This document shows, piece by piece, positions 1-64,000 of a stretch of DNA of 64,000 nt; within the stretch, counting starts at the first letter, position 1; each line of letters begins with the position of its first letter. The stretch spans positions 744,001-808,000 of the forward strand of contig NW_026570250.1 in assembly GCF_019649055.1 (NCBI RefSeq). Direction: 5' to 3'. The notes beneath the pieces are model-generated. The model saw only the letters and a list, made by a program, of their open reading frames with translations. It was not told the DNA's origin and searched no databases. The stretch comes from Paramacrobiotus metropolitanus. Lineage: Eukaryota > Tardigrada > Eutardigrada > Parachela > Macrobiotidae. Made by a program: the position numbers and the translations under genes.

Positions 1-302
1 GGATGATGCATCCACGGGAATTGCTATTCCACCGGACTTCATGCTGCAACACTCGTTGTTATGTGCAACAAATTACAATAACTCCCACTTTCTAACAATC
101 ATTATGGGTTCTGCAGTCGCATGCAAGATAATGAGGCCCGATGACCAGAAGGCAAAATTAGCTGCTGCTAATTTTTTTGTCTTCGATAAATTTAAAACGT
201 AAATCGTGGTGAAGTGGCAAGCAGCAATAAAACGCCAGGAAGCCTTTCTATCAGGCTGCACTTATTAGTGGTTAGCTGACATGGCTTTATATTGGACTAT
301 GT

Positions 303-419
303 GCGAAAACAAGCTGCCAGCCGTGCCGAATTGAAGCTGCCTGGCGAAAATCTTTCGATTGGGCGGTTTATTTAATTTCTAAATAAACCGCCCAATCACG
401 GCTGGCAGCTTGTTTTCGC
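303..419. repeat. Interrupted inverted repeat (hairpin, MITE-like)
   Basis: The right arm (380-419) is the exact reverse complement of two left-arm pieces, 303-324 and 357-374. These are separated by 32 unpaired bases (325-356), and the hairpin loop is only about 5 bases. The unpaired part contains a degenerate echo of the arm, AAGCTGCC then GCGAAAA, which suggests a small internal duplication. No coding capacity and no clear target-site duplication is visible. It could be a solo foldback element or a local inverted duplication. Confidence 0.75.
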
Positions 420-763
420 AATCGCGTCATTATCGTCATAACTATGGACGTTTTCATCAGACTGCCTTTCCATGGAAGTTTCGTTTCCGTAGATTCGTTT
501 CGGCTTTTAGAAGTTCTTTTTAGTTTTTACATTTCTGACCGTTCGTTAATACGGCTAGCTTACAAGTTAAATTGATTTTGAGATCGGCTTGTATTAATTT
601 TAAAACTTCTAAAACTTTCTTCGATATTAAAGTAACTTAACTTTCTTTAATCCCCTGCGAAATTAAAATTATACCTCTCTGATTAGCTTTTCATAAAATA
701 ATATCAAAATTTCTTCTTATTAAGGCTATCATAAAAAAATTGCTGCAACTCCCCTGCATATAT

Positions 764-1406
764 GGCGTACCAAACGGGCCACAGTTTTTACGGACAAATG
801 CTAATGACAAATGCTTTTTAGTTTTCAATCAAATGTTACTGACAAATGTTTTTTGCTACCAGGCAAATGTTTTTTTTAAAATTTTACAGACAAATGTTTC
901 TGACAAATGTTTTTTACTCTCAGACTAATGTTTTTAAAAAAAATTGTACAGTCAAATGTTTCTGACAAATGTCAGAAACTTTCTGACAAATGCTTCTGAC
1001 AAATGTCAGAAACTTTCTGACAAATGCTTCTCACAAATGTAAGAAGCATTTGACTAGTGATCTCCAATAATTTCCCTGTACTGGAAGAGTGGAATTGAAA
1101 TTCTACTAAAAAATGAAAATTTTCGAAGTCCCCACTCAGATTTGCGATGGTAGGCTAATTCTGACATTTGTCAGTAACATTTGTCTGAAAGTTTCTAACA
1201 TTTGTCAAAAACATTTGTCTGTAAAATTTTTTTAAAAAACATGAGTCTGAGAGTAAAAACATTTGTCAGAAACATTTGTCAGCAAATTTTTTGAAAAAAC
1301 ATTTGTCTGGTAGCAAAAAACATTTGTCAGTAACATTTGATTGAAAACTAAAAAGCATTTGTCATTAGCATTTGTCCGTAAAAACTCTGGCCCGTTTGGT
1401 ACGCCA
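764..1406. mobile_element. Non-autonomous foldback/TIR element, 643 bp
   Basis: The ends read GGCGTACCAAACGGGCC inward from 764 and as the reverse complement ending at 1406. The two arms (about 764-1010 and 1162-1406) are nearly identical over about 240 bp. Both arms are built from many short ACAAATG / CATTTGT units, with a tandem repeat of about 34 bp near 965-1035. The unique centre (about 1050-1160) has no coding potential. ATAT lies directly outside both ends, so a target duplication of ATAT (or AT/TA) is possible but is itself palindromic. High arm identity suggests recent insertion or gene conversion. The family is not identified; the repetitive arms resemble foldback-type elements or long-TIR MITEs. 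Confidence 0.85.
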
Positions 1407-1743
1407 TATGCATACTTTATGCGTAGAATGTTGCGCGTGCAAAACAAATCCGCCGTAATTTCCCAGAAGTCTTAAATTATCTACCTAGGGAAAATAACGT
1501 ATAATTCGTTTGCCCATTTTTACTTGGATAAATTAGAAGCGGCAGTCAAAGTTTCTTGCAGGATTCCGTGGTCGATTACAAAGTTGCCGGCACAGCCGTT
1601 GCTTTCTTACAAAGGAGCAGTAGTAGTCGTGTTCCAAAACTCGAATAATAACTTTCTTTTCTCTAGACAGACTTTGTCTAGAGCTCTTGGTTTTTCCTGC
1701 GATTTTAGTGTTTTTTGGTCAACATTTTTGATAAATTAAGAAG

Positions 1744-1778
1744 CCCTGCCATTTCTGGTTCGAACCAGATTGGCAGGG
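1744..1778. repeat. 35-bp near-perfect palindrome
   Basis: CCCTGCC at 1744-1750 pairs with GGCAGGG at 1772-1778, and TCTGGTTCGAACCAGA forms the centre. There is one small asymmetry between the arms. The centre resembles a tRNA T-arm sequence, but no acceptor, D or anticodon arm can be placed around it. Role unknown. Confidence 0.6.
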
Positions 1779-2040
1779 ACAAACAATTTGACGGAGTTGA
1801 TCGCACGTCTCATCGCTACTCAAGCGCGCATTCATTACCACTGCATCGCTGCTTCACCCTGTCCCCCCCTGAGTGCATTTCTCTCATTTTCTTGATACTC
1901 TGAAGCCCATAACTGTTATCATATGTCGCCCTGTCTTCCTGTCTGGGGTATGGAGCCTTGCTGGGGCCGGAGTTTGGGCTGCGGGAAGAAGTTCGCTTGT
2001 CATGGAGACGGAGCGCTTGGGATCTCTGGACGTTGTGCTC

Positions 2041-2397
2041 GATGTAATCTGGGGCTAGTATTTCAACGCTCTGCGTTTGGCCATTCAACCAGTGACCTAG
2101 CAAGTACGGCGTTCCGACGTTTCGTGTGCGTTTTTTCCGTGTCTGGTGCTGCTGAGAACCGTGGCTCTACATTCTGGAACCCTGATGGCCACTGGAACCC
2201 TCATTGCTTGCTCTCGCATTACTGTCGACTGTTTGTAGCCATTTTCGCGAACTCCCTGACTGGTGAATCCTCCATGCCCTGTGGACGGATGAATGAGATG
2301 TGGAAGTCGGGAGCCGGACCTCTTGCTTGTTACGCACGATGTAATCTGGGGCTAGTAATTCAACGCTTTGCGTTTGGCCATTCAACCAGTGAACTAG
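2041..2397. repeat. Duplicated 60-bp segment, copies at 2041-2100 and 2338-2397
   Basis: The two copies match at about 57 of 60 positions and are direct repeats 297 bp apart. Read on the minus strand, both encode HWLNGQTQSVE followed by LAPDYI, so the duplicated unit is open in the same frame in each copy. The surrounding 1.75-2.6 kb is richer in GC than the flanks and has overlapping open frames on both strands. It may be a decayed mobile-element coding region; I do not recognise the family. Confidence 0.55.
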
Positions 2398-3473
2398 TTT
2401 GTGTAGCATGTGTGGGTTCTGTCTTTTGGATTTTCGTCAGTCTTGTTTGTCGTGTTTTCAGAGTCTGGTAGATTTGCTTGTGTGCGGAATTTGTTTTGAA
2501 ATATGTAATCCTGTGAATCACCCATTACCAGAAAACAGTAAACTTGAGACACTCTCCGGACGCTCCATCTGTCCATCACCGCCTTCCGTGAATAAAACAT
2601 CTTGACCTCCAGAGATGGCATGCTTTTAAGTTTTTTAAAGGGTTTCCTATAACGTACTGGGCATTCAAAGTGTAAAATAAAATGGATGCATTCAGAAATT
2701 AAATTACCGGTTTATGAAAACAGGACCCTGGTTACCGGTAAACACCAATGCTTAAGCAACCAGAAGCTGTTTTCTGGTCAGGGTCATCTTTTTTCAGTGT
2801 TATGCAGGTACTGTATACTCCTTAACAACCATGGAAAACTTGGATTTTTGTATGAGTCTAACTGCAGGCATATGCAATTAATACACAGATATGAGCTGTC
2901 GCATGATAAAATAATGATCAATAACTGCAGCAGCTAATCGATTTTTAGTGTGCAATAAATAATAATTAAAAACTGTATTACAAATATGAAGGGATTAACA
3001 ACGGCTGGTTTAAATTGTGTCTGTGTATCTGCACAGTTTTGATTAAAACAATTGCAACCAGTTCTATATACGGATGTATAACTAACCGGTGTAGAGTCAG
3101 ACTGCTTTTTGATATTAATTCTTTGAAATGCAGTACATAGTTTAACGCGGTATAGACCGAATATATTGTGTATTATAAACTGAGGATATTGCCTTGCATA
3201 ATTCGTACAACCATAATGACGACAGCGATTTTGATGATAAAAATTAATATTCTACTGGTTTAATAGTATTATTACTACTGTAATCAATGGCACATACAAA
3301 ACTGTCGTTAGCTCTAGAAAACCCTGCATCCAAATCAGAAAAGTGTTGCTAACTCAACCAGTTAGTCTAGTGTCGATTGAGAAAGGATTCTAGACAACGA
3401 GAATTCCCAATGTGGGTGTTGACCATCTGACACCAAATAAGTAACATTTGTTAAATCTCGCTAAAACGTCAGT
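2398..3473. other. Intergenic, 3' flank of the Sidestep-like gene
   Basis: AT-rich sequence with only short, incoherent open frames. It should contain the 3' UTR of the minus-strand gene that stops at 3474, but I could not place a convincing AATAAA-type polyadenylation signal on that strand. Confidence 0.5.
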
Positions 3474-6400
3474 TTAAACAACCGCCACTGTCCTTATAAC
3501 TCCATCACCATTATGTAGTGCCGATCCATTGGTAGAAGAGGGTTTGTCCACTATCTGTCCCGTCCTGTCGGCTTCCTGCTCTTGCGCCAGCATCTCCGCA
3601 TCCGGTCGGGGTGCGGCACGTTTCTGCTGTTTTGTGACGTCAATTACGGCATACTGGGTACGATCCGATGGGCGGGTGCCATTCAGCAGGGATGCGGACA
3701 GTGGTGGTTTAGGCGCAACGGCTGGCTGCGAAGCAGAAGGTAATTTGGTCAAGGCCAGATTGGCATAAATAATTCCATCGGACTGCCGATGGTCCGTCGC
3801 CTACATAAGCACACGCACACTTGCACAGCACACAAGCTTCCAGCTATCACATTTATTACACTGCAGCATGTTACGTATACGCCGAATGTGACAGCAGGTC
3901 GCTGCCACAAGACCTAATGTCGTGGGAAAGGTCAGTTTTCCGTTACGTCGCACCGCACCCCGCGGCGCGTACGCTCATGTTTGCTCGTTAGCACGTACAT
4001 GTACATAGTACTACATACCTACACATGCATTAATGCAACAGGCAAGTTTATATCGTGTTGCGTAGAATACAAAGGCTTAAAATTTAATTATATTACACGG
4101 TATTTTTGTAAAAAAAATTTTATGATTAATTTTAAATTCTGCGCATTTATAGGACATACTTTGTATGGTTTTTTCCCAAGATCCAAAGCGCGTGTATACG
4201 TTGAGTCCGTATTGGCCACTTCGCCCTTGGTCGAGCCATTTCTTTGGAAGCGTAGACTGGAGACTTTTGTTCCTTCTTTCTTTTCGCCGGCCAGATCCGG
4301 ATGTTTACCGTTCTGCTGGGCCTCCTTGACCAGTTCCGATTTGCTACCGCTGCTGCTGCTATTATTTGAGTGGGTTTCGGACACTGCAGCGCTGGCTGTG
4401 GGTCAGAAATAAGGCCCAGTAAGCACACATCACGCACGAAAATATTCTGCTTCACTGAGAAATCTAAGAGCACGTAGGTGGCTTTATGCCATAACTGCGT
4501 ATTAATAACTTGCTATAATTCGTGTTAGGTCATCTGTAAATCTCTGACATATAAATTGATAATGACGCTTTATTTGTCGGTTCTATGCGACCTCTTTTAA
4601 AATTGCTTTTACTGCTATGCCGTACCGCAACACTGCAAACGAGAACTGTTGCGTCTACGACGTGAGAGGAGCCGCTAGAATAGTCTGAACTTGCAAAACA
4701 TTGATATCAACAAATTCCTCTTGTGCTAACTTTTTTCCGGTGCTTCTGGAGCAACATAAATGAAAGAAACTTCTACTGATATCTTTGGCGCGAAAGCACA
4801 CTTTTTAATCAAGTACCGACAGTGATGTTTCTGAATTAATGTTTTGTTGAAATTCGCATTCTGAAAATTGTACAACTGAAATATTGGAAAATGGTTATGC
4901 AGCTACCTGTGGCGGCGTAAATACGATTTGTGTAAAGTAAACGAACTGAAATTCAAGCAAAAGTGAAAACGATATTACAAAACCGCACGATCTTTTGAAA
5001 ACTTGTTTGCCGATCGACACCGTGGTTAACCTATGGAAACTTACCCCGTGTAATATTACGATTGTTTTCCGGTCGACTTATGCACACTACAGCAAGAAGC
5101 GAAATGTTAGAGAAGAAAGAGGAAATGGAACAACAACATGATACGTAATGTTAGCCGGTATACCAGCAGTAGAATTAGGTTAGGAAATTTCACCGTCAAC
5201 GAAGCCCATGGATGTGCAAAAGCCGTTTATGCAAAGGAAACTTTATGAGTCAAGCAATTTTGCAGCATTTTTCACAGGCCATAGAAGTCGTCCATGAATA
5301 AGCAAAGAAGAACAGTAAAGACCATCACCAGCATGAAATATGTTTGTTGCACGCAGTACGAGACTTAAAAGAAAGAGCTCCAGATGAACTTGAAAAACAT
5401 CTCGGTTTACTGACTGATACGTTATTAAATATCCGTCAGAAAATTATTGAGTTTCCAACAGAGTGATCACAAAATGTAGTTTAATATAAAGCCTTATGTT
5501 TCACTGTGCACTCTTGACTTACAGTCTCCTTTCTTTTTCTTCCTTATACAGAGGAATGCAATTGTGGCGACGAGGGCTAAAAGTGCAAAACCACCGAGAC
5601 TTCCGGCGATGACGGCAATTAGCGTCGTGGAAAGAACGGGCGGCTTATCCTCGGTCTGCAGGGTTTTAAGCGGCAGGTAGACCGGCTGACTGAAGCCCTT
5701 CTCATTCTTGGCCATAATCTCCACTTGGTAGTCCCGCCCCGCCGATAAACCTTTCTCCAGCCACTCCGGCACCGTGACTTCCTTGGGCTCCAGTACAACG
5801 TTCTGGAATTGTCGGGTCTTCTGGGCATTGGGTGCAGCGGCGGAGTTAATGGAGCGCGCTTGCGGAACATCATCATTGCTCATGCCGCCGCCCGTTGCCA
5901 CCATATTGCCGCTGCCGGCCAGCACCGATAAGAGGAACTTTTGCGGATAGCCTCCATCAAAACCCGGCTTACACTTAATGGTAAATCCACTGGCCATAAC
6001 GGCAATAATTGAGCAATTCTCCGGTGGATGGGGCGGTCCGGCCGGGACGATGCGGTAGTAACAAGGCGTATGTGATACACCGACATGATTCTTGGACCAA
6101 CATTGCAGTCGCCGATAATCATAGGCCGACCGAACCGTGTAATTAATCGCCGAGCTTGTCATACTTAACAATGATGATAAGGAAGATGAAGCGGCTGCAT
6201 CAGCCGGTTCCACATCGGCATCGCCAACGATATCATCAGTTTTATCGGTGCTACTGGCATTCCACGTGTATGTCAGCTCTTTCAGGGGATTGGCATCCAT
6301 ACTGCAGCGGACACTTTGTTGTTGACCGGTACCGATGCCAATTAGACAGGGATTACTGGCATTCGCGCAGCGGGTACAAAATGGTCGATCTATTACATCA

Positions 6401-9400
6401 ACAGCAAATTGTCAGATGCATGACTTTCAGAAGCACCGACGAAACAATGGAATTTTACAGGATTACATGTTAGACCACACCACATGCTATAAATTTAAGA
6501 ATGCGTGGAGAGTTTGAATTGGTCGAACGAACAACTACAGTACGCACTGCCATATAATATGATAAGTTTTGAATATTCCTTAATTTATATTGAGTGCAAC
6601 AACTTAACAAGTGTAATTGCTTTGTGCAATTAATAAACTGGTTTAATACTGCCCCTTTAATAATACTATTATTATTACGATTCTTTTAATTGAATGACGA
6701 AGGGGTATGGTAATTTTGCGGAGCTTATGGTTAGGACTTACAGTGGACATCGACCTGGAGACTAATATTAGTGCGGCCCACTTCATTAGTAGCAATGCAC
6801 AAGTACTCTCCGGCATCATCTCTCGTAATATTTCGGTTGAAATAAAGTGTCGGTTCGGAACTGATAACCATCATATTGTGAATCCACACAAAATGAGCCG
6901 GTGGATTGGCATCCGCCGTGCAGTTAATACCGCCGGCCGCATCCGTCTCGGGTCGGAGGAACTCAATGAGCGACAACTGCGAGCGCGACGTCATGACATT
7001 TCGTGGAGAATCTACGTACACAACATGTTAGACACGGAAAGGATTGTATAATATGTATTTAATAACATGTATTAAGTATGCAGATTGCCCGGGCTTATTA
7101 TTTTAACCATCTGGACAGCTTTATCAGTACACGAGTCAAGTGGTATCCGTTTGAATATATGACGGGAAGATTTACATGCCGCGCGCTGTCGCTGTAGATT
7201 AGCGCAAAAATTGTCCTGCAATCGCTGGAGCTTATGTTGCAATGCGTGATTTTATGTTGATTCATGGGGAGTGGGCTCAAGTAGGCATGCTTTATAAACA
7301 CCATTGCTGTTTGCTTCCCTGTGAAAATTACCGCTAAGAGATCTGCGCCAGAGGACATTGACAGTGTTGCTACACACTTAAAAAGCAAACGTCTGTTTGA
7401 TTTCTTTTGATGCAGAAAAATGTAATCAAAGAAATAAAAATATACCCCAGAGTTCGTATATCTCCGCTGTGCTGCCAACCGCCTCGTGTGAACGGCAACC
7501 AACCAGGTATGTTTTCTTATCCCATCACCGCCATTTTCAATTTATACGATTTTGCAGATTACATAAAACTACCGGAAATTTCGGATGATTTTTTCCGGTT
7601 TGGCGACTTCATTTCAAAAGCCCGTAAAAATCGATTTGCTCTTTTGCGTGATCATTTGTTTAGAACGAACGAGTGGAGAACGAGCTTGAAGCTGTGTATA
7701 CCTAACTACTTACACGCGATGTTAAGAACCATCGAATCCGACATGATTCTTCCTTGCTTGCTCAACACTTCCTGTGTGGCATTACAGCTGAGTACTTTCC
7801 CGTTGTCGTCCGGGTTGGCGCTGTACGTGTACATGCTCCGGGTGATCGCTCCGCCGGTAGCCATCGGGATGATGTCGGTGCGAATGAACCGTGCCACCGG
7901 TTCACCATCCAGCGCCCATGTTAACAGGGCATGCGGCCGGGCATCCCACGTCTCGCACGTAATATTGTACGTTGTCCACTCTTTCAGCTGCAGCGGTTTC
8001 GATAGGGAAATGTTGACAGGCGGTACTGTACACCGGGAAGAGAGAGCAGAAATTATTTACACCAGTCGGACACGAAAGCGTTTGTCAATATGCCGGGTTC
8101 CTCTCTCATTTCCGGTTAAAAGTGTGTGTTTATATGTTTATGGACTGGCCCCACTGTGTGTATACCGATCTGCGCGGCTGACGCGTTTCGATCGGGTTAC
8201 CTAGTAAATCCAGTCTGTAGGACACTTGGACAGGATGGATGCTGGCCTCGTTTTCCGCTTGACAGATCAATACATTGCCCATCAAATCCCGGGAATCCAG
8301 ACGAAACGACAGGGCCCGGTTGACTCTCCACACACCGCTAGGGTCCATTTGTTGTTTCTGCAGACCGCTCTGGTTCTCAAGTGAAAATGATTGACCTAAA
8401 ACAGTTTACCAGATATTAACAATCTATGAAATGCTGTATCGATGAACACACGTGAAAGGGCAATTTTAAGGTTGTCATTGGTCGTTGATAATATTGTTAT
8501 TGTTCCATAGCATGTTCAAATTCGCTTTTACTAATAATTATTATTATTTTTTGTGTGATATAATACCGAAATATCAAACGTTAAATTTTCCCATTCGTAT
8601 GCATGTAAAGAATAACACAAAAAATTTAAGCTTTCATTATTTTGTAATGTAAAACCACACGTTATTCAATAACGTAACGTGCGTATTGTACACTGTGTTT
8701 GCAGACCGATAATTATAAACGAATTAGTTCTGACAAAGGAAGAGCTTATGCATATGGTCACTTATGTAGCGAATGTTGCGTAACCGTAATTTGGCAAATG
8801 TGACGACTGGAAGTCAAAATTATTAATAATAGCCAATTATACCTTCTTGATTGACTCGTAACCATTTCAACGTCGCAGGTGGCCGGGAGTAGGCAACATA
8901 GCAATTTAACTCGAACTCCGTTCCCTCGTAATACGGCCCAATCACTGCCCCATCCTCCAGGAAGGTGGTGTTGTCTGATGAAACACTCAAGCGAGAAATG
9001 ATCTGGTCAGGTGGTGCTGTATGGGATTTAAACAATAAACAGTTATTAATATGCGTTGCCGGATAATACTGTTGTGCCGCGCTGTTTACTTAACGCGCTG
9101 TACTTCAAACGGATCTATGGTCAATTTGATCTGCGAAAGTGGTTTTATAGATTAAAACAATCATCATCGATTATTTACTGGTAACTGGGCAATATGCATT
9201 GATAAGATCGCGGCATGGTCAGCGTGCGCTTCTGGTCAGTCTATATATCGCGCATCGTCCCGTTAATGTGCTGTGCACCCGATGCAGCCATAAACGGCGG
9301 AATTCGGGAATCAACTTGATTAGCATGTGATCTGATTATAACGACCTGCTTTACTGTACACTACCGTCCAACCAATAGACTGACCATAATGACCTCTGGC

Positions 9401-10637
9401 TCATAGGATCCCTAGAGATGCTGGTCTATCGTGATGAAAAAGCGATGTACATCTGATATCCGGTCAAGTAGAATGTTCGCTTTTCTAATTTGAAAAACAT
9501 ACTCCCACTGAAGAGAATGAAAAGCCGATCTATCGTTTTTGTTCCATGTTATTTGTTTGTTCTGTCGGAGCCGTGTTTATTAGATTAAGAATTTAAAAAA
9601 TTCAGAGACGTACAAAAGAGGAATATTTTTATACCCTAAAAACTACACAAATTAACAAAACGCATAAAATCTTTAGCGAGATATCAAGTAGTCTGTTTGA
9701 AATTCGCATTTTTGAAACCAAGCTGCTTTTTATTTTTATTCGGACATAAAAGTGAGCTGGGAATAATTTGTAAGTAAGCAGAAGTTTTAGGAGACCGAAG
9801 ATCAAACAATGTTCAGTTGCTACATTAATGCTAAATGGAGTTAGCGATTGCAATATTTATCCAACAATTTAAAATTGGTCATGACAGGCTTTTTTGTTAG
9901 CAAGAAAAAGCCGGCGTAAAACCGTGATTTACGAGCGCTTCCAGCATTTTTTGCATATCAATTTCCTAGTGTAAAGAGAAGCGTTACTGGGTAAAACGCT
10001 GGACAAACACTTTAATAATTAATGGCCATCCCAAGCGGCTAATGCTTTAGGAAAGAGTTTCGGTTGGGATTATTGCGTTTTGCAATTTTAAGTATACGAG
10101 TTGGCCTACATTCGCTTGACCATCGCCAGAAACAACATTATTCGGCATTTGCCAAAGCACATTGCAAAGATTTATCGGTATCACACATAGCTGAAATATT
10201 CCGGCTAACTTACCGATTACTCTGAACGATCTGGCCAGTTGTTTCTCAGCCGATACCGAACTAATTGAGCACGTATAATTCCCTTCCGCCGCAAATGATA
10301 CATTGCGTATGGTCAGTACGGATGTCCGACTGTCGACATCCACTCGCAGATCGCCTTGGAGGTCACTCAACGGATTACTGGACAATGGGATCGGAATCTT
10401 ATCACCGTAACCTTTGAGGATATACTCCAGGGTGTTGTTATTTAATAACGACTGGATGCGCCATAATATGCGAAAAACAATATCATCCGATTCCCAGGAA
10501 CACTCGAATGAAACTGTAGATGCCGGCGTTGCCGTTTCCGGTCCATCGAAATGGGCGGTTAGCGATGATGAGGCAGTTGAGGGATATAGTATTATAAAGG
10601 GGATCACAGCTATTAAGACAGACAGGAGCATCGTCAT
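3474..10637 (-). CDS. side: Sidestep-like Ig/FN3 transmembrane receptor, complete, 8 exons
   Basis: Exons (minus): 10637-10214, 9016-8843, 8395-8201, 8025-7714, 7011-6742, 6389-5523, 4395-4160, 3800-3474. They total 2805 nt, or 934 aa. The first six introns are phase 1 and the last is phase 0, and every donor is GT. The ATG at 10637 opens a hydrophobic signal peptide (MTMLLSVLIAVIPFIILYPS). Ig1 is V-like (C46, W59, C123). Ig2 spans exons 2-3, Ig3 is exon 4, Ig4 is exon 5 (CTADANPPAHFVW, EYLCIATNEVG), and Ig5 opens exon 6. An FN3 domain with the FDGGYPQKF signature precedes a helix at about 715-740 and a basic stop. Five Ig, one FN3 and one membrane helix, with the PxPPENC...FDGG linker, is the Sidestep pattern. 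In flies Side proteins are cell-surface partners of Beat proteins in axon guidance. The tail (about 190 aa) carries IIYANL (836-841) and TQYAVI (874-879), which match ITIM and ITSM consensus patterns. The family call is strong; which paralogue this is remains open. Confidence 0.88.
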
Positions 10638-13600
10638 TTTTTGTCGTTGGCGTTAGCTCCAAGACGAACTAGTACTCAGACTCCTTATGCAATACGTTCG
10701 TATTTTAGCAATTGTAAAATATGGAGAAATAGTGATAGCATTTGCTACCCGGTGAATGCTGATGATATCCTTCGTAAGAATAAAGAAACACATAATGCGC
10801 AGTCTATCGCCGTAAAAAAAGCAATGGCGGGTGATATTATTATATCCATAGTTCCATTCTACCGGTGCACGGATCATCTATTACAAATACTGCGCTGCAA
10901 ACACGGTTCGACAGAGATAATTTCGAAATTAATGTCTTCGTTAAGCGCGCGTTAAGCATTGGCGAACTATGCTTCACAACTGCACTAATTAATCCCAGAA
11001 GCCGACAAATCGTAGAATATCTAACAAGCGTGGGAACATGACAGTGCATAAAAAGCGATGGCACAATTGGAAAAAAGTGCGAGTATCTTGGTTAGCACAA
11101 TCCAATAATTTCTGTTAACGGTTAGAGATCACTATACTGTCGCGCATGAAATAGAGATTGCTATGAAACTGTGCACGACGAGTAGGCCGGCTTGTCTATA
11201 ACAGTCTTATAACGGCACAACGAAGAAGCCGGTATCTTTTCGCGGTCTGTAACAGTACGTAACAGTCACAAATGACCAGCTGGGCTGGTAAATCAAGGGG
11301 AACATATCTCTTGATAACTCAAATCTAAAATTATAGCTGCCCATACACTGCGCTTGTTTTCCCATAGATTTTCAAGGCCGTTCTAATCATGATCATATTC
11401 GATAAATTTATGCTTGGCAAAACATCACTCGTCGATCTCACGTTTGCGAGGCTGGCAGTGGTCACGCCCAACAAGATGACAAACAAAACTAAGTAAACGT
11501 TATCATAACGCCAATTAATTACAGAAGAATTGAGCGCTGAACGGAATTAAAATCATTGTAATCGACGCCGTTAAAAAATGGGAAAAGGCTCACTATTTTG
11601 CCTAGCATAAACAAACAGCTCTTAATGACCGTGGATAACACTGCGGGATAGTAGACCGCATTTCATGACCGTTCTGTGCAGTGCATGGCAGTACGTATTC
11701 ACAAAAGTCAGACTTCTCAGATTAAAGATGTAAGTGCTAATATCCCATAATATCCCTGCACGACAAGTTTGATTTGTGTACTGCAATGTATCTGTACACG
11801 AACGGCAACGTCAAAATTGACGCGGCAGCATCACCAGCTTAACATCCTTTTTACAGCTCTAAATAGCTCCTTTTTATCATGGGCGTGCGTTTGGTCTGGG
11901 ACTTTTATTGTTGCTTTATATATGGGAATCTTGCATGTCACTTTCGATGCTTAGCGTTTGATTGTATCTAAAAAACAATTTAATTGATGGATTTCTTCAG
12001 TACCATTATGACCGTTAAGTTGAATGCGGCTAGCGGAACCGGCAAGTTTCCTTACAGCTTCGATGCGGAGACATGCAGATTGTCGAACGCCGTGCTTTGC
12101 ACTCTTGTGGGTTAAATAAAATGTTTTACTGTTTTCATTAATCAAATCTTGACTATACAAATCTAACCATAAGGATTGCAAAATTTGAAAATTTTCACCT
12201 TGTTTTAAGCAAATAAATAATTACAATATGTAAAGCCTGTTCAGACAAACGCAGAAGTAGTCAAAACTATAGTACCTTATATTTTAATCTTCTAAAATTA
12301 TGAAATAAGATTGCCACTTCCGAATAGAAAATGTTCAAACTATTTCAAATCTTTTTAAAAAATAGAAGTTTTTTATTGCAAATAGAAAGACTTCAGGCGC
12401 GATAACAAGGGCCAGCAAATGGGTCAGAAGAAACAATCAATTTCCCCAAATTTCCATGGCACACGCATTTTGCTCGAGGGATTTGAGGCAATTATCCGAG
12501 GGAAGTGAGGAGAAAGCAATAACTAAATTACCTAGTTGTTTATGCAAATTTGAACACAAAGAGAAATTGTTTATCTTTGATAAAGCTTTACATTATAGCA
12601 GCTTTTGAATAATTGCCGAATACCGTACAATCTTCGTGTTTTGTTATATTGTTTAAGATGAGCGTACGCACAAAATGGGATGAAAGGTTGCACAACTGTT
12701 TGATTGATCGAAAATATCCGGAGCAAAACGACCATTTAACTTTGCTACGGGTATGTTGCGTTCGTTCTCATGCAGGTATTTTGTGGTTATCTGTGAGAAA
12801 AGTTAATTGCTTAAATGCACGTTTCACTTGGCAAATAGGCTTCCATTAGGCGATAACGCACTTATCAACGCTAGCACGAAAATCAGTTTATTATTTTATT
12901 GTTTCTCAAGAAAGAATTACATTAGCGGCATGGATTTATGAAGCAGGCTATCCATACATTGTACTCTGTACATCGCAATTTATTGTAGCAAATTGCTTAC
13001 AAATTTGAAATTAAAGATACAAATAATTTCCAAACACGTTTGCACCAGAATCTGTTCACATGTACTACTTACTGGTCGAGATTAATGTGTATAGATCGTT
13101 TCATTCGTACTACGATTCTTATTTTATGTTTATATAGCATTCATATCTTAACAGGGGGGTTTGAGCAAAAAAGTTAATTTTTTCTTTAAATCTCAGTGCA
13201 AATTTGTTTTCATTCGGACAACTTTAGAGTTGTTACGGCTGGATACAAACTTCCCGTTAACACATAATACAGATACTTTTACCCTGTACACAGCCAACAG
13301 AAGCGCCTGCGCCACCCATGAAAAACAACAAGAAAAAGCAAACTTTATCGCACACATCCATCACCACATGTCATTTATGATTTGCAGCCTGAATAATGTA
13401 AGCTTATCTCAAGGATCAAAGACCTACGACCATGCTGCAATCTTCCCAGTAGCCAGGAAACATGCCGCATCAGAGACGTAATCCATCTTCCCAGCAATGG
13501 TCTATACACAAGGCGTGTTAAGATGGAGTTACCTATGCACAATTTTATTTTATTTGAAAAACACAGCAGACGACCTTTCATGACATCCAGTACACACTAA

Positions 13601-15411
13601 TGTGAAATTATTGATAGTTCCCTATCGTTTGCAGTTTTCTTGTCACATAATAGTATGTATAGAGATTCGTGAATGTTACGCTACGCATACATGCGCCAAA
13701 GTAGCTAACAATACAAGTACGGATCTCCAACGTAAAAATGCCGACTTGCAATACAAGCGTATCACCGAAAATCAGCCACAAAACAAAGGAGGTTCTGTCA
13801 GAATCCTGATAACCTTACTTTGAAGAGCAAAATCGTAAAGTAGAAAGTGCGCGATAGCATTACTTTTATGAATCTGTTTACCTTAATGCGGGCGCCTTGT
13901 TGGTACTTTGCATAAAGGAAATTTACGATATTTAGACAGACGTGAAAGGAAATTTTTACTGCTACGTTTCCTACATTTCTTTTAATTAGCGAGAAGAGAG
14001 GCAAAATGTTGCTCTCATACAGCTTTACGTCATCAAACTTCACAAATAATTACGTTATGATTTTCCAGAAATTAACCAAGGACACTATTTCAAAGAGTTG
14101 AATAACAGCAGCGTCTGTTATATATGGACATAGGCAGCTCGTTTATGGTCCTTCCGGATCGCCGGAAAATGCACAGCTACTTGGACAACGACAACTGAAA
14201 CACGGTCTAAAATTACCGATTAGCATGATTTTGTATTTGGACAGAATTTATTATTTTAATAAGATGGATGCAAGATTGTGTTTCTTGACCGGTAGCAAAG
14301 CTAAAATTAGCTTGCAGAAAACTGGTAAATGCAAATACGTTCAAAATCGGTACAGAGTGTGGGGGTGTGTTTGATATGCATATTTTATAATTATATCATA
14401 TTTGTACGAGTAGTGAATCTACACACAAATGCACTCAATAAAGCTTTCTTATTAACGCACACCAACAGTGTGGTGATAGTCTACGTACAACCAAAAGAAT
14501 TTCACATTAACAATATCCTTTATTACACGGTAATTTACACCCGTATAGGAAAAAAAGCGGCCACTACTGTAAATTGAATCAAACTATTGTAGACTAAATT
14601 AGTCATTTATTTGTGCAACTTTTGTTTCCAGTTAAAGGATTAATAGTTTACCACTGAACAGCTATATAATTAGCGCTTCTAGATCTGTTTAACTGAATTG
14701 TGTGGCTACTGTTTACGCAGCGCTTGATAAATGATTCCGGGCGTCTGAGGACACTCGGTTAATTATACGATACTGCTTTGCCACCTCATATGAACTGCTT
14801 AAGAATGAGAATGATTCAACAACCCACTTTGCTGTTTATTGACATTTTTTAAAGAAATTAGATTCAAAATTTTACATATTATTTGCAGATACCAAATTGT
14901 TTACCATAACATGTAATTTTTTTGCGATAAACTTAGGTGAAGCTCTTATTTTGAATAAGATTTCGTTTTTCTACAGGTGAAAGGTACCTTAGTTTCAAAC
15001 ACAATGTAATACGAAATCAGACAAAACTCGATAGAAACGTTCTTACGGGAATCCATACGATTTTTCATGTTATGAAATTCAGTTAATTTGGGCACCATAA
15101 TTTCTGAAACTCAAACGATGATAGAGTGGTAATACAATAGAAACAATGTTGCACAATAAGTTTTGGATTGTTTTTCTGCTCTTTTGGAGCCTACCGCAGT
15201 TGTTCACGGTAAACTTACTCCCAGCAAAATGCGAATGATTCACAGGTGATGGTACCTATACACGGTAGAGTATTGATATAAGGTGTTAGAAAGTGGCCGA
15301 ATCCATGTGGTCAAGCCAGCTGTTCTAATTTAGTCAAGCGATAGTGCGCAATTTACCCCATACCACAATGAGCTGCTGCTGGTTGTAAACTGTAAAACCA
15401 AGCAGGCCGGC

Positions 15412-15606
15412 TTGGGTTGTCTGTGGCCGCGCAATGTATATGTGGACGATGCGCTTATGATGGAAAAGGGTGCTAATCCTATTGTCCGCGAGCTTGTTAA
15501 AAGATGGATTGATCGTCGCATTAAGAGTCAAAATGGGCATGACCCAAAGTCGCCAGGCAATCGACAGATAATCACTATTTCAAAATTGGCTTGTAACGTG
15601 GCTGCA
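15412..15606 (+). pseudogene. Unassigned coding-like fragment
   Basis: A 65-codon open stretch has a balanced, protein-like composition (NVYVDDALMMEKGANPIVRE, then WIDRRIKSQNG). It lies in an otherwise AT-rich region and has no visible splice partners; an AG occurs just upstream near 15400. It may be an isolated exon or a mobile-element remnant. I do not recognise the family, and the open frame could be chance. Confidence 0.2.
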
Positions 15607-18600
15607 TGAAAATGTAGTCTTCCTTTCTTTTCATTCTCTTCCTGTCGCCCAACAAGCATTATTACATTTTGTGCGTTAGGGTACAATCTTAAGCTCGCAT
15701 CAAGGAATGATTAAAGACATCAAACACTGATCAAACATCAATCATATGTATAAGATGACCACAACAGACAATTGTGATTAGCGTAGACGTATCTGCGCAT
15801 AGCTTGCATTAATTAACAACTGCATTTTTCTTTTAAGTAGTACGCTTCAGTTACCAGTTGTCAGTAATTTGTAATGTACATCTACGCGTCAATCGTTTAT
15901 CTACTTCTTAAGCGGATTATTGTTTATGTTTGTTTATGTTTATATTATTTTGCTGCATTACGGGCATTGAAAATTATGCAAATTCGCATATTCTATCATA
16001 ACATGCTTAACTGCATTTAAAAATAAGAGTACGGTACTTAAACTGTGCTAAACTATACGCTCCAAACCTTGATCCGTTGATTTGTTTGCCCACATAACAT
16101 ATTGACACAGTAAATATTCACCGTACTGACCCCGTTATTAACTGCCAGGCAGTAACAAAACACCATCGATTGATTACCAAATTATTAAAAAAACAGGCAA
16201 TCATGATCAGCGTTAGCCTTTCTTTTTGCCTAATTTCATTCAGTAAATATATGGCTCACTGTGTTCACTTTCATTTGCTACACACGCGCTACAGACTGTT
16301 CCCGCTTCGACCGCCGGGAAAAAACAGCGAATGATGCTCATAGTGAAATAGGCGACTGATTTCGTTATTGTTAGACATACAGTACAATAGTACTAGTCAC
16401 ATACTGCACATGCTGCTCACTTTTTCTTTGCGTAATCTGATATTTCCACTGTTTCGTCAATTTTGTAACTAGTAATTTATTTAGAAACTTTTTATTTAGT
16501 TTAGCCGATACTTTTACATGCTACATAGCACTCAAAATAATATTGGTTTATCACAAAATTATAATAATTAAGCGCAAAGCCATTCCGCACTGCGAAAGGA
16601 ATTATGTTACGGTGACCGAGAAGAAAACGTAGGAGTAAGAAAGAATGTGTAACGCATATTTTGTGTATTGAGAACTGAGATTACTCAGAAATAGGTAACA
16701 TGCTTTTTCTCATACAAATAAAGGATGAAATTTTATAAGTTTTGTGAATAATACAAGTTCGCGCACAGTGCTCAGCGCCTGTGTGTGACCGAACCGGATT
16801 GACCGAATTGAGGCGGGTTTGGGCAATGGAGAAAGCGTAAGTGAGATCTTTACCATGTCTAATTCATGCCTTACCGTGTTCTCATGGATTCTTTACTTAA
16901 AATCCTCTTAAGAATATGCAAAAATACAATAGGGTTGACACACTTACCGGCTAGCAGTAAACGTCGGCTCTGGGAAACAGCAGAGCATTTCGACATCGGA
17001 TGTAGGCGGTGCGCGCTTGTCATGTTTGGATGCAGAGGGAGAAGGAATTAAAGTCCAATTTACTTTCGTTTACATGTTGTTGCCGGCTGGATACAGCCGT
17101 ATAAAGCTTCCGGTGGGTGATAATGGCAGTTTTAGCTGGGACATCAGATTAGGACGGACATACGTCACACGTATCACTGCCCTACATATTCCATATATTC
17201 GTATAATATTTTCAAAATATTTACCAATATTAATACCGGTTCAATGCACGAAGAAACGTTACGCAACAGTTAAAGAAGATCAACTCCCGTACGGCATCCG
17301 AAAATCGATACTAGTTAAGCGGCATAATTCTTTGTCGCAGAATAAACTTTATACGCGATATTCCAAATAGTTTCTGTTACACTATGCTGAAAACTTTGGC
17401 AACCACTAGCACTGTTTAGAATGCACTGCTGAAAATCCGATCCGCCAGATGCGAGAAGGATGTGGTCATACAGAATTACGCTTTAAAAGACCAGTGATAG
17501 CTGCAAGTTAAATTTATTGGTGATGTATGGAGGAGGCGGGGTCGACTAGGTGGCCCGGCCCCTACGTCCGAGCTGGTTTTGACCCTTTCTTTGTATACAT
17601 CAGAAATAAGTTTTCCCCAGACGAATATGTATATGGTAGTACAAATATAGTTATACAATAATGGTTATTGGCAAAAAATAAGTCGTACTGCTGCAAGAAC
17701 AATAATTATTCTGTGTTGTCTTTAATGCTTTGTTTGGTCTATCAACAGCTTTTGAAATCAGCCCGACTGCTTACACGGCTAACTGCGTTGTTGTGACAAG
17801 ACACGATACTTGTATGTCTGTCTAACGTTCCAAACTTATAATTGAATGTTAAAACGGTAATTACATGGTGGGATTCTGAAAAAAGCAGCTGCTTGTTCAA
17901 CGGTGGACATTGTGAAAGAAAGGCTGTGATTTAACATATAATTATTGTGGAATAAATACTTAATTCAACTTACAAAGGCAATGATTTGAAAGACGGACAA
18001 AAATGTACATATTCTCAAGGCCAGTTGCAGAGGAATAGCTGCAAAACACAAATGATGGTTCAATATGCAAAAGTACTGCCGGCGAAGCGAAATGGATAAT
18101 ATTGTAAATCTGAATATTATGTGTATTTGTTAAGCATTAGTGCGCCAATGCGCAATTTGGTTCATTTACAAAAATTTTTCGACTCCGATAACTGCAACAG
18201 TACGCGTATTGAAAGCTGTCATGGTTATACTACGAATTTTTTGGGTTTTAAAAACACCTTGTCAGACAACATGACAAACGTAAAATCAGTAAGGAGTAAT
18301 TGTACTTTTGAACATGCAGTAGTCTTCGATAAGTTTCTTCGAGCAGTTTCTTCGCAAAATGCAATTAACGATAAGTTTTTCTATTGCTATTTATTACTGA
18401 AGGGTAAAAAGGTGCAAAAAAAGTACCAGTTACTGTGGGACAACCTCCACAATCGGATACTGAGAGTATCGGATTAATCCGAACGCATTACAGTTTCTTA
18501 CCTGCACCGTATCTGGCACTGAAGTGGACACTCTGAAAAGACAATACGATAAAAAAAGCGCGCCTTTTGAACATAGTTAATGCATTTCATTTATATTTAG

Positions 18601-18988
18601 AAGCGCTAGAACGCTTTGTATAATAAAGTTTTTTTTGAGCGATTAATAAGCAAGTTTCAAAGGCGCAATAGCACGCGTAACTACACTAAGCACAATACCA
18701 TAGTAATCCAATCATGTCGTCTTTGTTTGAAGACAGGATATTATTTTTGATACAATTTTATCGCTCACGTTTGGATAAAAACAAATTTATCAAATTAGAG
18801 TTAAAACTTACAAATTCGTTGTTGCGCACTTAAACGCTGATTTTGTAAATGAATTGCTGTATTCACACCGTCGTCTAAATAATACAAAGCCTCCGATACA
18901 TGTGTGCTTGTCAGATGAACTTAGCGTCATGTTACAGTTTCCAGATGTTCCCGATTTTATGGGAACATTGTTTGTCACTGCGGGAGCA

Positions 18989-19331
18989 TCATCCCGTACC
19001 ATTAGGCGAGTTCTCGTCGTAATCAACCAAAAAATTTAATAACACGTAACCCCGTCTGCCGACCCACTTTCTCATACATTTACGTGCACTTCCGCCCACA
19101 TTAAAGGGCAATCTTGTTATGGATTTCAATAGCAACCTGCGTGATGTCATTAATTGTCGCCATACAACTGTGTATGTCCGTTCGTTCATATTGAATTGTT
19201 TCTGTTCGAAGGTCGGTGAGAAAAAGGCTACTTTGACCTATAATAAGCCGAATGCAGATCTTTAATTCATTAGGCGTAATGCCGCGCCATCTCCGACCTC
19301 TATTCTTCCGATGCAAAATAATATCTTTCAC
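18989..19331 (-). pseudogene. Possible piggyBac-type transposase remnant
   Basis: Two overlapping minus-strand frames are involved. The upstream one contains RRWRGITPNELKICIRLIIG. This resembles the W..(I/T)T..EL..F(I/L)G motif at the start of piggyBac-type (DDE_Tnp_1_7) transposase domains. The downstream one contains RKWVGRRGYVLLNFLVDYDE, reminiscent of the later GY.L.F.VY segment of the same family. The pieces are in different frames and much of the domain is missing between them, so any element is decayed. The resemblance is from memory and weak. Confidence 0.3.
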
Positions 19332-21339
19332 AAACCACAGTTACAGTACTATGCAGTGCATGTGCAGCACTATATGCAGTTGCCTGCAAGAAAACAACGT
19401 TTAGTTTAACAAAAGGAATTTTGCACTGCATCGCTTGATCTTTAACCTCACCTAAAATACACGAACAAGGTTTCGTAAAACTGTGCTGTACCGAACTCCC
19501 GCTTATAAATTGTCTCTGTTGTGTCCCAATCTCGCATGATGTTTTGAAGCATTGTGTTAGCATGCAACCGGTATCGTATTTATTGCTGTGCTGCCTGTGC
19601 ATTAAAATATATAAGACATAACAGTGCTGAAACAGCTTTATACAAATTTATGATAGCTCTGCGTCATAATATTTATAGGGAATCTTTTTATCTTACAATT
19701 AGCTTATTCTGAGAAGAACTGTACATGTTCCAGCCAAATGAATTTTGAAAATTAAAACAACGCCTTACAGATAAACTTTTACGGACATACTGTCAACGTT
19801 GGATAAGCGAGGCACTTAAAAGCACAACAATAGTACTTTGCCGTAGTATGCAGGAACATACGTATAACATGGGCACAGAATTAGAATAAATTTAAGCAAG
19901 AAAGAATCAGTAAATAATTCAGGGTGTTTAGAATTATTCTTTATGATTTATAGTTTATGCTCTTCCAGATGCCTACTGTATAGCATGTTTTACCTTATAA
20001 TTAATTGGATTTTTCCGTGAAATTCTGACCTTTCCGTTTGCTATGGGTTGTACCGGTGCATGTCATCACTTTATCGTCGTTATGTTTAAATTATCATTTC
20101 TGGAGCAAAAAAAGTAAAAAAAGTGATCAATTGGGAGTAGACGCCTCACATTTCCGTTTTGTTATTAAAAGAGAGCGTTTAATGGCTTGTCAAAGTCTGA
20201 AGCCAAAAACAATAAGTGACAAATTTTCTGCATAGATGCACAGTTTCACACAAAACGCGTTCAAAAGCATTTTTCTGTTTTGTATCACCCGCTACAAACG
20301 CAGTTCACTCTCTGTATGTGTGCAAACAACACTCAACTAAAAAATTAAATCAAAACTTAATTCAGATTAAAGGCGATATTTTTAATAGAGAAAAAGTTAC
20401 TTGAAAGAGGACTTTCTTTTTTTATAATGCGAAGGATCGTGAATTTACCAGCATTTGAAAACCAAGAAAATTTTCGTCCAAAATGTTATTTTGAGTTTGT
20501 GAACCTTTCAGGTTTGCAAGCGGTTACCATCACAGTAATTACAAGGAAAGCACTAAACCAGAAGTTACATCCACAATGGGTTTTTGAAAACGATCGTGGT
20601 TTATAAGCTGCTTAAAGTAGCGCAATACCCTATATTAAAATAGCACAAGCTAAGATATTTTCGATTTGACCATTTTTCATCGGACTACACTTAGTTCTTA
20701 TTTTGTGTAATAGCTTTTAGACTAAGTAAAATAACATAAAATATAACAAAAACAGACTAAATAAGTGAAAACGTCGCCCGCGTTACATTACTCAGTCATG
20801 GAAACATCAAGTAACTTATGTTCCACGAACGATGGCCCACGACCATAGCTTGTAAAAGTTGTTCGGATGGTGCGTCGCTTCCTTGCGGAGAGTTATGATT
20901 CTTGCAACACTTTACTTATATTTTTATAGGTATTAAATCTGAAAATTTTGTATTGACTGCAGTCAAAGCTCAAACATGGCAGCATGCAATTCTGCGCATG
21001 ATTTTTGGGATATTTTTTGGATAGAAGTACAAGAGTCAGACACCGCAGAACAAAAGCGAGTATGTCATCTTTAGAAACAAATGTCCGAGCTTGTGTATAA
21101 CATGTTAGTATGAACTTTAAATTTGTTTCATATCAAATCTACTATTAAATGTTTTTGTACTTATGCGTACCTCTGCTCAAATTTCAAAGGTATTCTGCAG
21201 TATTTGCATGCAATTAATCGTTCTCCATGCATAAAATTTGTATTTAATCGTGTTCAGCTTCGCAGTTGGTTTAGAACTTTAGCACATATCCGTTGTTGTG
21301 GTTTCCCCAGGAGAAATGCGGCTGACATACGTGAGGTGT

Positions 21340-22826
21340 ATTAGCAACGGGGCCATCACTAATGAGGTGTGATTTCGGCTTCCTTTGTGTCATTTCGGTA
21401 GAACCGCGTGGCCACGTATACCATACGCGTCAATGGGAAAAATGGTACCCTAGTTTAGATTTTGAACTGTATGTGGTTATTAGTTCAACTTTTCACTTTC
21501 ATGAAGAGAAACCAATTGTGCAAAATTAAATTTTCTTCTGCACATGCTTTTTTATAAAAAATTAGGATGAACTGCTGAAGCACAGTGAGGTGTTCTTTGC
21601 GGCAATTCAATCGCTGATATGTGTCTGTGAAGGTGCGCATGCTTACTGTTATCTGTACTACTACGCAGTATGACGGGGCATAGTACAGATAAGACTATAG
21701 TCAAGCTCTTTTTTTGTCGAATGGAATCTTATTCAGATTGGCGATACTAATCTTTCACAGGTTTTCGGTAAAATTTCACGTCAAGTTGTTGTATTCTGGT
21801 GTTAGTACTGACTTATGAGCGTTAGCTACATACTTACTGTAATATTTACTTATTGTCTCATTTCGTATATTTAAACCAGATACATTTTTACCGCTGTTAT
21901 TAATCAGGTCGACTACATTCTTATGCTGGAATCCGATCCTACACCTACTGTAGCATTTAATTGGTTATCTGCAAATGCTTTGCAGTAAGCATCATGTGTC
22001 ATGTCGCATGTCGAATTTCAGGCATAACAAGGCAATGTTAATAAAATTCTTATTATTATATAAAATATATTATACAAAAATTCGTTGTAATATTAAGTAA
22101 GAAACACAGCGCGTAATTTGGACCAACAAAGCATTGTTGGTCGTAAATAGCCCAGTCTTAAAATTTTTCTTATTTCCTTCGATTTTCTGAGTTTACCGTC
22201 TCATAAGAAATAAGTAAAAGAAACTTTTTATTTTATTATTCATATGCTAGTCAAACCACTCTGTTCTCTTTTCAATACAATTGACTGGTTCAAGCTACAT
22301 AATAACATTAACTCTAAATTTATCCTGAACGTATGCTAGCCGTGCCAGGCTTTGCATGCACTATGGAAGTACGCAGTTCTTAAAAATTATGCAGTTCCGC
22401 GTCCAGAATCAATACATTTCACGGTGTTTTGTTAAACTTACGTGTATTATAATTTGGAAAATATCATTCCGAGTAACCACCGATACAACGCGGATTCGCG
22501 TATAACTAGGGTAGACGTTCAACTGAAAGAAGTAACTTTCCGCACATTATTGTAAGCATGCAGCTTATTTCATATAGGAGCATTTTCTACAACATTAATC
22601 ATTTGTATAAATTTAATTTCCTTCATTAACAGTTGTGAGACGAATATCGAAAAAAATTGTAATGTCCGATTTAAGTCATTCAATCAACGCGTTTTCGTAT
22701 GTACTGTATAAATGGCAAGCAAGCCACTGTCCATCTGGTGCGCGATATGCGTTCTACCGAAATGACAAACGCTGAGCGCGCTACGCCTCACATACCCTCG
22801 GCTCGCCTGATGGCCCCGTTGCTAAT
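21340..22826. mobile_element. Inverted-repeat pair bounding 1.49 kb of AT-rich DNA
   Basis: ATTAGCAACGGGGCCATCA begins at 21340, and its reverse complement ends at 22826. Within each arm a second matching block (TGTCATTTCGGTAGAAC) lies about 50-70 bp further in, so the arms match in order and orientation but have diverged between blocks. The interior has no transposase-like open frame. This fits a degraded non-autonomous DNA transposon with TIRs of about 85 bp. No clear target-site duplication is visible. An inverted segmental duplication is an alternative. Confidence 0.5.
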
Positions 22827-24299
22827 TCAGCACATTCATTAGAGTGGCGCGAGTCTCGCGTTTGCCCGAAATGGCGAGCGGCAATGCTTAATGACGTACC
22901 AGTAGAGATCTTATATACTTATATAGATCATATATATTTCATTTACCGATAGTACAAAATATTACCGTTTATAACCGATAACGCATCCCACGGCGCTGGG
23001 TTTTTACGTAACATCGTTTTTAATTTCGTTTAACCTAATATTAAAGAAGTCTGCAAAATCCCATTGTGCGTATAGGCACCAAATGATTCAAGTCCTCAAG
23101 CTCACTTCACTTTTGACAGGAGCGATGCATATATAGACATATGCCGTACACAAATACATATAAAGTATACATCTGTTACAGAGTTATGTTAAATTATCCC
23201 ACATACCTGCATTTGTCACACAGTTAAACTGCAAATTTTAAATCATTCACCAAGATCATCCATCATTTACAGTAGATCATTTAAATCATTCAACTTCATT
23301 TCACTTTTTGTCCGCATGAAGCGCCGGTCTTTTGATTTACGCGTGTAAAACAGGTGTAGTCAACTGTGACGTGGCTCCCGATTGTTGGTTAACGATTATT
23401 AACGCCCTTACTTTTTTTGGATTTATAGTTGTAAAAACCGTTTGACAAAACTGCCTAACTAGTAATAAATGCAAAAGCTATGTTGAAAGTCCAAATCCGG
23501 ATGTCGGAATGCAATACATATCGTTTTTTTGGTGTACTTGTACAGATACACTACAAAGGGGAAAAACCAGGTACGCACTACCAGATCACCTGCTCAATGT
23601 ACTGTATTTATTTTTGTAATCTTTCAAAATCTTACTGTATGTAACTGATCAGTTCTTTCGTTGATATTGTCGCCATAAAGACTAAAACGATTCAGCTTGC
23701 AAATACTGCGAAGTATTTACTTATTACTTATTAGTAAATTATTTTGCAGCTTACTACAGATATGCTATGATTGATACAACGTGCTCGGTATTTTTTTACA
23801 TTTTCAGTTGGTCATTTTAAGTATAACGGTTCCTATCTGGGAAAGAAGCTGCTTTCATGGAGAATCTGCTATAGCAATTTTGTCGTTCGTCTGGGACCTG
23901 TGCAAACCATAAATGCAACGTGGTAATTTTTAGGTTGGATACGCATATATACTTTTATCTACCCATTTTAAGCGCAAATCGCGCTAATCAAATATCTGAC
24001 AATTAACATTCAAATTTATGCTTGTTATTATACATGTTCTGCTGCATTAGATATGACCAGCTGTAAATATAAAAAGGATGAAGGCAGGTTTACAGGTACA
24101 GTGAATGGGTGCAGTACAAAGTGGCTGCATCAATCCATTGTGCCAGATCTGGTATGTTATTATTGCAGGTGACTCGTGCTTGTCAATACTTGAAAATCTG
24201 CTCTACATTCGCGATCCCATACTCCACAATGCCGTACTTCTAAATATGGATATAATTCTTGAAAATGCGGACTGAATAACGGCTGCAACTGGGTCTGTA

Positions 24300-24480
24300 A
24301 TAAGTGCGATTCGCGCCGCGGTAGCCGTAAGCGGGTTACGGTTAGTTAGCTCGCTGCTTGCCGGCACATTGCTACTGCATGCCTGCCCTTATCCGTACAA
24401 GTGCGAGTGCTTCTTCCCGCCATCTGTCAGCTCCCGTCAATATGGCTGCACCGACACTACCGCACGCTTTCTTTTGTGAT
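24300..24480. promoter_or_regulatory. GC-richer, CpG-containing patch upstream of the Beat-like gene
   Basis: The patch has many CpG dinucleotides (for example CGCGCCGCGG) in a strongly AT-rich neighbourhood. It includes an AATATGGCTGC element similar to YY1-type ATGGC sites. It lies 1.2 kb upstream of the first coding exon at 25649, so it could belong to that gene's promoter or 5' UTR. No TATA/initiator pair was found here. This is only a compositional call. Confidence 0.2.
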
Positions 24481-24979
24481 CATTGTATTGTTAATTAAGC
24501 AATTTTAAAAAAAAGGAAGGCTAAAGAAAACGACGGGTCGTTCTAATTTAAACCTGGTACGATTTATATTTCCAAAGTACTTTAACACGGATCTTTCTCT
24601 GTACAACAATTTGCAAGAATATATTGAATTTGCTTTAAACGAGTGCTTTTTCGCAAGCGACGTATGTATAATTATAGTGATATAATTATTGTTCCAGCCA
24701 CATAGTGCACAGGTTGTCAGAACTGCAAAATGCACTAACGTACCACACACGTTACGCATACCGCTTATGGCGCTTAATAGATTTATTCAGCCACTAGTTG
24801 GAAATTTGTATGTATAACTGTTCCTGCTTAAAATCAAGGAAATAATCAAGAAATTCACAAAACCAGCCCGAATAAGTGTGCTGCGAAACTGCCTGATTAC
24901 TGAACGCCCGCAGCAGTACAATCGCAGATAACAAACAAATTTCGCGTTATTACTTTCACGGTAGGGAGCCAGTAATTAA

Positions 24980-25414
24980 TTAATTACTGAAAATTTTTCC
25001 GGTTTTCCGGCAATTGTACGCCAAATGTACCGGTAACATAGCATCCAACCAGCTTTTCCTGCAGTTAAGGACATAAGTTGGTGTCGGAAGGTCGACGGTG
25101 CTACGGATGCATAAAAAAGGAAATTTGTACGAACTATCGAGAAAACACTTGTGTGATAATGAGCGTAAAGCGTCGATAAACATTTTGTACCCCAGTCGAG
25201 GTATATATTTCCGTTGTAACCACAGCGCCGCATCCACCGTTGTCGAATGCCGAATGGTCACTCGGCTGCTGATTGGCTGGCATTGACATGTATCCACCTC
25301 TTGCTGGTTTCGCGCTCGATCTGTTGAAGCATTACAGAAATCAACGATCCATACGTTGTCTATACCAACCAGCACAGGAATGAAATCTCCGCTTTCATAT
25401 ACCCTCCAGTCCAC
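24980..25414 (-). pseudogene. Possible piggyBac-type transposase C-terminal remnant
   Basis: An unbroken minus-strand frame of 144 codons starts at 25414. The stretch VDAALWLQRKYIPRLGYKMF followed by a hydrophobic/aromatic segment resembles the MGGVD..D.....Y part of piggyBac-like transposases. The WRVYESGDFIPVLVG stretch before it could correspond to the W.D...V..LS motif. The YN..MGG signature itself is not intact. It ends within 235 bp of the Beat-like start codon, so this strand could alternatively be 5' regulatory DNA with a chance open frame. The family call is tentative. Confidence 0.3.
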
Positions 25415-25648
25415 ATATGCTCGTCAGTTCCGTTAGAATTATGACTCTATCTCTCGAAAATTCTTTCATCCTTTCAAGCGCAAATCGGTGATTCCGCGGA
25501 AAATCTGGATGCCCTTGGGTTCTTCTTGAAAACCTTTTAAAACTTCGCATATATAACGAAGAAGCTTGCTTTGCTGCATTGTTTATGGTGGTCCAGTGAC
25601 CATTTGTCTATGGATCTATGAGTGTGTAACGGAAATCGCCTGTCCACA

Positions 25649-28600
25649 ATGTTCCGACTACGGTGGTCACTGAAGCCATCGTGCAGTATTATTATTCTCT
25701 CGTTTCTCCTTGCATACTGCCGCCTGCATTGTGTTGAAGGTAAGCCAGTTTGCGGTACGCATTTTTTCCTTGGCGGATAATTTTATTACGGTATTGACGT
25801 GGTGATTCCAAAATACCTATGTGCTCATACAAACATGCACACAGCACACGATCGCAAACCGGAGCAGCACAGGTAGAACCGCGCGTGTGTGTGGACTCAA
25901 TGTCTTTTCCTTTAACAGCACTGTTTGTTCAGCATACTATCGATCTTGTTTCATGCTGATGCTGCGGCTGGTTGCAGCATTGGAAATACCGAAAATGCTA
26001 AAAAATTAGGTCACACCGGATGGAAAATCAGGGGTACAATGCCTGTTTTACCGTTTGATAAAAGCCCTTCTGACTGTATACGGTGCACAGCTTCCACGCT
26101 TTAATGCACAGCAAGCACTAATGAAAGATACCGGTAGCTTTTTTTTCTCTCCATAGAATTATAAACATCGACCTCTAATTAGTGAGCCGTATGAGAAATG
26201 CGGAAAAAACTCCCTTGCTCACTGATGCTTTTTTGCCCTATGAGATCTGAAACGCTCAAAGTGTATACCGCAGTGATGCTGCTGCATCTGTGTTGATTAA
26301 ACACAGTGTCTGTCGGCTATGAAGAAAGGGCGTATCCGTCCCGGAAAAAGCGTAGCGCTTAATCTAGTTCGTCGAGAGGGGAAATTGCTGTTCTCTGGTA
26401 TTATTAAAAACAGCACGAGTATACTCCTCCCTGACATTGTGCAGAAAAGCAGAAAACATGCTGTTCATTTTTGTGCATAAACATAAATTATCAGAGGAAC
26501 AGCGGTTTTTTACGGGCGGTCATCGGCGCGGTACCGGCTAACTTGGTCAGTTGGTTAGCATATTGTGTCTGTTGTGCAACGAGCAAACACCGGCAAAATC
26601 TATAGACTCTCTCTTGCTACAGTATGTACCAAAGCAAAAATTAGCGCAGATTGCCTGTGTACATAAACGGTTTGCGAAACGGAAAAGCCAGGCAGTGATC
26701 CAATGGATTACGCGAGGATAATAAGCAATTTGTTCTAATGATGTGTGTGAATACAGAGCACGGGGCTGTGTGCACGCCTAATTAAATTATCGATTAATGC
26801 CCTAACATATTTACAGTATAAGAATTTTTAAATTTTCACCCAGGCTCCTGCAACTGAGAACTGTGCACTTTGGAAAATGAGAAAACAAGGTGCTTTTTCC
26901 GCTTAGCGTGTGCGTGTGTAGGTGTTTGAGCATTCATGCACGGCTACTTGACCGGCAGCCCTCGGAAAATTAAAACAATGCCGATATAATGCGAGCTCGA
27001 TTAAGCCGAAATGGCGGAGGAGGATAGAATAAAAATGAGCGATCTGCTGCTGGTGTAGGTTGTGTACATTAAGATATTTCGCTGGCCACAAGAGGCCACA
27101 GTGGCGGAATTGTCGAGTTGTGTACAGATATCTGATGTGTGTTCTGCTGTTGTCTGCTGTCCGTAATGTCCTTATGCCGTACGAGCTGGGCTGTTAATCC
27201 TCATTATTGATTATGAAATATGCTTGGGTATCGTGTTGGGATTAATGGAAGTGAAGGAACAGGATTAGTGTCGCTTTCTTTTATTGACTCTCTACAGGCT
27301 TTCATAACGAAAATAATGACCGGCAGTGTTAGGTGCTGTAGAAATGATCGGGGTCCATTGTACGGCTACGTACACTTGATGATACACTCATCCACCATCA
27401 AACTCTACATACTCAACTTTAAAACCATCATAACCCATTCACACAATAATGGTTTATGGAATTACATATTCAGTCGGGAAATTGGATAGTATCTAATAAA
27501 TTTCTCTTATAAGATTTAATTGTGAATATCCTTTAATTATTTTCAGTTGGCGTCTTTTGCCAGTCAATGGTTTTCTCTTAAAAAAATTCAGAAAATATAC
27601 TGTTTTTGTGCGTTAGTCATTGACAATGTCAATTGATATAGCATGGATTTTTTATTTTATAGAGGTGCGGTCTTGATTACTGTTACATCACGTAACTTAA
27701 TCCATAACTGCTTATTTGAGCTGGAATTAATTGTGATCCCTGCGAGGCAGCGGAAGACACACCGGCGCTTTTCCGCACAATTAAAAATAATTGAGCAAAA
27801 CCGGCAACGTGCTGGCTACGGATGCGACTGAAAGGTTCCTCAAAAGAGGTCCCATAGAACAAAAAGATTTGCACAACAATTTGTGAAAAGAGATGCGTAA
27901 GGATCATGAGAAGTCCTTGGTGAGAATATTCCCATCGACATGAAAAACGCACAGCGTGCCATTGGCCGCGCTGTGCAGAGCGCGCGGAGGCCCGCGAGTG
28001 TACTGTTGCAAATAATAGGAAGCAGTGTCGCGTGGCTAAGTGTCATTAAGCTGCGCACTCCGCTCCGATAATTGGAACACTTTTCCTGCATTTTACACCA
28101 TTTCTCCTTTAGTCCTGAGTGGCAGTAGACAGTCTGGTGGCCGTTTCCCGAATGGTGCTCAATAAAGCTGGCACGGAGCGCGGGCCGGATATATACTGGC
28201 AGCCGAGCCGATTAACGGTCAGTTGCCGGGTGTGTGTCCAGCGACGTGCCAGACGGATTAGTCAGTGGTATGTATGGACGTATGGATGATTACATAAACA
28301 TACACACACACATGCCAGGTTGCGTCTGCAACACTCTCCTGATCGACTGACTCAGTTTCCTCCTCGCGCGCTAGTCGACACTACACACCTATTCAGGATG
28401 CCGGATAGGGCCGGGACGGGAGAAGGTTTCCAGTCAATATATATTGCGTGCCAAATAAAGTGACCGGTTGCTGTGTTGATGGGGTCGGCATTATGGATTA
28501 CGGCTGGTGTGCTGGTGTGTTGATCATTAATGAACAAAGCGCTGCTTTATTCAGCACCTGCTGTTTTTCATTGTTCGACTCATTATTAATTTATAAAAAA

Positions 28601-31600
28601 GTTTGACAGAGTTCACGTTAGGGTTAACTCCTCTGATTATAAACAGTATGTTCAAGTTCTCAGGCAGTGATGCGAATGACTGATTACCTAACTCGTCGAA
28701 GCTTCCTTTTATCGCAGTATATACCCATACAGTCGTACTTACGGGCGTTTAAAGTTCCGATGAAACTGTCCCGGGCTGCTCATTAAGACCTAATGGAAAA
28801 CGCAAACGATAATAACGAATAATCTTTATTGCTGCTGCAGATATTTGCCGGCTGCGATGGGCTTGAGATTTGCCTGAAACATTTCCTTACCTAAATTCTG
28901 CAGCTAGTACTTTTCTTTTGTTTGATTACAGGAAATTTTAATGGTGAAAACAAAGTACAGTACTTCTATCGTGGAACACGTTTATAGTTTAGTAAATAAT
29001 GTCTACAGAATCATAAATTGTTTGACAAATTTATCATAATTGATGTTGGTGATTAATTAAAAGCCAAAAGAATATTTTAAGTTACACGTTACAACTTCAT
29101 TTTAAACTATTTTATTTCCTCTACTCAGGTAGTCTAGTACGAGTAACTGTTCGAGTTTGTAAGTCTTCCCATGCTACCGGAATTCACATGTGACTTCAAG
29201 TTTTTTTGCGGTGCTCTAACCACTTGCAATAAGCAAACATGTCAGTGAGTTTAATCGACAGTTTTAGCAGCTATCAACGGCTTAAACTGCGAACCCGTTC
29301 ACTGGTCATCGTAAGCGTAATGGAGCATGAAGTTCAGTGTTCGTTTTTGATATGTACGACAGTTGTCATCCTTTTACAGTCGTGTGCTAAAACGGTTTCT
29401 GGATGGCATAGTTCACGAAAAAATGCAACAGTGAATTTGATCTTTTTAACCCCGAAAGAAAGGAACGATGGTCAGGAATGTCAAACTGGCACCAAAATAA
29501 CACTGTCAAAGTCATTTCGAATTGCCGGCAAATTGGTGCTTGCTACTGCCCAGCCTAATTATTAGTAGTCATGCGGCTAATTCTTCTATAGCATCAGTGC
29601 TGTTGACTGCATGAGCAAAACTCTAATAACTGCAAAAAAAACAACAGTTGTTACGTGCACGGCAAATAAAAATATATAAAAGCACGAAAATTTTAATAAA
29701 TCGTTAAATATAAGCATACAATTTTATCCTGTAGGAGTCGCTGTGTTTTTTCATAATTCCAATTTATCATTGCTGGATACATCACTAATGGTCGACGATG
29801 TACTAAGATTTTTAAAGGATCAGCCACGCTACGCACTGCAACAGCGCATCCTTCCGGTAGCACTTGAAGAGCCTAAATCTGTTGCAGGTGAACAAAATAC
29901 CGTCTATGCTATACTGGGAAGTCCTGCCATAATCTCTTGTAATGGTTATGATGCTGCGAGAGCCAGCGGCGATAATTCCACGGGCAATAACGTCACTGAG
30001 ATCTTTTCGGTGCGATGGTTCAAAGATCACCAGACCAGCGACTATATTGTCTTCACCTTCCTGCACATGTTCTCCCATAAAACCATGATGCCCCAGAACG
30101 AATGGAAGGACAGGAATATTACCTTCGCCATCCAGGATCAACCGCAAATTCGATTACCTAACGTGACCTTTAAGGATGAGGCAAATTACATTTGCGATCT
30201 GACGCTATCGGCAGGCATTAAGCCGATCGTATCGGAAACACGCTTGAAGGTCGTAGGTAAGGTTGTCGGATAAACAACTTTATAAATAAACCTACGTGTG
30301 GTGGCTAGGTATTGATTAAGATCATATCAATATTCATTATCAAAATATGATGTTTACTTGTGTTTGTTGCGCAGTGCTTTCTACTTGTTCATATGGTAAT
30401 TCCTTCCGGCAGTGTACGGAGTACTACAATTTAACCGGTCAATGTGTTTTTTCATCGGGTTGTGCTTTACCCATCTCATTCTAATAATATTTAATTACAA
30501 TTATATTGTATGAAATAATTATAGACCATAATTATTTTTCCGGATAAAACCTTATTTTTTTCATGAGAATATTGCTTTCAATGCTTTGGTATCATGTTCT
30601 GTCAAAAAGCACATGCACAGCTTCCGTTGTTTTCAGGTTATTACGTAATACTCAATTTCTGGCTCGTACGTAGGCATCACATCATAATAAACATGCAGTA
30701 TATAGTTGTACTTAATCAGGGCACAACACTCGTATACTGTACTCCTCTTAAAGATCATTTTTTTAACTATTTTCATGGGTTTACATAAATTAACTGGAGC
30801 CAAAAAGTGCTGCACTGATACGTTGCAATACCAAGAACTGGGATATAAACACGAATTAAAATAGGCCACCTAAATAAATTATTTTGATCGCAACAGACTC
30901 ATGTCCTCCATTAAATACTTAATTCGTGGTGACGGTTATTCCAATTAGAATTCAATTCTAATTTTGCTAAGTTCACTTTTCGTCGCCCGAATGTTACGTA
31001 ATTGAATTATATTACGAAAAATTGTCTATAAGCAGAGAATCTGCATGGGAGCAATTTCCCAAATAACACTTTAAACATTAAAGCTTTTAAAAGCAGTCGC
31101 ATGGGTGGAGTAGCGTCTAATCATGATAATGATGACTTTTGTGGATTAGTGACAAAATGATTAATGGGCGGTTTGACTGTTGATGTTGGTTGCAGCTTGT
31201 CCGGAAACTGTTGATGTGGCCGTTATTAATAGCACGTCTCCCGGTCCGGCAATGGTTGAGAAAAGTGGGAACAACAACAATAACATCACCAATATCACTT
31301 TATCATCCGCCACCGGCAGTACACTGACATTTCTTCGAGGGACACGCATAATGGTGCGCTGCTCGGCGGTATCGTATCCGGAAGCCGGGATCAGCATTAG
31401 TATTCCTGGCCTGAATTTGTACAAACCTGACTGGGAAAATTTGCGGGAAAGCCCGGGAGATCATGGTTATGTACAGCGGACACTGGATGCCTGGTTCACA
31501 TTGGAGGCAGCGGACAATCTGCTGCGCAGTAAATCACTTACCATTGATTGTAAAGCCTCAGTGGCTAATGGGACGTGCGACAACACCAGCTCGCTCAGCA

Positions 31601-34600
31601 TACAGTTCCTCCTGCCCACCACAAGTAAGTTCATCAGCCCAATTTTAAAACACTGCAATTAGGGACACTGCGATTTTGATTCCATAAGGCAGCATGCCAA
31701 AGAAATTTTAAGTTCCATTACGGCAGTTATACACATAAATAGCGCGCTGAAGTGTTTCGTGATTTTCTGGATCTGTACAATTTTAATCGGATGGAAATTT
31801 TAACCCGTTAACCTCAAACTGCATATGGACTACTCGTCATATACAACGTTGTGCTCATACTTAATAATAAACTTACATTTAAATTCATATCTTAATAATA
31901 AACGTTTTTTTGAAATTTTTGTTGTCTGGTTTTTTGTTTGCTATTTATTGGATAGCCACAAAAGTGTACGAGGTATTATATTTCTTGACATTATGAGAAG
32001 AACAGGTTTATGTATATGAATTTGTTTATTGTAACAGGTGATTTTTATAAGCCTGATTACTTTTGTTGTAATTAGTGGTTCTTTATAAGCTAGCTGACGT
32101 AATAATAGTGCAATGATCTAATCTGTAGCAACGGCTACAACAACAACTACTACTACGACCACTACAACTACTACGACCACAACTACGACTATCCCTCCAG
32201 TTGCGGCTAAAGTTTCGGCAGCTAGCTCTGCTTCTGATAAGCCCACAACTAAAGGTCCGAATTCTGGTGGTGAAGGGAACACTCTTTCCGGTCTTGTGCT
32301 GTTGGTTACCTTCTCTCTATCTGCACTTTTCCTTTACATGCACTCTGGAACTCTTCACTAAATAACATCACCGGTTGCACACTGCATTTCCGCGTTTCAC
32401 ATCGAATTTTTCATATGCCACACTAGATGTTTTTCGACGCACCGTTTCCGTTTCACTTTTTGCACCAAATTCACCATCGTCTATATAGTATCCAAATCAA
32501 TCTGGGTACTCAGCATAATATTGTTTACCATGTCCATTGTTTTGCAAATAATGATCACCACACCGTGGATATAATTTCGGATTCTGTCCAGAAAGATTTT
32601 ATGTGCTTTAGAAAGGCTAGTTTCATCATGGCTGGATTTTGGTTTATCACCTAATCATGCTTAGCGATAGTCTTTCAAACATTTTATTAAAGTTATAAAC
32701 TATGAAATACAAAGTAGTACCCGCTATCAGAATACAGCTATAGCCTATACCAACCCTCGTCGTTTCCTTGTGGATAACAGGAAGTGCAGTTTACCGGCTA
32801 TTATGCCATCTATGTTTGCTTAGTGCTAATGCTCACTGAAACAGCGCAAAGCTCCATACGATGCACCACATACTCTCACAGGATAAATCAATTATCGAAT
32901 CGTCACTTTAGTTAATTGTATCGTTTTTTGATGCTGTCAAAGCAGTTGATTACTTTGCGAATGGGTATTGACTGACTGATGTTGTGTTTGCTGGGGGCGG
33001 CTGATTTCTGCACGCTTGCTTGTTGTAGCACGCTCCGCTTGCGCAATCTGTACATTTCTCGTCTTCCTGTTCTTTCTTTTCATGACCATCCCCGCGCTAT
33101 TCTATCCTTCTCCACATTTTTTACTTAGTAAAATTGTTTCAAGGATCATTACTCTTTTCAGTGCGTTGCAGATAGCCGAAAACAAGGCGCTATGTTATTT
33201 GTAATATTTTTATTAATAATTTTTTGCATTTTTTATTGATGAAATTACGTTGAAATGGCATTTTTTGAGCTGCCTGGTTGGCAACAACTTGGTAAACAAC
33301 CATTGTATTTTGTCCCGTATTGTCAAGCTTTCTTGGGTTTTTACAGAAGCTTTAAGAAGTAGCGCGACGGCATTGGTTAACAGCGACGCCGGTAAGTGCA
33401 TATAGAGGATACACACTTTTTCCTAAAAGGCCTTAGTCAATACTCGAACAAAATCGAAACGGCAATGTTTATCCACAACGATCGGGTATATCCCTTTCGA
33501 CTGCAACCAGAAAAATCAATGCCCATAGAGAAGTCAGTTAATTGAAAAAAGGATCTGCACGGGATAACCTTGCCGCCCACACCGTAAGCTGTGTACCGTG
33601 TGGCTCTGTGCGCCGGCACTGTACTGCATTGTGCACTCATTGCTATGAACTGACGCCGGGCGTCGTCGAGGCAGGGAGAAAAAGCTTTTTAGAGATTTGC
33701 TATATATTAGAGGAGTGGATTCAATCGATCCCATCTTGCCTTGATCACTGCTCCCGTTACCTCGGCATTGGGTTAGTGTGGAACTAAGCCAGATGCTGGG
33801 AATGAAATACCGCGCACATATACAAAGCACACACACTAGTTCTATATCATGTATGCGTGAGGGTCCGCGCTGCATCTGTTGACCTCGTAAGAAAAACGCC
33901 AATAATCTTCCAAAATGCTTTTACTGTGTAGCTTTGTTGTTGTGCTAAGTACTGCTTCTTAGTGGTTTCGATGGCGGGGAAAACATTTTCTAACCCGGCA
34001 AACGGACAGAGTAAAGGCTTTGCATATAGTGCCTTTTAAGGCCGAAATCAGGCTTCCGAACGGCATCGTGCCGAGGTCAAAGAGACATTTAATAGAGGGT
34101 ACCGGCAAAATGTTCTCAACATGCGTTCTGCGTGTGGAATAACATGCAGAGTTATTATTCATGGCGTATGGAAACTGTTCAGATGCTTGACAGCTTCAGG
34201 CCTTGAAAATGGCAAGGTTACCGTGGTTTGCAGCTGTGTCTGCATGCATGCTGGCAGTGCGGTAGTTGGTCAATCACTTTGAAATGTCCATTACGTTTTG
34301 CTACTAAAGTCAGCAGTTATCGCGTACGCATTAGCGCTTATCGATATTACATTTGTTATAGTAAATGTTTATTCCTATCTTTACCAGGTGTATTAGTTTA
34401 TACAAAATGGTTGTTTAAAGCGCGATACACAATGGTTTTAGAAGATTTAATAGTAATATATACATCAGAAATCAAAGTGCACTAGACAATGTAGACATTA
34501 GCGCTAGACATTAATATGCACTATACGGAAGCAATTGTTTAATTATAAACTTTACGAAAACAAGTACATAGTGGCGGGATAAATTAAATTTTGCTTAAAT

Positions 34601-37078
34601 GTTTGAAGCCAACAACCAAATAAAAATGCTAGCACTTCAGTTGATACTGATTAATAAAAAACAAGGAATTAAAAAGTTGCTTCTACATACGCATATTTCC
34701 ATTCATATATTTCTCTTTTTCTTTTTAGTTACTCATCGCAGTAGAATAAGTAATGATTTCAGTAAGTGGAATGATTGGCTATCTTAATTTGACTTGAAAG
34801 TTTGGTGTTTGCTGCTTTGACTATAATAGGAAAACCGGCAACAGAAGATGTACTGAGTAATGTTTGCACCCGTGCGGCTACAAATTTATGATCATGGATA
34901 TAAAACGGGATTTACAGATTCACATCATATATAACATTAAGTAGCCTGTTATTTATTGCCCAAGAATGACTCAGGGGGCACCCGACTGACCGTCCGAGTA
35001 AATCCTCTTTTAAAATTGATTGTTCCAACAACCAGGCTGCTTTTATACCAAGTAATAGATGCTAGCACTTAAGAACACAAGGGTTTGCATGTTTCAAAAT
35101 TTTAATCGTGCCCAGAATTGATGGAACGATAGTCAGCTGTTGGCACTTAAACAATATCGTATGTGGCAATAAAACTCAATTTCTAGCGTGATTTATTGTT
35201 CGAACAAACTATAACGGCACGTAGTCGGAGAACTGTATCAAATTTAAAAGTGATTTCTATTTAAAGCGTCTTTAGTAAATGGAACATCATGAATGCCTTA
35301 AGTGTTTATAATTTGTCGATTTTCCCAACCATGTCGTTGTGTATGTGTGCACTGGTGGTAATTAAAGTCACAGCCGATCACAGCAATGGGTGACATCCAA
35401 AACATATACATTTTCTATCTTTGCGTCTTAAGCACGTTTATATAGTATAATATTTAATTATTTTAAACAGGTATGAAAACAATTTAAAACTTGAAAAATC
35501 CAAAATAGCATATTTACTGTAGTAATTCTTCCGAAATCAGAATAATTCTGCCGTCACCGAAGCGCTATAAGCCAGCCTTTGATACAACGCGTACGGTACT
35601 TTATGTTTACTTACATGTTCGAAATTTTTGCGGCTACAATGGTTGGTATATTATAAGCGTAACAGATAATAGATAACATTTAGATAATATAGATAATAAA
35701 TATAGTATAACAGTAAAATTTCAGTTTTAGTAATATAAGAATTTTAGCAATTTGGCGGTTGTGTTTGCTTTGTCAACTTTCGGGAAGTCGCGTTTAGCAA
35801 GAATATGCAACAAATTACGGCAGCTGTTGTTTATGTGTGGCTGAATCTTTTTTAATTTAAAATGGATAGAAGTAGGTTAATTTAATATGACAACTATGAG
35901 TGTAGCGTACTATTAGTGGGCCATAAAAGTGTCGAAGCGATTACGTTACAAGCGGTCTGTTTGAACAAGAAACATTTGGCTGCCCCTTAATGTTCATTTA
36001 CCGTCAAAATCTTATAACGTTATTTTGTGCTTGATGGAGTTTCATGCGGCATTAAGAGCTTGTCTGTCCAATTTTGTTTACATTGACGGTTGATGTTACT
36101 CTTATAACTCTTAACTTTTCAAGTGTTGTACGATCCGGTAAAACCCAGACCGATTGACACAGTGCGCTACATCCTGGAATTCCCAAACCGGCAAAAAAAT
36201 TCGCGCATTCTTTCCACCATCTGAAAGTAGTGAAAGGCATCTGGCTGTCATTTCTGAAACCGTCAAACGCATCTCTTGATTCCAATAGACTCCACTGTCC
36301 CTTAACTGACCACTGTCCACCCATCCATTATTAATTATGCTGTTACAGTTTTTGATTGCTACTGGAAAAGCGTTTGTTATTCTTATGCGTTTATTACCAG
36401 ATCCTTAATTGAATAATTAACTCATAATTGCGAAAGCTATCGGTTCAAAGGCACTTCAATACCCTACACAAGCAGCACTTTCACACAATTAACGTAATAT
36501 AAATGGAAGCAGCCGTTTCGCGAGTCACGAGAAGCGCAAAGGGGAAGCGATAGCCATTTGAAAAATGGATGATACATAATATCGTTTCTGACAAGTAACC
36601 ATATGGTTGAGAGCATTAGAGCCAGAGTTATTAATTATTGATTTAGTCCTGACATACAGTATACGAATACCTGGTAAGCCCGGCATCATAATGTTACTCC
36701 CAGGAGTCCTGTCCTAATTTCTATACCATATATCGCCACATACGTATATACATACATATATACCCCAAGCGTATACGTTGTATTGTACTTACGTGACGGC
36801 TTGATCCGTCTGTTCGTTGGCCGATATACAAAATACCTACCTGTATTTTATCTGACCAAACAGCTATAGTTTTTGCCCGCTTGATGTATTGTTTCTTTCC
36901 GGCTTTTGTAGAGACGTCAATATTGACCGGGGGATTGACGAATGCTCAAATTGCGGGGATCGTTATTGGATGCCTGATCGCCGTATCCCTCATTGGCGGA
37001 CTAGTGTACCTGGCATTACGTCAGACCAATAAAGGTTCTACAAAAATTGATCCCTCTCCTAGTCAAACACCTACCTAA
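25649..37078 (+). CDS. beat: Two-Ig secreted/membrane protein, Beaten-path-like, with alternative 3' ends
   Basis: Core exons: 25649-25739 (signal peptide, LKPSCSIIILSFLLAYCRLH), 29735-30256 (Ig1) and 31196-31624 (Ig2). All junctions are phase 1. Ig1 has Cys in IISCNG, Trp in FSVRWFKDH, and DEANYICDLT. Ig2 has MVRCSAV and a second Cys in SLTIDCKASV, with N-glycosylation sites. The VRWFKD...Y motif and the LTIDCKA segment after a variable Ig2 core match what I remember of Beaten path proteins, which bind Side receptors in fly motor-axon guidance. With the exon at 36912-37078 the product is 402 aa with helix IAGIVIGCLIAVSLIGGLVY and a short tail. With 32129-32361 it is 424 aa with a GPI-type end; with 37703-37881 it is 406 aa and soluble. 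The Ig call is firm. The Beat assignment is an inference, strengthened by the neighbouring Side-like gene. Confidence 0.75.
28190..28223 (+). promoter_or_regulatory. Candidate TATA + initiator core promoter
   Basis: TATATA at 28190-28195 is followed by TCAGT at 28219-28223, placing the initiator A 31 bp after the first T of the TATA. That is the canonical arthropod spacing. AGACG, the downstream-element consensus, begins at +31 rather than the usual +28. It lies in a GC-rich patch inside the first intron of the Beat-like gene, 1.5 kb before the Ig1 exon. No first coding exon for such a transcript was found, so it may drive an alternative 5' end or be chance. Confidence 0.35.
32129..32361 (+). 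CDS. beat: Alternative terminal exon: Thr-rich stalk plus GPI-anchor-type C-terminus
   Basis: The acceptor ATCTGTAG precedes 32129 and the exon enters in phase 1, matching the donor at 31624. It encodes an almost pure threonine run of about 18 residues, then IPPVAAKVSAASSASDKPTT. A small-residue NSGGEG site follows, then a hydrophobic end (LSGLVLLVTFSLSALFLYM) and seven final residues before TAA. No basic stop-transfer follows the hydrophobic stretch. That is the layout of a GPI attachment signal, with a mucin-type O-glycosylated stalk likely. An ATTAAA polyadenylation-type hexamer lies at about 32686. Known fly Beat proteins include GPI-linked and secreted members. Confidence 0.8.
33029..33204 (+). 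CDS. Candidate further terminal exon with hydrophobic segment
   Basis: A good acceptor (GCTTGCTTGTTGTAG) precedes 33029. The frame entered in phase 1 from 31624 is open for 58 codons to a TAA. It encodes RSACAICTFLVFLFFLFMTI and then a mixed polar tail. It could supply a second membrane-anchored end to the Beat-like protein. The hydrophobic composition of T-rich DNA can mimic this, so transcript evidence is decisive. Confidence 0.3.
34729..34761 (+). CDS. Candidate 33-nt cassette exon of the Beat-like gene
   Basis: A strong polypyrimidine tract ending TTTCTTTTTAG precedes 34729, and a perfect GTAAGT donor follows 34761. Entry and exit are both phase 1. It can therefore be inserted between 31624 and any of the terminal exons without changing the frame, adding ITHRSRISNDF plus one split codon. 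If used, it would lengthen the juxtamembrane stalk by 11 residues. If the donor is skipped, the frame runs to a stop at 34787. Confidence 0.45.
35662..35706. repeat. AGATAATA-type simple repeat
   Basis: Four imperfect AGATAA(TA) units in an AT-rich intron. It is a minor low-complexity tract with no further structure. Confidence 0.6.
36912..37078 (+). CDS. beat: Alternative terminal exon: transmembrane end of the Beat-like protein
   Basis: A pyrimidine-rich acceptor (TTTCCGGCTTTTGTAG) precedes 36912 and phase 1 entry matches the donor at 31624. It encodes a short extracellular linker (TSILTGGLTNAQ), a single helix, then LRQTNKGSTKIDPSPSQTPT and TAA. An Arg directly after the helix and a polar 20-residue tail are typical of a type I membrane protein with a very short cytoplasmic end. 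It contains no tyrosine motif. Confidence 0.75.
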
Positions 37079-37702
37079 AACACTGCTGGCTGTGCTGTGT
37101 TTTTCAACTGTCATCCTCCTCGTAATTTCTTGTGATCGTACGGCTGGCTGTTTGAGTACAATTTAATAATATCTTCGACAGCATGCATTACCGCACCGAT
37201 GAACAAACATTTCCAGTTAAATTTATATGTCTTGCAACGCTATTCTCTTCCCGGTGTCAGGGCTTCGAGCATTAATTATGGCCAATTTTCTGGTGCATAG
37301 TTTGTGTAATCTTTCTAAAGTAGCTCTTGCAGGTAACGTGAATGTACAAACAAAATTAAAATTACTAGAAACAGCTGGTCAGTTTACTATGAATAAAATA
37401 AATTATTTTCTGTTTTACCTATTGGTTTCTAAAATAACGCAGGCACAGAAAATCGGTTATTTCTTATTGCAGTCAAAACAACTTTCTCATTACATTTTAT
37501 CAGTGCGGTATCTAGAATTAGAGATCATAAAAACTGTATCATATTTTATTGCTGAATCAAATTTCCGTTGCATTCAATTCGGCTTTTAATTTATGACCTT
37601 TGTCTTCATTCTCTACCTTTGCTTTTGTTTCCTGTGTTTTCGCATTTTTAATTTGCGTTATGAACGTGTGTCGCATTAAACAAACGTCATGTGCCTACAC
37701 AG

Positions 37703-37881
37703 ATACCTGCAAAAAGTCAAATCCTTCCCAAGGATATTGTATATCTGCAGCATCGGGTAAGGAGAAGAAGAAGCACAGCAAGAAGGATATCTCACATCCC
37801 AAAGCTATAACAGCATACCCACCAGCTCCCTGCCCAAAAACCGGCTCCGTTTCCTTTGTTGACGCTTCTGCACTGCTTTAA
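37703..37881 (+). CDS. beat: Alternative terminal exon: soluble Cys/Lys-rich C-terminus
   Basis: The acceptor CCTACACAG is followed by a frame that enters in phase 1 and runs 59 codons to TAA. It encodes TCKKSNPSQGYCISAASGKE, a lysine-rich stretch (KEKKKHSKKD) and a Pro-containing end (PPAPCPKTGSVSFVDASALL). There is no hydrophobic anchor, so joined to the Ig2 exon it would give a secreted form with a basic, possibly matrix-binding tail. A second in-phase AG (CTGCAG, 37752) would shorten it. It could also be a cytoplasmic tail reached from inside the transmembrane exon, but the donors there are poor. Confidence 0.5.
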
Positions 37882-40517
37882 TTGAACGTCGGTTAGATCC
37901 TTAGCAGTGCTCCGATGTTGATCGTTATAATGAATTTACGTCTTGTCTTAATTAACTATGTTCCTAATAATTGGCATTGCGTAATGAGTGTCAAGCCGTT
38001 ACTCCTGTCGATCTCCATGACGGTCTGGTGTTCGTCTAGTTTGCTATATGTGACTTGCTCCAGAAAAGAATTTTTGTTGCTGCATTAATATTCGGCTTGA
38101 TCCTACTTTATGTCAGTCGCGGCTGCATTATTGCTCCAGATAATTTACCTCGCATACGGGCTTTAGTTTAGCTACAATTGTTTTTCTTTGGGTTTAATTT
38201 GTTATGCTTCTTGGGCTGACATTTTTGTTCAAAACAAATAAATTGGCAGTATCGTCTTACAATTGGTCTCAAGCTGATTTTAATGTGATTTTTGCTTGAT
38301 TGTGCTTTTTCCACACAAAAATGAGCAGAAATATAAAGAATTTTCCAAATACGTAGATAAAATCTAGCTTCCTTCGATTTAAAAATGTGTGCATAAAGCA
38401 TAATCAATGGCAAGTTTATGGGCTACTTTAATTGCACATAATCGCACAGTAAGCTATATTTAAAACTTTTTTGAATTGTATTTGCGAAATGCAAAGATTA
38501 TTGTATACTCGCAAGAGAAATAGGTACTTCTATCTGTAGATCTAGATGTGAAAAAATCGCTTCACACAGTTCAAGATTCTCGCAGCTTTGCGTTATTCCA
38601 GCAATAAACAGGGTAAATGTTAAAAGAAAATTTGAAGTCTAACCATCAGTTCGCATGTTTAGAATTCTTTGCATTGCAAAGTTAAGCAACGCTGGTACGA
38701 TGCTAACAAAGATTTACAAATTGTGGGAGCATTGAAAATTACATATCACAATGCGGAAGTGTTACACGTTGGCTTTAAATCAACCAAATTGTATTGTACT
38801 CGTGTCAATATGAAAAAATTTACACTTGATAGTTATATTAAGTGATATCCACTACTGCTATGTTACATAGTGCTCGGTATATTGTGTGCTTGACAAAATC
38901 GGCAACATTCCTTCGTTGACAAGTGAGGTCCGTACCAAATCCAAAAATCAACATCAAGTGCGGTTCGTATTTTCATTTCATGAAAAACGAATAGCAAACC
39001 TCTCTATGGAATTTGTTATCATACACAACTTTAACTCTTGGCAAGGTCAGTAAAATAACCGACATAGTGCAAAAGTAATAGCAAGTGACGGAGTAACAAG
39101 TTTTCGATAATGGTACATAATATTACACATGTCATTCACAGAGGTGCGATCGTGCCGTCAACATGTATGTACATGGGGCACAAGTTGCGGCGGATGATTT
39201 TCCGCTCACACTACGGTTTGCGACGGAAACCGAGAGCATCTCAACTGATACCGCGGTAACAACGTAATGATGGATAAGTTAAAAATGATGATGACATTAT
39301 CGCCAATCACTTTACAATTAACCATGTGTTTCTCGGCATTTGATTTCTTTAAACGCGCACGCCTGAATGACCTTCGCTGATTCATATAAATCTTATTAGC
39401 CGCTACATATATGAAAGACGAGACTATCGCGCCTGCGGACATCGGTGATTATATTATACAATGAAGCCATTTTTTCGCAAGTATGTCGCAAGTACTTTGA
39501 CAAAGAGCGTTAAATTTCATGAGAAAATATGCCGTTCTTACTAGGGGCATCCGTATACGCCATCGAAAACGGTTTTACCCGCATTAATACGCGTGACATT
39601 ACAACAGCAACATACTCGTAGCTTTTTACACATGTTTACCGTCACCGTGTTTGCTTCATAGGGTAATCAGAATCGTGTAACGCGCTGTTACTTTTTATTT
39701 TGCAAGTTGTTATTACCATGTTATGTAACTGAGTTTTAATTTTTTTACAACCTATTCGTCCACATTTAGGGTGGGTGACAAACATTCGAATGTCCAGTAG
39801 TATACCGCTGTGTTGTTCGGTGCTGTTGACCTACACACCAGACGCGAAAGTACCCCAGCTGCAGTGTGTAAAAGTATTTCTTATTTGTCTCTATTTTTAT
39901 TTGAGGAATTGTTCGCACTAAATTTGACTGGCTGACGAAAGCGGATCAGTAATCATTCATCTTAAAAGTTTTAATTTTACCATCGTGGCTTTACCGGCAT
40001 AACCAATCCTTTGCGACCATTTCGTAAGGTGATTTATGGTATGTTCCACATGGCTATTTCTTAAACTGGCTAATTATGTATCTAGCAGTGGACGACACAG
40101 GCTACCGTGAATTCATAAAAGTTTGAGCAGTTTCATTTACAATTTAATCATTTTACAACGCCGCTGTGAGAAAGCTCACCCGATTACATCATGTCGCCGC
40201 TGGAGCTGCCGGTTAGATGTAATTACTTTCGATCCATCAATTAAATAGACTTGTGCTTGTAACCTGAACACCAAACAAAGCCTTCGTAGATTGTCATTTT
40301 GTATACAACTGAAACACAGGAAATGCTCATGTAATCTTGCGATCATCCGAGTATCTTGCTCCAGAAATACACATATACACATTTCGACATTTGTGTATCA
40401 TTTGACGATGTACAAACCGACAACGACATCTTTCTTAATTTTAGCAGCAGTAATGATCGGTTTTAATAGCAAACTGCCGTAATTAAATTTGTTTTGGAAC
40501 ATTAGTATTATTCAGCA
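37882..40517. other. Intergenic between the Beat-like gene and inscuteable
   Basis: AT-rich, with short open frames on both strands that lack splice signals or protein-like composition. It should contain the 3' UTR of the Beat-like gene and the promoter of the plus-strand gene starting at 40518. No TATA/initiator pair or other element could be singled out. Confidence 0.5.
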
Positions 40518-43500
40518 ATGGAGCACATTGTTCAGCGCTGGCTTCAGGATTTAAGATGGTCGTGCGCATGTGAGCATGTCACTCTGCAATCGAAATCCCT
40601 AGCGAATCCGGAAGTAAAAACCACCCGTCCGGCGGGAACATCAAAAGTAAAAAACAGAGCCTTGACCAAACGTCCCCGCACAACTTCCTCCACCGGTATA
40701 GTTTCTGCTTGTAATCAAACTGATCGCAAAAATCCAAACGATTTTCTAAGAACGGAAGTCGGGCAAGTGCACGACAAAACTACTCCTCGCACATATGAAA
40801 AGAGTTTGCTCGAGACGCTTGATGGCCCTATATATGAAGTAAGTACGCTTGGCGATTATCACCGCTGTTGTTTCTCGAATTAGACAAAATTTGTATACAC
40901 AAGGAGGATAAAGGCTGATTATTTTTTAACATTTTAATTTTAACTATGAAGTGGTGGCACATCCATACATCTGCAGACAGTAAAATTATCAGTTTCTTGG
41001 TTCCATAGATGCAGGCTTATCTGTCGCAGCTTTTTGAAATCACCGATATAAACCAAAAAAATGATGCTGCTATTCGCACAATCTGCATCCAAAAACTGCC
41101 TCCATTAATCAGTAATTTGGAAATTTCCTACAAACATTTTCGAGGAGATGCAGACGGAACGACAAGGCATGACGATAACGACTTGATGGAGGTTAGACAA
41201 CAAAAACATTATAAAATTAATATAGACTCTGCACGATACTTTTCAAATGCATTCCCGGGTTAATGTGCATTCGGCTTATAATTCTTGTACTTGAAACGCT
41301 ACTTTATCTTCATACGTAAGTAAACAATTATTCTTATACTGTAAGAAGAAGAAGATCACTGTAAGAATGCAAATACTCCGCGGAAGCAGTTCAATACCGT
41401 TAATGAAAATTTTTATTGCAGTTTATTTCCCGTGCTTCCAAAGAAATCACTGCGTTGGCTTCCCATATTTCCCAGTAAGATAAAAATTTGTGCGCATGCT
41501 GTTCAGTAGAAGTACGCTGCAGCTGTACATTTAATGTAGAACAGCAGCGGGGTAACCCCACAGCGGTCGAACAAAGGAGCATTTTGCAAAAGGAAAGGTG
41601 TCAAAGAAATGCACGTGCGCGTTATCAGCTTTTATATTACCGTAGACTACAGCATGTTAACAAAAGTTTTGAACAGACGGTGTTTTTTTAGTGCCACTCC
41701 TTATGATCCGAATGTGGTTGCATTATGCGCGGATTCCGTAGGTTTCCAGTATATGCAGCAAAAACCTACTATCTGAAAGTAATTATTTTTCTCCAGATTT
41801 CCGAAATCATCCGAGAAATGGCCGCGGAAATCGTGTTTAGTGAATGCCTGGTAAGTAATCCGCTAATATATTAGGGAAGGTTCCCCAGTTTAATCAGAAA
41901 CGCACTAAATACTAGTAATTATCAACGAGAAAATAGCACCGACAAACCGGCGTTCCGTTTACAGAAGTTGAAAAAAGATCTACTGTCAGTTTCTGTGGAC
42001 CACTGTCATGATATTCTCATGCAGCTGCTGAGGCTGACACAACGAGGCCCAGGAGTGTGTGTTTTAGTCATCCAGGTAACCATATATCGGCATCTTAAGT
42101 CGCCGTTTTGACTCTTGGACACATTAAAACTATTTTATATTTTATTTGAGCCACCAAAAGGTCTTTTTCATAAATTATTTTTAATTAGACGGAAATTTTG
42201 CATAGTTATAGCAAGCTGCGTTTGTGGCAAACCGCAAAACATACTCTGTCGTCCTGCGCCAAAACTATGTCGCAAAATCATGTTCGAATTATTAGTACAG
42301 ATAAGTTTTTGTACTTTCTATTGCATAAAATTGCGCGTTTTAAATTTTTGAAGTTGTAATAGTTAGTTTCTACTAGTGTGGTCTTACCATTACCTTAACT
42401 GGCTGTTGTCCCCTAGAAATGTTCGAACTGCGGTTATCAATATTTTCTGATGACCACGGTGTCTGATTTCTGCTTTGGTTTTAAGGCGGGCATTATGCCA
42501 ATTCTCATCCAGCTCTGCAAAGAAACGACTAATGCCGATATTCTAGCCGTGACATTAAGGTGATTCTAGAATATTATTCTAATTATTTTTCATGTACAGT
42601 GCAATAATGTTTTGTGTAACTGCATATTTCGTATTGTTCCACAGTAAAAATATTATGAGTATCTGCTTACTTGTTAGGACACTAGGGTGTATTGCGGCGT
42701 TACCTGACGGGATTTTGGAGATACAAGGGGTAAAAACATTTTGATTGTTGCTTAATTATTCCACATAATTATAATTTGCTGTTTCCGTTGAGAAGATTGC
42801 ACAGTTTGAGGACTTAATAAGCCTATTGTGGAGGAGTTCCTACGAAAGCGTTTGCTGCGAAGCCGCTGGATTTCTTGCTCAAGTGGCGGTGCATTTGCAA
42901 ATATCCGACAAAGCGCCAGCGTATTTTCAGGAGCAGCAAAAACTTCTCCTGGGCACCTTATGTGATGCTTCACCAAAAATTGTTCGCGCAGTAAACACGG
43001 TATGTATATAATTGCTTCTCATCATGCCGCGATAATTGCAAATCAACAAATCAACTTTATTATCGCTAATTTGTTACCTGCAGGCATCATCGTGTTGTAA
43101 TTCGATATCATCATGTTTTATATTAATTACGGTTTTTTCTATTTAGCTGTGCGAAGAAACCAGCGACGAGGTATGTGTAAGCATACTATATTTCCTAAGC
43201 TAATACTGTAGTAGCTAACTTCAATATGTTCGTGCAACATTTTGACCTGAATCAGCATGTGCATTTACGACTTTACAGGAAGTGTTCCTCGTCGGCACTG
43301 CTTGTGCTTCCGCCCTAACGCTAATACGCACGCATATACCAATTATCGAGTTGCTCATACAAAATGAAACAATGGACATGATGTTGAGGAAATGGAAAAG
43401 AAACGTTACTTTATCGACGATAGTTATCAATCAGGTAAAGATAACTGCGAGTTTTGATCACTCTTTTTCGTTGACATACGATGGAACAACAACACCACGC

Positions 43501-44243
43501 ATAAATTCTACAGTATCATCTGAATATTTGTGACAGCAGAATTTTAATTCATTATCTCAACAAAATTTTCGGATTTTGTCGCTCGAAATGCATGAGAAAA
43601 CTGATATTTTACTCTACTACAGTCTTTCTTTTTTCCTTTTGTATATCCACAAAATACCACGTAATTCGTTCATGCTACGATTTTTATATACCCTACTCAA
43701 AATAAATAAAATGGCATGGTGTATTACGTGAGCTTTCTTGGCTGTTTCCGTAGATTTTAAGCATCGTTATTGCCATATCGACACAGCAATCAGGACAGCT
43801 TCATTTGGATACGATAGATGACATGCCGGAGTTTTTATTGCTGGTCCTTGACAGGAGAAAGATTTACAATGAACACGAAAAAATGACCGTAGTCCGCGCG
43901 GTAAAAAAAGGTCTGTCTGTGATAGCACGATTATCACATTACCAGTTATTTGCGGAAAAATTTCTATCCCTGCAAGGTATGAGTTTACTATTGCTTGTAA
44001 GTTATGGTATTCGTAATATTTCTCTGTCAATGGGTGTTATCGATCTAAAGGTCAACAAGCTGTGGGATCAGTGATGTCGGATTCTGACTGTGATGAGACA
44101 ACGACTAACACATGCTGGGTGAGATTACTCACTTTATCTTGGAGAAAGTTATTATGAATTACGTAAATTTACGTTCACCTCGCGCGTTCTTGTTTCAGAA
44201 AATACTGCAGAATCTTCGAATAAATTCAAACATCAAGGAATGA
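40518..44243 (+). CDS. insc: Inscuteable homologue (LGN/Pins-binding, armadillo repeats), about 14 exons
   Basis: Exons: 40518-40838, 41009-41191, 41422-41474, 41523-41679 (tentative), 41797-41850, 41965-42075, 42486-42559, 42678-42729, 42796-42999, 43147-43170, 43279-43434, 43754-43976, 44051-44118, 44199-44243. They total 1725 nt, or 574 aa, close to the 579 aa I recall for human INSC. The N-terminus (VQRWLQDLR...CEHVTLQSKSL) aligns with the conserved LGN/Pins-binding motif of vertebrate INSC (VQRWMEDLK...LQAKPI). Further matches are LTQRGPGVC, AGIMPILIQLCKETTNADI, LRTLGCIAALPDGILEI, LCEETSDEEVFLV and KGLSVIARLS, all in armadillo-like repeats. Inscuteable links the Par complex to LGN/Pins to orient the spindle in asymmetric division. 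The protein ends KILQNLRINSNIKE, without the PDZ-ligand end of vertebrate INSC. AATAAA lies at 44482. The exons around 41.4-41.7 kb are the least certain: the 48-nt intron is very short and the GTGTTT donor is weak. Confidence 0.85.
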
Positions 44244-45639
44244 TACATGGGACATTACACTAAGAAACAAGCTTGAAAGTAATCTTTAAATCGCTTGTAC
44301 AGCGGCGCGAGATTTAATACTGCGTGGACGTGTAGTAAATGTATTTTGTAACACTGTACATATAATATTTCTATAATTACTCGTACTTCTGCTGAGTTTA
44401 GCTGAAGTGGTGGATTTAGCAGTTTTAATTGTTTAAATGAGGTAATCTGTGTCTGTTGATACTGCTTTGTGATAATAACCAAATAAACGCAAACTTCAAC
44501 ATACCTGACATAATTCATATCTGAAACATTGCTGTATTATTTGTACCAGCGTAATCAAGGAATAGAATCTAAATAACAACTACACACAGTCCCTCAACTT
44601 TTGAGCACGCATTTTGTTCGGAAGGGATTTGTTCGGAGACCTTCCAAAAGAATCCGATATAAGTACACCTTTTACTCGCTGTTAGTCCAAACTTCAAGGT
44701 GAGCTTCGAAAAATTGCAGGAGTACGATTGCAAAAAGCCTGTTATTTATCCCCAGAAAAAAATCATCATTGGCATTTCAACCACAAACTATTCCCGTAAA
44801 TATGTAAATGCCAAAATCTTCGATTTTCAAATAGATTTTGAAAACTGTTAACGATGAAACAAATCTTTTCCAATGCTGTAAGTATTTCTACTGTAGTTTG
44901 CACTTACAGGCTTTGATAATTCCTGACCAGCCGGCTAACCGGGAACGAATTAATGAATATTTTGCATTTCTAACTATGCGCGCCATAAATTGTTTCAGCC
45001 AATTTTTTGTATTTTTCAATTCTACAAAGTATCCGGATTAAGAATTTCATATCGACAATTTCACTCCTCTGTATGGTACCAGGCGGGCGGTGCCAAAAAA
45101 TTAAATATTAAGGTGCTAAACTTTGTAATGAAACCGCTGGGGGCGCCGGATTAGCCCCCGCGCTTTTTGTGGTTACAGAGTACACTACTGTACATATACA
45201 GCCGCTGTCCAAAATCTAATTAACCAGTGCACATAGGTCCGGAGGCTCCAAATTCAGAAATATCTGAGTTTTTGCAGAAAGATAATATATCTACGTAGTA
45301 AAATTAAAAAAATAATTTCAGCTGCTGTAATTCAGATGGGCGTGGTCAAACGCAAATTAAAAAAGTTAGCGTTACCGGACAAAAGTAACCGTCGTAAGCG
45401 TTACAGAACAGCAGTAAAAGGTCAGTCCGCTTAATAAAACCCTTTTCCCTGACGCGTGTGGTACAGCGCAGTACTCGTTATATGTTATGCTATTCCAGTA
45501 AAGTACTTTGTTTGGAAAAGTGACCAATAGACTCCAGTTAAAAGATCCAGTTCGTAATTAAATTGTAGTTCTTAATAATTCTAAGTGCTGTCCCCGGGTG
45601 TCGTGTTAGCGTACCACATGACGAGCTGACCATGAGATT
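44244..45639. other. Intergenic 3' of inscuteable
   Basis: Contains the 3' UTR of the plus-strand gene (AATAAA at 44482). Beyond that there is AT-rich sequence without coding signal. A short GC hairpin (GGGGGC ... GCCCCC, 45139-45159) is present; its role is unknown. Confidence 0.5.
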
Positions 45640-46803
45640 ACAATCTGCAATACTGATAGGATAGCAGTTTTATGCACTTCATTATTACGGTTAGCAACGG
45701 ATGTAGTCTTCCGAATGACAGATCGTTTGCAAACTGTACCAGCCTACGAGGCAATGCATCTACTTCGATGCAGTATGGGACTGGTAAGATTGCTTGACAA
45801 AATGCGTACCGGCCGGGTTTACTTACAGGAACCCTTGCTGACTGAATTCGACACCCAATATGATACGCGATAGCCTGTCCAAAATAACTAACACTGCCAT
45901 CGCCGACGTAATCTGGACGCAGGCGCCATTTCCGATCTCAAGAGGCGATTTATTTGGGCGTTAGGCGCATTGTTAAGCTCGCACTATCGGCCTTTCGGGC
46001 CTCGGTTTATTCAGTAACTCCCTTGGTCGAACTACCAGCCGGAGATGTATTGCAGTGAACCAATCACCAAATCGCAGCATTTGGCGAGTACGGATGCGCC
46101 GCCACCAGTTCGGCGAGTGCAGAAATTAAAGCGTGATCATGAGACGACCCGATTATAATGTCAGAACTGAGACTGTTGGAGAGGGCTTTGGGAAACGACA
46201 TCGCTAGCCAGGCGCGGATGTTGACCGTCAGCACCAAAGAGGCAGACGCATGGCTCCAAGCACTACCGGCAGCATCCCTTTGGACTTACTTAACGAATAG
46301 TTCAGCCTAAGGACCGCTGTAGCAGCGCTGCGCCTGGGTGGCAGGTGCACCCGTATGCACACCACACTAATACATTTGCGGCGACCAAGCGGATGAGCAT
46401 AGCTGTCATGGTTTTAGCTGTAAGTTCAATGCCGGACGGAAAGCTACCCATAACGCCTCAAAGCGGTCATCAAGCGCGCCTTTGCTGGGATCAAAACTGA
46501 ACTGAAACCTCCGGGAATCTCCCGTACAGATGGCAAACGACTAGACGGTATGACAATTTCCCCATGGGAAAGGCGCTGGCCTGGGATGTAATCTGTCGCA
46601 GGACCATGGCCTTGTCATACATGGCCGCCACTTCCGCTCGAGGCGAAGCAGCAGCAGCGGTAGCCGAGCGGAACAAGACCGAGAGATATCACAACATCCC
46701 CCAGGATTACTGGTTGCCGCCGCTGGGCTTCGAGATTTACGGAACATTCGGACCAGAAGCCACCCGGCCGCTGAGCGTGCTAAGGAAGGTGATCCAGCAG
46801 TAA
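45640..46803 (+). pseudogene. Decayed retrotransposon-type polyprotein 3' end, copy 1
   Basis: The GC content rises and fragments in shifting frames resemble the C-terminal part of reverse-transcriptase polyproteins common in metazoan genomes. An upstream block near 45740-45860 reads VPAYEAMHLLRCSMGLVRLL. A later one reads SRTDGKRLDGMTISPW (46517-46567), then in the next frame GKALAWDVICRRTMALSY, and finally FEIYGTFGPEATRPL. The DGKR.DG.T..PW...K.L.WDV.C....A.SY order is diagnostic of that region. Stops and at least one frameshift (at about 46566) interrupt it, so it is dead. The catalytic RT domain is not visible. Copy 2 is at 54360-54900. Confidence 0.6.
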
Positions 46804-47345
46804 TCAGGCGAACCGCAAGCAATACAATTTTTGAGTCAACGATCGGCGTAGAAATTCAGCGAGGAAACGCAATATACATAATGGGAACAACACCAGAGGC
46901 GGCAAATTTGGACAAAATTTTTTCTGATATTCGCCCGTCTGTGTTTGTAAATGTTGCAACTTAATCTGCCGTTATTCCATTTTCTGGTGACTTAAAAAAA
47001 CTGGAAAATGTGCTACTGGAAATTCAATAAAAATACGTTAGTTCTCACACGCTGCAATCAGTATCTCAACTTGACCTTTCGGCCAAAATATGAAGACGGT
47101 TTTGTCTAGGATTGATAATTGTGATAATTGGATAGGGAAGCATTTATTTGAAAAGAGATCATTTTAGCTCTTTGAAACGGTTTCAGAAACAGATAAATCT
47201 TACAATTAAAAAAGGGGCAAAGACAACAATCCAGAAAAGCTGCCAAAGAGGCGACTTAGTTTGTTCAAAACATAAAACAAGCATCGTAACAGTACAGATT
47301 AGAATCAGGCTAGAGCTCCAAATATTTTTGTTCTAGTTTCGCAAA
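46804..47345. other. Short intergenic 3' of the protease gene
   Basis: AT-rich. It carries TTTATT at 47143-47148, an AATAAA on the minus strand about 200 nt beyond the protease stop, which is its likely polyadenylation signal. Nothing else is recognised. Confidence 0.55.
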
Positions 47346-49671
47346 CTATGGATTGGCGGCAATCTTTTGGTTAATCCAATCAACAAAACGCGACACTCTC
47401 GTAAAAATACCAGGTGAATTTGCTCGTGCGCATCCAAACCCGCCTGTAAAATTTGCATTAATTATAAAAGCAGCCTTAGTTATAAAATATCGGCCGTACG
47501 ATACATTACATATGCAATGCGTTGATACAGTAATCTTACCGGATGTTATTCCAACAATCTCCCAGACTCCGTTTCTAAATACAGTCATTGGGCCGCCTAT
47601 TAAAAGAGATGAAGAGCTGCAGATCACGGTACAAGTGTGGGGCACATTCGGAGCCAAGAACTATTCTCCGTCCCCACAAAATGCCCTCTTCCCCCAAACA
47701 CGCAAGCAAATTAAATAAAGTGCGAAGCGGCACGAAGAATTCAAAGTTGTTCTATGATTGTTTGTAATTAATTGCTAATATCGTGTGTACGCATAATTAC
47801 TATTAGTACTGTGTTGGTCATCGTCGCAATTAATGATTTGTTAAAACGGATACGGCAAAGTTTACGCTATATACAGATATTACGCTGGCTGCTGGTTTGA
47901 CGCATTCTGCATTTTTCTGGTATACGTACTGCCACACTCTGTAACACTGACAAAGATTTATGCTTTAAACTTGCATCACTTCCACAAGAGTGAAACTGCA
48001 AAGAATGGTTGCAACATACACAATACTCTAACTACGTCTGCGGTTAAAGTTACGCTGGCCCAAACTTTATTACGCTGGACGTTACATCGTTTATGATCTT
48101 ATGCATGCTTGTGGCTGTTAAATTTGTTCAGCTACATTTCGTTTTACTACTGGTAAAAGCGAATTGCGTACAAAAACGTGGAGGGAATTACCTGAGTCTC
48201 CCTGACAGGCATCTCTTCCGCCTTCCCGAAAACCAGCACAAATCCATTCATTCCTAATTATTACTCGCTGAGGAGGATCTCGTTGACCAAACATCATCTG
48301 GCAGTCACGATTAGTTATGATAGGTAGCTGGACAAAATTCATGGTAGCGGAAGATCCGACGTCATCTATGCACAAGATCAGTTAAAGCAAAAATAAATTT
48401 CATGCCCGCTTGTGACCGCTGTTTAACTGTATTGTGCATGTAATTATTACCCCGATAAATTTCCAAGCTTTCTTAAATTAAAATCGCATTTACAGTATAT
48501 TGCACAAGACTGCATAACTACAAAGTTTACTGGCCTAAATAATTGCATAAATCTGCTATACAAGTACATAAATATATGTGCCCGTACTTAGGTGAAATCA
48601 TATTTTTGTACAGCCCGTTAAAACCGGCTGACTATACTGCAGAACCGTAGATGTGTACTTACTTGGTAAATTAATTGCCCAAATTGGCCAGTTAGGGAGT
48701 TTATTTGTACGGAGCTAATATTAAACATTTGTAACCATTCTTCTTACTTTCGCTAAGCTTTCCCCAGCCGGAAACCAATCCCATGTCACCAACAAAATCC
48801 TCATCCTGCTGCGGTAAACAAACTGGCTGCGCTTGACCGTTAAAACTTATCCTCCGGTCCAAGCGAATCAGGGCAATGTCAAACAACAATTGCCGGCGGT
48901 TAAAGCTCTCGTGAAGGATAATCATATCGGCTCCGAACCTCTGCTCCGGGATCATTTGCAGAAAAGCATCAAACTTCGTTATATCCAGAGCGCCGATGAC
49001 CAACGTCAACTGATTGCGTTGTACTCTGCAAATTTGGTGGGGAAGTATTGTCACTTCAGTAGATAATGATTTATCGATGTGTACACCTACGCGGATGCGC
49101 AGTGAGCAGCTGTAATAATCCATCTGTCGTTCAAAATAGCGGCTCCACAGAAATGAGTCCCGAAGGCTTGTACGGAAACCTGCCAAGGAATCTGCCCAAA
49201 AAATGCACGCTGTCCTCCAACAATGCGACCAGATGCTATCGGTGGAGCTCGACCACAAACTGCAAAATAATGCGCGTTTGGTAATGTTGTATATATGTAT
49301 GTTGTACATATCCCTGATATCCGCACAGTCCGCATTACCATGACATGGTGAAGCATCAACGCGCTTACATGTACTGTACTGTATTTCTGCCCGCACAATT
49401 GTTACAATCGTACAAAAAATGTTTAATTAATAATATTTTAAGGATGCCCATAAATTAAAGGTGCATGTAATAATCACAGGCGGGAGGGAGATTCTCGACG
49501 ATTAGCCTCCGTGCTTTTATGCATCGATACTCGCTCAAACGAGATCGTAAAAATAAAGGAATTTACTCTGCAAATTTGTTTTCGTAACTTACACTGGGAG
49601 TATGTGGCAGAAAGGAAAAACGAAAGCAGAGAGACCAACCAGGTAAAATACGTCGGGAAGGAAGTAAGCAT
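47346..49671 (-). CDS. Trypsin-like S1 serine protease, secreted zymogen, 6 exons
   Basis: Exons (minus): 49671-49593, 49259-49091, 49025-48748, 48365-48192, 47596-47540, 47443-47346. They total 855 nt, or 284 aa. All donors are GT, with phases 1, 2, 1, 1, 1. The ATG at 49671 starts a clear signal peptide (MLTSFPTYFTWLVSLLSFFL). A short light-chain piece (CGRAPPIASGR) leads to the activation site R38|IVGG. The catalytic triad is H79 (ITAAHC), D132 (FDIALIRL) and S233 (GDSGGP). D227 at the base of the S1 pocket predicts cleavage after Lys/Arg. C28 can bond to the Cys of QPVCLP. The S214-W215-G216 segment is normally SWG but here reads S252-G253-G254, with an intron splitting the Gly codon. There is no CLIP or EGF domain. 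The substrate is unknown; roles in digestion, immunity or cuticle are all possible. Confidence 0.92.
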
Positions 49672-52600
49672 CGTACGACCAGAGTCTGGAATCTGAAATA
49701 CACATCAGATATCATGGTGTTTAATTCTCAGTAAAATGTGTGGATAACATAATATCCTGGGATAAAAGTGCCGAATTGCAAGTGCACGATTTTGGCTACA
49801 GCTGACTATTTTCGGTTCCCACCCGTACAGCAGACTTGTCTGTACCATATACACGTCATATTTTATATCGAAAGGAACAACAGAAATTGTTGAGTTCGTT
49901 AGTAGTTATCTTAAGATTCTTCTATCACAATTCGCAACCTTAAGGCAAAAATCATGCCAGTAAACTGCTTCGGTATAAACAAACGAACTCGTTGCCTGCA
50001 TGAAATCTGAATTGAAATCATCGTATTTGGTCAGCTCCGTAAATTCGATTCTGCTTACCGGCAATAAATCGTTAATTAATGACAAGGGCGTTGCCTTATT
50101 ATCACTCCATATGGCATTCGATTTAGAGATGAACCAAATATAGTGTTGTAAAAGGTGGTTATTAAATTACAGACATAACAAGTACAACAAACATAAATAA
50201 TTAATATAGTTAGTAAAAATACGGAAATGAGTCGCCGAGTTAGAAAGTGTCACAATCAATGCTGACACTGCTGAGCTACTATAGTACTGGCCATCATCGA
50301 CTGATCATCCGAAATGATGCGCACTTTTATTGTCATTGAAAGTTTTTAGAACGATCAATGTCTTTCTCTCTATCCCTTCAGTTCTTAGCTTCTCTAGGTT
50401 TTGATGGCATTCAGATTCACTGAATATATAAGAAAGCGAAAGTGGGTATTGTTTTTTCGTCGCCCTACATTCAGTGACTTTTCTCGGCGTATTGGTTCCA
50501 GGGGGAACAATGCCGCAGATCATTTGTCCAGCGAACTGTACTGCAGATAAGGCAGAGGAAACGATAAGACTGATAACTTTTTCTTGACCAATACTTATAA
50601 TTTACTCCGGCAGTTTCGGGCTTACAGTAGACTGAAGTTATACTGCTGCATTATGCACGCGCCGTACTAATTGTAGGGCGAAATCAATTACCGGTATATG
50701 GTCGGCGCAGTTTCATACAAAAACGCTACAAAACAGTCGAAAACACAGCTGATAGTCTGTGCGCAGTTGAAAGGCGACAACGAACACTGCACGTGCATGT
50801 GCTTATTGATATTAAACCAGCCGGCAAAACAGCTGTCATTTTGAAAGTTAGATGAGACAGTGCTCATGTAAATTGTATGCGAAACTGCTAAAGTAGCCGA
50901 CAAGCGAAATTATGCTACAACAAACTGTACAATTAGCCGTCTCATAAAATATAACTTTTCTAACTATCACATTGATGTTTACTAAAAATGGAGTGGCGTG
51001 TCGTACCTGGGGTAGTGTACTGGTCCAAATCTTTATGATCCTAAACTGTTAACTTGCCGGCCTTCGTCTGCGGAATAATGGTACAATAACAAATCCACCG
51101 AAGATCGCAGGGAAAGTAATCCAGCGAGATGTTAGAAATCCCCTGTGCTACTTGCAGTAGCAATCAACGTAAAAGTTGAGATTTTGTCGTTCCGTGGATC
51201 ATCTACTGACGATTACCGCAGACTACCGGCGTCATCAAAGTAACAAGATCAAAAAAGGTAAAACCAGTGCGGAAGGCAATGCAGAAAAAGCAGTATGTCT
51301 TAACTACTTGAGAGAGTACACATAGACTAAACAATAACGGCTCAATAAAAAATACGAATCGGCGATTATTGTTTTGTAACGATTACCAAACCGCAATCAA
51401 TTGGCGGTAAACAAATCGCAGCGGGCGAGAAAAGCCAATTGATTAAGTAAACTATGTATTTAAGAATAGACGGATTGTCAGCGGATAGACCTATACACAA
51501 GATGAGCAGAGTGAAACTCAAAATGCCGCGAACACAACCAAATGCAGTGCCGGCGTAACGCTTTTTTATATACCTATACGTGCACAATAAAAATGCCCGC
51601 CTGGAATCCCTGCAGAAATACACAAAAGGATTTAGCATAAAAATGACTAATAACAAAAAATAGTTGCCAACTAATCAACACCGTCTAAAATACTGGTGAG
51701 TGATATAAACCGTAACTCAGCATTTTTCGCATAGTGGTATTTAATTTGGTGTTCCGGTTGAGCCGTTTAACTGTGCCGTGAGGAACAAAAGCCTAGGTGT
51801 AAATCTGTGCCCAGATTGCTCTTTTTGTTTGTATATTTCGTACTAACAATTAATATTGCATAATTTGATGCATAGGATAAATTACACACATTTTTACTGC
51901 GTAATAACCAAATTTTATCATCTGATCTTACTCACGGCATTGATAACTTGATGGTTTTGCCTGATGTGAAACTGCCGCTAAGTGAACATTACGTCGTGAC
52001 ATGTTATGTATAACATTACAGATTGGCAAAAATACCAAAGACGCCTCTGTCATATAATATAAAAATGGCAGTCATATCCGCTCGGTAATAAAACATTTGC
52101 GCGCACATACTAGTGCATACTGATTTCGAAACGTTGCATAACAAAAGAAAGCAACCAACTTTTTGCGGCAACGAATGTACTTGAACTTTACACATTCAAG
52201 TTAATTGTTACTCGCACCTGCGCAGAAACGTACAAGAGTGCAATAATTCTAGTTAATTTGTCCGTTTTTCAGTTAATGTTGCTTTTACTTATCTACATAC
52301 TTTTATTTTCGTACTTGTACTCGCACTATTAGAGTAGTAGGCTTGAGTCAGATGGACACTGCAATAGATTTAATACGTCATATAATAATTAAGTGGTGAC
52401 TATAAATTTGCAAGAACACCACATTTACATCGAATCAAGTCTAACGTGCCCATATGCTTAGGTACAGTGCATTATTAGAAGTCGAATTTGAGGCTTTATT
52501 AAACATATCTACGAGTACTTAACAGTCTTATTGTCGAGGGTCAACGAGCCGGTAACTGGTGGATATACCTATTGTACGGGAAAAGTACTGTACTACACAA

Positions 52601-54359
52601 TTACAACATTTCCTTACTTTTGGCGCGTACATTTTGTAAGACTTGCCAATAGGATTTGATACCAGGTTTTGTGTAATTCTGCATTTCTAACCGAAAAGTT
52701 ATACGGATACAGTAATACACACAGCAGCAGTTAATTAACTCAGTATTAATGCGGCCGTGACAGGTCACAAACAGACATGTAATTTATAACTGTAGATTCG
52801 CACTTTCGTTAGTACTCATACACAGAAAGGGAAATTTTAAACCACCGGGGAGTATAATCGAAACGATGGATCCGGTTAAAATTAGCGTGAAGGAAGAGAA
52901 CATGCAGCTGGATTACTCCGCAAGTCTTACATAAGTAAAAGCCAAAATACAAGCAAATGGTTTAACACTCAGCTTATCCTGCATTTAAAAAGAATATGTG
53001 CAATTAGATGCATACATAGTATCTGATGATAACCTGAAACACACCGGTAATCATGGTGATTAATTTAAATTTAACAGAAACACTAGGCTATCAGTTCAAA
53101 TGCTCGCGTCCCGGAACGGCGTCTTTGATGGAGCTGATGACCAGCAGTCAGCGAATTCGATGATCTCCATAGCTGTCGAAAACGATGACGATGATGTCGA
53201 GCACGAAACAACTGCCGGAAGGGAGGAGACTCTTCCATAGGAGTCTCAGCCTGCGGTGCGTTTGTCCTTCTTGTTCGCTTAATTCAAAACAAGCAAAGCT
53301 GCCGTGATCACAATTTAATTTATTGTAAGAAATATAATGCATATGCGAAGCAAATTGCGCACCATATTTAACATGCCCTAATTGCCTATGCAGCTGTGTA
53401 TTTTTGAATTATATTTCCACTATTGTTGATTGTAAGAATCAACCTGCATACTGTATGAATGTACGGAAAAGGGGCACTATACGGGCATAAAATTGGTAAA
53501 GATGATTTTAAAAGAAAGCTCAGTAAAAGAACTCCAGTGTTATCTTATTAAAAAGTACTAGTAATATACATGCACAAACATTTCTTCCCCATAGCGTTCG
53601 ATGCAAAGGTCGTAGCGGAGTTGGAGGTTGATCGCCGTTTGGTAATTGCTCCCTGTTTCTTCCAAATCTAATTATTCTCCATCTTGCTCGCGTAAGACCA
53701 AATCCTAAGCATAAATCTGTAGGCATATTTGTTTTTGTCGTAAACAGTACAAATTCCTAAAATACTCGTATAACAATAGGCAAGTCTTAAAATAAGATAA
53801 CGTAAGTACAGTTTTACCACTGGTTAAACGCGTGTCACCTCCACCAAACAAATCCTCTCCGTTGTTAATAAGATTTTCGGATGAAAACAGCAGAAACGGC
53901 CGAAATGCTGGTTTTATAGTAGGTGTACACCTACTGCCTGTCGAACGATTGCGTTCCCTTTTAGACACAGGCATTATTTGTTCACTTTCTCCATTAAAAG
54001 ACAAATCACTAGTACTGTAGTGATGATATTGGTAACTAACCATGTTTTTGAATTTTTAGTTAGAAAGTGCTGCAGTATTACAAAATCTTAAACCCTCACT
54101 TTGCTTTTTGACATATCCCAGGCAATGCGCAAAAAGATAGCCAGATTCCGCGAAAAAATTCACCCCGTAAACATCAAATACGTCCCCGGTTGCTAGGAAG
54201 AATGAATATTATGAAAGAGATGGCAGTAAAGATTCCGAATTACTGGCGAAAAAAACCACGCGTTTACGTTTCTGAATAAGGAAACAAACGAACAAGTACA
54301 AGCTGAAACAGCGAAGACTAGCTGAGTGCTGATTGCTCCGGAATCTGTTGCTGAGAAAT
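49672..54359. other. 4.7-kb intergenic stretch with weak coding-like candidates
   Basis: Mostly AT-rich with no gene I can support. Three stretches look slightly more than random. 50523-50305 (minus) is a 72-codon frame starting MICGIVPPGTNTP. 51656-51366 (minus) has two hydrophobic segments and MLNPFVYFCRDSRRAF, reminiscent of the NPxxY end of a seven-helix receptor, but has no upstream helices. 52866-52934 plus about 53088-53240 (plus) read MDPVKISVKEENMQLDYS and then an acidic, Ser/Asp-rich segment (NGVFDGADDQQSANSMISIA) to a stop, with an AG before it at 53088 but no good donor between them. These may be exons of a small gene or chance. Confidence 0.4.
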
Positions 54360-54900
54360 TCTTGCGATGACCTTTTGTTACGAAGCTGCAAACCAACTTG
54401 AGAAACCGTATATCTCGACGATTGCCACTCGATTACGGTGGCAATGGTCGAGAATTCGATTGCCGGCGAACTCGGCCGGCACGTACTGCGCTGCAAACGA
54501 GCCACAGAAAGGCTGCCAAGCCATGACGGCGTTGGCGGAGAGTTCACTCGAAGACGGAGTAATGCCTATTTTCGATCAAGAATAGATCCCCAAGCAGCCT
54601 GTTCGCTAAAGATGACAAAGGCATGATGTAATTACTTGCGCGCCTTGGGAGCCTGGTAGACCACTAGCATTGGATGTGACCTGTGTGAATACTCTGGCCG
54701 CGACGCATGTCCATACGTACGGAGTGTACGCCACCTACATCTCCATGAACCTGGTGCGGCAGCGGGACACACCGGAAGAGGGAAACTAGCAGCGCTCAGC
54801 TGCTGGCTGCACCAAAGATACCAATTGGTGCCGGCAGCGTTTGAAATTTATATCTCTGGGGAACAGGAGCTAAAGACTTGTCAATAGAACCCGAAGTGGC
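54360..54900 (+). pseudogene. Decayed retrotransposon-type polyprotein 3' end, copy 2
   Basis: Same family region as 45640-46803, in the same orientation. GRHVLRCKRATERLPSHDGV (around 54475) resembles the H.L.C....R..RH segment. PWEPGRPLALDVTCVNTLA (around 54645-54705) matches PW..GR.L..DVTC..T.A, and YQLVPAAFEIYISGEQE follows near 54820. Stop codons and frame changes interrupt it, and the catalytic RT part is absent, as in the other copy. It also sits in a local GC rise. Confidence 0.6.
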
Positions 54901-55244
54901 AAAATCAGTCGGCTTATACAGTAAGCGAGCCGACGTACAGTACCTAGCAAGAAACCTTGTTCTTGTGAAGTTATTGTTTTACTCGTTATTCTCTAAAGTT
55001 GACAGACATGTAAGTGCCTAAATAAGAGCATTTCTGGCATTTTTAGCTGATTCGAGGGTTCGGTGGGCTGATTTTTAGAACAAGTATAATGATAACAGGA
55101 AACAGCTACATTTTTCATGTACAGATAACTGCCAATTGCCGTTCGAGTTTTACTGGTAATATCGCATTGTCATCTTATGATCGATAAACTGTCAAAAACA
55201 TTCGAGATCCATATAAAAAATGAATAAACTTAAAGAACAACAGA

Positions 55245-56543
55245 TTATCCTCCATTAGAATTTCCACCTCCAAGACCTAAATTAATTGCACATTCGTTAA
55301 ATCATAAGGATTGATAATGTTACGCGGAGCTTATATCATACAAAATGATAAACGGTAAATATAAAAACTTACCATTAGAGGATGGTCCCGCTGGGCCCCC
55401 AGCGGCGCCTCCACCACCGCCTCCTCCTCCACCTGCCCAGACAATAAACGATGACAAATAATCATTATAACTATCTGTAATTGTATCCATACCTCAGTTA
55501 GGGCATATATAGGTACGTATTGTAACTAAAGTTATTTCAGTGAAGGCCACATAGGTATCAGAAATTTTTTATAAACGTCATTATTTTATGAACCGTCTGA
55601 TCAACCACCTACTAGTGAAATAATTGTAGCAACTGGTGAATCACTTAATTGTTCTAATTGTGTAATTGTATCAATTCCGATTTCCGTCAAAAATTTAGGT
55701 GAATCGCTTCCTACCATATAACGGTACATCATATTTTATGAGTTCCTGCTGGTATAACATACCTCCTCCAGGTTTTTGCCTTTTCTTAACTCCCTCGGTC
55801 TCAGATCCAGTCTGGGTGTTCTGGTTAGCCGCCAAGCTGCCAGTATTCTGTGGCTGAATGGACGGCGTACTCTGGGCATTTTGGCTGGCGGCCGGCGCTG
55901 GGCCGCCGGCCGGGGCACCGCCTGCTGGGGCACCTCCAGGTGGACCGCCAGCAGGAGGTCCCTTGGATATGATTGCTCCACTAGTATCACTGGCGGCTAA
56001 TGTGCCGGTCAGATCAATATAGCTGTTGGCGAGTGAGCCCGGTCCGGGATTGTAGTAGCCGATTCCGGGGCTGCCGTAAATAGATCCGGTGTTGATTTGG
56101 TAGGAAAGTGGTGGCGCCAGCCAGGGGAACCCGAAGCCGGGATATCCGCCCCACCAGCCGTATCCTAAACCAAGGCCGGCTCCTCCGAATCCACCATAAC
56201 CGCCGATGAAGGCCAGTACGTAGTGGACAACATGCCCTGAGTAGTTAACGGTACAAGCATAAGAAGTAAAGCACCTCTTGATCATAATATTATATCTTTC
56301 GCATGTAGCAAAGCATAACAAAAATTACTAATTATTATTTGCTTAAATTCTATCATCACACAAAAGGTCGTACTCGGGACTGTGCTTGCATACAAGTATG
56401 AATTTTATCCGCACAGTACTTCCTAATCTGCGAACTAATTGCACTGGTATAATGTCGGCAGTCGGTACCCAACAAAGTTTTCATAATAACTTACCTAGCA
56501 AGGGAAGCAGAGTGATCACAAGAAATGTCTGTAGAGTTATCAT
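55245..56543 (-). CDS. Secreted Gly/Pro/Ala-rich protein, paralogue B, 4 exons
   Basis: Exons (minus): 56543-56495, 56236-55763, 55432-55373, 55276-55245. They total 615 nt, or 204 aa, and all introns are phase 1 with GT donors. The signal peptide is MITLQTFLVITLLPLLG. The mature protein opens Gly/aromatic-rich (GGYGGFGGAGLGLGYGWWGG), then PGFGFPWLAPPL and YQINTGSIYGSPG. A Gly-Pro-Ala region (GGPPGGAPAGGAPAGGPAP), a Gln/Asn/Thr-rich stretch and a basic patch (VKKRQKP) follow. An 11-glycine run is built across a splice junction, and the end is GLGGGNSNGG. The composition suggests a structural extracellular protein (cuticle, eggshell, adhesive or silk-like). I do not recognise the family. It lies about 1 kb from its paralogue, same strand, with the same exon plan. 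Confidence 0.82.
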
Positions 56544-57513
56544 GTTTTTATGTTGGTGGCTCGAATCATCAGCAATAGAGAGTCTTGTTAAATGACTGTT
56601 TTTAGCATTCCGGAAAAGATGAGCTGTACCAGGGTAATGGTTGGTTAGTCTAAAACTCAGCCGTAAGCGTCGTGGTAATAATGCTGATCGAAGAATCGGA
56701 GCATCGGAATTCTCTGTGGTCATCATATCGGTTCTTCTGCCTAATTTGTAGCAGATTAATCAAAGCTTTTCTAAGTCTCGAAATTAACTTAAATTAGAAC
56801 ACTGGAGTGAGATTATTGTTTTATTGCATCGTCAGCGAACACTCAAAATAAGTCTCACGCAAAAACTTTAAATGCTGTTAATGATCTTTGCAAGTGATCC
56901 TCGTATACATAGAAAGGCAGCCACCATAATTCATTATATTAGAGCGCTTTCTTGGCCGGCGCGTTATTAGGTCATTGGCCATACAACAATAGTAAATACG
57001 TTCCACAATGGCGCATCTTTACGCATCTTACAAATGTAATGTTTGTGTCTTCACGCGCCCTTATGTACATGTACAGACGTTGACGCTTTGAACTACAAAT
57101 CTTTTATACTGTATGATATTATACTATTACTCGTAGGGATAAGCCGTTTAAAAATAAGTTAAAAACTACAAAATATATTCCTGGCGCTTCTGCAAAGGCG
57201 GTTTTACTGCATTAGAAAATAATTGTTCATACTGACGGCTGTCGGCCGAAAAGAACCATTCTGCAATCTCGTATTCGTGCCGTTTATTATATTTATTCAT
57301 GTTCGATATCATCTCTTAATTTTTTCCGGCTAAACTAAGAAAAGAATGAGAATTAAATCAGCGCTTCAAAACGATAAAACAATATGTCAAACAAACATGT
57401 GCAAACCGCTGTTAAAAATGGTGAAATTAACGCATATTATGTGTACGGTGTATTGCAACCTATAACAACAATAGTAACAGTTCCACCCGAAGATCAGCCT
57501 TGTGCTAATATAC

Positions 57514-58669
57514 CTAGCGGCCACCGCTGCTACCTCCAGAACCGCCGCCACCACCGGAGCCAGCCGCTCCTCCCGAACTCGCGCCACCTGCTGCGGCAGC
57601 TCCGCTTGAACCTAAAACCATTCCAAAAAATTTGTTTAACATGGTTAGCGTTTTAGCATTTCGTGTTGTGCAATTGTATGTACATACCACCGCCTGCGTT
57701 TCCAGGTGCGCCGCCGGGAACACCACCGCCTGCGTTTCCAGGTGCGCCGCCGGTAACAGCTAAAAATAATTATGAATAATTAGAATAAAAATTAACCAAT
57801 ATTTTGGGCAAATAGAATATCCAATCGTTTTCACGGCAATGTTAAACGGCAAATTACAGGAATCGTAACAACAGCGTACAACTTTTCAGCATACTGCAAC
57901 ACTTGAGTGATTCAACCTGCGTAGGTGAATCGTGTATTGCGCTAAGTACTGCGCTAAGTACTTATCACTGTTCATGAGCGACGCACTCATAAAATGTAAT
58001 TATTGAGCAAGATTCTGGAGCACTTACAAACACTTCCCGCCAAGCTTTGTATTCCAGTGGGTATATTGCCGGGGATTGCGTTTAAGCCGGTACCGGTCGC
58101 AACTGGGTTAATACCAAGTGAGCTGCCTGCGATTCCCGGGGAGCTGGACGTCCCTGGCATACTTTTTGCTGGCGTATTCGGAATCAAATTATCGGGAGCC
58201 GCCTGCAGACCCTTGTTCTGAATATCGGGATTACTGGGAGGCATGTTCGGCCCGCCTCCGGATGAACCTCCGCTATAGCTCGACACGCCACCACCATATG
58301 CACCGGCACCCCCACGGTCTGGCGGATAGTAGAATCCCACACCGGGGCTGCCATAAATGGAGCCGGTGTTGATCTGGTAACCCAGCGGGGGTGCCAGCCA
58401 AGGGAATCCGAATCCAGGATAACCGCCCCACCAACCGTAGCCCAGTCCCAGACCAATCCCACCGAATCCTCCACCGAAGAACGACTGGGCTTGTTTGAAC
58501 AATAAGCCTTAAAACATTCCCGTAATATAGTAATTAAAGCGTCAAATTTTAATAATCAAATCCGTACACTTCTAAACTTTTATCAAAAACGCACAAAATT
58601 AGCGTGTCTACAGTAACGAAATGACCTTTCAATTGACTTACCAAAGATCACAATTAATAAGTGCTTCAT
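57514..58669 (-). CDS. Secreted Gly-rich protein, paralogue A, 4 exons
   Basis: Exons (minus): 58669-58642, 58489-58028, 57759-57688, 57611-57514. They total 660 nt, or 219 aa, and all introns are phase 1. The first exon codes only MKHLLIVIF, and the joined start reads MKHLLIVIFAQSFFGGG, a very short signal peptide, so a further upstream 5' exon is possible. The core block GLGLGYGWWGGYPGFGFPWL...SIYGSPG is identical to paralogue B at 40 of 44 residues. The rest differs: a Gly/Ser/Tyr region (YGGGVSSYSGGSSGGG), a Pro/Asn linker, two 12-residue repeats (VTGGAPGNAGGG / VPGGAPGNAGGG) and a Gly/Ser/Ala end finishing GGR. AATAAA on the minus strand occurs at about 57283-57297, some 220 nt after the stop. 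It is likely a structural extracellular protein. Confidence 0.8.
57688..57759 (-). repeat. Exonic 36-bp tandem repeat (two units)
   Basis: The whole 72-nt third exon of paralogue A consists of two 36-bp copies differing at very few positions, each encoding V(T/P)GGAPGNAGGG. It is a recent in-frame expansion that keeps phase 1 at both ends. Confidence 0.85.
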
Positions 58670-61600
58670 TTCTAATAAGCGCACAATTTTTCGCCAAATA
58701 ATATGCCAGCCAAATCTTTTTAACAGAACATTCGATTTTCTTTGAGTGCGTTTTTTGATTTTATAGTCGCTACCATTTTTGATGGTTTCATGGTTATAAA
58801 GATTCATTACTCATCTTGTATTAAGCAGTGTAAACTAGGTCGTCGAATGCTTCTTGGAACGTCTTCGCGTTCTTTTGCATTTTCACACACCCGAAAACAA
58901 TTGTTTGGACGAGCTAATGCATGCCACATTAGAAATCGCGCACAACAAATTTAAGTTGTACAGAAAAATGCTACATCGTTATACTGTATTTCACAAGCAC
59001 AAAATTAACAGAATTTTTTACTTCCCAAACACCGGTACTCATTTATGCAGTTTAGCTGAAAATTTAACTTCCAGTATGCGTATATGAAAATGTTTAAATC
59101 TTATGCTATAGAATATAAAGAACTTGACCGGCACCCTTTCGATTTTTGTGGTAATCCCACAACTTTCAACTTCTTAGTTAACAGTATGCGAGACTGTGCA
59201 TAATGCAACTTCAGTAGAAGTACTTCGAAGTGTACTACAGTACAGAAAGAACCAATGAACATTAATATTTTACCTTTCATTTTTGTTCGTTCATTCCTGT
59301 TTTACTCTGTGAGCGTGGTGTTGGCCCACAAGTACCGCATTATGCGGCATACGAGTACTGTATCTGAACTGGGTAGTGGATACAGTGGGTAGCCGGCTAG
59401 CCCTAACTAAATCTTAAATCTAATCTTGAGCGAAGCAGTACATGTTATTGAATCTCGCTTTTGTATGTTTTTGCAAGTTTGTTCCGTGTCACCCCCAGAA
59501 CGTTTAAGTTTAAGATCTCCAAACATTTAAGGAGCGGGTTGGAGAGCGACCAATATCTTAACTTTTGATTTAATTACCATTGCGGTACAAATAGGTATAA
59601 TTTACATATCGTGCAATAAAAACCCAAGCCGAATATATTTGAGGTAAAACTGTAATTATATTATTAGCACAACTACTGTGAACTACAGAGTAAGTGCGTA
59701 TATCCTATGAATAGCCATGCGATTGTAGCGATCAACCAATAATCGCTTCCAAACTTTGAAGTTTAAGTCGTAATTGTAAAGAACGCTCCCCACGCGATCA
59801 ACATTCTCAATACCTACTGAGTTAGTCTGAGTATATTATATAGAAATTAAGATGAGTATAGATATACAGATACGTACAAGTGCGGCGCACTTTTGCATAA
59901 TTTGACTGCTGTTCGTACTTTGTGCACGTCGCGCACCACATGCATTTATTGCGCTTTTTTACAGGGTTTTTGTTTCGAATTGTACTTTCGTTAAACCACC
60001 CAGCATTTAATAATTACATGGTTGCAACGTGTTCACGGTTATTTTCTACAGCATAAGGGTGGACATGGTATGCCTGACTTCATTACGAACCGTACTTCGT
60101 TTACAAAAGAACTGGGTGCCACCGCGAGCACACCGCTATCTGCAAGTCGTCAAAAGTTGGTTGTTATAACTGTGGCCTTCAAAGTACATAGTTTTCTAAA
60201 AGTTCCAAATATGTTAAACAGAACATGTGCTTAGAGGCAGTAATCATCACACAAGTACAAATAATCTCTCGGAGAGATTTCTCACAGGTAAACTCCTGAT
60301 TTAAACCGGAACATTGCTGTTCCTAACAAAATTAAAGGGCTTCGCGACAAGCTGTGCTTATGTGACAAGCTTTATACTGTACATGCATAATAACTAAATT
60401 TTTCTGCAAAATATAGTGGCAACTCTTTACTTAATTACATATTGACGTTGTTACAGTCTAATTAAGTTAAAATTTAACGTTACAGAAACTGACCACACCG
60501 TTCGGTTTGCGCAAATTCTTGGCAAAATGAAAACCAATTACACCAGCATAAACGACTGCATTACTTACTCCAGGCTGGCGCAGAAATCCCTATATATGCA
60601 CTTACACGGTGTACATATCATCATTAATCAATGTGAAAATACAAAAGAAACAAGTTCGAAATCAGTTTAATTGACCAATTAAGTGATTGACCTTATTAAA
60701 TACAATTAAACGAAGCCACTGCGTAAGCAAAATCCAGTTGGGTGTTTATTTTTTAAAATCGAGATCACTATCATGCGTTACTCCCGTGCCGCGGATTTGT
60801 TGTTATTAGAGTGTAAACCAGATTTATGTACCTCTTAAGCACAATCATAAAAATCGCCTTTATATAAGTGTCCGGTAAGACCACAAAACAAAATCAGCAC
60901 ACGTATCAACTAAACGGCATTATCTAATTGCACAAACAGCAACACTTGATCACAACTCTAGAGATTCCCATAAATGATTCTATGGCCACGCAGATATGTG
61001 GTTGAAAGTACATTAATCGAGTAGGTTAATCCTACATCAAAAAGCCGATACGGTTTTACATCGTTCCGTGCCATTTTGATCAACGTTAAATTTGGATAAC
61101 AGTAGTTAAAAACTGCATAATTTAAAGACGTTAATTAAATTATGACAGAAGGTTTTAGATCCATTGGCTTGCTAAAACTATATTACCTAAAGCCTACTTT
61201 GATTAATATAAACTGCTTTAACGATACTGTAGCTTATTCAGCGGGAGAAAAACATTAGGGCAGCGAAATGCAGTAAATAACTATGCTTTAAAAAAGCTAC
61301 AACATTTCTGAAGCAGAGTAAACTGTTATCTTCATCCGGGCAAAATTTGTTGCACTGAAGTTAAATATCATGGACGCTTTTATACAACAGCCTTCGGTGC
61401 TGCTCAATAATTATATAGGATAAGCCTGTATCTATTTTCAATTATAAAATAAAATCTTTGGTGCTTCGTGTCCACAGGCAAAAATTGATTGAAGAACCCA
61501 GCGAATGGGTGGAACGAACTGACCGGTAACCTAAAATCAGCCAGTCTTAAGTGCAGTTCATCGGATGCCAAGTAAGCTGCAAAGTCATTTACTTTAGTGG

Positions 61601-64000
61601 TGTGCATTAGTACACTCGCCTTACAAATAATTTTGCGCGGTTCTCTTGTGCATCGCCGGTGCTTCTCGCGTCAAGCTGCAGAGTCTGACGTCCATCAAAA
61701 AACAGTGACAATTAGAAATTAATGAAACCGCCTAAAGATTTCGTACCCGTTATTATTCGGACAACCTTGCTGGTGAAGATCTCGAGCATACGGCAACGAG
61801 TTTACTCCGGGATCCTTATCGGTATCACAACTGTGTGAGTTCTACCTGAAATATACTCGTACGTGCTCTTCTGCATGCGCAAGACTGAAATGTCCAGAAG
61901 TTCAATTGGAAAATGAGGATGGAATTAACAATATTATCCGGATTTTTACCGGTCGATCGAGGCTATTTGATTTGAGGTAAGTTTCGTATGGGAGCTGCTT
62001 TCCTGTTTGACTATGTGGCTGACCACCGCTCGATAAACTGTTACGGGATACCTATTAAAAAATGTACCGTATTATACGTTAGTGGGTTAATATACCTTAA
62101 TACATTTGGTAGAATTTCCTGTTGGTAAGTTACCGGAAATTAATAAACGGCCGTACAGTGAAAATTATTTCCAAGATCAAGGGGATAAGGTGAGGGGAAA
62201 TTGTGTGTATACAATGTAGTAAGTGTAAGAACTGTGTGAGAACCATCTTTATCTCCGAAATGATCGAATAACTATTTTTTGTTTACCTGTTAAATGCGTG
62301 CACTGTTAATATCTGCGCAATAAGTTACTGTACTCTGTAGTACTAGTTAGAACAACTCGGTCTGCTATTATTGCCATATTTTGAACAGTGTATACCCAGA
62401 GCGCTTATTTTTGAATTTTTTGTAAATTATCTTTCCGCATGCACTGCGGCTGATTTTAAATTCCATAAAGTTTTATTCCAACGGTTTGAATAAGCGACAA
62501 AAAGAAATAAAATACGAATTCATGCAGTCTTGCTAAGTGCTTTACGTTACCGGAAAGAAATATGCATCGCACGACTTCTTACAAAACAGAAATATGCTGC
62601 ACGCTAGGAACGTGTTGTTGCTTCCGCAGATAGGATTTTGTTATATACGCTAGTTAGCAACAAATGTGATTTAGAGCATTTGCACGAACTCCACAATTGT
62701 GGCAGGCTCAAGTACATTCTACAACAGTTGAATAACAATCGCATTGTGCAAAAACGGAAACAGATTCTTATGGTTAGCGTTACGACAACAATGCTGTCGT
62801 CTACGCTGCCACGGCGGCTGTGTTGTGTCTCTTGCGCTTACGAAAACTATAACTTTTTTCTCCGCTGCTACAAAGGTAATAAGCAAAAGAACAAGCCGGT
62901 AAGATGCGCATATCAAGTGCCCAGTAATGGCTTGTATTACCGCATGGATAGTCGGCAACTTTGTCGAAGCTGCCTCCAAGGTGGAACGGAAAGCTGACAT
63001 TCTGACTTATGCTCGGTTCCGTGTTCGCATCACTAATCATACCGAAAATTTCGTCGCCGTAAACGAAATTATTTTTTTAATTTCTATTTTACTTTCAACC
63101 ATTTGCTGCACTGTCAGGCATCCGAGGATTGATGATTGAAGCCGTCATAAAATATAATACAAGAAAATGACAAAACGGCGTTGCATGAATATAACTTTGT
63201 GTGCAAAAGGTTATTTACAGCCACAATAAGAAATCGTTGCTTTGTTCTACATTGGACACTGTAACCGCGTCCACCGTCGCGTACAGTAATGCCAGAGGAT
63301 GCGGTTTTCGACAAATGCACTGCGCCTTGGCAAGATCGACTATTTCCCAGGAAACAACATTATGAAATTATAATTATTTATTACAAAAGCTTAAACTGTC
63401 TCAGTTCTGCATTTATTATTCACCACGACTAGCGAAATTATGCAGGCGTAGAAGATTTACCCTTTTAAGAAAAACAAATTTTATTGTCGCCAGACAATTG
63501 TGATAATTGCTACAAAATGCGCCTAATATGAGTCAGACACACAATGGTGTCAGCATGGTGTATCGTACTCAACGTCAGGAGTGGCATATGATTTCCATTC
63601 GATCCATCAAATTTAAATCGTACGATCTGTGTTTCGTGATGAGGAATTCAAATATTTGCATTTAATTAATTAATATAGAATTATTAAAAGATTGATATTG
63701 TCCTAAATGGCTTCAGCAGATTAAAAATTCTGAATGATACTGTATTGTAACTTGTAATTATCTATGTACCACGTTTTTTTTCAGAATAAAACTTTCCATT
63801 GCTCGTTTAATTTTGTTGCAGTTTATAAGTTATCCATAGTCCATACTACATAGTTATATGGTTATCAGATTGCTAATTTATTTAACAGAAATGTTTCTGC
63901 GATAGCGCTAACAACACGTCACCGACATTTTTGCATTTATAGATCGGCGTATCTGCGCATGCACATCTTCACACTTTGGAAATTAATAGTAAACACTACG
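58670..64000. other. 5.3-kb terminal stretch without a supported gene
   Basis: AT-rich, with short unconnected open frames. 62640-63330 is somewhat richer in GC and open on both strands: 63040-62801 minus reads GGSFDKVADYPCGNTSHYWA, while the plus strand has a Cys-rich frame. I cannot assign either. A minus-strand frame at 61607-61404 (MHTTKVNDFAAYLASDELHL) ends before a weak GTTACC donor. Nothing else is recognisable, and genes may continue beyond 64000. Confidence 0.4.

Follow-up and report, generated by a model that had tools for sequence, protein, structure and literature searches.

In the fly, which has eight Side genes, the Ig1 domain of Side is the one that binds the partner. Like Beat-Side, Dpr/DIP constitutes a two-family network of IgSF proteins, and Dpr-like exons can be recognised in the tardigrade genome examined here. 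According to the description in PMC5578738, members of the Drosophila Side family are composed of five Ig domains, an FN3 domain, a transmembrane segment and a tail, and this plan is common to one of the two genes reported below. The other gene shares with Drosophila Beat-Vb and Beat-Vc the presence of two Ig domains and, with the Beat family, possible alternative membrane ends, which in our gene are suggested by splice phases; it has, however, a Thr-rich stalk in contrast to the cysteine-rich region that PMC9743010 describes in fly Beat.

The window analysed, namely the whole stretch of 64,000 nucleotides of Paramacrobiotus metropolitanus (contig NW_026570250.1, positions 744,001 to 808,000), contains a minus-strand gene at 10637-3474 and a plus-strand gene with a predicted start at 25649. 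The tardigrade nature of the host is also indicated by its CAHS homologues. The two genes are divergent in a head-to-head arrangement, and their start codons (10637 on the minus strand and 25649 on the plus strand) are 15.0 kb apart. An earlier note had described this locus as a divergent pair of a Side-like receptor and a Beat-like partner; the orientation and the 15-kb gap were reproduced, as were the outer limits of the pair (the stop codon of the minus-strand gene at 3474 and the end of the outermost exon at 37881), but the identity of the plus-strand gene as Beat was not.

The minus-strand gene and the Sidestep family

In our gene model, the minus-strand gene comprises eight exons with all splice phases in register and encodes a protein of 934 amino acids, compared with 939 amino acids given for fly Side in PMC9743010. 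Exon 1 (10214..10637) carries the start codon, the signal peptide and a diverged, V-like Ig1 and ends in phase 1 with the donor GTAAGT. Ig2 is split between exon 2 (8843..9016; first part, IGPYYEG...) and exon 3 (8201..8395; second part), and exon 4 (7714..8025) and exon 5 (6742..7011) correspond to Ig3 (C2-set_2) and Ig4, respectively. Ig5, FN3 and the transmembrane segment are all encoded by exon 6 (5523..6389), followed by the cytoplasmic tail in exon 7 (4160..4395) and exon 8 (3474..3800), the latter of which contains two tyrosine motifs, IIYANL and TQYAVI, and the stop codon. When the protein was searched against Pfam, five Ig families were above their cut-offs, and V-set (1.3e-4) and fn3 (E = 0.043) were below; the position of FN3 was set by alignment.

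The earlier assignment of this gene to Sidestep is supported by the plan of five Ig domains, FN3 and a transmembrane segment and also by a colinear match over Ig2-FN3, for which the Side query was a reconstructed sequence not drawn from a database. Residues 165-619 of the minus-strand protein gave a colinear alignment to this query, the best domain reaching E = 5.4e-42 among the 1,204 sequences of a local set; the query was written when the sequence of the minus-strand gene was already known, so that contamination by the latter is possible, and its Ig5-FN3 part is unchecked. A sister query for Ig1-Ig2 matched Side-IV in the PDB at E = 5.9e-39. In the search of the whole genome, the top match of the reconstructed Side query was exon 6 of the minus-strand gene (E = 3e-16, 40%), and generic Ig sequences came next at 1.8e-7; the strongest Side-like stretch, CWSKNHVG..PC..RIVPAG.P.PP.NCS..GFDGGYPQ.F, is located in this exon. 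The minus-strand gene is the only clear Side gene that we found in the genome. In terms of PDB matches, the top one was SYG-2 (E = 2.8e-13); nonetheless, the minus-strand gene differs from the nephrin/SYG-2 type in its plan of five Ig domains plus FN3. A nephrin-like identity was also rejected by comparison of single exons with the reconstructed Side query, in which exon 6 scored 2.2e-20 and no exon of the nephrin-like neighbour (C30:826-832) did better than 1.4e-8. These results support, with the caveat of the reconstructed query, that the minus-strand gene is a tardigrade member of the Sidestep family.

While Ig2-FN3 is kept, Ig1 of the minus-strand gene is strongly diverged. The residues RCRVDF and PIY..D.R, which fly Side-IV, VI, and VII have in common, are missing from it, and no Side chain was among the 60 listed of its 78 PDB matches. 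The Ig1 domain of Side-IV as a query gave no match in the tardigrade genome. With a Side Ig1 profile, the minus-strand Ig1 ranked 9th among 1,202 ORFs (E = 0.61), below the Ig1 exon of the plus-strand gene (4th, E = 0.023). In hhalign, which was run in local mode on single domains, Ig1 was nearer to two other tardigrade V-like domains (C60 and C82; 89-90%) than to fly Side Ig1 (58%). AlphaFold predictions from single sequences reached a pLDDT of 38.8 for this Ig1 exon and 36.1 for that of the plus-strand gene. The minus-strand gene would encode a surface receptor that spans the membrane once and combines five Ig domains and FN3 with a tail in which the two tyrosine motifs lie; by analogy with flies, the Ig domain farthest from the membrane might be the one that contacts a partner.

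The plus-strand gene and its comparison with Beat

The two Ig domains noted earlier on the plus strand were confirmed in exons 2 and 3. The predicted exon 1 (25649..25739) encodes a signal peptide; over about 19 kb, no other candidate for this exon came through the filter. Exon 2 (29888..30256) encodes a V-like Ig1 in its entirety and is in phase 1 at both ends, and exon 3 (31196..31624) encodes a C2-like Ig2, in which the expected C strand appears by eye to have no Trp; V-set was below the Pfam cut-off in this protein. Ig2 is followed by one of two ends, either GPI-like or transmembrane: namely, a Thr-rich stalk with a hydrophobic C-terminus resembling, by eye, a GPI-anchor signal (32129..32362), and a transmembrane segment with a short tail (36912..37078), which is phase-compatible with Ig2. 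A further tail exon (37751..37881) is doubtful, as it needs a weak donor near 37034. Judging from the splice phases, the choice of the terminal exon may thus determine whether the protein is GPI-anchored or transmembrane.

For the comparison with Beat, three sequences were used: Beat-Vb and Beat-Vc of the fly (PDB 9np7 and 9nsf) and Beat-Ia, a reconstructed sequence not drawn from a database. PDB matches, profiles and a comparison of Ig2 all failed to reveal a similarity of the plus-strand gene to Beat beyond that of generic Ig domains, and the Beaten-path-like identity proposed previously is not supported. No Beat chain was present among the 17 PDB sequences matched by the plus-strand protein with E up to 10 or among the 18 matched by a profile of this protein and its paralogue, C41; nor does the gene look like a member of Dpr/DIP, given that no Dpr or DIP chain was among the 17 matches listed. 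A Beat profile placed the plus-strand Ig1 exon 5th among 1,202 ORFs (E = 0.81) and 7th in a larger set of 1,930 ORFs (E = 1.3), both near chance, and at least four unrelated Ig exons ranked higher. Furthermore, Z between Ig2 of the plus-strand gene and that of Beat was 0.5-1.3, which is below the value of 2.1 obtained with an unrelated Ig exon of C30, while Ig2 of Beat-Vc and that of the reconstructed Beat-Ia gave Z of about 23.

Searches of the tardigrade genome with Beat-Vc and with the reconstructed Beat-Ia gave no match and one generic Ig match (E = 0.75), respectively. When 20 stretches chosen from 125 V-set matches (of the others, those in loci already in the set were examined) were scanned with the Beat profile, no convincing candidate emerged, and the best one (E = 0.025) is probably noise. 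Because empty genome searches with Beat-Vc and Side-IV Ig1 say little on their own, Dpr was used as a positive control, which covers this one family. For a Dpr-like exon of 73 amino acids in the tardigrade genome, the top of the PDB list was taken by six Dprs of the fly (1.5e-16 to 9.2e-11), and fly Dpr1 as a query hit three exons in the same genome (1.8e-14 to 2.7e-8).

Interpretation of the locus

We consider it most likely, with a probability of roughly 0.7, that the locus combines a Side-family gene of the tardigrade with a separate, lineage-restricted gene for a two-Ig surface protein, and that their adjacency is ordinary gene order in an Ig-rich stretch and not a Beat-Side locus. Among 57 Ig loci of the genome, indeed, four neighbour pairs within 25 kb were observed, compared with 0.47 expected. 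An ordinary shared promoter is narrower than 15 kb. Since Ig genes cluster in this genome and the gap exceeds such a promoter, the linkage of the Side-family gene and the two-Ig gene is less striking than it looks. In the interval between the start codons (10638..25648), no Pfam family was above the cut-off in the five ORFs checked (16939+, 18100+, 19303-, 24983-, and 13152+), which were among ten ORFs included in the Pfam check.

Alternatively, the plus-strand gene might be a true Beat orthologue that has diverged very far, in which case the locus would be Beat-Side after all. The genome offered no better candidate for Beat, and a diverged partner is conceivable given that the minus-strand Ig1 is itself diverged; also, SVRWFKD and CDLTLSAG in the plus-strand protein loosely resemble, by eye, SVKWYKD and CEVSGDAP in Beat. 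Such a protein could escape every sequence test, just as the Side-IV Ig1 query retrieved nothing, but homologues of Dpr were easily found at an equal distance. Positions invariant in Beat, such as EF.RY.P and CEVS.DAP.F, are, moreover, not retained in the plus-strand gene, its Ig2 has no similarity to that of Beat, and the profiles show no preference for Beat; we hence regard this orthology as unlikely.

A descent of the plus-strand Ig1 from a Side-type Ig1, whether through local duplication of the adjacent gene or out of a more ancient Side-like one, appears quite unlikely as well. The profile of the plus-strand protein and C41 did fit best with fly Side Ig1 within a small panel (hhalign 86.5%, E = 4.6e-6, versus 17% with Beat), and the plus-strand Ig1 gave a pairwise Z of 4.6 with both the minus-strand Ig1 and Side-IV. 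With the plus-strand sequence alone, however, the hhalign probability for Side Ig1 fell to 23%, the combined profile reached only 9.9% with the minus-strand Ig1, and its 18 PDB matches contained no Side chain. The plus-strand exon was, furthermore, 14th among 1,930 ORFs with the Side Ig1 profile, and most of the 13 ORFs above it are Ig exons; the Side signal may therefore be that of a generic V-set. It is also conceivable that the two genes form a linked, co-evolving pair of receptor and partner in which the partner is not homologous to the Beat-Side system. Their adjacency, the surface-protein architecture on both sides and the divergence of the outermost Ig domain of a Side-family gene with retained Ig2-FN3 would fit, yet Ig genes cluster in this genome anyway, and we find this very improbable. 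A broader proposal, that the plus-strand protein, whether derived from Beat or newly recruited, and the Side-family receptor are partners whose outermost Ig domains have co-diverged and whose linkage lets the pair be inherited as a unit, has in our estimation a slim chance of being correct.

Returning to a Side-family gene beside a separate two-Ig gene, the plus-strand product would be a lineage-restricted surface protein with two Ig domains, GPI-anchored or transmembrane depending on the terminal exon as far as splice phases indicate, and the position of both genes next to each other would most likely reflect the usual gene order in a region with many Ig genes. If tardigrades have a Side-family gene, the family would predate their divergence from arthropods; of the implications given here, this is the only one that the present evidence upholds, and it depends in part on the reconstructed query. 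One clear Side gene, compared with eight in the fly, would make the tardigrade a simple system; if the plus-strand gene were the partner, the two sides of a recognition code would be found together at one locus.

The Side-type gene on the minus strand

The minus-strand gene was modelled from an ATG at 10637 to a stop at 3474 (-) as eight exons encoding 934 residues, with every junction phase compatible. Its predicted protein has a signal peptide, Ig1 (exon 1), Ig2 (exons 2-3), Ig3 and Ig4, followed by a single exon carrying Ig5, FN3 and a transmembrane segment, and then a tail. In Pfam, Ig_3, Ig_2, C2-set_2, I-set and ig exceeded the cut-off; V-set (E 1.3e-4) and fn3 (E 0.043) fell below it. 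This plan is like that of the Sidestep (Side) family, whose ectodomain is described as an invariant five Ig domains plus FNIII before a transmembrane segment (PMC5578738), and the length of 934 residues compares with 939 for fly Side (PMC9743010).

The Side Ig2-FN3 sequence used as a yardstick was a reconstruction, not a database entry, written out after the minus gene had been read, and it aligned colinearly with residues 165-619 (best-domain E 5.4e-42 among 1,204 local sequences). A companion reconstruction for Ig1-Ig2 matches Side-IV in the PDB at E 5.9e-39, whereas the Ig5-FN3 stretch is provisional. When exons were compared singly, the minus gene's exon 6 matched the reconstructed text at E 2.2e-20, against 1.4e-8 for the best exon of a nephrin-like neighbour. 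Across the assembly searched (169.8 Mb, 533 contigs, with the window at C30:744001-808000 on contig C30, NW_026570250.1), the same exon was the top match (E 3e-16, 40% identity), and the second of the 54 matches was a generic Ig (E 1.8e-7, 26% identity). Judged by sequence, the minus gene is Side-like, Ig1 excepted; the earlier note, which called it Side-type, is supported by the five-Ig/FN3 plan and the colinear match to the reconstructed text.

As for Ig1, Side chains were absent among the best 60 of 78 PDB matches for the minus Ig1-Ig2 region. In hhalign with a small panel, two other sets of tardigrade V-like domains matched minus Ig1 at 90% and 89%, and fly Side Ig1 matched it at 58%; with a Side Ig1 profile, minus Ig1 ranked 9th among 1,202 ORFs (E 0.61), below the Ig1 exon of the plus-strand gene (4th, E 0.023). 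It was also nearer to the first V-like gene on contig C60 (Z 11.9) than to fly Side (Z 3.1-5.4). On C60, two tandem V-like Ig genes were seen (L008; 261.5-262.2 and 264.2-265.2 kb, -), their first domains near-identical by eye.

The tail (3474-3800, -) contains IIYANL and TQYAVI, which are ITIM-like and ITSM-like, respectively, by the usual motif definitions. At least two such tyrosine motifs appeared in 72 of 5,000 tail shuffles, the motifs having been picked after the tail had been viewed. Downstream of the gene, at 1819-2436 (-), the peptide HWLNGQTQSVE.LAPDYI recurs in two successive same-frame ORFs in what looks like a tandem repeat; the one of these ORFs compared with Pfam had no match.

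The plus-strand gene and the Beat family

Each Ig domain of the plus-strand gene occupies one exon (29888-30256 and 31196-31624, +), both in phase 1 at either end, and Pfam returned V-set alone, below threshold (E 0.0023). The predicted first exon (25649-25739, +) was the sole candidate in about 19 kb upstream to pass a signal-peptide and donor filter. Two ends are phase-compatible, namely 32129-32362 (+), Thr-rich with a hydrophobic terminus that is GPI-like by eye, and 36912-37078 (+), which is transmembrane; a further exon up to 37881 (+) is doubtful. The sole close paralogue is an Ig1 copy on contig C41 (39% identity), with no match to Ig2 there. This C41 locus (431 kb; L001 8918-9331, L002 1-267) also holds a partial, degenerate-looking second copy, and the surrounding ORFs resemble multi-pass receptors by eye.

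The earlier note regarded this gene as Beaten path (Beat)-like, a reading that we could not uphold. The PDB contains fly Beat-Vb and Beat-Vc, and the 17 sequences matched there by the plus ectodomain at E up to 10 included no Beat; a profile combining it with the C41 paralogue matched 18, none of them Beat or Side. With a profile built from Beat-Vb, Beat-Vc and a reconstructed Beat-Ia sequence, the plus Ig1 exon ranked 5th of 1,202 ORFs (E 0.81) and 7th of 1,930 (E 1.3), outranked by at least four unrelated Ig exons, with all scores near chance. In hhalign, the profile with C41 gave 86.5% for Side Ig1 and 17% for Beat, dropping to 23% and 3-5% when C41 was left out; since 13 other ORFs outscore the plus exon with the Side Ig1 profile, we read this match as a generic V-set signal. 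Plus Ig2 scored Z 0.5-1.3 against Beat Ig2 and 2.1 against an unrelated C30 exon, where Beat-Vc against reconstructed Beat-Ia Ig2 gives about 23. By these sequence comparisons, the plus gene cannot be recognised as a Beat.

Across this genome, fly Beat-Vc had no matches, reconstructed Beat-Ia had one in a generic Ig region (E 0.75), and 20 further stretches from the genome's 125 V-set matches held no convincing Beat among their ORFs. A Side-IV Ig1 query likewise found nothing despite the Side-family gene here, so a strongly diverged Beat Ig1 could escape too, and plus Ig1 is possibly such a domain. Against this, Dpr homologues at comparable distance are detectable by the same kind of test: for a 73-residue exon of this genome, the top PDB matches were six fly Dprs (1.5e-16 to 9.2e-11), and fly Dpr1 found exons on C5 (1.8e-14), C3 (7.5e-11) and C447 (2.7e-8). 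Sequence tests can therefore find a fly-family homologue at this distance for Dpr, the single family used as a positive control.

The Dpr-like exons lie in L016 (C5:2391800-2393800, matching fly Dprs down to 1.5e-16), L015 (C3) and L014 (C447), the C3 and C447 copies being nearly identical by eye. On C33, two divergent V-set exons about 30 kb apart (L011, 177 kb, -; L012, 207 kb, +), which we take to be DIP-like, were matched by fly Dpr1 at 1.1e-4 and 0.04. Also, a V-set exon at C118:147-149 kb (L022) presumably resembles Turtle/IGSF9, and, as judged by eye, a single-exon ORF on C89 (L020 658-1527) combines one V-set domain with a signal-like beginning and a hydrophobic, GPI-like end.

Adjacency and Ig-gene clustering

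The divergent head-to-head layout claimed for the two genes holds, with start codons 15.0 kb apart; none of five ORFs tested between them had a Pfam family over cut-off. Genome-wide, 129 Ig places (listed matches, with the window genes added by hand) merged into 57 Ig loci, with at least four neighbour pairs within 25 kb against 0.47 expected and at least nine within 60 kb against 1.13, these being lower bounds as 150 of 486 candidates were scored in one source search. The four include the window pair, which was added despite the plus exon lying below the Pfam cut-off; leaving it out gives three. Two of the four have both members on the same strand and may each represent a single gene broken up. 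C30 has four Ig loci from about 748 to 850 kb. Given this excess of close pairs and the four loci on C30, Ig genes cluster in this genome regardless, and the 15-kb interval is in our view no argument for a shared promoter.

Among the neighbours on C30 are a multi-Ig, FN3 and TM gene at 826-832 kb (+; L004-L005), about 20 kb past the window end and presumably nephrin/echinoid-like, and an additional Ig locus at 849 kb. On C21, two divergent Ig loci with equal ORF lengths (576 kb, -; 608 kb, +; about 32 kb apart) are probably an inverted duplication. The window also has a trypsin-like protease exon (48704-49426, -; PF00089, E 3.3e-12). A reconstructed CAHS1 query had 20 genome matches (best 65% identity, E 3e-69), the top homologue at C30:31.6 kb on the same contig; CAHS proteins are not known outside tardigrades.

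In flies, no side genes are described as clustered and Beat genes cluster among themselves (PMC5578738). A linked beat-side pair was not described in the part of the literature that was searched; among the matches listed, tardigrade with sidestep yielded only a spider-embryo paper, and tardigrade, immunoglobulin superfamily and axon guidance only a fly paper.

Possible roles

The plus gene is predicted to encode what is likely a GPI-anchored or transmembrane surface protein. For the minus gene, recruitment of SH2 phosphatases by the tail tyrosine motifs would be a conjecture. In the fly Side and Beat families, it is the outermost Ig domain of Side that meets the partner (PMC9743010); by analogy, the Side-family protein of P. 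metropolitanus probably serves as a surface recognition receptor, whose partner would be met by its outermost Ig domain.
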